Source of the DNA: Cephalotus follicularis
Taxonomy: Eukaryota > Streptophyta > Magnoliopsida > Oxalidales > Cephalotaceae
Length of the DNA: 64,000 nt
Reading direction: 5' to 3'
Assembly: GCA_001972305.1 (NCBI GenBank)
Contig: BDDD01000060.1
Location: 800,369 to 864,368, forward strand
Of this stretch, positions 1 to 64,000 are shown piece after piece. Every line of letters begins with the position of its first letter. Positions within the stretch are counted from its first letter, which is position 1. The notes beneath the pieces are model-generated. The model saw nothing but the letters and a program-made list of their open reading frames with translations. It had not been told where the DNA came from and searched no databases. A program made the translations under genes and the position numbers.

Positions 1-14
1 TATACAAGAGGGGG

Positions 15-346
15 GGTGAATTGAATATTGATGTAAATATCAGAAAATAAAAACTTTAAAGTAAAGAGTGTAAGGAAAGAAGAATTCTTTGTTTTAGAGT
101 GGTTCGGTTAACTCTTGCCTACGTCAAATTTTTCCAAGGGAGCTCCTTGAGTTTTCACTCTTGAATTGATTATGGTAGCAGGTGAATTGAATATTGATGT
201 AAATATCAGAAAATAAAAACTTAAAAGTAAAGAGTGTAAGGAAAGAAGAATTCTTTGTTTTAGAGTGGTTCGGTTAACTCTTGCCTACGTCAAATTTTTC
301 CAAGGGAGCTCCTTGAGTTTTCACTCTTGAATTGATTATGGTAGCA
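15..346. repeat. 166-bp tandem duplication inside the Sirevirus LTR
   Basis: Positions 15-180 and 181-346 are two nearly identical 166-bp copies, both ending in GATTATGGTAGCA. They differ only in a short A/T run. The near identity shows a recent local duplication of the downstream LTR region. Confidence 0.95.
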
Positions 347-653
347 ATTCGTTACACCTTACAATTTGGGTGATTGAACTCAATCACAAGACCTTGACCT
401 CAAGACCTTAGAGGATTCACCTCTTTTTCAAGTGTTTGTAAATGTGTTTACAAAATAACCTCTCAATAGGTTTCATCTAGCTTATAATACAGAACACAAT
501 TGGAATCACAAGGAAGAACTCAAAGGATAGAGCTATGAAGCTTTTTTAGAACACTTTAGAGCACTTGAGCTTTGTAGAATGAGTTTAACTAGAATATTTG
601 AATTCTTTGTTTCTTGATTGTTGTCTCTATGTCTCCTGAAGGTTTTGGATCTT

Positions 654-666
654 CCTTTATATAGAC
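654..666 (-). promoter_or_regulatory. Candidate TATA box of the Sirevirus LTR
   Basis: The minus strand reads GTCTATATAAAGG. It lies about 740 bp into the LTR and about 100 bp downstream (in the direction of transcription) of the GTCGATG array. The right LTR has the equivalent site at 15444-15456 with one change. Position and composition fit a plant core promoter, but no transcript evidence is available. Confidence 0.6.
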
Positions 667-759
667 AAAAAAGTCTTTGTAGCCGTTGCATAAATCATGG
701 AGATTTAAGATATAAAAATGATGTGTTGATGCAACTCTGTTTTTTATGCCTGCTGAGAT

Positions 760-1285
760 AAAGACGTTGATGTCTTTTGGAAGGAGTCGATGTCTTTGTA
801 GGTTACTAGCCGTTGCAAGTGGGTTAACTAGCCGTTCCTTAATTCCCGAGTCAAACAATTTGAAAAGACGTCGATGTCTTTCATGGACGTCGATGTCTTT
901 TCTGGGAATGTATCCAAACATTTGAGGTTATGAGCATCGCATTGATGTCTTCTTGAAGGATCGATGTATTTTCTGGATTTTGCAGTTGAGTCTTCAAACA
1001 CATCGATGTCGAAGGGAAGGGATCGATGTCTTTTGTTGGACGTAGATGTCTTCACATACAAGGATCGATGTCTTTACTCAAAATCGACCTGTAACTTTTG
1101 TGCACTAAAGACGTCGATGTCTTCTTGAAAAGGGATTGATGTCTTTCTTCAAAAATGGCCTGTAACTTTGGTAGCTCAAAGATGTTGATGTCTTCTTCAA
1201 AAGGGATCGATGTCTTTCTTCAAATATGGCCTGTAACTTTGGTAGCTCAAAGACATCGATGTCTTCTTCAAAAGGGATCGATGTC
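760..1285. repeat. GTCGATG palindrome array in U3 of the left Sirevirus LTR
   Basis: At least 14 copies of an AAGACGTCGATGTCTT-like motif occur. Centres (T of TCGA or its equivalent) lie at 767/787, 871/890, 942/961, 1003/1023/1043/1065, 1114/1136, 1185/1207 and 1256/1278. Within each group the spacing is 19-22 bp, while groups are separated by 38-84 bp. The motif is a decayed palindrome centred on TCGA. The array occupies most of the region between the LTR start and the TATA box, an enhancer-like position. Confidence 0.9.
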
Positions 1286-1300
1286 TTTTCTTTAAAACTG
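1088..1300. repeat. 71-bp tandem repeat, three units
   Basis: CCTGTAACT recurs at 1088, 1159 and 1230, giving a 71-bp period. Each unit carries one pair of GTCGATG motifs 22 bp apart, separated by 49 bp from the next pair. The same repeat is present in the right LTR at about 15879-16090, so it predates this insertion. Confidence 0.9.
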
Positions 1301-1405
1301 TCTTTTGCCTTTTGTGAATCTTTCTAACATCTTGCACATTAAGTGAACTTTGTTAAATGCAAATATGTTATCATCAAAACTAGGATTGAGACTAAAACGT
1401 CAAAA

Positions 1406-1640
1406 ATCTCCCCTTTTTTTATGATGACAAAAATTTGCTCATAAAAAGCATAATCATAGAACATAAGCAATATCAATTGAGCTATTTCCCATAATAAGCA
1501 TAATTAAGCAATATCCAATTGAGCTATCTCCCCTTCTTGAAAGGTTCATAAAAGAAAGTTCTATTGAAAGCAGTTGAGCTCTATCTCCCCCCTTTTTGGA
1601 TAGCATCAAAAAGATAGATGTAATTAGCTCCCCCTTAATA
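1406..1640 (-). other. Polypurine tract plus further polypurine tracts of the Sirevirus
   Basis: On the minus strand, A/G-rich tracts occur at 1406-1420 (directly beside the LTR), 1522-1541, 1579-1600 and 1625-1638. The tract beside the LTR would prime plus-strand DNA synthesis. Several extra tracts upstream of it are a known Sirevirus feature. Confidence 0.8.
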
Positions 1641-2067
1641 AGAGCGAGGGTAAAAAAAATTTCAATAACATCAATATCATCATAATATGATTAATAACAT
1701 CTCAGTATCAAGAATCAGCAATATATAACACCATAATATCAACATTATAAAAAACACTATCATGATATATAATAGAAAACATTTCATTAACATACACTTG
1801 TCTTATAACACAATAGAAGTACAAAAATTACATAAACAACTTGTTTGATTACAACAAAAACTTGTTAAAGTTATAACAGCAAGAAACAACAATCAAGAAT
1901 CAGCATACAGGAGAAGGATCGGAATCATGAGAAGATTCATCGCCTGAGGTATCTTCGCATATGTCGATTGTCTTGGATGTAGTAAGCTTTCATTCCAATC
2001 ATTTGAGACGTCTTTTGCTGACACGTAAGTCATAGTAGATTGTATCTTCTATCGTCTCAAAGTCGGA
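1641..2067 (-). other. Sirevirus internal non-coding spacer
   Basis: This is AT-rich sequence between the polypurine tracts and the env-like frame. I see no gene, no strong repeat and no GTCGA motif in it. It is part of the Sirevirus by position only. Confidence 0.6.
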
Positions 2068-2415
2068 TCAAATAGTCATGTGATCCTTTTCCAAATTTTC
2101 GAGGCGCGAATTTACTTGCTGCAATTTTCCTTCAATTGATGCTTCCATCGAGTCAAACCTAGTATTCAATGCATGAAATTGAGCGCTCATGAATTCCATC
2201 ATCCGATCATACTCACTGGTAGAAGAAGAGCCATGAGTTTGAGCAGGTGGTGCTTCTTGTGCTTCCCAAGGAGGGATTTCTTCATGTTCTTCTCTCTCAA
2301 TTTTCTGACCTTGGTCACTTTTTGGACAGTAAGTCCAATTGCCATCTTGTTTCTTCCAGCCCATGCGATTCAAGGTGCTTTTGTTGTAGGTATCTTCCTT
2401 CTTCAGCTTAGTTTA
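2068..2415 (-). pseudogene. Sirevirus env-like frame, C-terminal part
   Basis: The minus-strand frame encodes an acidic, Q/S-rich stretch followed by a coiled-coil-like helix with regularly spaced hydrophobic residues (RMMEFMSAQFHALNTRFDSM region). It is the downstream part of the frame that starts at 4205, from which it is separated by the inserted LTR at 2421-3459. Sireviruses carry such an extra frame after RNase H, with a predicted C-terminal coiled coil. An envelope function has not been shown for the family. Confidence 0.7.
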
Positions 2416-2420
2416 GATTC

Positions 2421-3459
2421 TAATTATTGAATCAACTGAGTGCTACATGCACGATTTATGATATTTACTATCATTTTCCCAAGGAACGTTATTGTCTAAA
2501 TGAACTACTGTTTTCCTCCACATGAGAGGTATCGACTGTTTTGTTTCCGAATTGGAAACCACTGTACTGATATCGTTTCCTCATATGAGATGCACGATCA
2601 CTGAATGTTTTGTTTCGAAAGAAACCATTGGTATTGCATATCGATTATATATGTAATATTACTACTGATTGTACTTATTGAATTGATTGTTTATGCTACT
2701 GCCGTAGTTAGGTGATGGAGGTTATCACTGACTATGGATGTGATCCTGGGTGCCAGGAGTTGGCCAGAGTATCACCTACTGTCTGCATTTGCAGAGCTAT
2801 TGTTAAACTACCCGCCAACGCCGGTAGTAACTGATACCTTTTCTATCATTCTCGGAGTGTAGAGTGATAGTTAGGTGGTGCACAGTTGGGGGCTAGGAGT
2901 TAGCGACATGTGACACCCAAACCACTGAACGACTGAATTGATTGTACCCTTGTGCGGTATCTTTGCATATGTACTGTTTATGGCCACTTGGCATGACTGC
3001 TCTATATTGGCTACTGAAATGATATTTTGATATAAACTGTCATACATAATTGCATTCATATATTCTTTTGCACACACTATCTTCCTGCTTAGCCAAGTGA
3101 GGACAACGGCTAACCCCTACCATTACAGATTGAGCGAGGACGTTTGGAGTCTTGCTACCGAAGCTTCTGAAAGCTTCTATTATCGTTTTAAGGTTGTTAT
3201 TTTACTGTTGTTATGTACTGTATTGAACGAACGAATCACACCTTGTTTACTGTTGTATTCCTTATGATAAGGATATTGTTAACTGTAACCGCACGTAGTA
3301 TGGGATGCGTGCGAAGGCTTGTACTTATACATTCTGGCTTATTGACTATTTTCCGCATACTGTTTTATACTGTTAAATGTGATGCTGGAATGTATGTTAA
3401 TACTGATACTACCATATATGCTTGTCTAAGTATATGGCACCGAACTACGGGGTGTGACA
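2421..3459 (+). repeat. Shortened Tekay-type Gypsy LTR inserted in the Sirevirus
   Basis: The sequence aligns with the downstream 1 kb of element A's 3' LTR (23629-24621). Shared pieces are the CCAGGAGTTGGCCAGAGTATCAC block, the GGCTAACCCC block and the end ACGGGGTGTGACA. It ends at 3459 in TGTGACA. The flanks GATTC (2416-2420) and GATTT (3460-3464) look like a target duplication with one mismatch, suggesting that a short LTR form was inserted or that a longer one shrank. The left boundary is approximate. Confidence 0.8.
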
Positions 3460-4205
3460 GATTTCTTCTGTGAAAAGGCACGCACCATCGTGTGGAGCAT
3501 TAGCAGTGGATAACAAAACTCAATTTTGGAAATGATGCACCACTTTAGGAATGCTTGCATCCTAGTGAGTTTTGCATAACCACCACCGGTAGGAAGAAAT
3601 TGATGAACAATGAGGTGATGTAAAATACGATGATCAACCGAGAGCTTGTTTGTGTAGAGGGCCATGTTGGGATGAATGTTTGGATCATTAGGGTAGAGAA
3701 TTGATAAAATGTTGTTTGGGTGAAAACCTTCGACTTCCGGACATTTCCTGTATTCAAATATATACAAGCCGTTGTGAGGAATATGAAGAATTGATGCAAG
3801 AATCATATCATTTAAAAAGATTCTTTGACCTTTGACAGTTGAAGAGAGGGCAAATTCTTCATGAGGACCAGAAACAATCCTTAAGTTCATGTAAAACTCT
3901 TTGACAAGCTTGACATAGAACATGTCCTGAATTTGAACTAAAGGAATGAGATGTAATTCTTCTAGCCAAGAAACAAAAGAAAACTCATTGGAACAAAAGG
4001 ATAAATCTATGTTCCTCCCACCCATTACCCTTTTGTCAACAAATGTAACATTGCGGAGAGGAATTTCTTCTTCGGATTCAGAATCCGATTGAAGAGCGGG
4101 ATCGGGAGAAGGTTCCCGAATGTTAAGTTTCCTCTTAGAGCCAATTTTCTTAGGATGGGAAGAGCTAGAAGCCTTCTTTATGCCAGTAGTTTTTGTTCTA
4201 GGCAT
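3460..4205 (-). pseudogene. Sirevirus env-like frame, N-terminal part
   Basis: The minus-strand frame starts at 4205 with a basic K/S-rich segment (MPRTKTTGIKKASSSSHPKK), then an acidic SDSESEEE stretch, then a globular region with LEELHLIPLVQIQ and GGYAKLTRMQAFLKW. This layout matches the plant-transposon protein domain commonly found as the extra frame of Sireviruses. It lies about 515 bp after the end of RNase H, the usual place. The last residues before 3460 run into the nested LTR. It is a fossil; whether the product ever acted as an envelope is unknown. Confidence 0.75.
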
Positions 4206-4720
4206 TTTGTGAAATAGTTGGGATGCACAACAAACAAGAACAAAAACAGGAAGATAACAGGAATTGGAAGAAGAAAAGAAGAGTTTGAGGAAGAGAGATG
4301 ATAGAGTAGAAGTTGTAAGAGTGATTAGAACGATTATAAAATTTAGAGGGAGAAAAAAAATTCAGAAATGTTCAGGGTGAGGGTAAGATGACAGTGGAGA
4401 AGGGAGTCGACGTTTTTATGAAGAAAATCGATGAAATGTAAAAGACGTCGATGTGATTACAAAGGCGTCGACGTTTTCTTAAAAAAAATAACTAAAGGCA
4501 TCGATCTAAAAAACAAGAAAACGATGCATTTTAAATATCATCGATGCGTTATGAAAGAGATCGACGTGTTTCAAAGACATCGATGTCTTTGAAAAGAGAT
4601 CGACGTGTTTGGTCAAAGAATCAAGCAGATTAAGCTTAAAATAGAACAAGTTTAAAAGCAAGATATTCAAACACATCTTACTATCTATTTAAGCAATCAC
4701 AAACATAACCATCAAAACAT
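4206..4720 (-). other. Spacer between Sirevirus pol and env-like frame, holding a phased GTCGA array
   Basis: The region carries ten GTCGA-type motifs, with centres at 4407, 4428, 4448, 4468, 4501, 4521, 4541, 4561, 4580 and 4600. Steps are 21, 20, 20, 33, 20, 20, 20, 19 and 20 bp. This is outside the LTRs, directly upstream of the env-like frame in the direction of transcription. It could be a cis-regulatory array for that frame, which is an inference from position only. Confidence 0.85.
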
Positions 4721-6303
4721 TCAATCAAGATCACATAAGCCAAGTTCTCTTCTAAATTTTGAAAAAGAATTTTCATCTAAAGGCTTATTGAAAATGTCAG
4801 CAACTTGTTTTTCCGTAGGAATATATTCTAAAACAATATGTCCGTTTTCAACATGCTCTCTTAAAAAGTGATATCTAATATCAATATGTTTTGTCCTTGA
4901 GTGATGAAAAGGGTTCTTAGCTAGACAAATACTACTAGTATTATCACATTTTATAGAGACATCTTTCACAAAAACACCATAGTCTATCAATTGTTGCTTT
5001 TGCCATAAAATCTGTGCACAACAACTACCTATAGTAATATATTCAGCTTCAGTGGTAGACAATGCAACAGAATTTTGCTTTTTGCTGAACCAGGAAATAA
5101 GCATACTTCCTAGGTATTGGCATGAGCCACTAATGCTCTTGCGATCAACTTTATATCCACCAAAGTCGACATCCGAGTATGAGTGTAAATCAAAACTAGA
5201 GTCTCGAGAATACCATAAGCCTAAAGTAGGTGTATATGCAAGATATTTGAGAATACGTTTAACAGCAAACAGATGAGATTCTTTAGGGTTTGATTGAAAA
5301 CGAGCACACAAGAAAACACTAAACAATATATCAGGTCTACTAGCAGTTAGATACAATAACGAACCTATCATGCTTCTATAAAGCTTTTGATCGACATTTT
5401 TTCCTTGTTCGTCTTTGTCAAGCTTTGTAGAAGTGCTCATAGGAGTCTTACTTGTTTTAGCGTTCTCCATTCCAAACTTTTTGAGAATTTCTTTTACGTA
5501 CTTAGTTTGGTTGATGAAGATTCCCTCTTTGGTTTGTGTAACTTGAAGTCCAAGGAAGAAGTTGAGTTCTCCCATGAAGCTCATTTCGAATTCTGACTTC
5601 ATAGTATTAGAAAATTCCTTGCATAAAGATTCGTTAGTCGATCCAAAAATAATATCATCGACATATATTTGTACTATTAGTAAATCATTGCCTTTTGATT
5701 TTGTAAAAAGTGTTATATCAACATTTTCTCGTTTAAAATCATTTTCAATCAAAAATTTTGTCAACCTCTCATATCAAGCTCGAGGGGCTTGTTTGAGACC
5801 ATATAAAGCTTTGTTTAGTTTAAAGACATGGTTTGGAAAGAAAGGATCCTCAAAACCTTGAGGTTGTTCTACATACACTTCTTCTTTTATAAAACCATTA
5901 AAAAAAGGCACTTTTTACATCCATTTGATACAATTTGAAATCTTTAAAACAGGCAAATGCGAGTAATAAGTGAATAGATTCTAATCTAGCAAACAGGTGC
6001 ATATGTTTCATCATAATCTATACCTTCTTCTTGTGAATAACCTTGAGCAACTAATCTAGCTTTGTTTCTAACTATAATTCCTTAATTATCCATTTTATTT
6101 CTAAACACCCATTTAGTCCCTATTACAGAATGATCCTTAGGTCTAGGTACTAAAGACCAAACCTTGTTCCGTTCAAACTGGTTTAATTCTTCTTGCATAG
6201 CTACTATCCAGTTTTCATCATTTTCAGCTTCTACAAAGTTCTTAGGCTCAAAGTCAGAAAGAAAAGCAACATAATTACAAGTATTTGCATTAGACCTAGT
6301 CAT
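4721..6303 (-). pseudogene. Sirevirus reverse transcriptase and RNase H
   Basis: The minus-strand translation begins near 6303 with the RT entry region (NKVWSLVPRPKDHSVIGTKW). Further on it has the catalytic IYVDDIIFGS motif, FFLGLQV, the MIGSLLYLTASRPDI stretch and the RNase H segment with STTEAEYI and SRTKHIDIRYHF. The order and motifs are typical of Ty1/Copia, with closest resemblance to Sireviruses. It would copy element RNA into DNA in cytoplasmic particles. This is a fossil copy with several breaks. Confidence 0.92.
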
Positions 6304-7308
6304 AACACCATGTTGAATATTACCAATTATGACCTCATGTGGGTGATCTTTAACTACTTTATAGGTCTTATCTACAAGGTCTTGTTGCTAACTATCCTTA
6401 GATTCTACATCTATGTTCTCAGAAGGTTCATGAAAGTCTATGCTATCATGCATATGTGTACTTGAATCATGTGTCTCATCAAAAACAACATGCATAGACT
6501 CTTCTACTAGCAATGTTCATTTATTGAAACATCTATAAGCTCTACTAGTAAGTGAATATCCAACAAAAATACTTTTATCCGCTTTCTAGTCGAACTTACC
6601 AAGTTGATCCTTTCCATTGTTGTGTATGAAACACTTGCATCCAAAGGCACTGAAGTGACTTATGTTAGGATTTCTCTCTCTCCATAACTCGTACGGAGTC
6701 TTTTTGAGAATTGGCCTTATCGATGTTCTATTTAAAATGTAACGTAAAGTGTTTGTGGCTTCGGCCCAAAAGTACTTTGGAAGATTGTTTTCGCAAAGCA
6801 TGGTTCTAGTCATTTCTTCTAAAGTTCTATTTCTCTTTTCAACAACACCATTTTGTTGAGGAGTTCTATGGGTTGAAAATTCATGTTTAAAACCATTTTC
6901 AATGCAATAGTTATCAAAAATGTTATTTTCGAATTATTTACCATGATCGCTTCCTATTTTCAAAATAGGAAGTCCTTTTTCTTTTTGAACATGTTTACAA
7001 AAATTTGTAAAGAATGTAAAAACTTCACTTTTATGTGCTAAAAAGAAAACCCATGTGTACCTAGTGTAGTCATCAACAATAACAGAAGCATAAGACTTAC
7101 CACCTAAGCTTCTTATGTTTATAGGACCGAATAAATCCATATGAAGTAGTTCGAGTGGCCTAGAAGTTGAGACAATGTTAGTTGATTTGAAACTTGCTCT
7201 AATTTGTTTTCCTTGTTGACAAGCATCACAGATTTTATCCTTTTGAAAACTCAATTTAGGAAGATCTTTAACTAAGTCATGTTTTAAAATCTTGGCAATA
7301 GTTCTCAT
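6304..7308 (-). pseudogene. Sirevirus integrase
   Basis: The minus-strand translation contains the zinc-binding-region end CDACQQGKQIRASFK, the core domain start LLHMDLFGPI and VDDYTRYTWVFFLAHKSEVF, and the later NTLRYILNRTSIRP and PYELWRERNPNI segments. These are standard Ty1/Copia integrase landmarks, upstream of RT as expected for Copia. It is a fossil copy with several breaks. Confidence 0.9.
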
Positions 7309-7332
7309 AATAACATGACCAAGCCTTCTATG

Positions 7333-7804
7333 CTACATCCAACTATCTTCATTTAAAGAGACAAGACATTTAACATTTTGGTTTTGAAGATCATTTAAAT
7401 TTATAACATACACATTGCCTTCTCTTTGTCCAATAAACTTGGTAGCATTATTATTGTTGTCAATGACTCTACATGAGGTGTTTTCGAAAATAACTCTACA
7501 ATTCTTGTCACACAATTGACTTATGCTCAAGAGATTGTGTTTGAGTCCTTTAGCATGCAGTACATTAGTAATAGTAATGTTTTTATTACCTATGGAACCG
7601 GTTCCAATGATTTGTCCTTTTGTGTTGTCTCGAAAGGTTACGTTTCCTCTGTCTTTTGGTTCCCAGATCACAAATAGGCTTTTGTTACCCATCATGTGTT
7701 TGGAGCATCCGCTATCAAGGTACGACCAATTCCTTTTTGATGATGTCTTTAGATACATCTACAAATCAAGAGAGTTTAAGTTGAAGACTTTGGTACCCAA
7801 GTTG
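7333..7804 (-). pseudogene. Sirevirus protease and pre-integrase region
   Basis: The minus-strand translation carries the aspartic protease motif YLDSGCSKHMMG near the solo-LTR junction, followed by VLHAKGLKHNLLSISQLCD, which is conserved between Copia protease and integrase. The region is cut off from gag by the solo LTR at 7810-13732, whose CTTTG target duplication flanks it at 7805-7809 and 13733-13737. Confidence 0.88.
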
Positions 7805-9409
7805 CTTTGTGTCACACCCCGCCTTTCAATTCCATTACAGACAAGCATATATGGTGATATCAGAAATAAATATAATCTAGCATTCTCATTCAACAATTCA
7901 TAAACAAGCGGAAGCATTCATATCAAGATTATAAAATAAGTCATCCGCACGCAGCCCATACTACGTGCGTATACAATCCATCAAAATATCCTTTTACATA
8001 AGGAAGTACAACAACATCACAGGGTATGAACCGTTCATTACAATACAGTACATCATAAAAATAACAACCTTAAGATAGAAATAAGTTCTCCAAAAGCATC
8101 AGCAGCACCCTCCAACGTCTTCGCTTAATCTGAAATTGTAGGGGGTTAGCCATTGTCCTCACTGCTAAGTAGGAAGATGATGCATGTTAATGAATATATA
8201 AATGCAACATGTATGACATTTTATATTTAGGAATAACATTTAAGTATTCCAATATATAAGCAACCATGCCAAGTGGCCATAGACAATACAATGCAAGAAT
8301 ACCGCACAAGGGTACAATCAATTCATACTATGGTTGGGTAACACATGTCGCTACCTCCTAGCACAAACTGCGCACCACCTATCTATCACCCTACACTCCG
8401 AAGATGATAGATTAGGTAACATTTACTGCCGGCGTTATCGGGCAGTTTAACAAATAAGATCTGCAAGGCAGATAAGTTTGGGTGATACTCTAGCCAACTC
8501 CTGGCACCTAGGATCCCCACCGTAGTCAGTGACCTCTGCCATCACTCGACTAACGGCATTAAGCATAGACAATCAATTCAATCAATTCAGTTTAATAATA
8601 ATATTACATATATATAAAATATGCAATGTAGTATTTGTTTTCTTTTGGAAACATATAACAATTCAGTGATCGTACATCTCTTAAGAGGAAAACGATATCA
8701 ATACAATAGTGGTTCCCAGTTGGAGAACAAAACAGTAGGTACTTCTCATCGGAGGAGTAGTAAATCATTGGCAATAAGTTTTCATTTTGAAACCATTAGT
8801 AAAAATCCATATCCGTGCTTATAGCACTTAGTTTGGTTTAATCCTTGAAATATGGAAACAATAGTGTTTATAAACACTCACTAGTATATACTAATTAACA
8901 GTAGCATATACAGCAACAATAGTAAAAGACAGTAGCGATTCAAGGATTCAACAAGGTAGTTAGCATACCATAGTCATTCATGTGCAACTCACACAAGGAG
9001 TGTAACACCCCCGATTCGGAACCGGGATCACTCCCGATTCAGGATCGGTGTGTCACACAAAACTGAACTAAAAACATATCAAAGATCTTAATCTTAATCA
9101 TCATCAATACGTGGTGGTTCTAAAAATCTGAAAACATGTATAATCATGGAACATAAACTGAATCTGAAACATAATCTGAAAACTTTATCATAAACCAAAA
9201 TGTCATAATCCAAAAATCACAATACTGTTCAGATAACTGGCCTATACACGACCATAACACTACTAAAAACATAACCGGATCGAACTCCTAGATGATCCTC
9301 TGACATTGGGTAACTCTCTCATCACACTTGCCCATGTTGTCCCTGAAAACCTGCCGCATGGAAAACAAAACGCGGCTGAGCAAACCTCAGTACAGATATA
9401 GAATCATAA

Positions 9410-9730
9410 AACAGTTTATGAAACAAATCAATTACGAAACAACATAAATACGAATCAAACGGATACGAATCAAAACAGAACAGTTTACGAAACAAAACAG
9501 TACGAAACAAAACCGTATCCGAAACAAAGCAGTTTACCAAAACGAAACAGTAAGAAACAAAACAAAATCCTGCACAATACAGTATCTGAAACAACACTAT
9601 ATGATACAAAACATTTTACGAAACGAAACACTCTACGAAACAGAATAGAACAATTTACGGAACAAAAGAAAACAGTTTCTGAATAGTACGAAACAAACAG
9701 ATTACGGAACAAAACAAAGCAGTAAACGAC
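9410..9730. repeat. Short CGAAACA-type repeat block in LTR B
   Basis: About twenty loosely spaced copies of a TACGAAACAAAACAGT-like word fill this stretch. The spacing is irregular, roughly 10-20 bp. It is low-complexity LTR sequence; reading frames across it are artefacts. Confidence 0.8.
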
Positions 9731-10429
9731 AAACGATAATTTGAAAGCAGTAAGATTTCAAAGTTAACTCCAAACATAAATCTTAAGCAATATATCAGTT
9801 TAAACATTCTTTGAAATCACATGTGAACTTTCATAAAAACCAAATCCATAACTTTCAAAACGTATGACAAACCTTTCAAAACATAAGTTCCATACTGAGC
9901 CACATAACATATCACATATCGAAACACATATAGCAAGGGAGTAACTAATTCCACATTGCCAAATAGAATTGCAGTGTACGGCACTACACGTACAATTCCC
10001 ATATCATAACATATCTCAAATCATATAACTAGGATCGATCCATACGCCTCAATCACAAATCCTATCCAAGGATATCCCAGAGAGACGCCGTAAACTAATC
10101 ACACCGTTACGGAAAGTGTCATGCCCCCGTGTCAGGCCCACAGCATGCCTATGGTACGCCCCATTGGTGGGTACAAAAGCTCAGTATTTCACCATTTCAA
10201 AAACTTTGATTTCATCAAAATCAATTAAAATACATAGAAGGGTTTCCCAAAACATAATTATAAATCATTCTCAAATGATATAGTTTCACATAACGTATAC
10301 TTTCATAATAAAAAGGCAACTCTTTTATTTTCACAATAAGGAGACATTTGCATAGTATTTCGTAACATAACACAGCTGAATTCATTAAGCCACAAAAATA
10401 TTCATTTCCGTAAAATATCAACTGACTTT

Positions 10430-11100
10430 ATTTCAAAGCATACGAAATATACTTAGCTCATAAAACCAAAGGAAACATATTCATAAAACTGAATTCATTT
10501 CAAATAATTCAGATGTCCAAAACTGATTTTATTTCGCTAAAATCGAAGAGAGTAGCAAAGAGCAGAATATCCGTACCACATTCACAAAAGTAAAACTGAA
10601 TTCATTTCAATAAAACTGATAGAGAAACCAAGGAAAGGAAATCTATACCAAATACAGAATCTGAAATTATCTCAAATAAAATCAGAAAGATAGCCAAGAA
10701 AGAAGGACATCCGTACTTCATTTACTAAAACAAAACCAAATTTATCTCAACAATACTGAAAGAGATAACAAGGAAGGAGAATCCGTGCTTTATTCATATA
10801 AGTAAAATTAACTTTTTACTCTAATAAAAACAATAGAAGGTTATCAAGGAACGAAAGATCCGTACTTTATTCTTTAAAGCAAAGTAACCCTCATTTTAAT
10901 AAAACCAACAACGGAGGGTATCAAGAAAAGAGTTATCCATACATAATCATTAAACAGTAAAATTGACTTTATTCAAATAAAATCAAAGGGAGTATCCAAG
11001 AACGAAAGAATAATCCGTACATTAATCATAAAAGTGAAACTGGATTGTTTTAATAAAATCAGATAGCCAAAGAACGATAGAATCTGTACCTCATGCGATC
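10430..11100. repeat. Degenerate tandem repeat of about 65-80 bp in LTR B
   Basis: Words of the type ATCCGTACtTCATTcA, AAAACTGAATTCATTTCAA and AGAnAgCCAAGGAA recur in order about seven or eight times. LTR F has only a trace of this pattern (around 63170-63240), so the block expanded after the two families separated. Unit boundaries are approximate. Confidence 0.7.
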
Positions 11101-12489
11101 ACCAAAACAACCTCAAGAATATATATCGAGACTTCTCTAGACCGCTCATCGGTTGTTGCAAATATCTAACAGAATTAAAATCGTTCTCATAAGGACTTGA
11201 AATAAAATCAGACCTCAACTCATGGGTCATTGTACACTAATCATGACCATATAAGATAATAATAGGTTTGCTAAGTCCAATTTGCAGAAACCACATCTAA
11301 ACATAATTTTGAATTCACTAAGATATGTCCAAGTTGTCCAATTCATCCAATTTCGAATCATAATACTAGTTCAGCTCATAATATCGTAAAACGATTACAG
11401 AAATACATAATTCAACCGATAACAGAATCTAACGGAATAGGGTTCAGAGTTTACCAAAAGCAGACGGAATAGATAACAGAGCCATAATCACATCGCAGAA
11501 ATGGAACGGATCACACCTATGCGGAGAACGGAGTCGGAAACTGTCCAAAACATGTCGTCGGAGACTGCCGCGCGTGGGCTCACGCGTCGCCGCTGGCCGG
11601 CGCGTGCCTGTCACGCGTTGCCTATCAGTTGTTGAAAATGGTGGATCTGAAGTGTTGGAGGTCGGGGATCACATATCCAGGGCGCGTTTGCCACAACACC
11701 GCCGCATTTGGCCTGAACAGAGGCATTTGGCCATGGTTGACTTTGTCGCCAATCTGCTTTTCCGGCGTCGCCAAGGGCCGAGGCTGGTCGGGTTCGCTTC
11801 ATCTCAATGCCAAGATTTCAAATATGACCTTGGCTTGTCGTGTCGATCACCAGAGCGGGAGAATCGACGCCAAATAGATGCGGGAGAGAGAAGACGTCGC
11901 GCACGCCGAATGGGCCGTTGTCCGACGCAGGGGTTGGGTCCGGTGGACTCGGGAGTTCGTGGGGGTTCGACCGGTGCCTTCGCTGGTGCCATATCGGCAC
12001 CGACGCCGGTGACAACAGCTAAGTGGGGAGAGAGAATGGAAGAGAGGGTGGCGGGAGAGAAAGAGAGAGTGTGGGAGAGAAAGCGAATTTTATTATAAAT
12101 TAGGGTTTTTAAAATTTTTAAATGCTGAAATTAGTTTTAACACATAAATAAAAAGCCAAAAATTGTTTTATTTATTCATGGACTTAATATCAAAACCCAC
12201 TAGGCTAAGGCCAAAACCCGCTTAGCCTAGCCAAAAGCAAAACAAACCGAAAAAAATAGGCAGTCCACAAACCGAAATAAAATAAACAACCCAAACGAAA
12301 CAGATCGAAAAGTCCGAAAATTCTATACGGAAAAACGGGATATTACAAGGATTGCATACTTGTTTAGTTTCTGAAATGTAATTGTATATAAGGCCAAGAT
12401 TGATTGCTCTAATCATCCATATGGAGGCCAAGTTAATTACATTTATATTGAGACCCAAACAGGACCTATATCAGAATTTTAACCCAGGA

Positions 12490-12600
12490 CAGTCGGCTGT
12501 TCTCAAGAACAGTAGGCTGTTTTGATTGAGTAGTCGACTGTTTCCTCTTAACAGTCGACTGGATAGATTGAGTAGTCGACTGTCATGAAGAACAGTCGAC
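12490..12600. repeat. Phased AGTCGACTG array, block 2 of LTR A2
   Basis: There are six motifs, with centres at 12493, 12513, 12534, 12555, 12576 and 12596 (steps 20, 21, 21, 21, 20). The flanking bases differ between units. It is the counterpart of 18840-18960 and 23391-23501 in element A. Confidence 0.95.
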
Positions 12601-13504
12601 TGCTTTGCCCAGAAAATACAAGCAGTAGCAGGTTATGTATTTCAATGTCCAATTACTAACTTAAACAACACATGCAATCAAACAGAAATTAACCATACAT
12701 GATATGCATAATATATCTTCCAAAAACATGTCATTACCCCTACCTTAAACGCTATCCCAAGATCAATTGGGATTGATATCTCTCTTTGAGTTTCCAAGGT
12801 CTTTTCACCAACAAATCTTCCAATTTGCAGTAATTAACCTGAACAATCGCATGTTTACAGGTCTATAAATCAATACCAGAAGTTTATTCAGTTATCTATT
12901 CATGATAACATCAAGGAATCGAATCAGAGGCTATAATCAAATTCCTAAGTTTCCTTTCTCTTAAACAACATAACAATTCTTTACTTTACTCTCACATTTA
13001 ACCCCTTTCGTTACCATTTCTAAGTTCAACATCATGGACAGTAGGTATGCAAGCGGTATGTACTCCTGTTAGCCTACAATTTTAACCATAATCTAAGATT
13101 TAGAAGCTTACCAGAAAAAGATCAAAGCTTCCAAGTCTCTTGAACTCTCCAATCCTCAAATGCAAGCTTTCACAATTCTCCAGCAATTCTCCTCTTCTCT
13201 CAGTGTTTTCTAACACTCACACTCTAATCTAACAGCTGATCTAAAGGCTTAGGAGCCTTAGAATTCGCCAGATTCCCATTAACTCACCCTTCTCTTTTCT
13301 CCTCTCACATGTTCACTCCTCTCTCATTCTTTCTATCTTTTCCTTACTACTCTGCTATGATTGCAGGTTGCAGGTCTGCAGAGTGCATGCAAGGCACTCC
13401 TTTTGCATGTGAGGGCAGTTGCTGGCTTCGCATAACACCTGTCCATCATGCCTTGCCTCTGCCCTGTCTCATATGCATCCACAGACACATGTTCTGTACC
13501 ATTC

Positions 13505-13588
13505 CAGTCGACTGTCTTTAATAGGCAGTCGACTGTCACACCACGCATCAGCTAGTCGACTGTTCCCCTGTGGCAGTCGGCTGTCGAT
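13505..13588. repeat. AGTCGACTG array, block 1 of LTR A2
   Basis: Motif centres lie at 13508, 13529, 13556 and 13577, steps 21, 27 and 21. The same 21/27-28/21 rhythm appears in the matching block of element A. The block lies 145-225 bp from the LTR start. Confidence 0.92.
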
Positions 13589-13737
13589 GGCTGCTTTTGG
13601 TTATTTTAGGTCCATTTTCTCAATTAAATTAACAACCACAATCCGTATAATAATTGGACATTAAATTCAAGTAAGTGCACATTTTATTCATCAAGGTCAC
13701 AATATACACAAATTTAAATTGCGGTTATTACACTTTG

Positions 13738-15248
13738 GGTCCATGGGGGTTAGTGATAAGTGTTCCTTTTGGAACCCATATAGTTCTTAACTTAAACATT
13801 TTATTTTTCAATAATATATTTCTCTTATGCATATCATTTTTCTTGTGATAACAGTCGTGTGTAGTGTGACCATTTTATTGCAATAGTTACAAGTTATGCT
13901 AGATGAGGTCCTTTTAATATCTTTCTTTTCAAGATATTTTTGAAAATGCTTAACATTATTCATCTCATCATAACCTAGGCCAGCCTTATTGAAAACACAC
14001 CTTTGAAGTCCTAAAAGGTTGTCAAGTTTTTCACTACTATTTGAAAACTTTGAAAATGTCTTCTTAAGAGCATCAACTTCTAATTTTAGGGTTTCTTTTT
14101 CTTTTTCAAGAGATATAGTCTTATTATCTAAGGATTTATTTGATAGACATTCTATTTCATGTTTTAAATTAACATTCTATTTTTTAAGTGCTTTTATTGT
14201 CTTTTTGAGAGATGCATTTTCTTGACTAAACTTTTCAAGTAATTCAAGAAGTTCACTTACCTCGTTTTCATCTTCATCTTCATCTTCATCAAGATCGTCA
14301 ATTGCCATTAATGCTAATTGTGCTACTTCTTGGTTCTCCTCTTCTTCGGAGCTAGATTCATCACTGTCCGACCATGTAGCTAGCATTGTTTTCTTCTTTT
14401 TGATTGTTTCTTTGGCTTTCTTTAACCTCGGACATTCACTTTTGTAGTGTCCGGGTTTGTTGAATTCGAAGCATATGATTTCTTCCTTCTTTGTTTCAGA
14501 TTTTGAGGGAATTGACTTCTTAAAGTGTTTGCTGCCAAACTTCTTCTTTGCTAAGAATTTTTTGAATCTTCTTGTTATTAAGGCCATCTCATCATCACTA
14601 TCTTCTTCGCTTGAATCCGCTGTAGAAGATTTCAATGCTATGACTTTCTTTTTCTTCTTGTCTTGTTCTTCATCATCTTCATGATTTTTTATTGTCATTT
14701 CGTGTGTCATGAGTGATCCAAGAAGCTCTTCAAGTGGCAAAGTATTGAGGTCTTTTGCTTCTTCTATAGTAGTGACCTTAGGCATGCAACTCTTAGGTAG
14801 ACACCTGAGTATCTTTCTAACCATCTCACTGTTAGTGTAGCACTTATTTAAAGGTTGCAGTGAGTTTATAATATTGGTAAATCGAACAAACATACTAGAA
14901 ATATTTTCATTTTCTTTCATTGAGAACATTTCATATTCTCTTACTAGCATATTTATTTTTGCGTCTTTTACCTGATTGGTTCCCTCATAGGTAACCTCGA
15001 GTCTATCCCACATCTCCTTTTGCGATAGCGCATTATGAGACTCTATTGAACTCGTTAGAGTTTAAGGCCCATATTATAACATGTTTAGCTTTAGCGTTTA
15101 GTTGTACCTTCTTTCTATCATCATCCGAATACGAACTTCTGGGTTTAAGGGTTTTGATACCTTCTTGTGAAATAGAGTGAGGAAGTTCAGGGCCATCAAT
15201 GATGATATCCCATAAGTTGAAGTCGAGAGCTTGGATGAAGATTGTCAT
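13738..15248 (-). pseudogene. Sirevirus gag
   Basis: The minus-strand translation begins near 15248 with MTIFIQALDFNLWDIIIDGP. It continues with the UBN2-type gag core (MWDRLEVTYEGTNQVKDAKI, LREY-like and FSMKENENISSMFVRF), a lysine-rich and an acidic segment, a zinc-knuckle region near CFEFNKPGHYKSECP and an acidic coiled-coil tail. Large acidic gag tails are typical of Sireviruses. Gag would form the particle shell. The stretch 13738-14176 is the less readable gag end leading to protease. It is a fossil with several breaks. Confidence 0.88.
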
Positions 15249-15281
15249 CTTGGCTTTCCAATGACTGTAGCTATTTTATAC

Positions 15282-16197
15282 ATAACACAATTGGAATCAC
15301 AAGGAAGAACTCAAAGGATAGAGCTATGAAGCTTTTTGAGAACACTTTAGAGCACTTGAGCTTTGTAGAATGAGTTTAACTAGAATGCTTGAATTCTTTG
15401 TTTCTTGATTGTTGTCTCTATTTGTCCTGAAGGTTTTGGATCTTCCTTTATATGGACAAAAATGTCTTTGTAGCCGTTGCATAAATCATGGAGATTTAAG
15501 ATAAAAAAAATGATGTGTTGATACAACTCTGCTTTTTATGCCTGCTAAGATAAAGACGTCAATGTCTGTTGAAAGGAGTTGATGTCTTTGTAGGTTACTA
15601 GCCATTGCAAGTGGGTTAACTAGCCGTTCCTTAATTCCTGGGTCAAACAATTTGAAAAGACGTCGATGTCTTTCATGGACGTCGATGCCTTTTCTGGGAA
15701 TGTATCCAAGCATTTGAGGTTATGAGCATTGCATTGATGTCTTCTTGAAGGATCAATGTCTTTTATGGATTTTGCAGTTGAGTCTTCAAACACATCGATG
15801 TCGAAGGAAAGGGATCGATGTCTTTTGTTTGACGTAGATGTCTTCACATACAAGGATCGATGTCTTTACTCAAAATCGACCTGTAACTTTTGTGCACTAA
15901 AGACGTCGATGTCTTCTTGAAAAGGGATTGATGTCTTTCTTCAAAAATGGCCTATAACTTTTGTAGCTCAAAGATGTCGATGTCTTCTTCAAAAGGGATC
16001 GATGTCTTTCTTCAAAAGTGGCCTGTAACTTTGGTAGCTCAAAGACGTCGATGACTTCTTCAAAAGGGATTGATGTCTTTTCTTTAAAACTGTCTTTTGC
16101 CTTTTGTGAATCTTTCTAACATCTTGCACATTAAGTGAACTTTGTTAAATGCAAATATGTTATCATCAAAACTAGGATTGAGACTAAAACGTCAACA
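15282..16197 (-). repeat. Sirevirus LTR, right copy (5' LTR)
   Basis: The segment aligns with 490-1405 of the left LTR at about 94-95 percent and ends at 16197. On the minus strand it begins TGTTGACGTTTTAG. It contains the candidate TATA box (15444-15456), the GTCGATG array and the 71-bp repeats. Confidence 0.9.
15555..16085. repeat. GTCGATG palindrome array in the right Sirevirus LTR
   Basis: It has the same paired motifs as the left LTR, with several TCGA cores changed to TCAA or TTGA, the expected outcome of cytosine methylation and deamination. Comparing the two LTRs shows which motifs have decayed since insertion. Confidence 0.9.
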
Positions 16198-17357
16198 GGA
16201 GGTTTACTGGAATGTCGGTGAACTTGTGGAATTGTTTCGATTGGCCATCAGAAATTGAAATTGCTAGTGTTTATTTAAAGTCTATAGTAGATGTAGATTT
16301 TAAATGTCTTATACATGATGGTAGGCTATGGGATTGAACCTAGCTTTTTGGTTTCTTTTGCGGATGGTTTAGTTCGCTTTATTATCATGTATTTTATTTG
16401 GTATGTAATAAGGTTGCCTGCGAGCACCTTTTATTTCCTTATTTGTTTTATTTCTCTCCCCCTCCATTTTGTATTCTATTCTTTATTTTTAAATGTATTT
16501 TGGTAATTTCATTTTGTAAACAAAGAAGAGAAGAATTACAAAGGAGCTTGAAGAGGAAGATCAAGGAAGTTACAAGACCAAGTGAAGGCCATGTATGCAT
16601 GGTGCATTTTGTAATAAAGTAGTATTGAATAGTTCACCTAGGAGACGGAGGGATCACATACGCTCGTGTGATCTCTCATAGATTTAATCCCTGGCCAGAC
16701 CATATTTATTTCTAAGAGGGAAATAGGTTGCATGAGATGGATGTTTTCTTTTTGCAAACAAATCCAAACACGTCAAGCATGCTAAGCCATCCAAATGGAT
16801 TGGAAGATAATTAAAATTATCTAAAACGGCTTTTTGGTAATATATAAAATTTTGATGAGACCAAATTCCTCCAACTTGTTAAATAATAAGTCCATAAGCG
16901 GTGGGATATAAGGTTGTCCTGTCGTTGGCCTTCCATAATTTTTATTGAATTGTATGGATATATTTGGGATAGTACTGCACATGGAAGAGGTCCTCTGTAA
17001 GACCATTTCTGTTCAATTTTAGTAGTAAGGGAGTACTGGAAGGAAGTAGCCATGTTTCGGTACCGATGGCACGCACACGGGCGGGTATCAAAACGGGTTC
17101 ATTTCTTTGAGGATTGTGGGTTCGGACTTATACCGAGTTCATACTATTGGCACAACACACAGTTATGGATTGTATGGGTCGTGAGGCCGAAACTTGTATC
17201 GGATCTTACACTGAGGGCAAGAGGTCCTAATGTAAATGGGCACTCGCGTCTAACTATCTTGATATTGTGGCGGTTCATGCACACGGTTAGGGTCATGATA
17301 AAGAGAGATAGATTCTGATCCCCACTAGGAGGCAATACGCTTCTCGAATTCCACTCG
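16198..17357. other. Unassigned sequence between the Sirevirus and element A
   Basis: No gene, LTR end or clear repeat was recognised. A pyrimidine-rich stretch lies at 16440-16500, followed by AG-rich sequence to 16570. A short minus-strand frame (16821-17053) has no similarity I recognise. This is one of only two longer stretches in the window that I cannot place in an element. Confidence 0.6.
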
Positions 17358-17519
17358 TGTAATAACCGCAAATTCAATTGAAGTATATTGATTTCCATGT
17401 TTGAAATAAATATACATCTTAATTGAATTATGTGTCCAATTATATAATTTTATGATTGGTGATTGCTTGGAATGAATGGAGATGCAATTTGGTGAAAATC
17501 AAACTTAAGAAACCCTAAA

Positions 17520-17660
17520 ACAGCCCTTGGCAGCCGACTACCACAGGGGAGAAGTCAACTGCCTGGATTATGAAGGAACAGTCGACTGTCACAGGGGAAC
17601 AGTTGACTGGTTGATGTGTGTTGTGGACAGTCAACTGGCCCATGCATCCAGTCGACTGGA
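17520..17660. repeat. AGTCGACTG array, block 1 of A 5' LTR
   Basis: Six motif positions match those of the 3' LTR block (22078-22205). Two keep the intact AGTCGACTG core here, against four in the 3' LTR. The others have changes such as GTTGAC or GTCAAC, consistent with methylated CpG decay. Confidence 0.9.
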
Positions 17661-18839
17661 ATTGCGGCAGAACAGGTGTCTGTGCACATGTGAGGCAGGA
17701 CAGAGGCGTGGCATGCAAGGGGACAGGTATCGTGGGCATGCACCAGCTGCCATGACAAGCAAGGAAAGCCCTTGCATGTGCTCTGCAAGTCATAGACCTG
17801 CAACCTGCAAAAAAATCAAAGAGAGAAAAGTGAGAAATGACAAGGAAAGAAGAATGCATGTGAGAGAGAGAAGGAAGGAGGGAGGCTGAGTAAATGCTCT
17901 GGAAAATTCTAACCTCTATATCAGCTGTCCAGAGGCTGAACCTGAGTGTTAGAAACCACTGAATTGAGGAGAAGTGCTAGAGGATTGGAGGATCTTGCAT
18001 GTGGATGGTTTAGAGCTCAAAGAAGGGAACTTGGAAGCTTGGACTTCTCCTGGTAAGTTCCAATCCGAAATCTCTGCTGTGTTGATGATGTAACTAAGAG
18101 GGTTGGATATCTTCTATTAATGGTAAAGGATTAACAATTCTAGAATGGAATTGAAGGGTAATATGGGAGTAAGAATATGGACACAACTTAGAGAATCTTA
18201 ACAACTCTAATTGATCTATAGTTGCTGTTATGACTGAATATATGTTTCTTGATTCCTTAAGTATGCATATACCTTCTGTCAAACATGATTAAGGTTAACA
18301 ACTTGAGAATTGATTTGAAATGGTTAAGCAAAGAAGCTATGAAGCTTAGAGAGTTAAACGATGCCATTTCGAATTGTTGTTGTTAGTTGTTATGCCTAGA
18401 GATTCTCCTAAAGTATATACATACATCTTCTGCCAACATTAACATCATTGAATCCGAGATTGAATAATAGTTGACATAGGATTCAAAGAAAGTTGTAAAT
18501 GGAGGCTAGAGACTTAAAGTATTGGTAATAAGCTACTATAGAAGTAATAATAGTAGATTTGTAATTTCTAAAACTCCCTGTGCTGATGTATGTATCCATG
18601 AACATGCATGATTAGATTATAACCTGCTGGATTGAAGATTGTTGGTGTAAAAGGGCTTGGAAGCTTTAAAGAGAAAGATCACTTGCAATTGATCTTGGGA
18701 TAGCAATTGAGGTAGGGGTAGTGTTATGTTTTGGTAGATATGTTCATGCATTTCATGTATGTTAATTTCTACTTGCACTGAACTGATTGGCATTGAAATT
18801 GTATCACATTTACACTGTTCTGCCTGCAATTCTGGGCAA

Positions 18840-18962
18840 AAGCAGTCGACTGTTATTGAAAACAGTCGACTACACAATTGATCCAGTCGACTGGCAAGAC
18901 CCAGCAGTCGACTACACAACCCAACAGCCGACTGGTTCTTGAGGGTTGTCGACTGTTCTGGG
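18840..18962. repeat. Phased AGTCGACTG array, block 2 of A 5' LTR
   Basis: Six motif positions 20-21 bp apart are the counterpart of 23391-23501 in the 3' LTR. One member reads TTGTCGACTG. The block lies about 1.49 kb into the LTR. Confidence 0.92.
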
Positions 18963-19138
18963 CAGAAATTGCATGACATCAATTGATTGTTACTGTTTTG
19001 CATTGCTATTGAAATGTATATGATACCATCATATAATATATATTGTTTGATGTTATTTAACATCATTATTACTGATATTTCAACGATTTAACGAACTATG
19101 TGCTGATGATTATGTCATTCCATATAGGAAACCGAATG

Positions 19139-19693
19139 GACTTGCGAAGTGGTAAAAGAGTAAGGCGTAGTGCCGACGGAAGTGTCAATGCACCGCCGGT
19201 ACCTGGAAATGATCCGGCAGTGGATGAAGGAATGAACGTTCCTCCAGCGCATGACGAGAGGAGTAACTTTGACCGCATGGCTGGCCTTTTTCAAAAACAG
19301 ATTCAAGCCAACGCGGCAAATATGGAGCGGATGACCGATTTTCTCCAACAACAGATGACTTCTAGTGCAGCTCACATGGGGTAAATGCAACGATTGTACG
19401 TTCAAGTGCAACAGGTTAGACAATTTTCGGGACGGTCTAGGCAAGCTTCCAAACAGCCTCGACAGTCTACTACCCGGGATACCTCTTGTTCAAGGACCCT
19501 CCTCCGATGTAATTTTTGTGGTCGTTCGAATCATGAGGAAACTAAGTGCTGGAAGAAAGCTGGGAAGTGCCTGAGATGTGGATCATCGGATCATCGCATG
19601 AATGGATGTCCTTTAGTGAAAGCTCGACCCAGTAATGATGGAGCTAGTGGGGGTGGCGCGGCTACACAACCGCAAGGTGATACCGGTAAATGA
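19139..19693 (+). pseudogene. Element A gag
   Basis: The frame opens with MDLRSGKRVRRS close to the LTR. It is followed by a helical M/Q-rich stretch and a C-terminal region with two CCHC zinc knuckles, CNFCGRSNHEETKC and CLRCGSSDHRMNGC. The knuckles bind element RNA. The double knuckle resembles that of the gag of D2. It is a fossil. Confidence 0.85.
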
Positions 19694-19978
19694 ATCATGC
19701 AAGGTAAAGTTATACTCATCTAGAGAAGATATAACTAATATGAAGTTATAATTGCTTGTGTATCGATTGACTCTATAACCACATGCTCATTCATTGCATC
19801 ATGTTCTGTACAACTTACATTACATCACTGTGTGTATACACATGTTTGGAGGCAAGTGCTCCAACTAGTAAATACTTGCTGACTAATGCGCGAATAGATG
19901 ATAGTGCTATTCCGATAGTGAGAGTTCCTTATCAAAAGATGATCTGGGACTGCTCCTATATCCAGAGCACCATACCGA
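19694..19978 (+). other. Gag-pol spacer of element A
   Basis: No recognisable protease reading was found in this short stretch. The end of the segment reads into the RT entry region (RVPYQK-like residues). Confidence 0.5.
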
Positions 19979-20571
19979 ATGGCTTCTTCTAAACGGGAAG
20001 AGTTGAAGGCTCAAATTCAGGATTACCTTGATAAAGACTTTATCAGACTGAGTGCATCACCATGGGGAGCACCGGATCTGTTCGTGAAAAGGAAGGATGG
20101 ATTGATGCGGCTATGCATTGATTACAGGTTGCTAAATCAAGTGTCTAGGAAGAACAAGTATCCTCTGTCACATATTGAGGAATTGTTCGACCAATTGCAA
20201 GGCTCAACTGTATTCTCCAAGCTTGACCTAAGAACAGGCTATCATCAGTTGAGAATCAGAGAAGGTGATGTGGAGAAAACCGCATTCCGAACCAGATATG
20301 GGCACTACGAATTTTGATACTGCCGTTGGTTTGACTAATGCACCTGCAGCCTATATGTCTGATGAACAGAGTGTTCCAACCCTATCTTGATCAATTCATC
20401 GTGATATTTTTAGATGATATTCTGATCTACTCAGAGAGCGTTGAGGAACACATGCAACACTTGAAGGTTGTGTTGCAGACACTACGGAAGGAACAACTGT
20501 ACGCCAAATTCAGCAAATGCGAATTTTGGCTGGATCATGTGACTTTCTTAAGGTCACATAGGGTCGAGTGA
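19979..20571 (+). pseudogene. Element A reverse transcriptase
   Basis: The translation shows [20 protein letters not shown], then [40 protein letters not shown], and the catalytic [10 protein letters not shown], followed by [16 protein letters not shown]. These are Ty3/Gypsy RT landmarks in the expected order, with chromovirus-type wording. It is a fossil copy. Confidence 0.92.
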
Positions 20572-21190
20572 AGAATTGTCAGTGGATCCTTCGAGGATTG
20601 GAAGCATTGTTGGTTGGCCCCAACCGAGGAACGTTACAGAGGTTCGTAGTTTCTTGGGATTGGCTGGCTACTATCGGAGATTCGTCAAGGAGTTTCGTAA
20701 CTTGCTACACCACTAACACAGTTGACTCAGAAGAAGTCTAGCTTGTGTGGAAAGACACTTGTGAGGCAAGTTTCCAAGGCTTGAAGAGCCGGTTGATTTC
20801 GGCTCCAGTGTTGGAACTACCGGAGGGAAATGAAGGGTTACTGTCTACACTGATGCTTCTGGGAAGGACTGGAATGCGTTCTGATGCAACATGGATGGGT
20901 GATTACATACGCATCGAGGAAGCTGAAGCCGTACGAGGAAAACTATCCCGTACACGATCTGGAACTGGCAGCCATAGTATTTGCTTTGCAGAAATGGAGG
21001 CACTACACCTATGGGGCTCAGTTTGAGATCTTTGCTGACCATAAGAGTTTGAAATATGTATTTTCCCAGAAGGATCCCAACAGGGGACAGAGACGATGGG
21101 TGGTATTCCTTAATGACTACAACTGCCACATTCAATACCACCTGGAAAAGGCGGATGTAGTGACCGTTGCGCTAAGTCGCAAGGAAATGA
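20572..21190 (+). pseudogene. Element A RT thumb and RNase H
   Basis: After RT, the translation gives [16 protein letters not shown]-like wording and then the RNase H segment [53 protein letters not shown] and [16 protein letters not shown]. This is typical chromovirus RNase H. It is a fossil copy. Confidence 0.88.
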
Positions 21191-21858
21191 TTGCTGGAAC
21201 AATGGTTTCACAGTGGGAGCTATTGGAGGAATTTCATAGATGGAATCCGTTCATGGTTTTCCGTGGAGTTGTAGTGGCAAGTATGAGAGCACAATCGGAA
21301 CTTCTGGAGCGTATTCCGACTGCTCAGTATAGCAACTCTGAATTGTGGAGTATCCGTGAGAACCTAGACTCTAAACCTGAGTTCTCCATTCGTACTGATG
21401 ACATTTGAGGTTCCGAGAAAGGATATGTGTTTCGGATGACGAGAGCATCAAGGATGAGCTACTGCAACAAGCTCACCAGTCGAACTACAGTGTCCACCCA
21501 GGAAGTACCAAGATGTGGCACGACCTGGAAAAGAGTTTCTGGTGGAGCGGTAGGAAACGGGAAACTACTGAAGATGTAGCAAGATGTTGACCTGTCAGCG
21601 AGTGAAAGTTGAACATTAGAGATCTACTGGGATGCTACAATCGCTACCAGTGGTTGAATAAAAATGGGAGCATGTGACCATGGACTTGTATCGGAATTAC
21701 CAAGGTCACAGGATCGAATGGAAGAAAAAAAAAAGGTACTGAGAAACAAGACCACTCCTATGGTAAAAGCGCTTTGGCGTTTCCACGGAGCTGAGGAAGC
21801 TACGTGGGAACGTGAAGACGGAATGAGGGAGACATTTCCTCACCTATTCGGAAGGTGA
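21191..21858 (+). pseudogene. Element A integrase with C-terminal chromodomain
   Basis: The zinc-binding region is readable as ELLQQAHQSNYSVHPGSTKM and DLEKSFWWSGRK. The end of the frame (about 21760-21858) reads ALWRFHGAEEATWEREDGM, a chromodomain tail typical of Tekay-type chromoviruses, which target insertion to certain chromatin. Only parts of the integrase core are visible. It is a fossil copy. Confidence 0.85.
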
Positions 21859-21891
21859 TGTTAGGGCTAAAATTCGAGGACGAATTTTCTT

Positions 21892-21905
21892 TAAGGAGGG
21901 TGGAA
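21892..21905 (+). other. Polypurine tract of element A
   Basis: TAAGGAGGGTGGAA lies directly before the 3' LTR start TGTAATAACC. It has the form typical of plant chromoviruses. Confidence 0.9.
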
Positions 21906-22077
21906 TGTAATAACCGCAAATTCAATTGAAGTATATTGATTTCCATGTTTGAAATAAATATACATCTTAATTGAATTATGTGTCCAATTATATAATTTTA
22001 TGATTGGTGATTGCTTGGAATGAATGGAGATGCAATTTGGTGAAAATCAAACTTAAGAAACCCTAAAACAGCCCTTG

Positions 22078-22205
22078 GCAGCCGACTGCCACAGGGGAGA
22101 AGTTGGCTGCCTGGCTTATGAAGGAACAGTCGACTGTCACAGAGGAACAGTCGACTGGTTGATGCGTGTTGTGGACAGTCGACTGGCCCATGCATCCAGT
22201 CGACT
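22078..22205. repeat. AGTCGACTG array, block 1 of A 3' LTR
   Basis: Motif centres lie at 22082, 22103, 22130, 22151, 22179 and 22200, giving steps 21, 27, 21, 28 and 21. Four of six keep the exact core. Confidence 0.95.
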
Positions 22206-23390
22206 GGAATTGCGACAGAACAGGTGTCTGTGGACATGTGAGACAGGACAGTGGTGTGGCATGCAAGGGGACATGTGTCGTGGGCATGCACCAGCTGCCA
22301 TGACATGCAAGGAAAGCCCTTGCATGTGCTCTGAAAGAAAAAGACCTAAAACCTGCAAAAAAATCAAAGAGAGAAAAGTGAGAAATGACAAGGAAAGAAG
22401 AATGCATGTGAGAGAGAGAAGGAAGGAGGGAGGCTGAGTAAATGCTCTGGCAAATTCTAACCTCTATATCAGCTGTCCAGAGGCTGAACCTGAGTGTTAG
22501 AAACCACTGAATTGAGGAGAAGTGCTAGAGGATTGGAGGATCTTGCATGTGGATGGTATAGAGCTCAAAGAAGGGAACTTGGAAGCTTGGACTTCTCCTG
22601 GTAAGTTCCAATCCGAAATCTCTGCTATGTTGATGATGTAACTAAGAGGGTTGGATATCTTCTATTAATGGTAAAGGATTAACAATTCTAGAATGGAATT
22701 GAAGGGTAATATGGGAGTAAGAATATGGACACAACTTAGAGAATCTTAACAACTCTAATTGATCTATAGTTGCTGTTATGACTGAATATATGTTTCTTGA
22801 TTCCTTAAGTATGCATATACATTCTGTCAAACATGATTAAGGTTAACAACTTGAGAATTGATTTGAAATGGTTAAGAAAAGAAGCTATGAAGCTTAGAGA
22901 GTTAAAAGATGCCATTTCAAATTGTTGTTGTTAGTTGTTATGCCTACAGATTCTCCTAAAGTATATAAATACATCTTCTGACAACATTAACATCATTGAA
23001 TCCGAGATTGAATAATAGTTGACATAGGATTCAAAGAAAGTTGTAAATGGAGGCTAGAGACTTAAAGAATTGGTAATAAGCTACTATAGAAGTAATAATA
23101 GTAGATTTGTAAATTCTAAAACTCCCTGTGCTGATGAATGTATCCATAAACATGCATGATTAGATTATAACCTGCTGGATTGAAGATTATTGGTGTAAAA
23201 GAGCTTGGAAGCTTTAAAGAGAAAGATCACTTGCAATTGATCTTGGGATAGCAATTGAGGTAGGGGTAGTGTTATGTTTTGGAAGATATGTTCATGCATT
23301 TCATGTATGTTAATTTCTACTTGCACTGAACTGATTGGCATTGAAATTGTATCACATTTACACTGTTCTGCCTGCAATTCTGGGCAAAAG

Positions 23391-23501
23391 CAGTCGACTG
23401 TTATTGAAAACAGACGACTACACAATTGATCCAGTCGACTGGCAAGACCCAGCAGTCGACTACACAACCCAACAGCCGACTGGTTCTTGAGGGCAGTCGA
23501 C
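23391..23501. repeat. Phased AGTCGACTG array, block 2 of A 3' LTR
   Basis: Motif centres lie at 23394, 23414, 23435, 23456, 23476 and 23497, giving steps 20, 21, 21, 20 and 21. The spacers between motifs are unrelated to one another. Confidence 0.95.
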
Positions 23502-24621
23502 TGTTCTGGGCAGAAATTGCATGACATCAATTGATTGTTACTGTTTTGCATTGCTATTGAAATGTATATGATACCATCATATAATATATACTGTTTGATG
23601 TTATTTAACATCATTATTACTGATATTTCAACGATTGATCAAACTATGTGCTATATGCACAAATTATGGTTAAACACCATTTTCAAATGAGAACTATTAT
23701 TTACAAGGAACTACTGATTTGTCAACTACTGTACTGATGTCGTTTTCCTCATTGAGATGTACGATCACTGAAATGTTTATGTTTCTAAGGAAACAACCCT
23801 TATATTGCATATTGTTGATATATGTAATATTATCATTGAATTGCTTGAATTGTTTGTCTATGTTACTACCGTAGTCGAGTGATGGAGGATATCACTAGCT
23901 ACGGATGGTGGTCCTGTGTGCCAGGAGTTGGCCAGAGTATCACCCACACTGTCTGCAATTGTAGAACTTACTGTTAAGCTATCCGCCAACGCCGATAGTA
24001 AACGTACCTGATCTATCACCCTCAATGAAGGGTGATGGATTAGGTGGTGCGCAGTTGGTGCTAGGAGTTAGCGATATCATAACCCAAACCTTTGTATGAA
24101 TTGATTGTACCCTTGTGCGGTATTCTTGCATATGGATTGTTTATGGCCACTTGGCATGATTGCTTATATACTGGCTCATTCAAACGTTACCTTATATAAA
24201 CTGTCATACATACTGCATTCATATATTCCTTAGCATGATTTATCTTCCTACTTAGCCAAGTGAGGACAACGGCTAACCCCCCTACAGTTTCAGATTAAGC
24301 GAAGACTGGGAGTTGCGACTGAAGCTTGGAGAGCTTCTACTTTTGTCGCTTTAAGGTTGTTATTTTCTTTCGATGTATTGTAATGTAATGAACGAATAAT
24401 ACCTCGTTTATGTTGTTTTCCTTATGTTAAGGATAATGTTTGACTTGTACCCGCACGTAGTATGGGATGCGGGCGGATGACTTGAAATTTTATATTCCAG
24501 CTTATTGACTGATTCTGCATATTGTTATATTCTGTTAAGTGTAATGCTGGAATGTATGTTTAATACTGATATCACCATATATGTTGTCTTGTGGTATGGA
24601 ACCGAAAAACGGGGTGTGACA

Positions 24622-25850
24622 ACATGGAGGTGTGGGATACGATTAGAATAGTGGGATGAGCCATAATTACAAATGACCAAGGATTATGGTAATAACATAA
24701 ATGGAATGATCTGTTAATATTCTCTTTCTTTTTCCTCATATAGGTTGCTAGTTTTCATATGCTTGATTATATACTCGAATCAGCAAACAGCACAAACCAA
24801 AATCAAACATGTTTAACACTACAAAAACTTAAACATCCGTATTTCACTGAATGGAAACGCGTTTAGCGTAACATTCTCACGAGTATGAGAGTCGCTCATG
24901 TCATGACTAAGATAATCCCGAGCTAGTGAACGATGTATCCAACCATCACAAGGCCAGTTGGGCTAAATGGTGGGATGATGATTATCGAGCTCGTACCCTA
25001 TCAATTGTTGGAATTTTGCCATAATTCCACATGATCGGGTTATGCACTCACAGACCTTGTGTGTCATGCTTACACAGCTCGAGGAGTTGTATGGCACCCA
25101 ATCGAGGACTGTAAAGGTAGATTTTGACCAAGATAGGTCAAGGTCGTGTGTGATGCCTCGATTTCCTACTTGAATCATCTCAAGGGGAGATAGATCAAGT
25201 GAATCTAAGTTCCAAGGGTGAAAACCCAAGGAAGAGGCAATTAGTGCAAAGGGATTCCATTCTAGATAGGATCAAAAGTTTTATATGGAGTTTGCCTACT
25301 TCCGTTGTGGGAAGCTAAGGCAATTGGAAGAGATATAATATGTTCCTATAGTCCAAAGCCCGAAATACCTCGTGGTTAGGTACTTTCATGTTTTATCTAG
25401 TTTACAATGTAAGTTCAATTTGAGTAGTTGGCTCAAGTTATGAGACTAACATTTGTAACTCTTTGCAGGTTGCTGAGAAACGCTAGACAGCTAAGAGAGC
25501 TGGTAAAGCTATGGACTATCGCCATGGCGATGCATCGAGGATTCACACCTATGTAGATGGCATTTATGAATTGTAATTTTTTGTAAATGGTTATGTAATA
25601 ATGACTTGATCTCTGTATATAAAGAACATTGTAAGGAACTTTGTTTCTATGTGATATATGTATAAGATGAGCTGGAAGCTCAAATTTTTTGTATAAATTC
25701 TTAGTCTTATAAATTTCAATGTTCTAGTTAGTGCAAGAGGCATGTGAACTAAAGATATCTACGTCTTATACAATTACCATAACATTACATTAACAATTCA
25801 AAGGAACAAATTAATGAAAGATATAAATCCTTCATTATTATTTCATTGTT
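24622..25850. other. Unassigned sequence upstream of the decayed Copia pol
   Basis: No LTR end, domain or repeat was recognised. A TTGCAGGTTGCTGAG stretch near 25465 after a pyrimidine-rich run looks like a splice acceptor, but no open frame supports a host gene. It may be the decayed 5' part of the Copia element that follows. Confidence 0.5.
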
Positions 25851-28009
25851 GATTAGGTCATCCTAGAGATGCTAGGAAAACACAATGGTTAAGGATGTTC
25901 TATTGGACATCCAGGACATGTTGTCCTTTCCAACATGTAAGCCATGTTTGATTGGCTTGATGACCAAATCTCCTTTCTATGAGTGTTGAGAAAGGGTAGT
26001 GGACATATTAGGTTAAGTCCACACCGAAGGTAGTGAACCAATATCGGTCAATGCAAATGAAGGTTTTCACTACTTCAATACCTTCACTGGTGTTTTGTCA
26101 CGATTTTGGGTAACTATTTCAAGAGGAAAACAAGTATAAAATCCTAAGAAAGAGTCATGGATTTATGACAAGAAGTAGATAATGGTAAGGTCCATTATGT
26201 CTTTTATACATCTTCCACTTATATTCTGGGGTTGCACTGCAGCTGGCAGAGCATATCCTAATCCGGAATCCTTTGAAATTCATCCCCTCCATATCTAGTG
26301 AGATATTCAAATGGAGGAAACCCGGTTTAAACTAAGAGGGTCAAAGGCTACCCAGTTTATATAAGAAGACGAAAACCTTCTAAGCTGGAGGCATGATCGA
26401 GACGTTGCTGGTTTGTGGAATGTCCTAAGAGATGCTTAGAATATTACTTCTACCATCCCAGCGAGCAAATAAGGTTTTGTTATGCATATTGCAAAATTCC
26501 TAGAGAGGAATACCTGATTGCAGGAAGCAGTGGGAGTTAGGTGAAACAAAGAGAGTTTCCATCACGTAGAAACCCACAGGATGATAAGGAACTAGAAGTT
26601 TATTCTTCTAAAGACATAATTGGGAAATGATCCCAATCTGAGATAGAGTCTCGCTAAGGTATTCCTCTAGCGAGGAGATCAGGCAAAGGTTTTCGACAGT
26701 GCCCGAGAAATAAGGTTTTCTCATTAAGGCACTGACGAACCTAACGTCAGCGTGATGACGAGCTTGTCAGCTACAAGGAAGTAGTGAAGAGCACTAATTC
26801 CAGGACATGATAAGAGATCATGAAATCTGAAAAGGACTCCATATACGCCTACCAAGTGAGGGACTTGGTATATGCATCCGAAGGCTTAAAATCCTATCAT
26901 ATGCAAGTAAATCTTCAAGAGGGAGATTGGCGTTAATGGTAAAGGTTGAAACCTTTAAAGAGCAATTGGTCGCGAAAGGATATACACTAAGACAAGAGGT
27001 CTGTATACTGAGAACTTTTTCACCAGTTGCAGTGCTTTAGTCCATTCGGATAATGCTTGAAATTGCCACTAATTGTGATAATGAACTATGGAAAATGGAT
27101 GTCAAGACAGTCTACAAGAGTGACTATCTTGAAGAGGACATCTTTAAGTCCCAAACCCAAGCAGTTTACATCAAAAGAGCATAAGCACAAAAGATGCAAG
27201 CTCAAAAAGTCTACAACCTTAAGCAAGCATCCCATAGCTGAAATATCCATTTTGATTTTATCGAATATATGGATAAGCCTAATGTCTACCGGAAATAGGA
27301 TAACCCAGAAATCACTTTCTTGGCACTGTATGTAGAAGACATACTACACATAGAGAAAGGTGTAGGTATGTTGAAGTACAGTTAAGCAAGAACTTCTCCG
27401 TAAAGGATTTGGGATAGGCTTTCTATGTTTTAGAGAATGAAGGTCTAAAGAGTAGATCAAGTAGATTGCTTGGACTTTCCCAAAGCCAATACATCAGCAG
27501 GTGACTGAAATAGTATGGAAACGAATTCCATATATGGCTTACTGCCAATTAGCCAAGGAATTCACCTTTTCAAGAGAAAGTCTTCCAGGACTTCTGAGGA
27601 GAGGACACGCATGAATAGACTGTCACACCCCGTTTCCACAGAACATACACAGCATAAAAAGTGGTACGGCAATCAACATATAAATCCGGCTTATGCAAAA
27701 TTACCATAAAATTTAAAACTTTCCAAAACCAACAACAACTTGCGGAAGCATCAAATATAAGCCGAATACACCGCGCATCCCATACTACGTGATGTTATAA
27801 AATCCAACAAGACTGTTGATTGCCCGAAACGGAGCGTGAAACAAAATACAATACAAGATAACAATTATCCAGCGTTACAAAAACCAAATAACATGATAAA
27901 TGTTCAGTAACCCAAAATAAGAGAAAATAAGTCGTCATGACCGTCGCCACCTCCTGGCCCCAACGTCATGCACTCTTACTCCCCTCCCCTGGGAGCAAGT
28001 CCAAAAGTT

Positions 28010-28155
28010 GTTTAGCACGGCGGCTAAACCAACAACAAGTTACTGGCACAGTGGCGAGTAATCAACAAGTCATTAGCACGGCGGCTAATAATCACAAGTT
28101 ATTGGCACGGTGGCCAATAATCACAAGTTATTGGCACGGTGGCCAATAATCGGCA
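28010..28155. repeat. Tandem repeat of about 29 bp in LTR D1
   Basis: Roughly five units of the type AATAATCACAAGTTATTGGC ACGGTGGCC occur in a row. Other D copies hold different repeats at the same place. Confidence 0.9.
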
Positions 28156-28645
28156 AGCACAAGCAATTCAAGTACCAGTCAAGCAATTACATATAATTAC
28201 TTGATCAAAATATATTTGTTTAAAATATACTTTTCCGTTTCACAAGTTGTAATAAGTTACAAAACTTAAAACAATATTTTTCTCTTGTCTTTGGAAATAC
28301 TTCCCCAATCATTTCGAAAACATATATATTCATAAATTATACATTTTCGCAAAATTACCTTGATTTCATAATCAATCTTTAAATCAGTTCTTTGTCATTG
28401 GAAATACTTCCCCAAACAGTTCAAAAATATATAGATTCATAATTTGACACATATACATTTTCGTACCCAAATAATCATAATAATCTTGCAAGCTTTTCAA
28501 AATGGTTTAACACTTTTAGGAAAGCAACCATAATGCAAGTCACGGTAACAATGCAATCATATGCTCAGAATGCATCTAGGTTCATTTTTAGAGTCGTTCC
28601 GGGTCTAACGGTTCTCATTCGTGTGAAATTCTACTGTCCAGGAGG

Positions 28646-29030
28646 AAAGGCGTCGATGTCGTTTATTAAGGCGTCGATGTCTTTTAGCCTAAAGCGCCAG
28701 TTCTATTCACAATTGTTCCCAGGCTTTTCTGGACCAAAGACGTCGATGTCTTCTACAAAGACGTCGATGTCTTTTTCATACCAGGAAGTACCAGCTCACA
28801 GTCTCGATCCTAGGGGGTAAAACCCAACCTTTTTAATCCATCGTATAGGCGAATTTTACTCCATATACGTATAGGGTATGCTACTGGTTAAAAGTTATAC
28901 AACCATAACATCGAATTGAAACTAAACAGGCGATCACAAGTAGCTAAAATGGGCATCTGAACATTACAATTCATACCATTTCCCAGAAAAGAAGTCGATG
29001 TCTTTATAAAAGACGTCGATGTCTTCTTAT
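28646..29030. repeat. Paired GACGTCGATGTCTTT motifs, downstream block of LTR D1
   Basis: Three pairs of motifs have centres at 28653/28674, 28743/28764 and 28995/29016. Each pair is exactly 21 bp apart, with long unrelated sequence between pairs. Confidence 0.93.
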
Positions 29031-29773
29031 TCCAGAACGGGTTTTCCACAATTTCAACACACCAAACCATTCCTAAATCAATCCTTTACCCAACAGAACC
29101 ACGCATTCATGTAATCATACATGCATGATCAACTCAGTACATCACAGTAACATTTCAACAAGTCCAGAATTTCAATCCAATCAATAACATGCAATTCACC
29201 ATGCTAAACATTGACTTAGAACTTAAAAAGCACATATAAATCCATCACTTCCCCTACCTTTGATTTCAAGTTAGAAATCGAAAGTCCACCTCTTTTAGTA
29301 CTCCAAGAAGTCACTTGAGTCCACAGGCACGGCTTGGAAGCTCCTGGTTCGCCCTGGCAGTTGGTGTGCAAGCTCCAAGCTTCCTTGCTCAACAATGGCA
29401 CACACACTGATTTTTCTTTCTCTCCTTCTTCTGGTGTTATGAAACGAGAGAGAGAGGTGGGGAGGGTTGTTATTAAGCAGATGAATCTCACCTAACACAC
29501 TTATTTTGTCACCTAACAGCCACACCCGAAATCTCTCCCACCTTCTCTTTTTCTGCATTTCTTTTTGTTCTCTTTTCCTTTCTTTTGCAGGTTGCATATG
29601 GCAGGTGAGGATTCCTCTGCATGTTCCATGTGAGGACATGTTCTGGGCATCCCTGGAGATACACAGACACGCACAACACGTCAATATGCACCAGAAAAGG
29701 CGTTAGGTAGCCTTTTAAACAATTCCCCCATGCATGATGTTTTGTCGACGAAGAACGTGCTGTCCATTCGTGA

Positions 29774-29930
29774 CAAAGACGTCGACGTCTTCCCTTAGAC
29801 GTCGATGTCTTTTCTAGTTGGTAAGGAGGTGTCGATGCTTTCCCCTAAAGTCGACGTGCATGTCCATGCATTCACGTGAGCCCTAGCTCACAAAGGAGTC
29901 GACGTCTTTCCAAAAGACGTCGATGTCTTT
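29774..29930. repeat. Paired GACGTCGATGTCTTT motifs, upstream block of LTR D1
   Basis: The pairs lie at 29782/29802, 29832/29851 and 29899/29920 (20, 19 and 21 bp). Positions 29776-29791 hold the perfect 16-bp palindrome AAGACGTCGACGTCTT. The block is 170-325 bp from the LTR start. Confidence 0.95.
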
Positions 29931-30820
29931 TGGCCAAAATAGCGCCGTTTCAAGCTTTGACATACACATCCTTTTCCAAGTCCATAATTAGGGTTTTAAG
30001 CATACCTTGAGTTCAAAAACTCAACATTCTCATTAATCCAATTTTAAGATTACATCGTAAATGGAATATTACATTCAGGAAAAATACCGGGCGTTACATA
30101 GACAACCTTATGCTTCGGCAATAGGCTCCATCATGTATGCCATACTTTGTACTGAGCCTGATGTCGATATGCCTAAGGGTCTGGCTAGTCGATTTAAGTC
30201 CAGTCCCTATAAGAGACGTAGGGACATAGTCAAGAGGATATAATGCCTGTGAAAGACTCAGGATTATTTCTTGACACATGGAGAATATAGTAAATTGGGA
30301 CGTAAGAGTTGGGTTAACTCTAGTTTCGATTGTGATCTGGATGATCACAAATTCATTTCAGGATATGTGTTGGTCCTGAATGGAAGTGCTGTGTGAGTGG
30401 GAGGAGCATGTGGCAGTCGAGGATTGCAGACTTCACCAGAGAATAAAAGTATGTTGCAACCTATGATACTGGTTATGGTAGCTGGTTTGGCTGTGGAAGT
30501 TCATTGTGGAACTTTATGTGGTTCCTTCCATCGTTGTCCAGTTGTGCAGCATAGGGATGACGATAGGGCTTTGCACAAACCAAGGAACCCAGGTCTCATT
30601 ACCGCCCAAACATATACAGCAATGGTATCATTTGATCATGGAGATCATAGATGAATGTAACGTTTTGAAAGAGATGTTATTGAGGAAATATAGGAGACAT
30701 CATAAAAGTAGATGTCACCATAGAGAGAGTCGCGCGAGAAGCGAACTTAACAGACCCACTGACCAAGGCCATGAGCAGTGCTAGAGTGCGATATGCTTGG
30801 GCCGTAGGTCTTCGTGGCTG

Positions 30821-30838
30821 GAGGGCCAAGTGGGAGAT
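30821..30838 (+). other. Copia polypurine tract
   Basis: GAGGGCCAAGTGGGAGAT lies directly before the LTR start TGTTAGA. AAGTGGGAGATTGTT is the classic junction of many plant Copia elements. Confidence 0.9.
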
Positions 30839-33381
30839 TGTTAGATTAGGGTGTCCCTGCAAGCCACAAGGAGGTTGCAGACATATGTTCTCAGCATATG
30901 ACACACTCTTGAATCGTACATTGTTAGTTCCATTCGTGTTCCATTGTGCATATTTAAATAAAAGATTGGCATTTGGCTATATGTATTATCCCAAACTGTC
31001 TCAACGGATTAGTTGATCACCATGTCACCTAAATACACAAATAGTGCCCTGTTCGTAAAGGGTTGGATCTCGTGCCTGAGAGGTTATGAGAATGAGATCC
31101 TTACTCCCTTGTGACAAAAGTTCCAAGTCATAGGTTCACTTTCTTAGGGCAATTGATGAACCGCAAAGTCTTGTCGTGTTATGCTTGCTCCCAATGTTAG
31201 GGAGGATGGATTATCTCATTTCCATTTGGGTTTTACTCTAAAGCTGATGCGGGGTGTGTGTAGAGGCACGACACTGGACCGACCCACCATAGGTTATCTA
31301 TTTGGAGAGTCAACACCTCTGTCAATAGAGTTCCTATTGTCGTGGTAGTGTTTAGTCAACGGGGACTAGTAGATCATACGTGATTTACGTTGTATCGTTA
31401 GACCTGACCGACTAGCATGCGTTGTGTAGTAACTGCCTGGCTTTAATTTTTGCCTTCCCCAGCACTAGCCACGTGCTGGCAAAAGGGTTGTCTTTGGGCC
31501 TTGTGGGAGCTGCATTGAGATGTATGGGCGAGTTTGCAAGATGGGATCGTCACACCCGTGTTGAGGGTTATAGGCTCTATAACATCTATGACCGTTGAAG
31601 ACTTAAAATTCCCGGCCTGGTACTGGGAGATTGGGAACGAGAGGTTTCCAGGAATGTCTCCTATAGTCTCAATGCGTTCATAGAATTATAGTTATCGCGG
31701 TTTTACCTAGGGGTGACATTTATCCAAACCCTATTCCGCGGTCAGAGCCAAGAAGATGAAGGATACGCGGCACACAAATTGATGACAGTGATAAAGCACT
31801 CGGGAACCAGTTAACGAATGATGGACGTGGTTTACACGGATCCGGGGGTGATGGGATTCACACCGGGTCTATCAGCTGGATAGTCGTATCAGAACTTCAT
31901 GATATTCTAAGAAATTTATCATCGTATCGGAAATCCACCGGGCTTTCGGGTCCCGCCTGATTATAGGAAAAGTGATGCATGCTGCACACATGCTCGCTTG
32001 CTGGTAAATATAGTTTTTAACGAGTATATATTATTTTGACATTAATGGTTTGTTTTTCTTTCCACTAATTGTCATCTTGATATATAAAGAGTTTTTAAAG
32101 CCGGAGCAAGATTTAATTTTAATTAAAGGAGAAAGGAGAAACAAAATTAAAATTGAAAGAGATTTTAATCAAAGGAGAAAGGAGAAATAAGAGAGAGAGA
32201 GACTTAATTTTAATTAAGTCAAAAATGCATTTTAAAAGATTTTTTAAATATCTCTCTCGTAATCTCTCTCACAATCTCTCCCTCACATTCTCTCCCAACG
32301 TATTCATGCGCCATAAGCCGAGGGCGAGAGAACGCGTTCAACGCGTCATGCGCAGGGGGTGCGCATTTCGGCTGGGAAAGACGATGGGGCTTCATGCCGG
32401 TGATCGGGGGATGGCGGGCGTCCTTCCCTGGTAAGTCTCCTTCCCTCTCTCTCCCATTTTCTCCCTTCTTTCTCCCTCTTTCTCTCTGTGGTGGCAGATC
32501 GCATTTATGCCGCCTCCCTACTTCTGGCGCACTTTCCATCGCCGATTGTCACTGGTAGGTGGAGCCAGCCTTTGGCTCTACCTATCTTGACCTTAGTTTA
32601 GCCATTTCCAGCGTTGTTTTGGCCGGTGTTTGTGCATGGTGAGTCAACTGAGCGAGTTGACGCGTCGGACTACTGTGACTTGGCGTTCCGCGTTGAGTCA
32701 TGGCGAGTCTTGGGTTGTGGTGTGTCGGGCTAGTGTCGCTGAGTCTTTTGGTGACTGGGCGACCGCTGGTGACGAACGGCGAGTCAACCCCGTGACTCGC
32801 CGCCGGTTGTTCATGGCGTTCCTGGCTGATTCTCGCTGAGTCTTGGCCACTGGTGCGTTCGTCGTGGTGTTAGCATCCACATATGTCAAGGCCGGTCGAT
32901 GACGAGTTGACCGAGACTCACTGAGTCCAAACTCAGTGAGTGGCCACCTCTGGACGCCATGTTCCAGCGCGATTCCGGGCGTGTCTCCTACAGATTCGGG
33001 TTGAGCAATTTTTTTGGAGTCTGGTGGTGTCAAGATCGGACCTAACATGAACTGTCCAAAATCCGGCGGTGTTATCGGTGACTAGCAGTGGCTGCTGCAA
33101 GCGTGTATAGGCAAAGTGGTGGAGCCTCCAACGTTGGTATGGTTGCTTCACTTATGCTTTTATGTTTTATGTTGTGCTTAAAACTTATGGTTTTGCATGC
33201 ATGCTTGATTTCGTAATTGTTCGATTGAACATCAAACGGAGATCCTTGGCATATTGATTTTGGTAGCAAGATGTCAGTGTGAACCTTGACTTGCTGTCTT
33301 GGTGTCTTTTGAAAAATTAAAATTATACACACTAGCATCCTAGACCCAAAATTGACCGGGAGACCCCCCGGGTTTCCAACA
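30839..33381 (+). repeat. 3' LTR of the decayed Copia element (2.5 kb)
   Basis: It starts TGTTAGATTAGGGTGTCC after the polypurine tract and ends TTTCCAACA at 33381. It matches the reversed solo LTR at 44969-47363 along its length. It contains a purine-rich stretch (32100-32200), a GC-rich segment with GAGTC words (32640-32945) and a perfect 11-bp inverted repeat at 32916-32941. Confidence 0.9.
32640..32945. repeat. GAGTC/GACTC-rich segment with a hairpin in the Copia LTR
   Basis: About a dozen GAGTC or GACTC words occur. At 32916-32926 and 32931-32941 ACTCACTGAGT and ACTCAGTGAGT form an 11-bp perfect inverted repeat around a 4-nt loop. The same stem is kept in the solo LTR (45401-45426) with a different loop. 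Confidence 0.88.
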
Positions 33382-33615
33382 AGGGGTTGGCCATATATTT
33401 CCGAAGATGAAATACATGAAACACGTTGTGAACATGAGAGAGATTTGGTGGCAACACAAACTTATACGCAACTTTTCCAAAATCTCCTATGGTCCAATGT
33501 ATCACGGACTAAACTTCCCCCTTTTTCCGAATCTCTTTACTTGTTTCCAAGGCGATACTTAAAAAAAATGATCTCCACTTCAAGTTGTAACTCCCTTCGT
33601 CTCTTATCCGCATAA
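33382..33615 (-). pseudogene. Gypsy integrase C-terminal remnant
   Basis: The minus strand reads SYADKRRRELQLEVE near the right end and LSHVHNVFH-like wording near the left. These are landmarks of the Gypsy integrase tail before the chromodomain. It flanks the Copia LTR end, so the Copia element landed in this Gypsy remnant. It could belong to the same minus-strand element as 48091-49256. It is a fossil with several breaks. Confidence 0.75.
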
Positions 33616-33635
33616 CTCTTTTATCTACCTTGGGC

Positions 33636-34741
33636 TGTTAGTAGTTGATTCTTTACTTTCTTAGTTGTCATTTGCACAATTTGAAATTCTGCCGATTTCT
33701 TGGTGAGAATCCATGTTTCATTTTACTGTTCCTGTACTGCAATATTATGAAACCTATGACTTTAAAAATTCATAGCAATTTCGTTTATCTGCCAAATTCT
33801 ATAAACTTTAGCAATCTGTAATCGTTGAGATGTCTACTTTAATTTCACCGTTTTATGTTTTTTTTAAGTGATTAATTCTATATGAAATACCAGTTTTAGA
33901 AATGTTATGTAAAGCTGTTTTATGAATGCATTTGAGTTAATTACTCAAATGAAGAGAAATGTTTATGAATTGTGAAAGAAATGTATGCGATGTTGTTTAT
34001 GAATGCTTTGAGCTAATCACTCAAAGTATTAAGAAATGTTTTATGAAATGAATTTATGAGAATGAACCACCCTTGGATTGCGATCCAAGGGGAATGAATC
34101 CGAGATGGATTAATGTCATGGAGCGAGATGCTCATGGACATGCATGTGATGTAATGATAGTAATCAGGGAGTGCACAATGCCCCGGTGAAGAGGTGTGAA
34201 AGGGTTCATTAAGGTTTTATGACTTCTATGTTTTTATGAAATGTTCTAGTTATGAGTTTTGACTAGAAAAGTGATATGATGAAATGTGTTTTACAATGAA
34301 ACCTTACTAAGCTATTTTGAGCTCATTCCTTTCGATGTTTGTCAAATAAAATGTTTTCAGGAAAGGATTGAATGGAGAATGCGAGCTTTAGAGGGAGCTC
34401 TTAAGACGAAGTTTTGTGAAGGAAATGTATTATGCAATAGGGTTTGCATAAAATGCTTTTGACATGTAATAGGATAATGTTTTTTTGCTGTAGTATATGT
34501 TTATGATAAAGGATGATCCTGTGTAAATGTAAGTGACATTATGGTTTATAACATTTTAGATAAGATGAGAATGTTTAAAGTTTGAATTCAAGGTTATGTA
34601 GTATGTTGAAACATATGAGCTTTATGATGTATGTTAACTTTAGACTAGAATGCTAAAGGATGTAACGGTTCACCTCACATAACGCACCAATTCCTCGAGG
34701 CTCGCTTTGAGCATTTTGCGGACTCGGATGGGGGCGTTACA
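33636..34741 (+). repeat. H-type Gypsy LTR, downstream part
   Basis: It ends in GATGGGGGCGTTACA at 34741 and aligns with the downstream kilobase of solo LTR H1 (about 36280-37240). Shared pieces are GAATGCTTTGAGCTAATCAC, GGGAGTGCACAATGCCCCGG and CGCTTTGAGCAT. The left boundary is not clear. Confidence 0.75.
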
Positions 34742-35299
34742 GAAGGTCAACGCGGAAACGACAAGAGGAGATAGAGCCGGGCAGTTGACTTGATGGACCC
34801 ATGCTAAATGACTTACGAAGAAGAGAATATGGCCCAAGGAGCAGAAAATGTTGCTCCAGCTCAAGAAGAGTCTAGCGATTATTAAGAGAGATGCATGAAT
34901 TGATAGCCTAAACGAATCAAATAATGCAGCAATGAGTGACTGCAGCTTGATAGTGGCCCAGTATGAGGCCAAGATTATTGAATTGTTAAGCATAGCATCT
35001 CATATGTGTAATGACCCGAATTTCCATCAAAGATATTAATTATGGAAAGACGATTGCTAATGTGTAATTGGCAAATATTTCAAGGGACCGTAGTATGACC
35101 CTACGCTCGGGGGGTTCGGGGGTTCCGCTCCCCGATGAGCGGACGGGGGGTCCCGCTGCTCGGACAACGGGCAGGGGCTCGGGGGCAGTGCCCCCGGAAG
35201 AAAATTTAATTTGGATATTTGTTTTGGACTGGAATGGATATGTACTTACTCCAAGATGGTGTTGTGTGCGCACTATCGTTGTGAGTTTTGTACCACAAA

Positions 35300-35500
35300 G
35301 TGTCAACTGCCAATTTTAAGGTGTCGACAGTCAGAAATTGTGACTTAAAGCGTCGACAGTTTGTTATAGTGTAATGGTGAAAGCGGCGACGCTTTAAAGT
35401 GTTATTTTTCCTTTGTACGCGTCAACTGGCAGCGCTTAGACGGTGAAGCGGCAGCACTTTAGGGCTTAAGCGATGACGCTTAGTTATTAACCGCCGACGC
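35300..35500. repeat. GTCGAC-type motif array upstream of the TATA box of H1
   Basis: Motif centres lie near 35303, 35324, 35353, 35386, 35422, 35451, 35473 and 35494. The arms are of the AAGCG/CGCTT type. The array is more decayed than most, with spacings of 21, 29, 33, 36, 29, 22 and 21. It ends about 100 bp before the TATA box. Confidence 0.8.
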
Positions 35501-35597
35501 ATTAAGAAATAGGACACGTGTCGAGCAACGGACGAAAGAAGAGGACACATGGCGACTTGATGGAGAAAATGGCAAATTTGAGGCAGCTGATACTCCC

Positions 35598-35607
35598 CTA
35601 TAAATAC
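35598..35607 (+). promoter_or_regulatory. Candidate TATA box of LTR H1
   Basis: CTATAAATAC lies about 590 bp into the LTR and about 35 bp before a GA-rich leader, a usual arrangement in these LTRs. Confidence 0.65.
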
Positions 35608-38050
35608 TGCTCCTTTGCTCAGTGCATTCGGCAGAAGAAAGGAAGAAAGGGAGAGAAAGAAGAAGAGACGGAGAGAAAGAGAGAAAGGAGAAGGAGAGAA
35701 AGAGAAAGAGAGAAGAGAAGGGATGGAAAATTTTGTGGAGATTTCGGTGTAGAAATTTCTTCAACGTAGAGAAAGAAGGAAGGAGAATAAAGCAATGTAA
35801 GGAAACTCTATTCTTTCACTCAAAAGTATTTTACCTACCTTCCTAAAATATTTTATGATGATATTTTACAACTCAATTTAATTTAACTTTCACATCGACA
35901 TGATCGGTATATCCGTCTGACAGAGTGGAGGAAGTTAATTTTTCAATTATTATTTCAAATTTTATGCTCGTTGCAACCGTTTATTTTATCAACCCAGTTT
36001 AATTTAACTTTCCCATCGATATGATCGGTATATCCGTCTGACAGAGTGGAGGAAGTTAATTTTAATTTAATATTTCAATTAAGCAATTTTATGCTCGACA
36101 TTTAAATAACTTATTTTTATATATCTTTTATAATTGTTACGTTCCTGTATTTTAAATTTCTACCAATATTCATGGTAAATGTCTATATTAAATTTATGTA
36201 AATTCTTAAATTCTATGTTGAATTATTGCCAATTTCTTAACGAAATTCTATATTACTATTTTAAAATATTTCCGTTTGAAATATAAATTCTAGAAAATGT
36301 TGTACAAAGTTATTTATGAATGCTTTGAGCTGATCACTCAAAGTATCAAGAAATGATTATTTTTACAAATGAGAAAATGCAACAAACTGAGATGAACAAC
36401 GACTGGATTACGATCCATGGTGGATTAATCTAGTAAAAGATTAATGTTAAGGAGCGGAGAGTGCTCTCGGCATGCATGCTTAGTAATGATAGTAATCGGG
36501 GAGTGCACAATGCCCCGGTGAAGCGAAGGTTCAACAGGGTTATTTACGTTTTTACAACCCCTCAGTATTTATGAATTATTCTGATCCATGAGATACGATC
36601 AGAAAAAGAAATAAAATGTTCTGTTTCATGAGATATGAACAGAAAAGGAAATGAATGTGAAATGTTTTGGACAATGGTTTTCAACTAGGTTATGTTTCCA
36701 AGTATGGCTGGACTATATACCAGAAAATGTATGATTTTAGAAATGTTTTGATGTTATGAAAATTATCAAAAATAATGGATTTCGATAACTTTTATGATTA
36801 TGATTCTTACTGAGCTATTTTGGTGCTAACTCCTTTCAATGTATTTGTTTTCAACTAAAATTTTCCAGGAAGAGATTAAACGAGGAAAGTCGAGCTTTAG
36901 CAGGAGTTCATAAGTGATATTTCGAAGAGAAATTATGTGATGAAATAACATTCTTTTTTAATAACAGTTTATGACATTATCAATTAATGTTTTCTGCTGT
37001 GTAATGCTTTATGATAGATCCTGTGTAGATATAAGATGTTGACTATGAATATGATGATTTCAATGAGAGTATAATATTTAAAGGGTAGTATGACAAGTTG
37101 CAAGTTATTTATATGAGAAATTGTATAAATATTAGCAATTGGTACGATTGCTAAAGGATTAAAGGTTTACCCCCACGTAACGCACCGACTCCCCGATGTT
37201 CGCTTTGAGCATAAAGTGGACTCGGATCGGGGGCGTTACAATATGGTTAGCATGGAAGCAAGGAAGGCTAAGAAGTTCCTAGTGGGCCCACAACCCACAG
37301 GTCAACAGATATTGCTAAGCAATCCAGTAGTGTTGCCAATGGGTGAAATGAATGAAATCCTTGAGAGGGATTGGTTATCGGCACCCTACGCCAAAACGGG
37401 TTAAGACCTAATTTCTCGATTCACGGTGACAAATTGATAAGATTCCAAGGTAGAGTTAGTATTCTTTACAACAAAGAGCTGAAAGATGAGCTGTGATCGC
37501 AAGCCTATTGCTCCTGTTTCTCAGTACATCCGGCTATTTGCAAGATGTACCAAAATCTCAAGCCCAATCTGGTAGAATGACATGAAGAAAGAATAGGCAT
37601 AGTTGCCTATAGGCTTGCCTTACATCTCATCCTACGGGATCGGAACCTACCATGTAAGGTAGAGTATATGTCATGGATCAAAGTGGCACAACGGAAATGT
37701 GATGGATTGGGATGGCAGTTGGATTGAACATCTATTGTTAGTAGAATTCCCAATTGGTGATCATGTATTGCATAATGTGTTCGTGTCTCAATGTTCAGAA
37801 TGTGTTATCCAGATCCTTCTCACGTGCTACAATATGAGCCGTTAGAGTTAAGGATAGATACGAGCTTAAAGAGATACCTATCTAGGTGATTGATCATCGA
37901 ATCAAACAGTTGAGACAGTAGGATATTTCATTGATGAATGTGTTATGGAAATATTATGGGGTTGAGAAAGCCATATAGGACGTGAGGAAGAAATGAAAGT
38001 CTTGTACCATAACATATTCTAACCTTGAAGAATCTTGGGACGAGATTTCT

Positions 38051-38065
38051 CTAAGGAGGGGAGGA
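38051..38065 (+). other. Polypurine tract before LTR J
   Basis: CTAAGGAGGGGAGGA immediately precedes TGTAATGCCC, the start of LTR J, so J is the 3' LTR of the plus-strand element to its left. Confidence 0.85.
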
Positions 38066-38749
38066 TGTAATGCCCTGAATTTTATAACAATAATTGTATA
38101 CATAATTGTTGTAATATTTGGCACAGTCTGTTGCTGTAATAAAGCCCAATAGAGGCCCAAAGCAATAAAAGATATTGTATATTGAAGCCCACAAATATAA
38201 AGCCCAAATGGCTAATAAATCCCATTTTTTTAATGCGCATATGTAAGGTCCAATATGTGCATTAACATCATGTCTATTTAGTGGGTGGCTGTAATAATTT
38301 GTATTATAATGCGGAGTATATGGGACCCACGCCTTATTATTTTTATGGGAAAGAACCAAAACGCCGCCTGCTGTTCTAGAGAGTTCATCTCTCTTTTTTT
38401 TTTGGCACGCCATCTGCATTAGAGAAGGAAAGAAAGAAAGAGGGAAGGAGGTAGAGAACGGCAGAAGCCAGAGAAGAGAAGAAGAAAGAAAAGAAAAGAA
38501 GAAAGAGAGAAAAAGGAAGACAGCGAGAGAAAGAGGAGAGAACGGCTGAGGAAGAGAGAAAGAGAAGAGTATAGTGATAGAGGCAAAGAACCGGAGAGCT
38601 GTTGGCGCAAGAGGGAAGAAACAGTTCGAAGATTCTGCTACAAGCTCTCCAAATCTGTAAGCTCAATTGTTAACAGGTATGATTTACATATGCTTTGATG
38701 GATTTAAATGCGAATTTTCCCTATGTTTGTCGAACCTGCTGTTTTGGCC

Positions 38750-39380
38750 AATGCGTCGATGTCTTGTGTTGATCAGTCGATGCTTTGAGCGCACAGCGTC
38801 GATGCCTTGTGTTGATCAGTCGATCCTTTGAGCGCACAACGTCGATACCTTGAGGGTGACAACCGACACTTTACCCAAACCATTGTCGCTTTGTCCCTTA
38901 ATAGTCGACGCTTGAGAGAGAGCTGTCGACGCCAAGACAACCAGTCGACGCTTTGAGTGATCTGCCTACCTTGTCAATGCCTAGACATCCCTTCTATCTG
39001 TCGATGCCTTAAAAGTGTAGGGGAAACTTTGAGAGTGCTATGTCGACGCCTTGCCGAACTGCCAACACTTTAAGATTTTTGTGTCGACACTTAATGAAAT
39101 CAGTTAACGCCTTATGGTTGAATCAGTCGACGCGATATGTCTTTCTTGGAATTCTGTGCGTAAATCAGCATAATGCGTCGATGGGAAACATTGACGTTCA
39201 CATGGAACGTCGATGCACAACACTATATTATGACAAAATGCGTTAACGCGAACAAAGAATCTATCAACGCTTAAAGGAAAATGGGGGAACGCATCAACGC
39301 ATAACGTTCAAGTGCAACATGGCTGAATAGCGCTAAGCATCAACGCCTGGCATGATGGTGTCAATTCCTAAATCCCTTGT
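38750..39380. repeat. Phased GCGTCGATGC array in LTR J
   Basis: Centres lie at 38756, 38777, 38799, 38820, 38842, 38863, 38886, 38905, 38926 and 38945 (steps 19-23, mean 21), then a looser continuation to about 39310. The first part also shows a 43-bp higher-order repeat, two motifs per unit. Arms are of the AGCG/CGCT type. It lies downstream of the GA-rich leader. Confidence 0.93.
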
Positions 39381-39519
39381 TTCATCCAAAATGAACTATT
39401 TTACATGGGTTTCAATCCCACATGATTCATCATACCAAGTCCTACAAAAGGGCTTTACAGTAGAAGACCCATAGAGTCTCAAACTCTGCTCACACTGAGA
39501 TGACTGTGAGGACAACATA

Positions 39520-39623
39520 TAGTATATGGATGGAAATAATGAATTGATAGTATATGGATGGGAATAGTAAATAGATGGTATATGGATAGTGATTATGAAT
39601 GGATGGTATACGGATAGTGATAG
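39520..39623. repeat. Tandem ATGGATGGTATATGGATAG-type repeat in LTR J
   Basis: About four units of roughly 30 bp occur. D3 is inserted in the last unit, and the repeat-like sequence continues at 42182. Confidence 0.85.
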
Positions 39624-40929
39624 TGTCACACCCCGTTTCGGTAAGACAACATTAAAGCGGTAAAGGCAATTAACACATAAATTCAACTTTTGAAAAAACC
39701 ATGATATTTAAACTTTTCCAAGGAGCATCAGTTGCGGAAGCATAAAAAATCCATAAGCTGTAAACTCGTAACGTGCATCCCATACTACACGCTACTTAAT
39801 ACAAAGTCGTCATTGTTAATAGCCCACAAAACGGAGTGTGATCACAGTACAATATTAAATCCATCGATAACAAAACCATAAGTACGGTACATTAACAATC
39901 CTTAAACCAAATCAGGCTTATCACAAAACAGGGGAAAAGTAAAACCAAGAACAAAACAACATAACATCTTGTTCTTCGCCCATGCCAGTCCAACCGGTCC
40001 ACTGCATCAATCTGTAAAGTAGGGGGTTAGCCTTTGTCCTCACTTTGCTAAGTCATAAAAGTAGCTCGGGATCAACATTAGATGCATGTCATGTAATGTA
40101 TGCTTGAATGATGTAGTGCAGAGAATACCAGTTTATATATATATATATATGAAATATATTTATATTTTAGCAGTACGGTAAAATGACAGTGGGTACATAT
40201 ATAAGAAAACATATGTATACAAGAAAAGTACAGTTGTAACCCGGCCAGGGCTACATCAACAGGCACAGAAATGTCCAAAAAGGACCAACAGGCAGTACAG
40301 TAAGTCCGTAAGAGGACCACAACAGGCAGGCAGTATGTGTAACGCCGCCAACTCCTGGCCCCACGCTACACTCCCTCTCCTGTCCCTACTCCAGGCAACC
40401 GAGCGAGGCAACAGTACAGTACAGTGAGTCACCCAGCAAACTCCTGGCCCCTAGGTCAACCCTACCACTAGCCGGCGCTGGCATCCTCCGCCATGCAACC
40501 AGTGGTTCAAACACAACCACATAGAAATTCACAGAGCAAATAGTGAATCAAATAGTAAACAGTGCAGTGGTGATCGTTTAGATCGATAACAGGCAATTCA
40601 TTTCCAAATATTTCTGAAAGTAATAAATATTTGAACATATAATTTTAGTAGTAGAAATGCCTTGAACAAATCAGTGGTGTAAATCGTTTACAATTCGTTC
40701 GAAAATACTTTATTAACCAATACATATTTTCATATTCAAAATAGCATATTCCGAGTTCACATGTACAATTCTAAACATCACAACTTCAGGAATCATAAAC
40801 GATTTACAAACAGTAACCAAACAGGCAGTAAACAGTGTACATGCATTGCATACAAATGCTCTAATGCACCCTAGGTGAAATCAGGATCGTCGGGTATCAA
40901 AACCGTAAAAACTGTCCAAACAGGACTCT

Positions 40930-41125
40930 AAAGCGTCAGCGTTTATTCCTTAGGCGACGACGCTTATGTCCCTTAAGCGTCGACGTTCAGTCCCATAGCG
41001 TCAACGCTTTCAGTATCTGGGCGTCGATATCTCCTCCCTTTAGACGTCGACGTTTTAACGCATTTCAACATATAAAACGCAGTTCACAGAACGAAGCGTC
41101 AATGCTTACCAAAGGCGTCGACGGT
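40930..41125. repeat. GCGTCGACGC-type array, downstream block of D3
   Basis: Centres lie at 40936, 40957, 40980, 41001, 41024, 41047 and then 41099/41118. Steps within groups are 19-23 bp. It occupies the position of the GACGTCGATG block in D1 and D2. Confidence 0.92.
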
Positions 41126-41882
41126 TTCATGTAGCAGTCGTCTTCTTCCTCTCAACATGACCAAACAGTAATAATTCCACCATTGTAACATGCAATCCTA
41201 CATGTATACATCCCAGAAGATCGACATGCAACATCATATGACACATCCAGTACAAGGTAGCATCATTTCAGTGACTAAAAATGGATCATCAAGCTATGAA
41301 ATTCATGCATAAACATCACTGAACATACACCAAGTATTGAACACAAAATACAATTATGGCTTCCCCTACCTCTGGCCTCAAGTTAGAAGCCGAAAGTCCA
41401 CCTCTTTTAGTATACAACCAGTCACTTGAGCTTCCAGGTACGGCTTAAAGTCCCCTGGTTCGTCCCAGCAGTTGGTGTACAAGCTCCAAGCTTCCTTTGC
41501 TCAACAATGGCGATCTCTCTCTCTTTTTCACTCTCTTTTGCTCTCTTTGTTACTAATTCCTCTGGATTTCAGTAACAGATGAAAGGGGGTGAGAGGAGTC
41601 GACTTTTATGCAGATTTCTTTTCTTTCTCTGCATGTCCTCCTACTTTCTTCTCCTCTCCCACTTGGGCAACCTGGTGCAACAGGTGTCCATTTCTTCCCT
41701 TTCACAGGCCATGCACTCAGGGATTCTCCCTCTGTCCCATGCCTTTTTGTTGCAGGTAGGTCTGGCAATAAAAGCATTCATCGCCTCGTTCTTAAAGCGC
41801 ATGCTAAGATGCTTGATAAGTGGCACAATTCACCTCCATGCGACACGTCCATCTGTTGTTGTGTGTATGCAGAACACGCCGC

Positions 41883-41985
41883 AAAGCGTCGACGTTCACA
41901 TGCAGGCGTCGGCGCTTATGTGTTTAATTTTAAACGCGCGTTTCAATCACTTAAGCGTCGACGCTCCAAATCCAGGCGTCGGTGC
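41883..41985. repeat. GCGTCGACGC-type pairs, upstream block of D3
   Basis: Two pairs occur, 41889/41909 and 41958/41979, 20 and 21 bp apart. AAGCGTCGACGCT at 41953-41965 is 13 of the 14 bases of a perfect palindrome. Confidence 0.92.
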
Positions 41986-42284
41986 TTTAACCTCAAAACT
42001 GTATCGTTTAGCTAAATTACACTTTTAACATTTCTCTAACAATTGAACTCCAAAATCAACATCATCCGAGTTTGGGAAAGCATCATCAAATTTGGCAATC
42101 CATCTTTTTATTAATTCCACATTAAAAGTACATTTACATTGTGAAATTACAACACATGAAAATTCTGGGCATTACAGATAGTGAATGGATTGTTCGTGGA
42201 ACTTGTGAAAAGGATTGATATTTAGAGCAATAGTACTATAATACAGTACTTGATTAAATAGTATTAACATAAATGGAATGAACA

Positions 42285-42575
42285 TGTAGGGGACATCAAC
42301 GGGATGAACCTGCAAAGGACATAAATAGAATGAACCTATAGGGGACATCAATGGGATGAACCTATAGGGGACATCAATGGGATGAACCTGCAGAGGACAT
42401 AAAATAGAATAAACCTATAGGGGACATCAACGGGATGAGCCTGCAGAGGACATAAATGGAATGAACCTGTAGAGGACATCAATGGGATGAACCTGCTGAG
42501 TACATCAATGAGACACTAACGAGATGAACCCACGAAGGACACCAATGAGATGAACCTGCGGAGGACTAATGGGAA
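42285..42575. repeat. Tandem repeat of about 28 bp in LTR J
   Basis: About ten units of the type GGACATCAATGGGATGAACC TGYAGA occur. A related 28-30-bp block lies in the LTR of element E at 50265-50455. Confidence 0.92.
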
Positions 42576-42589
42576 TCAGGTATCATGGG

Positions 42590-42900
42590 CTGGGACCATT
42601 GTGAATATGCCTATGGTACTATTGGACCGGGACCATTGTGAATAAGTCCTATCGTAATATGGGTTGGGACCATTGTGAACAAGCCCTATCGTATCGTTAT
42701 GGTTATGGATCGTACCATATCGCTACAGATCGCATCGTATCATATGGTTAAGGATCAGATAGTTATAGATCCTATAGTCATGAATTACACTGTTGCGGAT
42801 CGTATGGTTATGGATCGTATCGTTATGGATCCTATAGTATGGATTGAATAGTTATGGATCGTAAGGATTGTATGGGCCGTATAGATCATACAGTTATGGA
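42590..42900. repeat. Two further repeat blocks in LTR J
   Basis: Three units of about 45 bp with GGGACCATTGTGAA come first, followed by about a dozen copies of a GTTATGGATCGTAT-like word at 14-18-bp spacing. Confidence 0.85.
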
Positions 42901-43669
42901 TTGCAGTCCTATGGCCTTTGATGTGATTAGGACTAGCCCAGTAAACACCGTTTAGGGACGGTTGGTATATTGAAGCTACTTGCAATTGGCGTTTATGCTT
43001 ATAACATGCCATGCATATATATATATATATATGGTTATATCTGTTGCATTCCACTGCATATGGTTGATTAGTCATCGGCAGGGATGTCTAAAATGTGGCA
43101 CCGACTGTGATCGAATGGATTGTTATTGAATAAATGGTCTCTGCCCTCTAGGAGTGGACTCCCGTCTGGACCCTATTGGGATTGGGACTATCAGATCCCT
43201 ATCATTGGAAGAGGATCAGTCCTGACAGAGGAGTGAGCCTATGGGCTGACACTTTATTTGGGTTTGTACTTAAGAAAATACAAATGACCTCATATGTCCT
43301 TGCATGTTAATTCTACCTCAACAAAGGAGGCCGAGTAGAGTTTGCATGTATCCTAGAATGATAATAATTGTTATGGAGCAGTTACGGAACGGAATAGTAT
43401 TGTTATGCAACGACTACACTATGCTACTTTGAGCGCGAGAGGTAAAGGGCAACCACATATATGCCTTGGAATGATTTTCAAGGTTATGAATTGAAAGGAT
43501 AAGTGGTTAACTACATATATATGCTAGTATAGGACACTGTATATATATAGTTAACCTCTTGATTGTTATTTGATTAGTGGAATGGTTGGAGAAGGTTGTG
43601 GAATGTCGGCTAAATACTTATATGTACTGATACGGAACAGTTTATATATTTAGGTAACCTCTCGAATGT

Positions 43670-43860
43670 TACGGAATGGACTGTTTCAAATTGTACGGTT
43701 ACGGATAGTACTGTTATGGATTGTACGGTTACGAATAGTACGTTTACGGATTCTACGGTGACGGATGGTATGTTTATGGATTGTACAGTTACGAATTGTA
43801 TGGTTATCAATTGTATAGTTATGAGTTGTTTGATTATGGATTGTTTTATGGATGAGCTAT
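43670..43860. repeat. 15-bp tandem repeat in LTR J
   Basis: About twelve units of the type TACGGTTACGGATTG occur. Because the unit is a multiple of three, a minus-strand frame across it spells a five-residue repeat; this is an artefact. Confidence 0.9.
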
Positions 43861-44810
43861 ATTATGAATAATTGATATTCATGTTTTATCATGCATTCTC
43901 ATGACATCATATATACCTACTGCATCCTTATTATGTATTGCATATGCATATCTGCTGCATTTTCATATAATCCTTGCATATGTATATTGTACACAACCTT
44001 CAGGTTGCTGACCCATTCATTGTAATGGATGGGTCAGGTACAGGTAATGCTTGAAGGTAAGTAGATGGGCCAAAACACAGCAAGGATCAAATGACAATGT
44101 ATCTCCTCCGGCCTACTTTGTATAAATGTGGTTAATGTAAATGAACAAATGTTGTATAAGATTTGCTTTAGATAATTATTTGACCTGCCGGCTTGTGGCA
44201 GTGCTTCAGATATATGTGTGTTGATGTATTGGATATGGATAGGTTCATCATTTGAGGTATTAAAATGTGTATTTCTGGATTTCCCCCTACGGGAGTTGGT
44301 TTTCTGAGTGCTGAGCCCAACATATAAATTGTGTTTTCGTTTACAAGGGGTATAGTCCGATAAACAGATACTACATACCCGATTTTTGTAAAATTATAAG
44401 AGTTAGAATATATTCAACTGATTATTCCATTGACATGATATGATTGATTAAAGTTTTAAATTTCTAGCACTTTTGGAGTATGGTTTATATATGATTGAAT
44501 GGATTGAATGGATGGTATATCACACGTCAAGTCATGGGGTTTCCTCACCTTTTGGGGCGTGACAGTAATGGTGTTCCCATAGGTCCAACCATATCGTATC
44601 CGTATTTCGGTCCCTATCAGAGTTAATAAAACTCTTTTATTAAAACTTCTTTGAAATTCACTTTAAAGATTGATTCAAAGATCAATTGTGTTTAATAAGG
44701 ATTCACATAGGTTACAAGGCCTTAGGGAGGCTTGCTATAGAATCCATTTGGAGATAATAGAGTTTGGGGTTGAAAACAGTCTATTTCGTATAAAAACAGG
44801 GAGCTAAGTG

Positions 44811-44955
44811 TCGTCTGTTTAGCCAAAGCATCGACTGTTAGTGCTAGAAAGCATCGATGATTTTGGCGAAAGCGGTGACGGTTTGCGTGTTACAGCCAAA
44901 GTGTCGACAGGTTACCTTAATGCATTTCCGGTTAAAGCGTGCATAGCGTCGACGG
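44811..44955. repeat. GTCGA array in sequence K
   Basis: Centres lie at 44811, 44831, 44854, 44875, 44904 and 44949, with one more at 47373 on the other side of the inserted Copia LTR (24 bp from 44949 once the insert and one target copy are removed). Confidence 0.85.
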
Positions 44956-44968
44956 TTTGCGGCCTTAT

Positions 44969-47363
44969 TGTTGGAACTAGGAGGGTCCTGGTCGATTTTG
45001 GGTCTAGGATGCAAGTGTGTATAATTTTAATTTTTCAAAAACACCAAGACACGAAGTCAAGGTCACACTTACATCTCACTACCATAATCAATCCGCCTAG
45101 GATCTCCGTTTAATATTCAATCGAACAAATAAAACAGTCAAGCATACATCCACTTAACCGAAACCAATTCGGTAAACAATAAATACACATGAATAGAAAC
45201 CATACCAATGTTGGAGGCTCCATCACTTTTCTGCTACGCGCTTTCGAAAGCAACTATCGATCACCAGCGCCACTACCAGTTTCTGGCCAGTCCACGAAAA
45301 AATCAACCAAGACACCAACGGACTCCAAAAAATCTGGTTTACCCATTTCTGGCAGAGACGTGCCGGGAAGCGCCCTGAAAAATGGCGAACAACGGCGACG
45401 ACTCACTGAGTTCAGACTCAGTGAGTCTCGGTCAATGCGTCATTGACCATCGGAGACATATGTGGACGTCAACACCCCGATTTCTCACACTGGGAACCAA
45501 GACTCGCCTGGACTCGGCACGGAACGCCAAACCACGACACACAGCGAGTCGACTCAGTAGAGTCGACTCTCCAACTAAAAATCGGCCAAACAACACACGG
45601 CAACACCTAATCTAGGGTCAAGACAGGTAGAGCCAAGGTTGGCTCCATCTACTGAGACCACCGGTGCCAAAAGAGACGCCGACAATGGGAAGACACAAAA
45701 TGCGTCTCGGCAAAACAGAGAGAGAAGAAGAGAAAAACGAGGAGAGAATGAGAAGAGGCTTACAGTGGATGAGAGACCGCCTCTTTTCCTGCCAACCGAC
45801 ATTCACGACGTTATCTTCTCTGGCCTAATCTCGCCGTCCAGGCACTGCTCACGCTATGCGTGCATTTCTCCCCTGTTTGGCGTACCCGGGACGCCAAAAA
45901 ATACAAAAGGCCTTAGTCAAAAACCCTGTCTCTCTCTTTTGTTTTATTCTCCTTTTTGTTATAAAAAATATCTCTCAATGTTTTAATCATGTGCCCCACA
46001 CATGGTATGTTAAACATACTCCCACTGTGGCTTCTCTTAATATATTAATATGATAATAAGGTGGTAAATATAAATTAATAAATAAACCACTAATGTCAAA
46101 TTAATATATACTAGCTAAAAACTAGATTTTCCGCCAAGCTAGCATATGTGTAGCATGCATCGCTTTTTCAATAATCAGGCAGGACCCAAAAGCCCGGTTT
46201 GAATCTGGTATGACTACAAATTTCCTAGAACATCCCAGGAGTTCTGGTATGACTATCCCAATAGTCTCTGACTATTAAAACATCCCCAATGTGAATCCCA
46301 TCACCCCCCCAGATCTGTAGAATAAACTACGTCTATAAGTCAACATCCGGCAAACCAATAATTTATCCAGTCATCGACATATGTGTCATGTGTCCTACGG
46401 CATACTTGGCTCCGGCCGTGACCTAGGGTTCAGAATAATGTCACCCCTAGGTAAAGCCACGATAACTATAAATTCATGTATGCATTGGGACTTTCGGCAG
46501 ACCTCCCCGGAAACCCCGGTTCCAGTCTGCCTATACCTGATCAGGGTTTTATGAGTCTCAACGGACATAAATAATATAGAGCTGATCACCCTACATACGG
46601 GTGTGACGATTCCTTATTACGAACTCGCTCATACATCTCAATGAAGCTCCTACAAGGCCCAAAGACAACCCTTTTGCCAGCACGTGGCTAGTGCTGGGGA
46701 AGGCAAAAATCAAAGCCAAGCAATAACAACATAATGCATGCCAGCCACTCAGGTCTAATGATATAATATAGCTCCACAAATGGTCTACTAGTCACCATAG
46801 ACTATACACTACTGAGACTATAGGAATCCTATTGACATAGGTAGGTTTCCTATGGTGGGTCTGTTCAATCTCATGCTCCTTAGCACGAACCCTGCATCAT
46901 GCTTTAGGATAAATCCAAATGGTAACGAGATGGTCCACTTAACCCAGGAGCAAGCATAATACGACAAGTCTTTACGGTTCAAAAATTGCCCTAAGAAAGT
47001 GAACCTATGACTTCGAACGTTCTATCAGAAACGAGTAAGGATCTCATTCTCATAACCTCTCAAGCATGAGATCTAACCCCTCGAACGACAGGGCAGTAGA
47101 TGTTTACTCAATTGACATGGTGATCAACTGATCCATTAAGATGGGTTAGGATATACATATAGCAAGTTGCCATTTTTAATTGAATATGCACTATTAAATA
47201 GAGAGTGTAATATACATGTTGTATAAATAGAGAGTGTAATATACACACATGCAGCCACCTTGTGGCTTAAAGAGATATCTCCAGTTAAGGAGTGCATCTC
47301 ATATATACATATATATTTATGTAGAGCCACCTCGTAGCATGCAGGGACACCCTTACTCCAACA
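44969..47363 (-). mobile_element. Solo Copia LTR with perfect target duplication
   Basis: The ends are TGTTGGAAC (44969) and TTACTCCAACA (47363), flanked by CTTAT (44964-44968 and 47364-47368). It is 2.4 kb and is the reverse-oriented relative of the LTR at 30839-33381. It contains the 11-bp inverted repeat (45401-45426) and two GAGTCGACTC palindromes (about 45546 and 45560). Confidence 0.95.
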
Positions 47364-47901
47364 CTTATAGCGTTGACGAACTCAGCTGTTAATAGCTCCA
47401 AAATCGGTTCAATTCCTTTTAAATCCCTTTAAAACTCGATCCAACGGAAACTATAAGCTCCAAAGGTCAATTGTAGCTTAAAAACAACTTTAAACCCCTA
47501 GATCCATACTCATAGATCCAAAATCGAGAGAGAAGATATTAGGCCTATAAACCCCAAACTCTCAATTTTCTCTCTGATTTCTATTTTAATCTGTTATTAA
47601 TCATAACAACCACCCTAACTCATTCATCTAGCATAGATCTATCAATCCATAACCCTATAATTCATTCAATTCAGTAATATGCATGAATTCAAATCATATA
47701 TGTAGAACCTACCTTTTAACTATTGCGATACAGATTTGGAAGGATTGGCTGTTGAATCCTTGGTCTGATCTTTCCATCAAGTTCTATACTCCACCACAAA
47801 TCCAATGGCTCCTTCCATGCTTGATTCTGACCTCTATCTCTCTAAATCCCTCTCTCACTATCTCTCTAGAATATGGAATGAGAACGATAGAGTTGAACCA
47901 T

Positions 47902-47911
47902 CTATATATAG
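47902..47911 (-). promoter_or_regulatory. Candidate TATA box of sequence K
   Basis: TCTATATATA lies on the plus strand, so the minus strand reads TATATATAGA. Its position upstream (on the minus strand) of a pyrimidine-to-purine leader fits an LTR promoter. Confidence 0.5.
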
Positions 47912-48090
47912 ACTTCCCTGAGTGAAAAACCCAAAAACTTTCCCTAGGTTCACCTGAACCCACCCTATCTCAAAACAGCCATAAAAAGGAACATATGATA
48001 ATATCATATACATGTCATGCCATCATACAATACTGTACAATACCATATATGATACATACAATTCCGTACATCAAAAACTCGTGGCTTACA

Positions 48091-49256
48091 GGCAAGCCAT
48101 CCTACGACTCAGGGCATCTGCGACTACATTAGCCTTCTCTAGATGATACTCAGTATCACAATTGTAGTTGTTGAGTAGCTCAAACCATCTCCTCTATCTT
48201 ATGTTCAAATCTTTATAGGAGAAGAGGTGTTTCAGGTTCTTGTGATTCGTGAAAACTACAAACTTTGTGCCTGTAATATCCCGTTTTCTGTGTTGACATG
48301 TTTATATGTTTATTGTTTGGCATCGTACCATGTTTGACTTATGCTATGTTTGTGGACCCATTTGATTTTTGGTTCGAATTCCTTTGAGTATTGTTTTCTG
48401 GGCACAAGGCGCCGACTCCTTCCTTTGAGACGTCGACTCCTTGGCGGCTGGATGAGATAGGATCAGATTTGCTTTCAGTACAAACAGTTTCAGACTTTGT
48501 TTATGTCTCAGCTATGATTTAAGTTTTTGGACATCAGAATTATGAACCGTTTTTATTTATGTTTTGTTTAAAATTTTCAGACACTCTTTATATCGTTTTG
48601 CAATAAGATATGTTTTTAGACCACCACATCCGTTTCGTATCAGTCTTTGTTTAGACTTCCGCTATGTTTCAGTTTAGAATTAAGACCTGTAAGGGCTCCC
48701 ACCATCGGGGGTGTTACAGTGCCATAGAGGTAGTGACGCCATTTCCTGAGAGCAAAGATGATAGCCGCCAACTCAAGATCATCCTCTAGGTAATTCTCTT
48801 CATGAGGTTTAATCTTTCTGGATACATAAGCAATCAATTTCCCACACTGCATATGAACACAACCAAGTCCTTTCCCCAAAGCATCTGTATAAACCATGAA
48901 GTCTTCATTCCCATCAGGTGAAGCTAAGATAGATGCAGAAATCAATTACTCATTCAAATCCTGAAAACTCCGCTCGCGGACACTATCCCATACAAAAGTT
49001 CTTTGTTTTTGAGTAAGTCAAGTAAACGGTGTGACAATCTGTGAGAAACCCTCGACAAATCCGCAGTAGTAACCCGCTAGTCCCAAGAAGCTGCAAACTT
49101 CAGAAACATTCTTTGACCATTTCTAATCTTCCATTGCTTTGATCTTTGATGGTTCAACTGATAAACCACTACTAGAAATAATATGCCCCATAAAACAAAC
49201 CTAAGTAAGCCACAATTCACACTTATTGAACTTCGCATACAAACAACGATCTCTTT
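48091..49256 (-). pseudogene. Gypsy RT end and RNase H remnant, holding a 447-bp insert
   Basis: The minus strand shows RT-end wording ([18 protein letters not shown]) near 49080, RNase H pieces [18 protein letters not shown] and [16 protein letters not shown], and, after the insert, TNHKNLKHLFSYKDLN and YHLEKANVVADALSRR near 48100-48160. This is chromovirus-type pol. The left flank of element E interrupts it at 49256. It is a fossil with several breaks. Confidence 0.88.
48272..48718 (+). mobile_element. 447-bp LTR-like insert with perfect target duplication
   Basis: The ends are TGTAATATCCCG (48272) and CGGGGGTGTTACA (48718), flanked by GTGCC (48267-48271 and 48719-48723). The terminal bases match LTR B on its minus strand, but LTR B is 3.35 kb. 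It holds one pair of GTCGACTCC-type motifs 21 bp apart (48412/48433). It may be a short solo LTR or a very small non-autonomous LTR element; the orientation is inferred from the TGTAATATCCC end. Confidence 0.88.
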
Positions 49257-49916
49257 TTAACACCCTCAAAATTCTATAATGAAAGGATGGTATTTTGGGC
49301 TTAGAATGTTTCCTAATGTACTGGGCCGAACAATTATGAATCAAGGAAAGGGAGTGTTGGGCTGACTATACCAGTCCTCAGCCCACATGTTGGAAACGAC
49401 AACAAGCATCCATTGAATTCCAGAGCCTTCTATTTCAGCTATAAAAGAGAAAGTTGTGAGTGTGGGGACGGTTGTTGCCAATTTTGAGAGAAAAGGACAG
49501 GGGAAGGAGACAAGAGAATTTCATTGTCTAGAGAGTTCTCTTCTTTCCTTTCCACTCCCGATTTTATCCCCTCACTTCCAACTATGAGAGAGACATGGAG
49601 AGAGACACCCGAGGAAGCGAAAGGAGAAACAATGAGGGAAGGAGCTTAGCCTGAAAGCAAGGAAGTAATTGTTCATGTGCAACCGAGGAAAGGAAAGCAT
49701 AAATTGAGACTCGACATATTTAAGGTAGGATCCATTACCTACTCAGCACCTATATTTTAATGTTATAGATGTCATGTACTGATAATTTAATTGCTTAGGC
49801 TAAAGCTAGCTAAATGAGTTAAAGGCAGAATGGTTGAGATACGTATAATAGCTCCCTGGAACCTATAGTTATTGAATTAAGTGATTAGTGGCCTTTTAGA
49901 GCTTAGATGGTTGGTG

Positions 49917-50110
49917 CATGCGTCCGAGCATGCCAGACCATGTGTCCGACCAGGACAAAACATGCATCCGAGCATGCCAGACCATGTGTTCGACCAGGCC
50001 AAAGCATGTGTCCGAGCATGTCAGGTTATGCGTTCGAGCAGGCCAAAGCGTCTGTCCGACCATGCCAGGTCATGCGTCCGAGAAGGCCAAGCATGCGTCT
50101 AAGCAGGACT
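49917..50110. repeat. 22-bp tandem repeat with 44-bp higher order in the E LTR
   Basis: Nine units of 22 bp alternate between forms like CATGCGTCCGAGCATGCCAG and CATGTGTCCGACCAGGCCAA, giving a 44-bp super-unit. The core T(C/T)CGA recurs every 22 bp, and some units have CATGC/GCATG inverted arms. Confidence 0.92.
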
Positions 50111-50264
50111 AGTGTGACCGAGTAAAAGAAAATGTAGTCGGGAAAAGGATTAATGAATGTACTGTAATGTAGACTAAATATAAAGGTAGACGAAATGTAA
50201 AGGAGACAGGCCACTTAAAGGAGATAGGGTGTTAATGTTAAACTGATTAATGTGTAGTGTACTG

Positions 50265-50455
50265 GGTCACCTACTAAGATGAACCCTACGGGGGTCACCT
50301 ACTTAGATGAATCAGAAAGGCAATCAACTGAGATGAACCAATGGGTCACCAATAGAGATGAACCAGGAGGGTCACCGAGATAGATAGCCCAAGGGGATCA
50401 CCGATTGAGATGAGCCTGAAGGATCACCAATCGAGATGAGCCATAAAGGTTAAAT
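50265..50455. repeat. Tandem repeat of about 30 bp in the E LTR
   Basis: About seven units of the type GGGTCACCNANNGAGATGAA occur. They are related to the 28-bp block of LTR J. Confidence 0.88.
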
Positions 50456-51217
50456 GATGTTATGGTATAGTGTAAGGCTAATAGTAAAAATGATATAATT
50501 GTGATGAGGTCTAACCTAAGGTAATGTAAATGTGTATGTTCCTCTCCTCTGCCTATAACGCCTAAAGCGCATATATTGCTCTTCCTAAAGCCGAGGAATC
50601 CAAGGAACCCTATCTACCTAAAATGAAATGCTTATTCTGTCTCGACTCCTCTGCCTATAACGTCTGGAGTGCATATTCTTCTCCTCCTTAAGCAAGGGAG
50701 ACCGAGAAGGAATATAATTGACTGTTAAATGGTTCTTGGAATGATACGAATGCTTGTACTATATAGTGGAGGTTTTACTTGCATCTCTCATGACATACAT
50801 GCTTCTACTTGCTGCATTTGCACTTCACACATGCATAAGTAGTAGTAGTTCCTACACAACCAGTGGTTGCTGACCCATTCTCGATAATGGGTCAAATGCA
50901 TATGGAGTTCCGCATAAAGCAGAGGATTAAAGTAGTTGAGTAAGTCTTCTTCTCCAATGCAGTAAGACGACCGAAGAGTATAATGGGAAATTGTATATTG
51001 TTTTATGACCTACTAGTCTGTGGCAGAGTTTGACATGAACAGTGGTATATACATCTAGTTTTAGCCACACAAGTTATGGTTTTTATGGTTATGCCACATG
51101 CATTGTTCTGCCTTAAAGCCTTTTATTTATGCTGTTGGCTGTTAATGGACTTGTATGGTACGGTTCATAGTGCATCAAGCCTTGGGGGTTAATCCTTGGG
51201 GTGGGGGTTTACAGTTA

Positions 51218-51232
51218 TGGTATCAAAGCGCC
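51218..51232 (+). other. Primer binding site of element E
   Basis: TGGTATCAAAGCGCC lies four bases after the LTR end. The first eight bases match the complement of the initiator methionine tRNA 3' end, as in most plant LTR elements. Confidence 0.8.
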
Positions 51233-51427
51233 AAGCCCTTCTATGCTAGGTATACCAATATAGAGTCCTTGTCTTGTAAGGGTAATTGCATGCAGATATG
51301 ATAAGTGGATATTAACCCTTTGTTCTTATACAAGGTAAAATTGGACGGTCATTGAAGTAGAACTGGATGAGGAGCGAGAGCCGAGCCGTCGGTTAGATGT
51401 ACCCAAGAAAATAGACATGCAGAATAA

Positions 51428-52203
51428 GTGAATGTAGCCCAAGAGGCAGAAGTGACAGCTCCTAATCGAGTGGAGCCTAAGTGCCTTATGAGAAGAATGC
51501 GTGCAATGATGGCCCAGACGAATGAATTTATGCAGCATCTTGCGACTGCATCAGAACAAACCCCAACCACCAGACCTGATAGAAGAGCGGCTGAAGCTCC
51601 AGAACAACCTCCGGCCGCAAGAACCACTAGGCATACGATGGCAACAACGAGATCGGTCGGTCAGTCTACACGCCTAGAGGATCCTCTAACCAGGTTTTTG
51701 AACCTAAATCCCCTGGTGTTCACAGGGGACCCAGATGCAGTAGCAGGTGAGATATGGTTAATGCGAATCGAGAAGATTTTCGGAGTCTTAGAGTGTTCCG
51801 ACTCCCAAAGGATTCTCTTCGCCACATACATGCTACAGGGTGAAGCAAAACACTGATGGAAAATGATTGAAACCTCATGGGAACAATCAGAGGTAGCTAG
51901 TTCATGGGACAGATTTAAAACAGAATTTAATGGACAGTACTATCCCGAAGCAAAAGTGGATAAAAGAGAGGCCGAATTTCTTAACCTGACTCAAGGTGAT
52001 ATGAAAGTAGCTCAGTATGAGGCCAAGTTCACTTAATTGTCAAGATTAGCTCCACACATGGTTAATACTGAAACAAGAAAGGCTAAGAAGTTTCTTATAG
52101 GACTCAGACCTAATATCAGACAACAGCTGGTACCTGTACGGTTGAGATCCCTCTTTGAATTGTCTAGCAGAGCCAGAGACATAGAAGCTGTGACCAATTA
52201 AAT
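51428..52203 (+). pseudogene. Element E gag, N-terminal and core part
   Basis: The translation shows the Retrotrans_gag core: FTGDPDAVAGEIWLMRIEKI, FGVLECSDSQRILFATYML, then FNGQYYPEAKV, LTQGDMKVAQYEAKF and ARDIEAVTN. It stops at the insertion point of D2; the rest of gag lies from 60023. It is a fossil with breaks. Confidence 0.88.
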
Positions 52204-53400
52204 TGTCACACCCCGTTTTCCAAACGACATATAAGTGGTAGCAATTAACATAAATAATCCGGCTTATCGAATTCACGACAATTTAAACCTTTTAAAACAT
52301 ATATGTCAGTTGTGAAAGCGTTTAATATAAGCCGAAATAACAACGTAACACGCATCCCATACTACGTGTTACAACAAAACAACATCATTGTTAATTGCTC
52401 ACGAAACGGAGTGTGATGTAACCTTCATTTAAACCATAAATATCTCCCATAGAGAAGTTCACATATATAAATCAAAACCAAAAACATTACAATATCCAAA
52501 TTGAACAAGTACAATTTGTCATCCTCTCCAACATGAGTAGGATTATCATAATACAAGATTAGCTTAAACAACCTTTAGATAGAAGCTCCCAAATGTCCTT
52601 AACCGCACTTGTCTAACTGTCTCCGTCAATCTGAAATAGTAGGGGGTTAGCCTTTGTCCTCACTCTGCTAAGTATAAATACATTTTGGGATCAAATAATG
52701 AATGACATGAAATGAATGCATTAATGATGCAGTATATAGATAACACAGGATATACATGATCACCCAACAGGGTTTAGTAGTTATCAAAATTTCACAGTCC
52801 TTTTCAAGTAATTTATAAGTATAAATTCTTGAAACATATATATATTTTGCTCAAATATACAAGGGTACCTTTTCAATCCTTTTCAAGTAGTTTTAATGTA
52901 TCATAAAAAACTTGAAAACAATACATTTAAAATGTACTCAGAACTTTCAAAAATACTCATATCCGTATACCATAATTTTAATTATGTGAAACCATTTCGC
53001 AATCCTTTTTGGAAAATATACATTTCCGTCACAATCCATTTCCAAGTAAATTGTTGTGTATAAAGTACTTAACAATATTACATTTATTCAAAATGTATAA
53101 CTAGTCCTTTTTGTACAGTAATTAATTCTTCGAGAATACTTATTTTCGTATACATAATTTCAATCATTGAAATCATTTTTACAATCCTTTTTGGAAAATA
53201 TATATAAACACATTTCCACACAACCATCATATACACATTTCTTAAATTAAATTCATTTAAGAAATCATGCGGTATTACAACAAATCAATTCGCAGTAGTA
53301 TGCAATGCAACCATATGCTCGAACATGCCTAGAGTCATTTCTAGAATCGTTCCGGAACTAACGGGTCCAAAATGGGTCAAATTGTACAATCCAGGAGGAA

Positions 53401-53950
53401 AGACGTCTATGTCTTTCCTCAACGCGGCGATGTTCATTGCCCCAAAAGCGTCGAGGTTTATCTTCAAGGTCAGTGCTTGCAACAGTACGAATCGTGTCGA
53501 CGTTTTCCTGCAGGCGTCGATGCCGTCAAGCCAAAACCCTTAGGCGTCGATGTTCATCACAACGCATTGACGTTTCAGGTAGGAACCTTAACACGTCCTC
53601 GTATTATATGCAAGACCTAATGCATAGCAACCAAAGACGTCGATGCCTTCCATAGACGTCGATGTTTAAGTGGTACCAAGAGGTATCACCTCGACCAGAC
53701 TCCATTTCAAAGAAGAATCCATCCTCCATCAACGCATGTACTTCCCAGATACACCATTTACGGCGTAACACGCACAACAGGTTATTCATGTGTATAACCA
53801 AATCATCAACCCATCAAAAGTCCAAAAGTCCAAAAGCAAACATTGTAGTTCTGCAAATGTTTGAAATAGACATCGATGCTTAACTAAGACGTCGACGTCT
53901 ATTTCCTCATCGCATAAAGACATCAATGCTTATCACAAAAGCATCGGCGT
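53401..53950. repeat. GTCGATG pairs, downstream zone of the D2 3' LTR
   Basis: Centres lie at 53407/53428/53452, 53498/53518, 53548/53568, 53641/53660, 53873/53892 and 53923/53944. Steps inside groups are 19-24 bp. Confidence 0.92.
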
Positions 53951-54694
53951 TTAAAAGTCCAGAACACTGTCTCTTCCATACAACACCCAAACAGGAACAT
54001 AAAATCCAATTATACATACATTCTAACATGGGATTCTCACAGAATTCAACATGTATGCATAATCCACTCAACCAGGTGTTCATATCATCAAACAAACATC
54101 CAAATCAACTCCAAAGCAGGCATGCAATTCATGCATTTAGCTTAAACTTAAAAGTGTACATATACTTCCCCTACCTCTGGTTTCAAGTTAGAAACCTTGA
54201 AAGTCCACCTCTTTGTGTTTCAAGAGTTGATCACAGCAGCCCCAGGTTTGTCCCTTGCTGCAAGCTATCAGCTCTAAGCTCCCAAGCTCCACTGGTTCAA
54301 CAATGGTGGAACTCCCTCTTCACACTCACTGTTTCTTTCTTTCCTCTCCTTAGGTGTTTTAAACGAGAGAGAGGGGTGGGGATGGGGTTGTTCTTATGCA
54401 GATGGCTCCCTCTCTCTCTTCCTCTCTGCACTAAACGAACACTCCCTTGTTCTCTCCCTCCTCCCTATACAATTCCTGCATTCCCCTTTTGTTTCCTTCT
54501 CATTTCCTTTTTGCAGGTTGCATGCATACCAACATTTGTCACATTCTTTTTCCTTCTTCATTCACGCAGGTCAGGAGGCTATTATGCATGCCCAACACAT
54601 CCCACTTCGTGTCCCAAGGTGCCTACAACAAGCCCAGAATAGCCTCCCTTTGCACGTTATTCTGTCAGTTCATAACGTGACTGGTATTCTTTTG

Positions 54695-54845
54695 AAAGAC
54701 GTCGATGTCTTCTTTAGACGTCGATGTCTTTTCCTCTTTCGCACAAGGGCGTCGATGCCTTCGTCTACATCGACGTGCATGTGCATGCATTTACGTGCGC
54801 CCCTTGTTCTCATAGGCGTCGACGTCTTTACAAAGACATCGATGC
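54695..54845. repeat. GTCGATG pairs, upstream zone of the D2 3' LTR
   Basis: The pairs are 54702/54721, 54752/54770 and 54819/54839 (19, 18 and 20 bp). The zone is homologous to 29774-29930 of D1. Confidence 0.93.
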
Positions 54846-55048
54846 GTTTAGCCCAAAATTGCACCGTTTTGCCTCTAATTGCATCTTTTAGAATTTCTTT
54901 AACATCTCCATAATTCCTTCTTCCAAAATCTAACCTTTTAAATTTTGGAAAGAATCATTTAAGTAAAAATTTATGCCATTCTCATTAACTCAATAATAAT
55001 ATTTCAAAAATTGAAATATTACATCGTGCAAAAATCTCGGGCGTTACA

Positions 55049-55062
55049 ATCCACCCTCCTTC
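55049..55062 (-). other. Polypurine tract of D2
   Basis: The minus strand reads GAAGGAGGGTGGAT directly before the LTR start TGTAACGCCC. It has the same form as the tract of element A. Confidence 0.92.
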
Positions 55063-55417
55063 AAAGAAATTCATCCTCGAATTTCCTTAATATACTCTGG
55101 ATGATTAAGGGTATCATCCTTAGTCATCTCATAACCTTTCCGTCAACTTCGTGCCACAAGTAACTTCTTCTTAACGATCTTGACTCCCCTCGGAGTTCAT
55201 GCACGAGATTTTACCTAAGTGATGGTCGTTCATTCTCTCGATCGTTCGAACCACCGTTCGATCATTCATTAGACTGTTACGTCAACATTCATTTATCCTT
55301 GCACTTACTAGTTTAGCCTTCGAAGGTTCTAGCTCAACACCCATAACGTTCACTCAATCACGACTTTAGGTCGTCCAGTAAATCAAGTACAATTTCAATA
55401 TATGATAAAACAATGCA
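55063..55417 (-). other. Non-coding end of the D2 internal region
   Basis: About 350 bp lie between the end of gag and the polypurine tract. I recognise no pol wording here. The last bases before the tract read like the usual chromovirus integrase-to-LTR junction. Confidence 0.6.
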
Positions 55418-56587
55418 TCATAGATGGCAAAAGGTACCTCTCATGATGCCTTTGCCGGTATCTCTCCGCTGTAAAGGTCCAACTGTAGCACCACCATCAC
55501 CGGCAGGTCTAGGGGGCACTGTCACTTGCTTCATCGGACAATCCCTCCTTAAATGGTCAGGTGCTCTACACCTCATACATGACCCATTTTTCCACCAGCA
55601 GTCCTCCGGTTGATGGCCCTTGTGGTCACAATGGGGACAGACTCCCGTCCTAGAATTACTCCCCTGACTAGGAGTGCCCTGATTAGTAGTTTGTTGAGAT
55701 TCATTCATTGTTGACTTTGTTGGAGAACCACTACTTTGCCACTTAGATGAAGCTGGCCTAGATTGCTTGGAAGTTTGGTTGCTCTGCTGTGTACGAGCTC
55801 TCTCGACGCGGTCTTCACTTGTTATGCTTTCCAGCAACCTTGCTTTTTGGGCAACCTCTACAAAAGTTCCCAACTCCATAGCTCTAATCCTTGGCCGAAG
55901 GTCTGGTCATAGTCCCCTCAGGAACCTCCGAATTTTCTTTTCCTCATCCGCCACCAGATAGGCGGAGTGTCTGGAAAGATCCATAAACCTGGCCTGGTAT
56001 TCAGCCACGGTCATCTCTCCTTGTCTCAGCTCTAGAAGTTCTGTCCCTCTTCGTTCTTGCTCGATACGAGGAACATAGTTATCAAGAAATTCTCTCTGGA
56101 ATCATTCCCATGTACTATCGAGTCCGGTTGACTCCCACTTTGCCTTGACCATCTCCTACCAGTGGATGGCCTCGCCCCATAACCGGTAGACAGCAAATTT
56201 CAGCTTCTGGTTTTCAGTACAATCCATAACTTCGAAGATCTTCTCCAGATCTTGCAACCATCTTTCTGCAATAGTAGCATCTAGCTCTCCCCGAAATCTA
56301 GGAGGATTCTGCCTCATGAATCTCTCTAAGCCTTTCCCAAAAGAGTTCCCATCTTCATGGTCACACTGAGCAGGAGCTCTATGTCGGGGTTGAGCTTGTG
56401 CGTAGTATTGGTGCATCTCCTCCGCATTAGCCATATTGATGGCCATATGCTGTTGAAAGTAATCCGCAATACGCACCAATGGATCTCTGTCATCATGGGG
56501 GACATTTACTCCTCGCGGGGCATTCGCCACCCCTGGGGCATTGGCCTCAGCGGCTCTAGCTCTCGCACGTGTTCTCCTTCTGTCCAT
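55418..56587 (-). pseudogene. D2 gag
   Basis: On the minus strand the frame starts at 56587, about 100 bp after the primer binding site, with MDRRRTRARARAAEANAPG. The Retrotrans_gag core follows (FRGELDATIAERWLQDLEKI, VMDCTENQKLKFAVYRLWGE). Nearer 55418 come an S/Q-rich stretch and two CCHC zinc knuckles, CPHCDHKGHQPEDC and CMRCRAPDHLRRDC. It would package element RNA into particles; replication would need pol proteins from a partner such as element A. A small number of breaks is present. Confidence 0.9.
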
Positions 56588-56685
56588 TGTTCCTATATGG
56601 AAAAGATGTCATTAGTAGTCATCTCAAGGAAACAATCCGTTAATCGCCAAGGAACTTATCCAAGCTAAGCATATAATGGATATAT

Positions 56686-56697
56686 GCTCTGATACCA
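56686..56697 (-). other. Primer binding site of D2
   Basis: The minus strand reads TGGTATCAGAGC three bases after the LTR end GGTGTGACA. It is the exact complement of the 3' end of plant initiator methionine tRNA. Confidence 0.95.
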
Positions 56698-57389
56698 TCT
56701 TGTCACACCCCGTTTTCCAAACGACATATAAGTGGTAGCAATTAACATAAATAATCCGGCTTATCAAATTCACGACAATTTAAACCTTTTAAAACATATA
56801 TGTCAGTTGAGGAAGCCTTTAATATAAGCCGAACTAACAACGTAACACGCATCCCATATGTGTTACAACAAAACAACATCATTGTTAATTGCTCATGAAA
56901 CGGAGCGTGATGTAACCTTCATTTAAACCATAAATATCTCCCATAGAGAAGTTCACATATATAAATCAAAACCCAAAACATTGTTCCAAAACCCCAATTA
57001 CAATATCCAAATTGAACAAGTACAATTTGTCATCCTCTCCAACACGAGTAGGAATATCATAATACAAGATTAGCTTAAACAACCTTTAGATAGCAGCTCC
57101 CAAATGTCCTTAACCGCACTTGTCCGACTGTCTCCGTCAATCTGAAATAGTAGGGGGTTAGCCTTTGTCCTCACTCGGCTAAGTATAAATACATTTTGGG
57201 ATCAAATAATGAATGACATGAAATGAATGCATTCATGATGTACTATATAGATAACACAGGATATACATGAATATATATATCCACAAGTAGGTATCACCCG
57301 AGGGTCACAATAACACAAGCACGAGACTATCCCTGAAGGAGCTAGATAAAACGATCTAGTCAGTAAGGACCCATCAAGCCAGATCAAAG

Positions 57390-57620
57390 TTGTTGACACC
57401 CAGGCTCAACAACCGGTTACTTACACAACAGTGCTTAGCAGCCAAAAGGGAGTCCCTAGCTACTTGCCCAACAGGGCTCAGTAACTGTTCATGGAAAACC
57501 CTAGCTACTTTCTCAACAGAGCTTAGTGGCTACCGTATACGGAACTTCCAACCACTTCCCAACAGGGCTCAGTAGTGGAATCCTGGCTACTTACCCAACA
57601 AAGTTTAGTAACCCAAACAA
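57390..57620. repeat. Tandem repeat with CCCAACAGGGCTCAGTA units in the D2 5' LTR
   Basis: About five irregular units of 36-48 bp contain CTACTTnCCCAACAGGGCTCA. The 3' LTR shows only one unit (52760-52780). Confidence 0.88.
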
Positions 57621-58359
57621 GCCATCACAAGTAATTACCAACCAAAAATACTTGCAACCAAAACATCCCAAATGGGCATCAGTCCTTTTTAACACAAATT
57701 ACAGTTTCCAGTTACCCACCCAACAGGGTTTAGTAGTTATCAAAATTTCACAGTCCTTTTCAAGTAATTTATAAGTATAAATTCTTGAAACATATATATA
57801 TTTTGCTCAAATATACAAGGGTACCTTTTCAATCCTTTTCAAGTAGTTTTAGTGTATCATAAAATACTTGAAAACAATACATTTAAAATGTACTCTGATC
57901 TTTCAAAAATACTCATGTCCGTATACCATAATTTTAATTATGTGAAACCATTTCGCAATCCTTTTTGGAAAATATACATTTCCGTCACAATCCATTTCCA
58001 AGTAAATTGTTGTGTATAAAGTACTTAACAATATTACATTTATTCAAAATGTATAACTAGTCCTTTTTGTACAGTACTTAATTCTTCGAGAATACTTATT
58101 TTCGTATACATAATTTCAATCATTGAAATCATTTTTACAATCCTTTTTGGAAAATATATATAAACACATTTCCACACAACCATCATATACACATTTCTTA
58201 AATTAAATTCATTTAAGAAATCATGCGGTATTACAACAAATCAATTCGCAGTAGTATGCAATGCAACCATATGCTCGAACATGCCTAGAGTCATTTCTAG
58301 AATCGTTCCGGAACTAACGGGTCCAAAATGGGTCAAATTGTACAATCCAGGAGGAAAGA

Positions 58360-59825
58360 CGTCTATGTCTTTCCTCAACGCGGCGATGTTCATTGCCCCA
58401 AAAGCGTCGAGGTTTATCTTCAAGGTCAGTGCTTGCAACAGTACGAATCGTGTCGACGTTTTCCTGCAGGCGTCGATGCCGTCAAGCCAAAACCCTTAGG
58501 CGTCGATGTTCATCACAACGCATTGACGTTTCAGGTAGGAACCTTAACACGTCCTCGTATTATATGCAAGACCTAATGCATAGCAACCAAAGACGTCGAT
58601 GCCTTCCATAGACGTCGATGTTTAAGTGGTACCAAGAGGTATCACCTCGACCAGACTCCATTTCAAAGAAGAATCCATCCTCCATCAACGCATGTACTTC
58701 CCAGATACACCATTTACGGCGTAACACGCACAACAGGTTATTCATGTGTATAACCAAATCATCAACCCATGAAAAGTCCACAAGTCCAAAAGCAAACATT
58801 GTAGTTCCGCAAATGTTTGAAATAGACATCGACGCTTAACTAAGAAGTCAACGTCTATTTCCTCATCGCATAAAGACATCGATGTTTATCACAAAAGCAT
58901 CGACGTTTAAAAGTCCAGAACACTGTCTCTTCCATACAACACCCAAACAGGAACATAAAATCCAATTATACATACAGTCTAATATGGGATTCACACAGAA
59001 TTCAACATGCATGCATAATCCACTCAACCAGGTGTTCATATCATCAAACAGACATCCAAATCAACTCCAAAGCAGGTATGCAATTCATGCATTTCACTCA
59101 TGGCAAAACATTAGCTTGAACTCAAAAGTGTACATATACTAACCCTACCTCTGGTTTCAAGTGAGAAACCTTGAAAGTACACCTCTTTGTGTTCCAAGAG
59201 TTGATCACAGTAGCCCCAGGTTTGTCCCTTGCTGCAAGCTATCAGCTCCAAGCTCCCAAGCTCCACTGGTTCAACAATGGTGGAACTCCCTCTTCACACT
59301 CACTGTTTCTTTCTTTCCTCTCCTTAGGTGTTTTAAACGACAGAGAGGGGAGGGGATGGGGTTGTTCTTATGCAGATGGCTCCCTCTCCCTCTTCCTCTC
59401 TGCACTAAACGAACACTCCCGTGTTTTCTCCTTCCTCCCTATACAATTCCCGTATTCCCCTTTTGTTTCCTTCTCATTTCCTTTTTGCAGGTTGCATTCA
59501 TACCAACATTTGTCACATTCTTCTTCCTTCTTCATTCATGCAGGTCAGAAGGCTATTATGCATGCCCAACACATCCCACTTCGTATCCCAAGGTACCTGT
59601 AACAAGCTTAGAATTGGCTCCCTTTGCAAGTTATTTTGTCAGTTCATAACGTGACTGATATTCTTTTTAAAGACGTCGATATCTTATTTAGACGTCGATG
59701 TATTTTCCTCTTTCGCACAAGGGCGTCGATGCGTTCGTCTACATCGACGTGCATGTGCATGCATTTACGTGTGCCCCTTGTTCTCATAAGCGTCGACTTC
59801 TTTAAAAAGACATCGATGCGTTTAG
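58360..59825. repeat. GTCGATG pairs in the D2 5' LTR
   Basis: The zones 58360-58910 and 59665-59825 match those of the 3' LTR. The first zone up to 58772 is unchanged between the two LTRs, while later motifs differ by C/T and G/A changes. Confidence 0.92.
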
Positions 59826-60022
59826 CACAAAACTGCACCGTTTTGCCTCTAATTGCATCTTTTAGAATTTCTTTAACATCTCCATCATTCCTTCTTCCAA
59901 AATCTAACCTTTTAAATTTTGGAAAGCATCATTTAAGTCAAAATTTATGCCATTCTCATTAACTCGATAATAATATTTTAAAAATTGAAATACTACATCG
60001 TGCAAAAATCTCGGGCGTTACA

Positions 60023-60440
60023 GAAATACATAATTTGAGAATCCATACTGAAAATAAAAGATCTACATCTCCAAGTGGACATTCTGGTAGGAGTTCTAGA
60101 GGCAGTAATAAATCCCAAAGATTAAGATATAGCAGTAGCCCTGGCCAGAGTGGATCCCCACATAGCATTAGTAGTCCTGCTAGTCCCTCCATATTTGGGA
60201 AACAATCCCAGCAGAGAAGGAGAGGTCGTGGCTCTCGGCAGAGAGATCGGGGATTATTGTCACCACTGAGGAGTCATTCCATATTTGCTGACTCTAACTG
60301 TCAAACCCCTTATGAACCATGTATACATTATCAGCGTATGAATCATGCATCCGATGATTGCTGACGTAAAACTGGTAAATGTATGGTTTGCAGAGATACG
60401 GATCATAAAGTTACGGAATGCCCTTATGGAAGGTACGGTT
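60023..60440 (+). pseudogene. Element E gag, C-terminal part
   Basis: It continues after D2 with an S/G/R-rich basic region (TSPSGHSGRSSRGSNKSQRL) and zinc-knuckle wording (CIHYQRMNHASDDC and CMVCRDTDHKVTECP). Basic region plus knuckles bind RNA. It is a fossil with breaks. Confidence 0.82.
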
Positions 60441-61592
60441 ATGGTAATCAGCCAAGATAGAGTGTGGCTTCATATCAAGGAGGTTCCCAACTGAGCCGTA
60501 ATTCTAGACAGCAATATCAGGGTCATCCTAGCACCAACTCAGGACGAGGAGATCGTGGAAAGCAACCCATGGGGTCAACACCTACCGTGCAAGGTAGGGT
60601 AAATGCTATGGATATGTAAGCCGCAACAGGATCTGCCTCGATTATTGGAGGTACGATATATATATTTCATTGTATGGCACAAGCTCTTATAGATTCAGGC
60701 TCCTCCCATTCTTATATTGCATCATATTTTATACAGCATCTGCATGTGGAACCAGAGCATTTACCCTTCTTAATCGAAGTTAGCACACTAGTAGGAGAGT
60801 CTGCTACCTCCGAATGGGTGTGTAAGTCTTGTGTTATTGAGATTGTCGGACATACTTTATTGGCGAATCTTATTGTTTTACCGATGGGCGAGCTTGATGT
60901 GATTCTGGGAATGGACTGGTTATCGGCACATTATGCTTATGTGGATTGTAACAGAAAGGTTGTAACCTTCAATGTACCAGGGCAATCTCTGTTCCAGTTT
61001 ATTGGAACTATGGAATGTCAACTGATTCGAATGATATCTACCATGCAAGCTAACAGACTCTTGAGACAGGGTTGTAATGCTTTTCTGGCACATGATATGG
61101 ATGGCAATAGATGGGTGCCGAAGTTGGAAGATGTCCCAATTGTTTGCGAATACCTGGACGTGTTTCTGGAAGAGTTGACATCGTTGCCTTCTGAAAGAGA
61201 CGTGCAATTCTCTATAGATCTCTTACCAGGGATGGCACCTATATCGAGAGCTCCTTATAGGATGGTTCCTCCCGAATTGAACGATTTGAAAGTGCAATTC
61301 CATGAGTTACTTGACAAAGGTTTCATTCGACCAAGCGTGTCTCCTTGGGGAGCACCGGTCTTATTTGTTCAAAAGAAGGATGGATCATTGCGAATGTGCA
61401 TTGATTATCGACAACATAATAAAGTGACTATTAAGAACAAATATTCACTGCCGCATATTGACGAGTTATTCGATCATCTTAGAGGATCGACAGTGTTCTC
61501 TAAGCTATATTTGAGATCCGGATATCATCAGCTCAGGATTAAGAAGGAGGAAATCCCGAAAATAGCTTTTAGATCGCGGTATGGACATTATG
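60441..61592 (+). pseudogene. Element E protease and reverse transcriptase (N-terminal half)
   Basis: The frame from 60674 shows the aspartic protease motif [16 protein letters not shown], then [20 protein letters not shown]. After a linker comes the RT entry ([19 protein letters not shown]), [30 protein letters not shown] and [20 protein letters not shown]. It ends where LTR F begins, before the catalytic aspartates. This is Gypsy, chromovirus-like. It is the longest open stretch in the window but is not a complete gene. Confidence 0.92.
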
Positions 61593-62073
61593 TGTGATGA
61601 CCCAAGTCCATTTTGGTTATTGGACTTGTAATACCCTGCTTGCCTGTACGTATTTTCTTACGGGTTATATCTGTTTCGTTTAAGTAATTGTCTGTTCTAT
61701 GTTGGGTTTATGTTTTTGGGCCGATTGATGCCAGCCTTAGCTTTAGGATGTTAGTATGGACATTTTGTTGGGTAAGTTTAGTCACACTGTTATTTCTACA
61801 AACCAATTTATAAATACATAATTATAATCTTATATTTACAAATTGATTTTATTAATTATGTTTTCAAAATTGGCTTTTAAAACAAAATCTTTTATTTTAC
61901 TTTCCTTCTCCCTCTCAAACTCTCCCTCACCCGTATCCCTCTTTCTCCAATCTCCCTCTCCCGAACAACTCTATCTCTTTCCTTTCTTTCTCCCAAAAAA
62001 TCTTCACTCCTTCCATATCTGAACAGATTTTGTTTCCTAAATCCCTATCCTACCCGATTGGTCCCCTAAATTG

Positions 62074-62082
62074 CTATATAAG
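62074..62082 (+). promoter_or_regulatory. Candidate TATA box of LTR F
   Basis: CTATATAAG lies about 480 bp into the LTR after a pyrimidine-rich stretch. The palindrome array lies 700 bp downstream of it. Confidence 0.6.
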
Positions 62083-62770
62083 TATGCCAACGTCATTGTG
62101 TCAACCATTCCTTCACCTTCTGTGTTGCTGCCGAACCTGTCATTGTGAGTGTGCTACGTTTTCTGTGTCTCTGGCTTCAACAATAAGGTTTGTCTCTCCA
62201 TGGATAAATTGTAGGAATCATGGTTACATTGTTTTGTATGGTGGGTAGGCTTTGTGTTCATTATTTTCTTCCTTTCATTTCGTTTTGAGCAGCTACTGTG
62301 ACTTCTGAATTGGTTTCTCTCCAACTGGTTTTGCCATAATCAGGTTGGTTTCCTTACGTTGTTATGTCATGGTGTTTGGCTATATGTACTGTCTATCGAA
62401 TTCTTATGTTATAGGCTGCTAGTTTTCTTTAATTCAGTATTGGTTCCTGCCTTCCATATTCTGTCAATCAATTTATGAGTTGGTTAGCAAGCCAATTGTC
62501 ATTTCATATGTGTTATGTAATCTGGTTTTATAATTTGAACATGGCAATTATGCAGAAAAGTGATTAGGAAGAGATATGCTGGGTATTAATTTTTTGTCAT
62601 CTTAAGTAAATTACTGTCAATAGGTCTCTGTCGAATTCAGTGTTGTAACATTGTTTTACATGCCATATAAAGTTGTTTTTGATATTGGTAATCTTTCGGT
62701 GTTGAAAAATCTGAGTTTTGGCAACTAGATTGCACAAAACTGCACAAAACTGTTGTTCTGTCACCCAGAG

Positions 62771-62977
62771 CAGTCGACTGCCCATATGAACAGTCGGCTG
62801 TTTAGTTTGTGTAGTCGGCTGTCTTGTGCGAACAGTCGGCTGCTTTGTGTTACGTAGTCGGCTGGACCCCTGATTCAGTCGACTGCCTACAGTCCAGGTT
62901 GAGTAGTCGACTTGCCCTGTTGTGTAGTCGACTGCCACCCCTTGAATAGTCGACTAGATCCCTGAAACAGTCGACTG
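62771..62977. repeat. Densest phased AGTCGACTG array, in LTR F
   Basis: Ten motifs have centres at 62774, 62794, 62815, 62836, 62858, 62879, 62907, 62928, 62950 and 62971. Steps are 20, 21, 21, 22, 21, 28, 21, 22 and 21. Four read GTCGGC instead of GTCGAC. Bases between motifs differ. Confidence 0.96.
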
Positions 62978-64000
62978 GATTGTCCTGCAACTTTCTGTTT
63001 TCATCCGTTTGCTCTTTCGATGATCCGGGTCTATCCTAAACATCATTATGACTCTGTTTTATGCCCGAAATGAATTTTAGACCCTTATTTGAACATTGTT
63101 ATGTTGTATAGATTATTGTGCTACGTAAGGCAAATTAATTATACCGGATATTCGTAAGTTACTCTGTGATCGCACAAGGTACGGATCTTCGATTCTTGAT
63201 ACACTCTTAGTGATTCAGTTCTGTTTCGAGAATAAATACGGGTTCTTTGTTTTAGTTATCATTCGGTTTATCTGAATTGAATCTGTTTTGTTTTAACGAG
63301 ATGTACAAATTTTCTCTTTTTAGACATCTGGTTTATTTGAAATAAATTCAGTTTTACGAATATGCCCTTATCAAATTATGAACTCCATTATGTTTGGATT
63401 TTGTAATAAAGTCAATCGATATTTTATTGAAATGAATATTTTCTGGCTCCATAAATTCAGCTATGTTATGTTTACGAAATGCTCTACAAATGTCTCTTTA
63501 TTGTGAAAATAAAAGAGTTGCATTTTGATTATGAAAGTATACGTGAAACTATATCATTTGAGAACGATTTATGACTATGTTTGGGAAACCTTTCTATGTA
63601 TTTTAAATTGATTTGATGAAATCAAGTTTTGAAATGGTGAAATACTGAGCTTTTATAACCACCTATGGGGGTACCATAGGCATGCTGTGGGCCTGGTACG
63701 GGGGCATGACACTTTCCGTAACGGTGTGATTAGTTTACGGCATCTCTCTGGGATATCGTTGGATAGGATTTGTGATAGAGGCGTATGGATCGATCCTAGT
63801 TATATGTTTTTGGGATATGTTTTGATATGGGAATTGTATGTGTAGTGCCGTGCACTGCAATTCCATTTGTCAATGTGGGTGTCGCGAACCCCTTGCTGTA
63901 TGTGTTTCTGATATGTTATGGGTTTTGGTGCTCAGTTATGGAACCTATGTTTTGGAAAGGTATGCTTTATGTTTTCAAAGTTATGAACTTGATTTATATG

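Follow-up and report, generated by a model that had tools for sequence, protein, structure and literature searches.

The closest described systems are the Sireviruses, a palindrome of maize transposons and the VANDALs, which are DNA transposons. The RM boxes of Sireviruses are described as high-copy palindromes found at two places, in the LTR upstream of the TATA box and ahead of the third (env) ORF (Bousios 2010, PMC2829016); among 13 published RMs, 12 are built on a CGG-CCG core and two already show a TCGA centre (Vitis, CGGTCGACCG; Tnd-1, ACAATCGATTGT), and classic retrotransposons were stated to lack RMs (PMC2829016). The maize palindrome CACCGGACNNNGTCCGGTG is present in Copia elements and Helitrons (PMC10760457). 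The VANDAL/VANC system comprises arrays of short motifs in non-coding regions, the sequence of which shifts between related elements (PMC5735166, PMC10398659), and VANC6 also hypomethylates the unrelated AT9TSD1, a bearer of the VANC6 motif (PMC5735166).

The arrays described here, from a window of 64,000 nucleotides of Cephalotus follicularis, share with these RMs, in the Sirevirus, the placement in the LTR upstream of the TATA box and upstream of the third ORF, but differ in their R-TCGA-Y core, their helically phased spacing and the presence of Gypsy LTRs among the carriers. As for CACCGGACNNNGTCCGGTG, one palindrome is common to unrelated transposon classes, but the motif differs, the partners in maize are Helitrons rather than Gypsy elements, and the passages on CACCGGACNNNGTCCGGTG describe no spacing grammar (PMC10760457). 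VANDAL motif arrays, like those in the window, shift between relatives and reach one unrelated element, but their motifs YAGTATTAY and AGTTGTMC are non-palindromic by inspection, whereas the arrays here are palindromic (PMC5735166, PMC10398659). Palindrome arrays of Sireviruses are already published; the same grammar in Gypsy elements was not found in our literature search.

Palindrome arrays and their carriers

The TCGA-centred palindrome arrays are real. With an extended palindrome defined by 8-bp arms and at most 2 mismatches, and with both LTRs of each element included, the window holds 73 TCGA-centred palindromes compared to a mean of 6.8 and a maximum of 11 in 20 dinucleotide shuffles. 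At this setting, no other of the 16 palindromic centres was as strong as TCGA over the whole window; TATA, ATAT and TGCA were likewise above all shuffles. Twenty arrays of 5.2 kb in total, the limits of which were drawn by us, hold 61 of the 73 palindromes; outside them, 12 were found against 5.9 (sd 2.1) expected, a small excess, and plain TCGA occurred 144 times against 133.7 (sd 13.2) expected. Compared with 200 shuffles of its own sequence each, 14 of the 20 arrays exceeded every shuffle in extended palindromes, 14 did so in TCGA count, and 18 in one or both; the clusters at 4400-4620 and 53395-53960 did so in neither.

The element at 478-16195 is, judged by its coding pieces and layout, a Sirevirus (Copia). 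Its 3' LTR (478..1403, minus strand) and 5' LTR (15268..16195, minus strand) are 95.7% identical, its Copia-type gag and RT pieces (Retrotran_gag_2, Pol_BBD, SH3_retrovirus, RVT_2) lie on the minus strand, and four G-rich polypurine tracts (1636, 1594, 1535 and 1415, minus strand) are found upstream of the 3' LTR. The array of the 3' LTR (760..1300, minus strand) has 13 TCGA versus 4.3 expected and 5 palindromes versus 0.24, with arms following the LTR consensus site AAAGACATCGAYGTCTTT and a 71-bp higher-order tandem repeat within; that of the 5' LTR (15550..16095, minus strand) has 11 TCGA versus 3.3 expected. In sense positions of the LTR, the TCGA sites lie at 123-614 and the TATA box TATATAAAGG at 741, the array ending about 100-130 bp upstream of it. 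A further cluster, absent from the list of the first-pass annotation, lies in the internal region, flanked by the RT piece and the third ORF (4400..4620, minus strand); all 9 of its 9 sites are R-TCGA-Y, spaced by 21, 20, 20, 33, 40, 20, 19 and 20 bp, and it includes a 26-bp perfect palindrome at 4569-4594. Palindromic RM arrays at two places, in the LTR ahead of the TATA box and before the third ORF, are a Sirevirus trait that the element shows. The CGG-CCG core of 12 of the 13 published RMs was not found in the element at 478-16195, which has AAAGACATCGAYGTCTTT instead, but since Tnd-1 is a published exception, this does not exclude membership. The open piece of the third ORF (3429..4361, minus strand) matches PF20167 (E 4.2e-14), and some of its relatives are longer.

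Among the Gypsy elements, A2 has LTRs at 17358..19104 (5', plus strand) and 21906-23652 with 97.3% identity, which enclose pieces of RT and RNase H (RVT_1, RT_RNaseH, RT_RNaseH_2), and some relatives named Ty3-gypsy. Each LTR carries two arrays on the plus strand (17525..17665 and 18838..18960; 22073..22213 and 23386..23508). On the minus strand, the A LTR carries array 2 (12485..12605; core CAGTCGACTG, spacing 20-21 bp) and array 1 (13500..13595). The K array (62765..62985, minus strand) has the same core. In the Gypsy LTRs, where TATA matches are weak, the tentative TATA box precedes the second array. An assignment of the Gypsy arrays to the Sirevirus-type RMs was rejected, as the carrier A2 is not a Sirevirus and the grammar is similar only.

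Family D, on the minus strand throughout, is read as non-autonomous Gypsy on the basis of its sequence. The D1 LTR carries array 2 (28640..29030; core AAAGACATCGACGTCTTT, pairs 21 bp apart) and array 1 (29770..29935). D3 (39624..42176), alignable in part with D1 and D2, reads as a solo LTR with a 5-bp target duplication, CTATC (minus strand), identified partly by eye, and has array 2 at 40940..41140 and array 1 at 41880..41970. D2 has a 3' LTR (52203..55048) with array 2 at 53395..53960, where counts equal the highest own shuffle, and array 1 at 54690..54850, and a 5' LTR (56700..60022) with array 2 at 58350..58920 and array 1 at 59665..59825, the latter without an extended palindrome at 6-bp arms and 1 mismatch. 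The 5' LTR is followed by an iMet primer-binding site at 56697 (minus strand), and an A2-like tract precedes the LTR. No Gypsy RT was found among open stretches of at least 110 aa in the 1.6-kb internal region. A gag piece (55421-55906), with only sub-cutoff zinc-knuckle matches in Pfam, matches A2 internal sequence at 19463-19705 (39% over 85 aa, E 2.1e-10) and also 60320-60427, located before a protease-RT piece.

The H array (38745..39225), assigned to the plus strand on account of a splice-donor-like site and a stretch rich in purines, has 14 TCGA versus 3.6 expected and 1 extended palindrome; its R-TCGA-Y cores show many gaps of 19-22, 41-43 and 63 bp, and outer symmetry is weak. J (44820..44960, unstranded) is a short, weak array with 4 TCGA versus 0.5 expected and 2 palindromes versus 0.03. 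F (9832-10522, 63318-64000) has two TCGA per copy and no array. The first-pass annotation had listed arrays in all of these families, which holds for the Sirevirus, A, A2, K, D1, D2 and D3, weakly for H and J, and not for F.

Core, arms and spacing of the sites

With both LTRs counted, 123 of the 131 TCGAs in arrays are R-TCGA-Y, versus 34 of 144 elsewhere in the window; with one LTR per element, the count is 86 of 92 clustered TCGAs. The hexamers at the 131 sites are GTCGAC (51), GTCGAT (43), ATCGAT (20), ATCGAC (9) and others (8), and the original label of GTCGAC-centred arrays proved too narrow. CBF/DREB-type sites are RYCGAC, a lead that GTCGAC and ATCGAC fit and ATCGAT does not. Outside the near-invariant core, the arms differ by family. 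D3, the array 2 core of which is CGTCGACG, uses it in 5 of 6 sites, whereas D1 and D2 mainly use CATCGACG (7 of 15 each); thus, arms change while the core stays, even though D3 partly aligns with D1 and D2.

Consecutive gaps of 19-23 bp, about two helical turns of 10.5 bp, make up 36 of 78, compared to 7.2 (sd 2.5, maximum 18) in 5000 random placements, the spacing being weak in D3 and J with one 23-bp gap each. The phase statistics, indicative only since distances and array copies are non-independent, gave a best period of 10.5 bp for R-TCGA-Y distances of 14-110 bp (R 0.41, n=164; periods of 7-16 bp scanned), 10.6 bp for 24-110 bp (R 0.30, n=124) and 9.6 bp for 24-60 bp alone (n=53), and in a looser scan periods of 22.5-23.5 bp scored as high as 10.5.

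In our reading of the sequence, the arrays are probably enhancer-like cis-regulatory regions of the LTRs, with paired sites for a putative dimeric, sequence-specific DNA-binding protein. Each site would be a dyad of the R-TCGA-Y core and family-specific arms. Since sites are often two turns apart, neighbouring dimers would lie on the same face of the helix and could, as we propose, bind cooperatively; the position upstream of the TATA box in the Sirevirus would suit an enhancer of element transcription. As core and spacing are common to Copia and Gypsy, we suggest a single protein family whose members would each prefer particular arms; the matching arms of the Sirevirus and Gypsy D would then be bound by one and the same member.

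Common motifs in Copia and Gypsy LTRs

The exact 18-mer AAAGACATCGACGTCTTT is common to the Sirevirus and D1, and their LTR families gave a local score of 61, whereas shuffles reached at most 31 and 34. With motifs masked, the scores were 23 and 22 against shuffle means of 22.9 and 23.5; as masked LTRs align no better than shuffled ones, the sharing does not come from LTR descent. The first-pass annotation had dismissed common descent and treated the elements as independent, which stands for the Sirevirus/D pair but fails for the Gypsy arrays among themselves. Here, descent explains much, since A and A2 align through their spacers, K matches A along 39-107 bp and in at least two registers, and A2 and D2 have in common the tract before the LTR, related gag and array layout.

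Exchange instead of convergence is possible, though on the unlikely side: a two-site module of about 40 bp would have moved between Copia and Gypsy by template switching or gene conversion and then amplified locally. The unmasked score fits such a transfer, as do Sirevirus/D stretches of about one such module (44 bp, 88.6%; 41 bp, 87.8%; 33 bp, 90.9%; 57 bp, 80.7%) and the asymmetric GACATCGACGTC, which has the same orientation relative to the sense strand in both. However, the masked scores are about shuffle means, repeated sites by themselves give many combinatorial matches, and a transfer leaves unexplained why A and H, with different arms, have the R-TCGA-Y core and the spacing.

Our regulatory reading can be extended, by analogy and as an unlikely version of it, to one regulator, host- or Sirevirus-encoded, serving Copia and Gypsy through R-TCGA-Y dyads two turns apart; the elements would form a guild in which related LTRs switch arms and keep the core, as VANC targets shift. 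If true, unrelated retrotransposon superfamilies of one host would follow a common regulatory grammar, and the 40-bp module could serve as a probe for the protein waking or protecting a large share of a plant genome.

It seems highly improbable that, in analogy to VANC, an element protein such as the PF20167 product binds the arrays and lifts silencing, with Gypsy using it in trans. The arrays do lie in the LTR and immediately upstream of the third ORF, arms shift between D3 and D1/D2 as VANDAL targets do, and VANC6 acts on AT9TSD1 (PMC5735166). The ORF has at least 120 relatives in Cephalotus among 415 matches, with a basic N-terminus and a predicted long C-terminal helix; yet the predicted structure is of low quality (mean pLDDT 39.5) and reveals no DNA-binding fold, and published accounts describe third ORFs of Sireviruses as envelope-like (PMC3599292). 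On our regulatory reading, the arrays would allow a test of LTR palindromes as enhancers, silencing triggers or anti-silencing targets.

RNA folding and conservation of the palindromes

All 14 arrays tested fold as RNA more stably than the shuffle mean (z -2.2 to -8.4; 60 shuffles each), and palindromes of maize Sireviruses are reported with an excess of small RNA (PMC5311732, PMC10760457). Both would fit a role of the palindromes as transcript hairpins that feed small RNA production or serve packaging, which has been suggested for those of maize Sireviruses but which we consider improbable here. Where the symmetry is broken, the sense strand has A-C pairs in 63 cases, G-U in 14 and others in 53; selection for hairpins would favour G-U, and sense RNA hairpins are thus not obviously what is kept. 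Moreover, the would-be loop is the most constant part, a hairpin does not need helical spacing, and CpG decay after insertion between LTR pairs (CG/CA 16, CG/TG 10) has no clear bias.

In related LTRs, 138 of 151 palindrome columns were identical versus 213 of 287 in spacers (circular-shift P 0.0014), even though the core contains CpG. The limits of D1/D2 array 1 (untrimmed, 58/70 versus 124/165) and A/A2 array 1 were trimmed before this count, and D1/D2 array 2 was left out because its alignment was not clean (84/111 versus 230/332, many gaps). A functionless spread of short palindromic repeats by slippage, to which the 71-bp repeat and regular 20-21-bp units in places would point, is very doubtful: between A and A2, 84/91 palindrome positions are identical versus 128/176 in spacers, the identical core recurs in separate arrays of a single LTR and in both Copia and Gypsy, and Sirevirus and D spacers are unrelated. 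The earlier idea of binding sites gains support from this retention, together with the core and the two-turn spacing. Array 1 of the A2 5' and 3' LTRs showed no such contrast (38/40 versus 127/136), as expected of a recent insertion.

Abundance, core and spacing of the palindromes

All motif statistics were obtained from one 64-kb window, in which 73 TCGA-centred palindromes were counted versus 6.8 expected. This approximately elevenfold excess bears out, within the window, the enrichment over shuffled sequence that the first-pass annotation had anticipated. The limits of the palindrome clusters (arrays) were drawn after the sites had been seen; the resulting 20 arrays hold 61 of the palindromes, the other 12 (5.9 expected) lie elsewhere in the window, and 18 arrays exceeded all 200 of their own shuffles on TCGA count or extended palindromes. 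For the remaining two (4400-4620 and 53395-53960), the counts were not above those of their own shuffles (200 each). Arrays had been claimed for every LTR family listed in that annotation, which holds for the Copia element (Sirevirus), the Gypsy LTRs A, A2 and D1 to D3, and sequence K; they are weak in sequences H and J, H being devoid of extended palindromes and weak in outer symmetry, and the LTR family F (9832-10522 and 63318-64000) was rejected as a carrier, as no array is found there. Since the observed/expected ratio of CpG ranged from 0.31 to 2.70 across the 20 arrays (window value 0.69), the label 'CpG island' is not general.

A purine before and a pyrimidine after the centre (R-TCGA-Y) were found in 123 of 131 array TCGAs versus 34 of 144 outside the arrays, where the four flanking-base classes are roughly equal. 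As Y-TCGA-R would be equally palindromic, this is a rule beyond palindromy. Consecutive gaps of 19-23 bp made up 36 of the 78 gaps within clusters (J being left out of the segments), compared to 7.2 under random placement. When periods of 7-16 bp were scanned, using distances that are not mutually independent, the best period was 10.5 bp for distances of 14-110 bp, 10.6 bp for 24-110 bp and 9.6 bp for 24-60 bp. Core and spacing are present in Copia and in Gypsy, the spacing being weak in D3 and J.

The palindromes are also better conserved than the sequence between them. In A versus A2 (both of the two arrays per LTR) and D1 versus D2 (array 1), 138 of 151 palindrome columns were identical versus 213 of 287 spacer columns, and circular shifting gave P values of 0.0014 overall and 0.0020 for A alone. 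Two alignments were trimmed before this test, the untrimmed counts for the three comparisons being 142/161 and 273/367, and array 2 of D1/D2 was left out because its alignment was not clean. CpG decay should act in the direction opposite to this conservation.

Elements carrying or bordering the arrays

The Copia element, on the minus strand, is bounded by LTRs at 478-1403 and 15268-16195 (95.7% identical) and contains gag, polymerase and PF20167 pieces, four polypurine-like tracts ahead of the 3' LTR, and arrays in the LTR and between the reverse transcriptase (RT) piece and the third ORF. This layout matches the traits that the accessible text of PMC2829016 gives for Sireviruses, namely polypurine tracts, an LTR array and an array before the third ORF. 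Its RT piece is 92% identical to a Cephalotus follicularis protein over 71% of the query, the highest identity among the matches listed, many of which scored above it at lower identity. A 166-bp unit is present in two head-to-tail copies (99% identical) at 15-346.

Gypsy A2 (17358-23652, plus strand) has LTRs that are 97.3% identical and encloses RT and RNase H pieces; for the latter, the Cephalotus follicularis match ranked second, with 77% the highest identity among the matches listed. In viral contigs, 31 and 4 stretches fitted the peptide patterns of RT and RNase H pieces, none of which was confirmed, and the pattern of the A array gave no match there. D2 comprises a primer-binding site and LTRs at 52203-55048 and 56700-60022. 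It is read from its sequence as a non-autonomous Gypsy element, because the listed open stretches include no RT piece and because a gag piece is 39% identical over 85 residues to the A2 internal region (E 2.1e-10). Its gag pieces had no significant match in NCBIfam or PDB. A2 and D2 also have in common a purine tract ahead of the LTR. D3 (39624-42176), flanked by CTATC, reads as a solo LTR with a target duplication. Elsewhere, we noted a long inverted pair of related sequences (30946-33382 and 44968-47191, 75-76% identity) and minisatellites at 42267-42510 (26-bp units), 43668-43844 (15/30-bp) and 49917-50107 (22/44-bp).

Descent and exchange of arrays

According to the first-pass annotation, common descent of the LTRs does not explain the sharing of arrays between Copia and Gypsy, and independent elements would have converged on the sites or exchanged them. 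Within Gypsy, this independence did not hold: judging by the alignments, much of the sharing is descent. The A and A2 arrays align, spacers included, K and A can be aligned in more than one register, and in A, A2, D1, D2 and D3 array 1 lies roughly 145-350 bp into the LTR and array 2 starts, from site positions, about 135-280 bp past a shared GGTAGGG landmark. The bases outside the core (arms) are CAGTCGACTG in A, A2 and K, AAAGACATCGACGTCTTT in D1, with a near-match in D2 and Sirevirus, and CGTCGACG in D3. As the D3 and D1/D2 LTRs are partly alignable apart from the arms, the arms changed within one lineage and the core was kept.

For Sirevirus and D, the claim on descent stood. The unmasked LTRs scored 61 versus shuffle maxima of 31 and 34; since the scores fell to 23 and 22, about the shuffle means, once the motifs were masked, the sharing is, on these alignments, not ordinary descent. 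An exact 18-mer is common to Sirevirus and D1, the nearest D2 18-mer differing at its first base. Transfer of a short module between Sirevirus and D is possible, as the spacers inside the shared pair of about 40 bp are too short to judge. The Sirevirus and A2 LTRs gave nothing above chance, and Sirevirus therefore shares with A only core and spacing.

Putative paired sites and the third ORF

The best supported reading of the sequence is that the arrays are putative paired sites for a dimeric regulator, which would sit on one face of the helix and function as an enhancer in the LTR. The TCGA sites of the Sirevirus LTR (sense 123-614) lie upstream of TATATAAAGG at 741, TATATC being also present at 690. 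Alternatively, the arrays might function as hairpins in RNA, which fits their folding (z -2.2 to -8.4), but good folding is expected from palindromy alone. Moreover, hairpins of the sense transcript would lean to G-U, whereas symmetry-breaking pairs on the sense strand, counted with H, J and K left out, were A-C in 63, G-U in 14 and other in 53 cases. A-C exceeded G-U in each of 7 array groups from six elements (Sirevirus LTR and internal, A, A2, D1, D2, D3). Recent decay fails to account for this polarity, as CpG decay between LTR pairs (16 to 10) has no clear strand bias, and the polarity may reflect reading of the sites in a single direction. CBF/DREB-type factors, whose site is RYCGAC, are a lead for the factor class that does not cover the ATCGAT sites. 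Integrase attachment was rejected, as the arrays lie further in than the LTR-terminal 40 bp, within which published vl-att sites were sought according to the available part of PMC4963935.

Palindromic arrays in Sirevirus LTRs, two of them with a TCGA centre, were already known from the accessible text of PMC2829016, beyond which nothing similar appeared among the literature matches listed, as judged by title and start of abstract. For maize, the excerpt of PMC10760457 describes a palindrome common to Copia and Helitron, i.e. across transposon classes. Arrays of this kind in Gypsy LTRs, the R-TCGA-Y rule and the helical spacing were not found among the open-access literature matches listed, which leaves their absence unproven; searches of the open-access literature for GTCGAC palindromes in LTR retrotransposons and for CAGTCGACTG in retrotransposons returned no report.

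More daringly, the regulator might be encoded by Sirevirus itself, which we propose because the third ORF lies directly behind an array and has many Cephalotus relatives: all of the best 120 of 415 matches are from Cephalotus follicularis, the species to which the RT and RNase H matches point as well. The structure was modelled for one relative, P0247, from an alignment that included 46 more (47 of the best 120); with a mean pLDDT of 39.5, the model is too poor to indicate a fold. 'Envelope-like' may be a poor label for this ORF, given the basic N-terminus (in a relative), the single moderately hydrophobic stretch and the predicted long C-terminal helix. The ORF (PF20167) is present as two pieces, 3429-4361 and 2071-2412, with a repeat between them that also occurs at 7810-8756 and 23724-24621.
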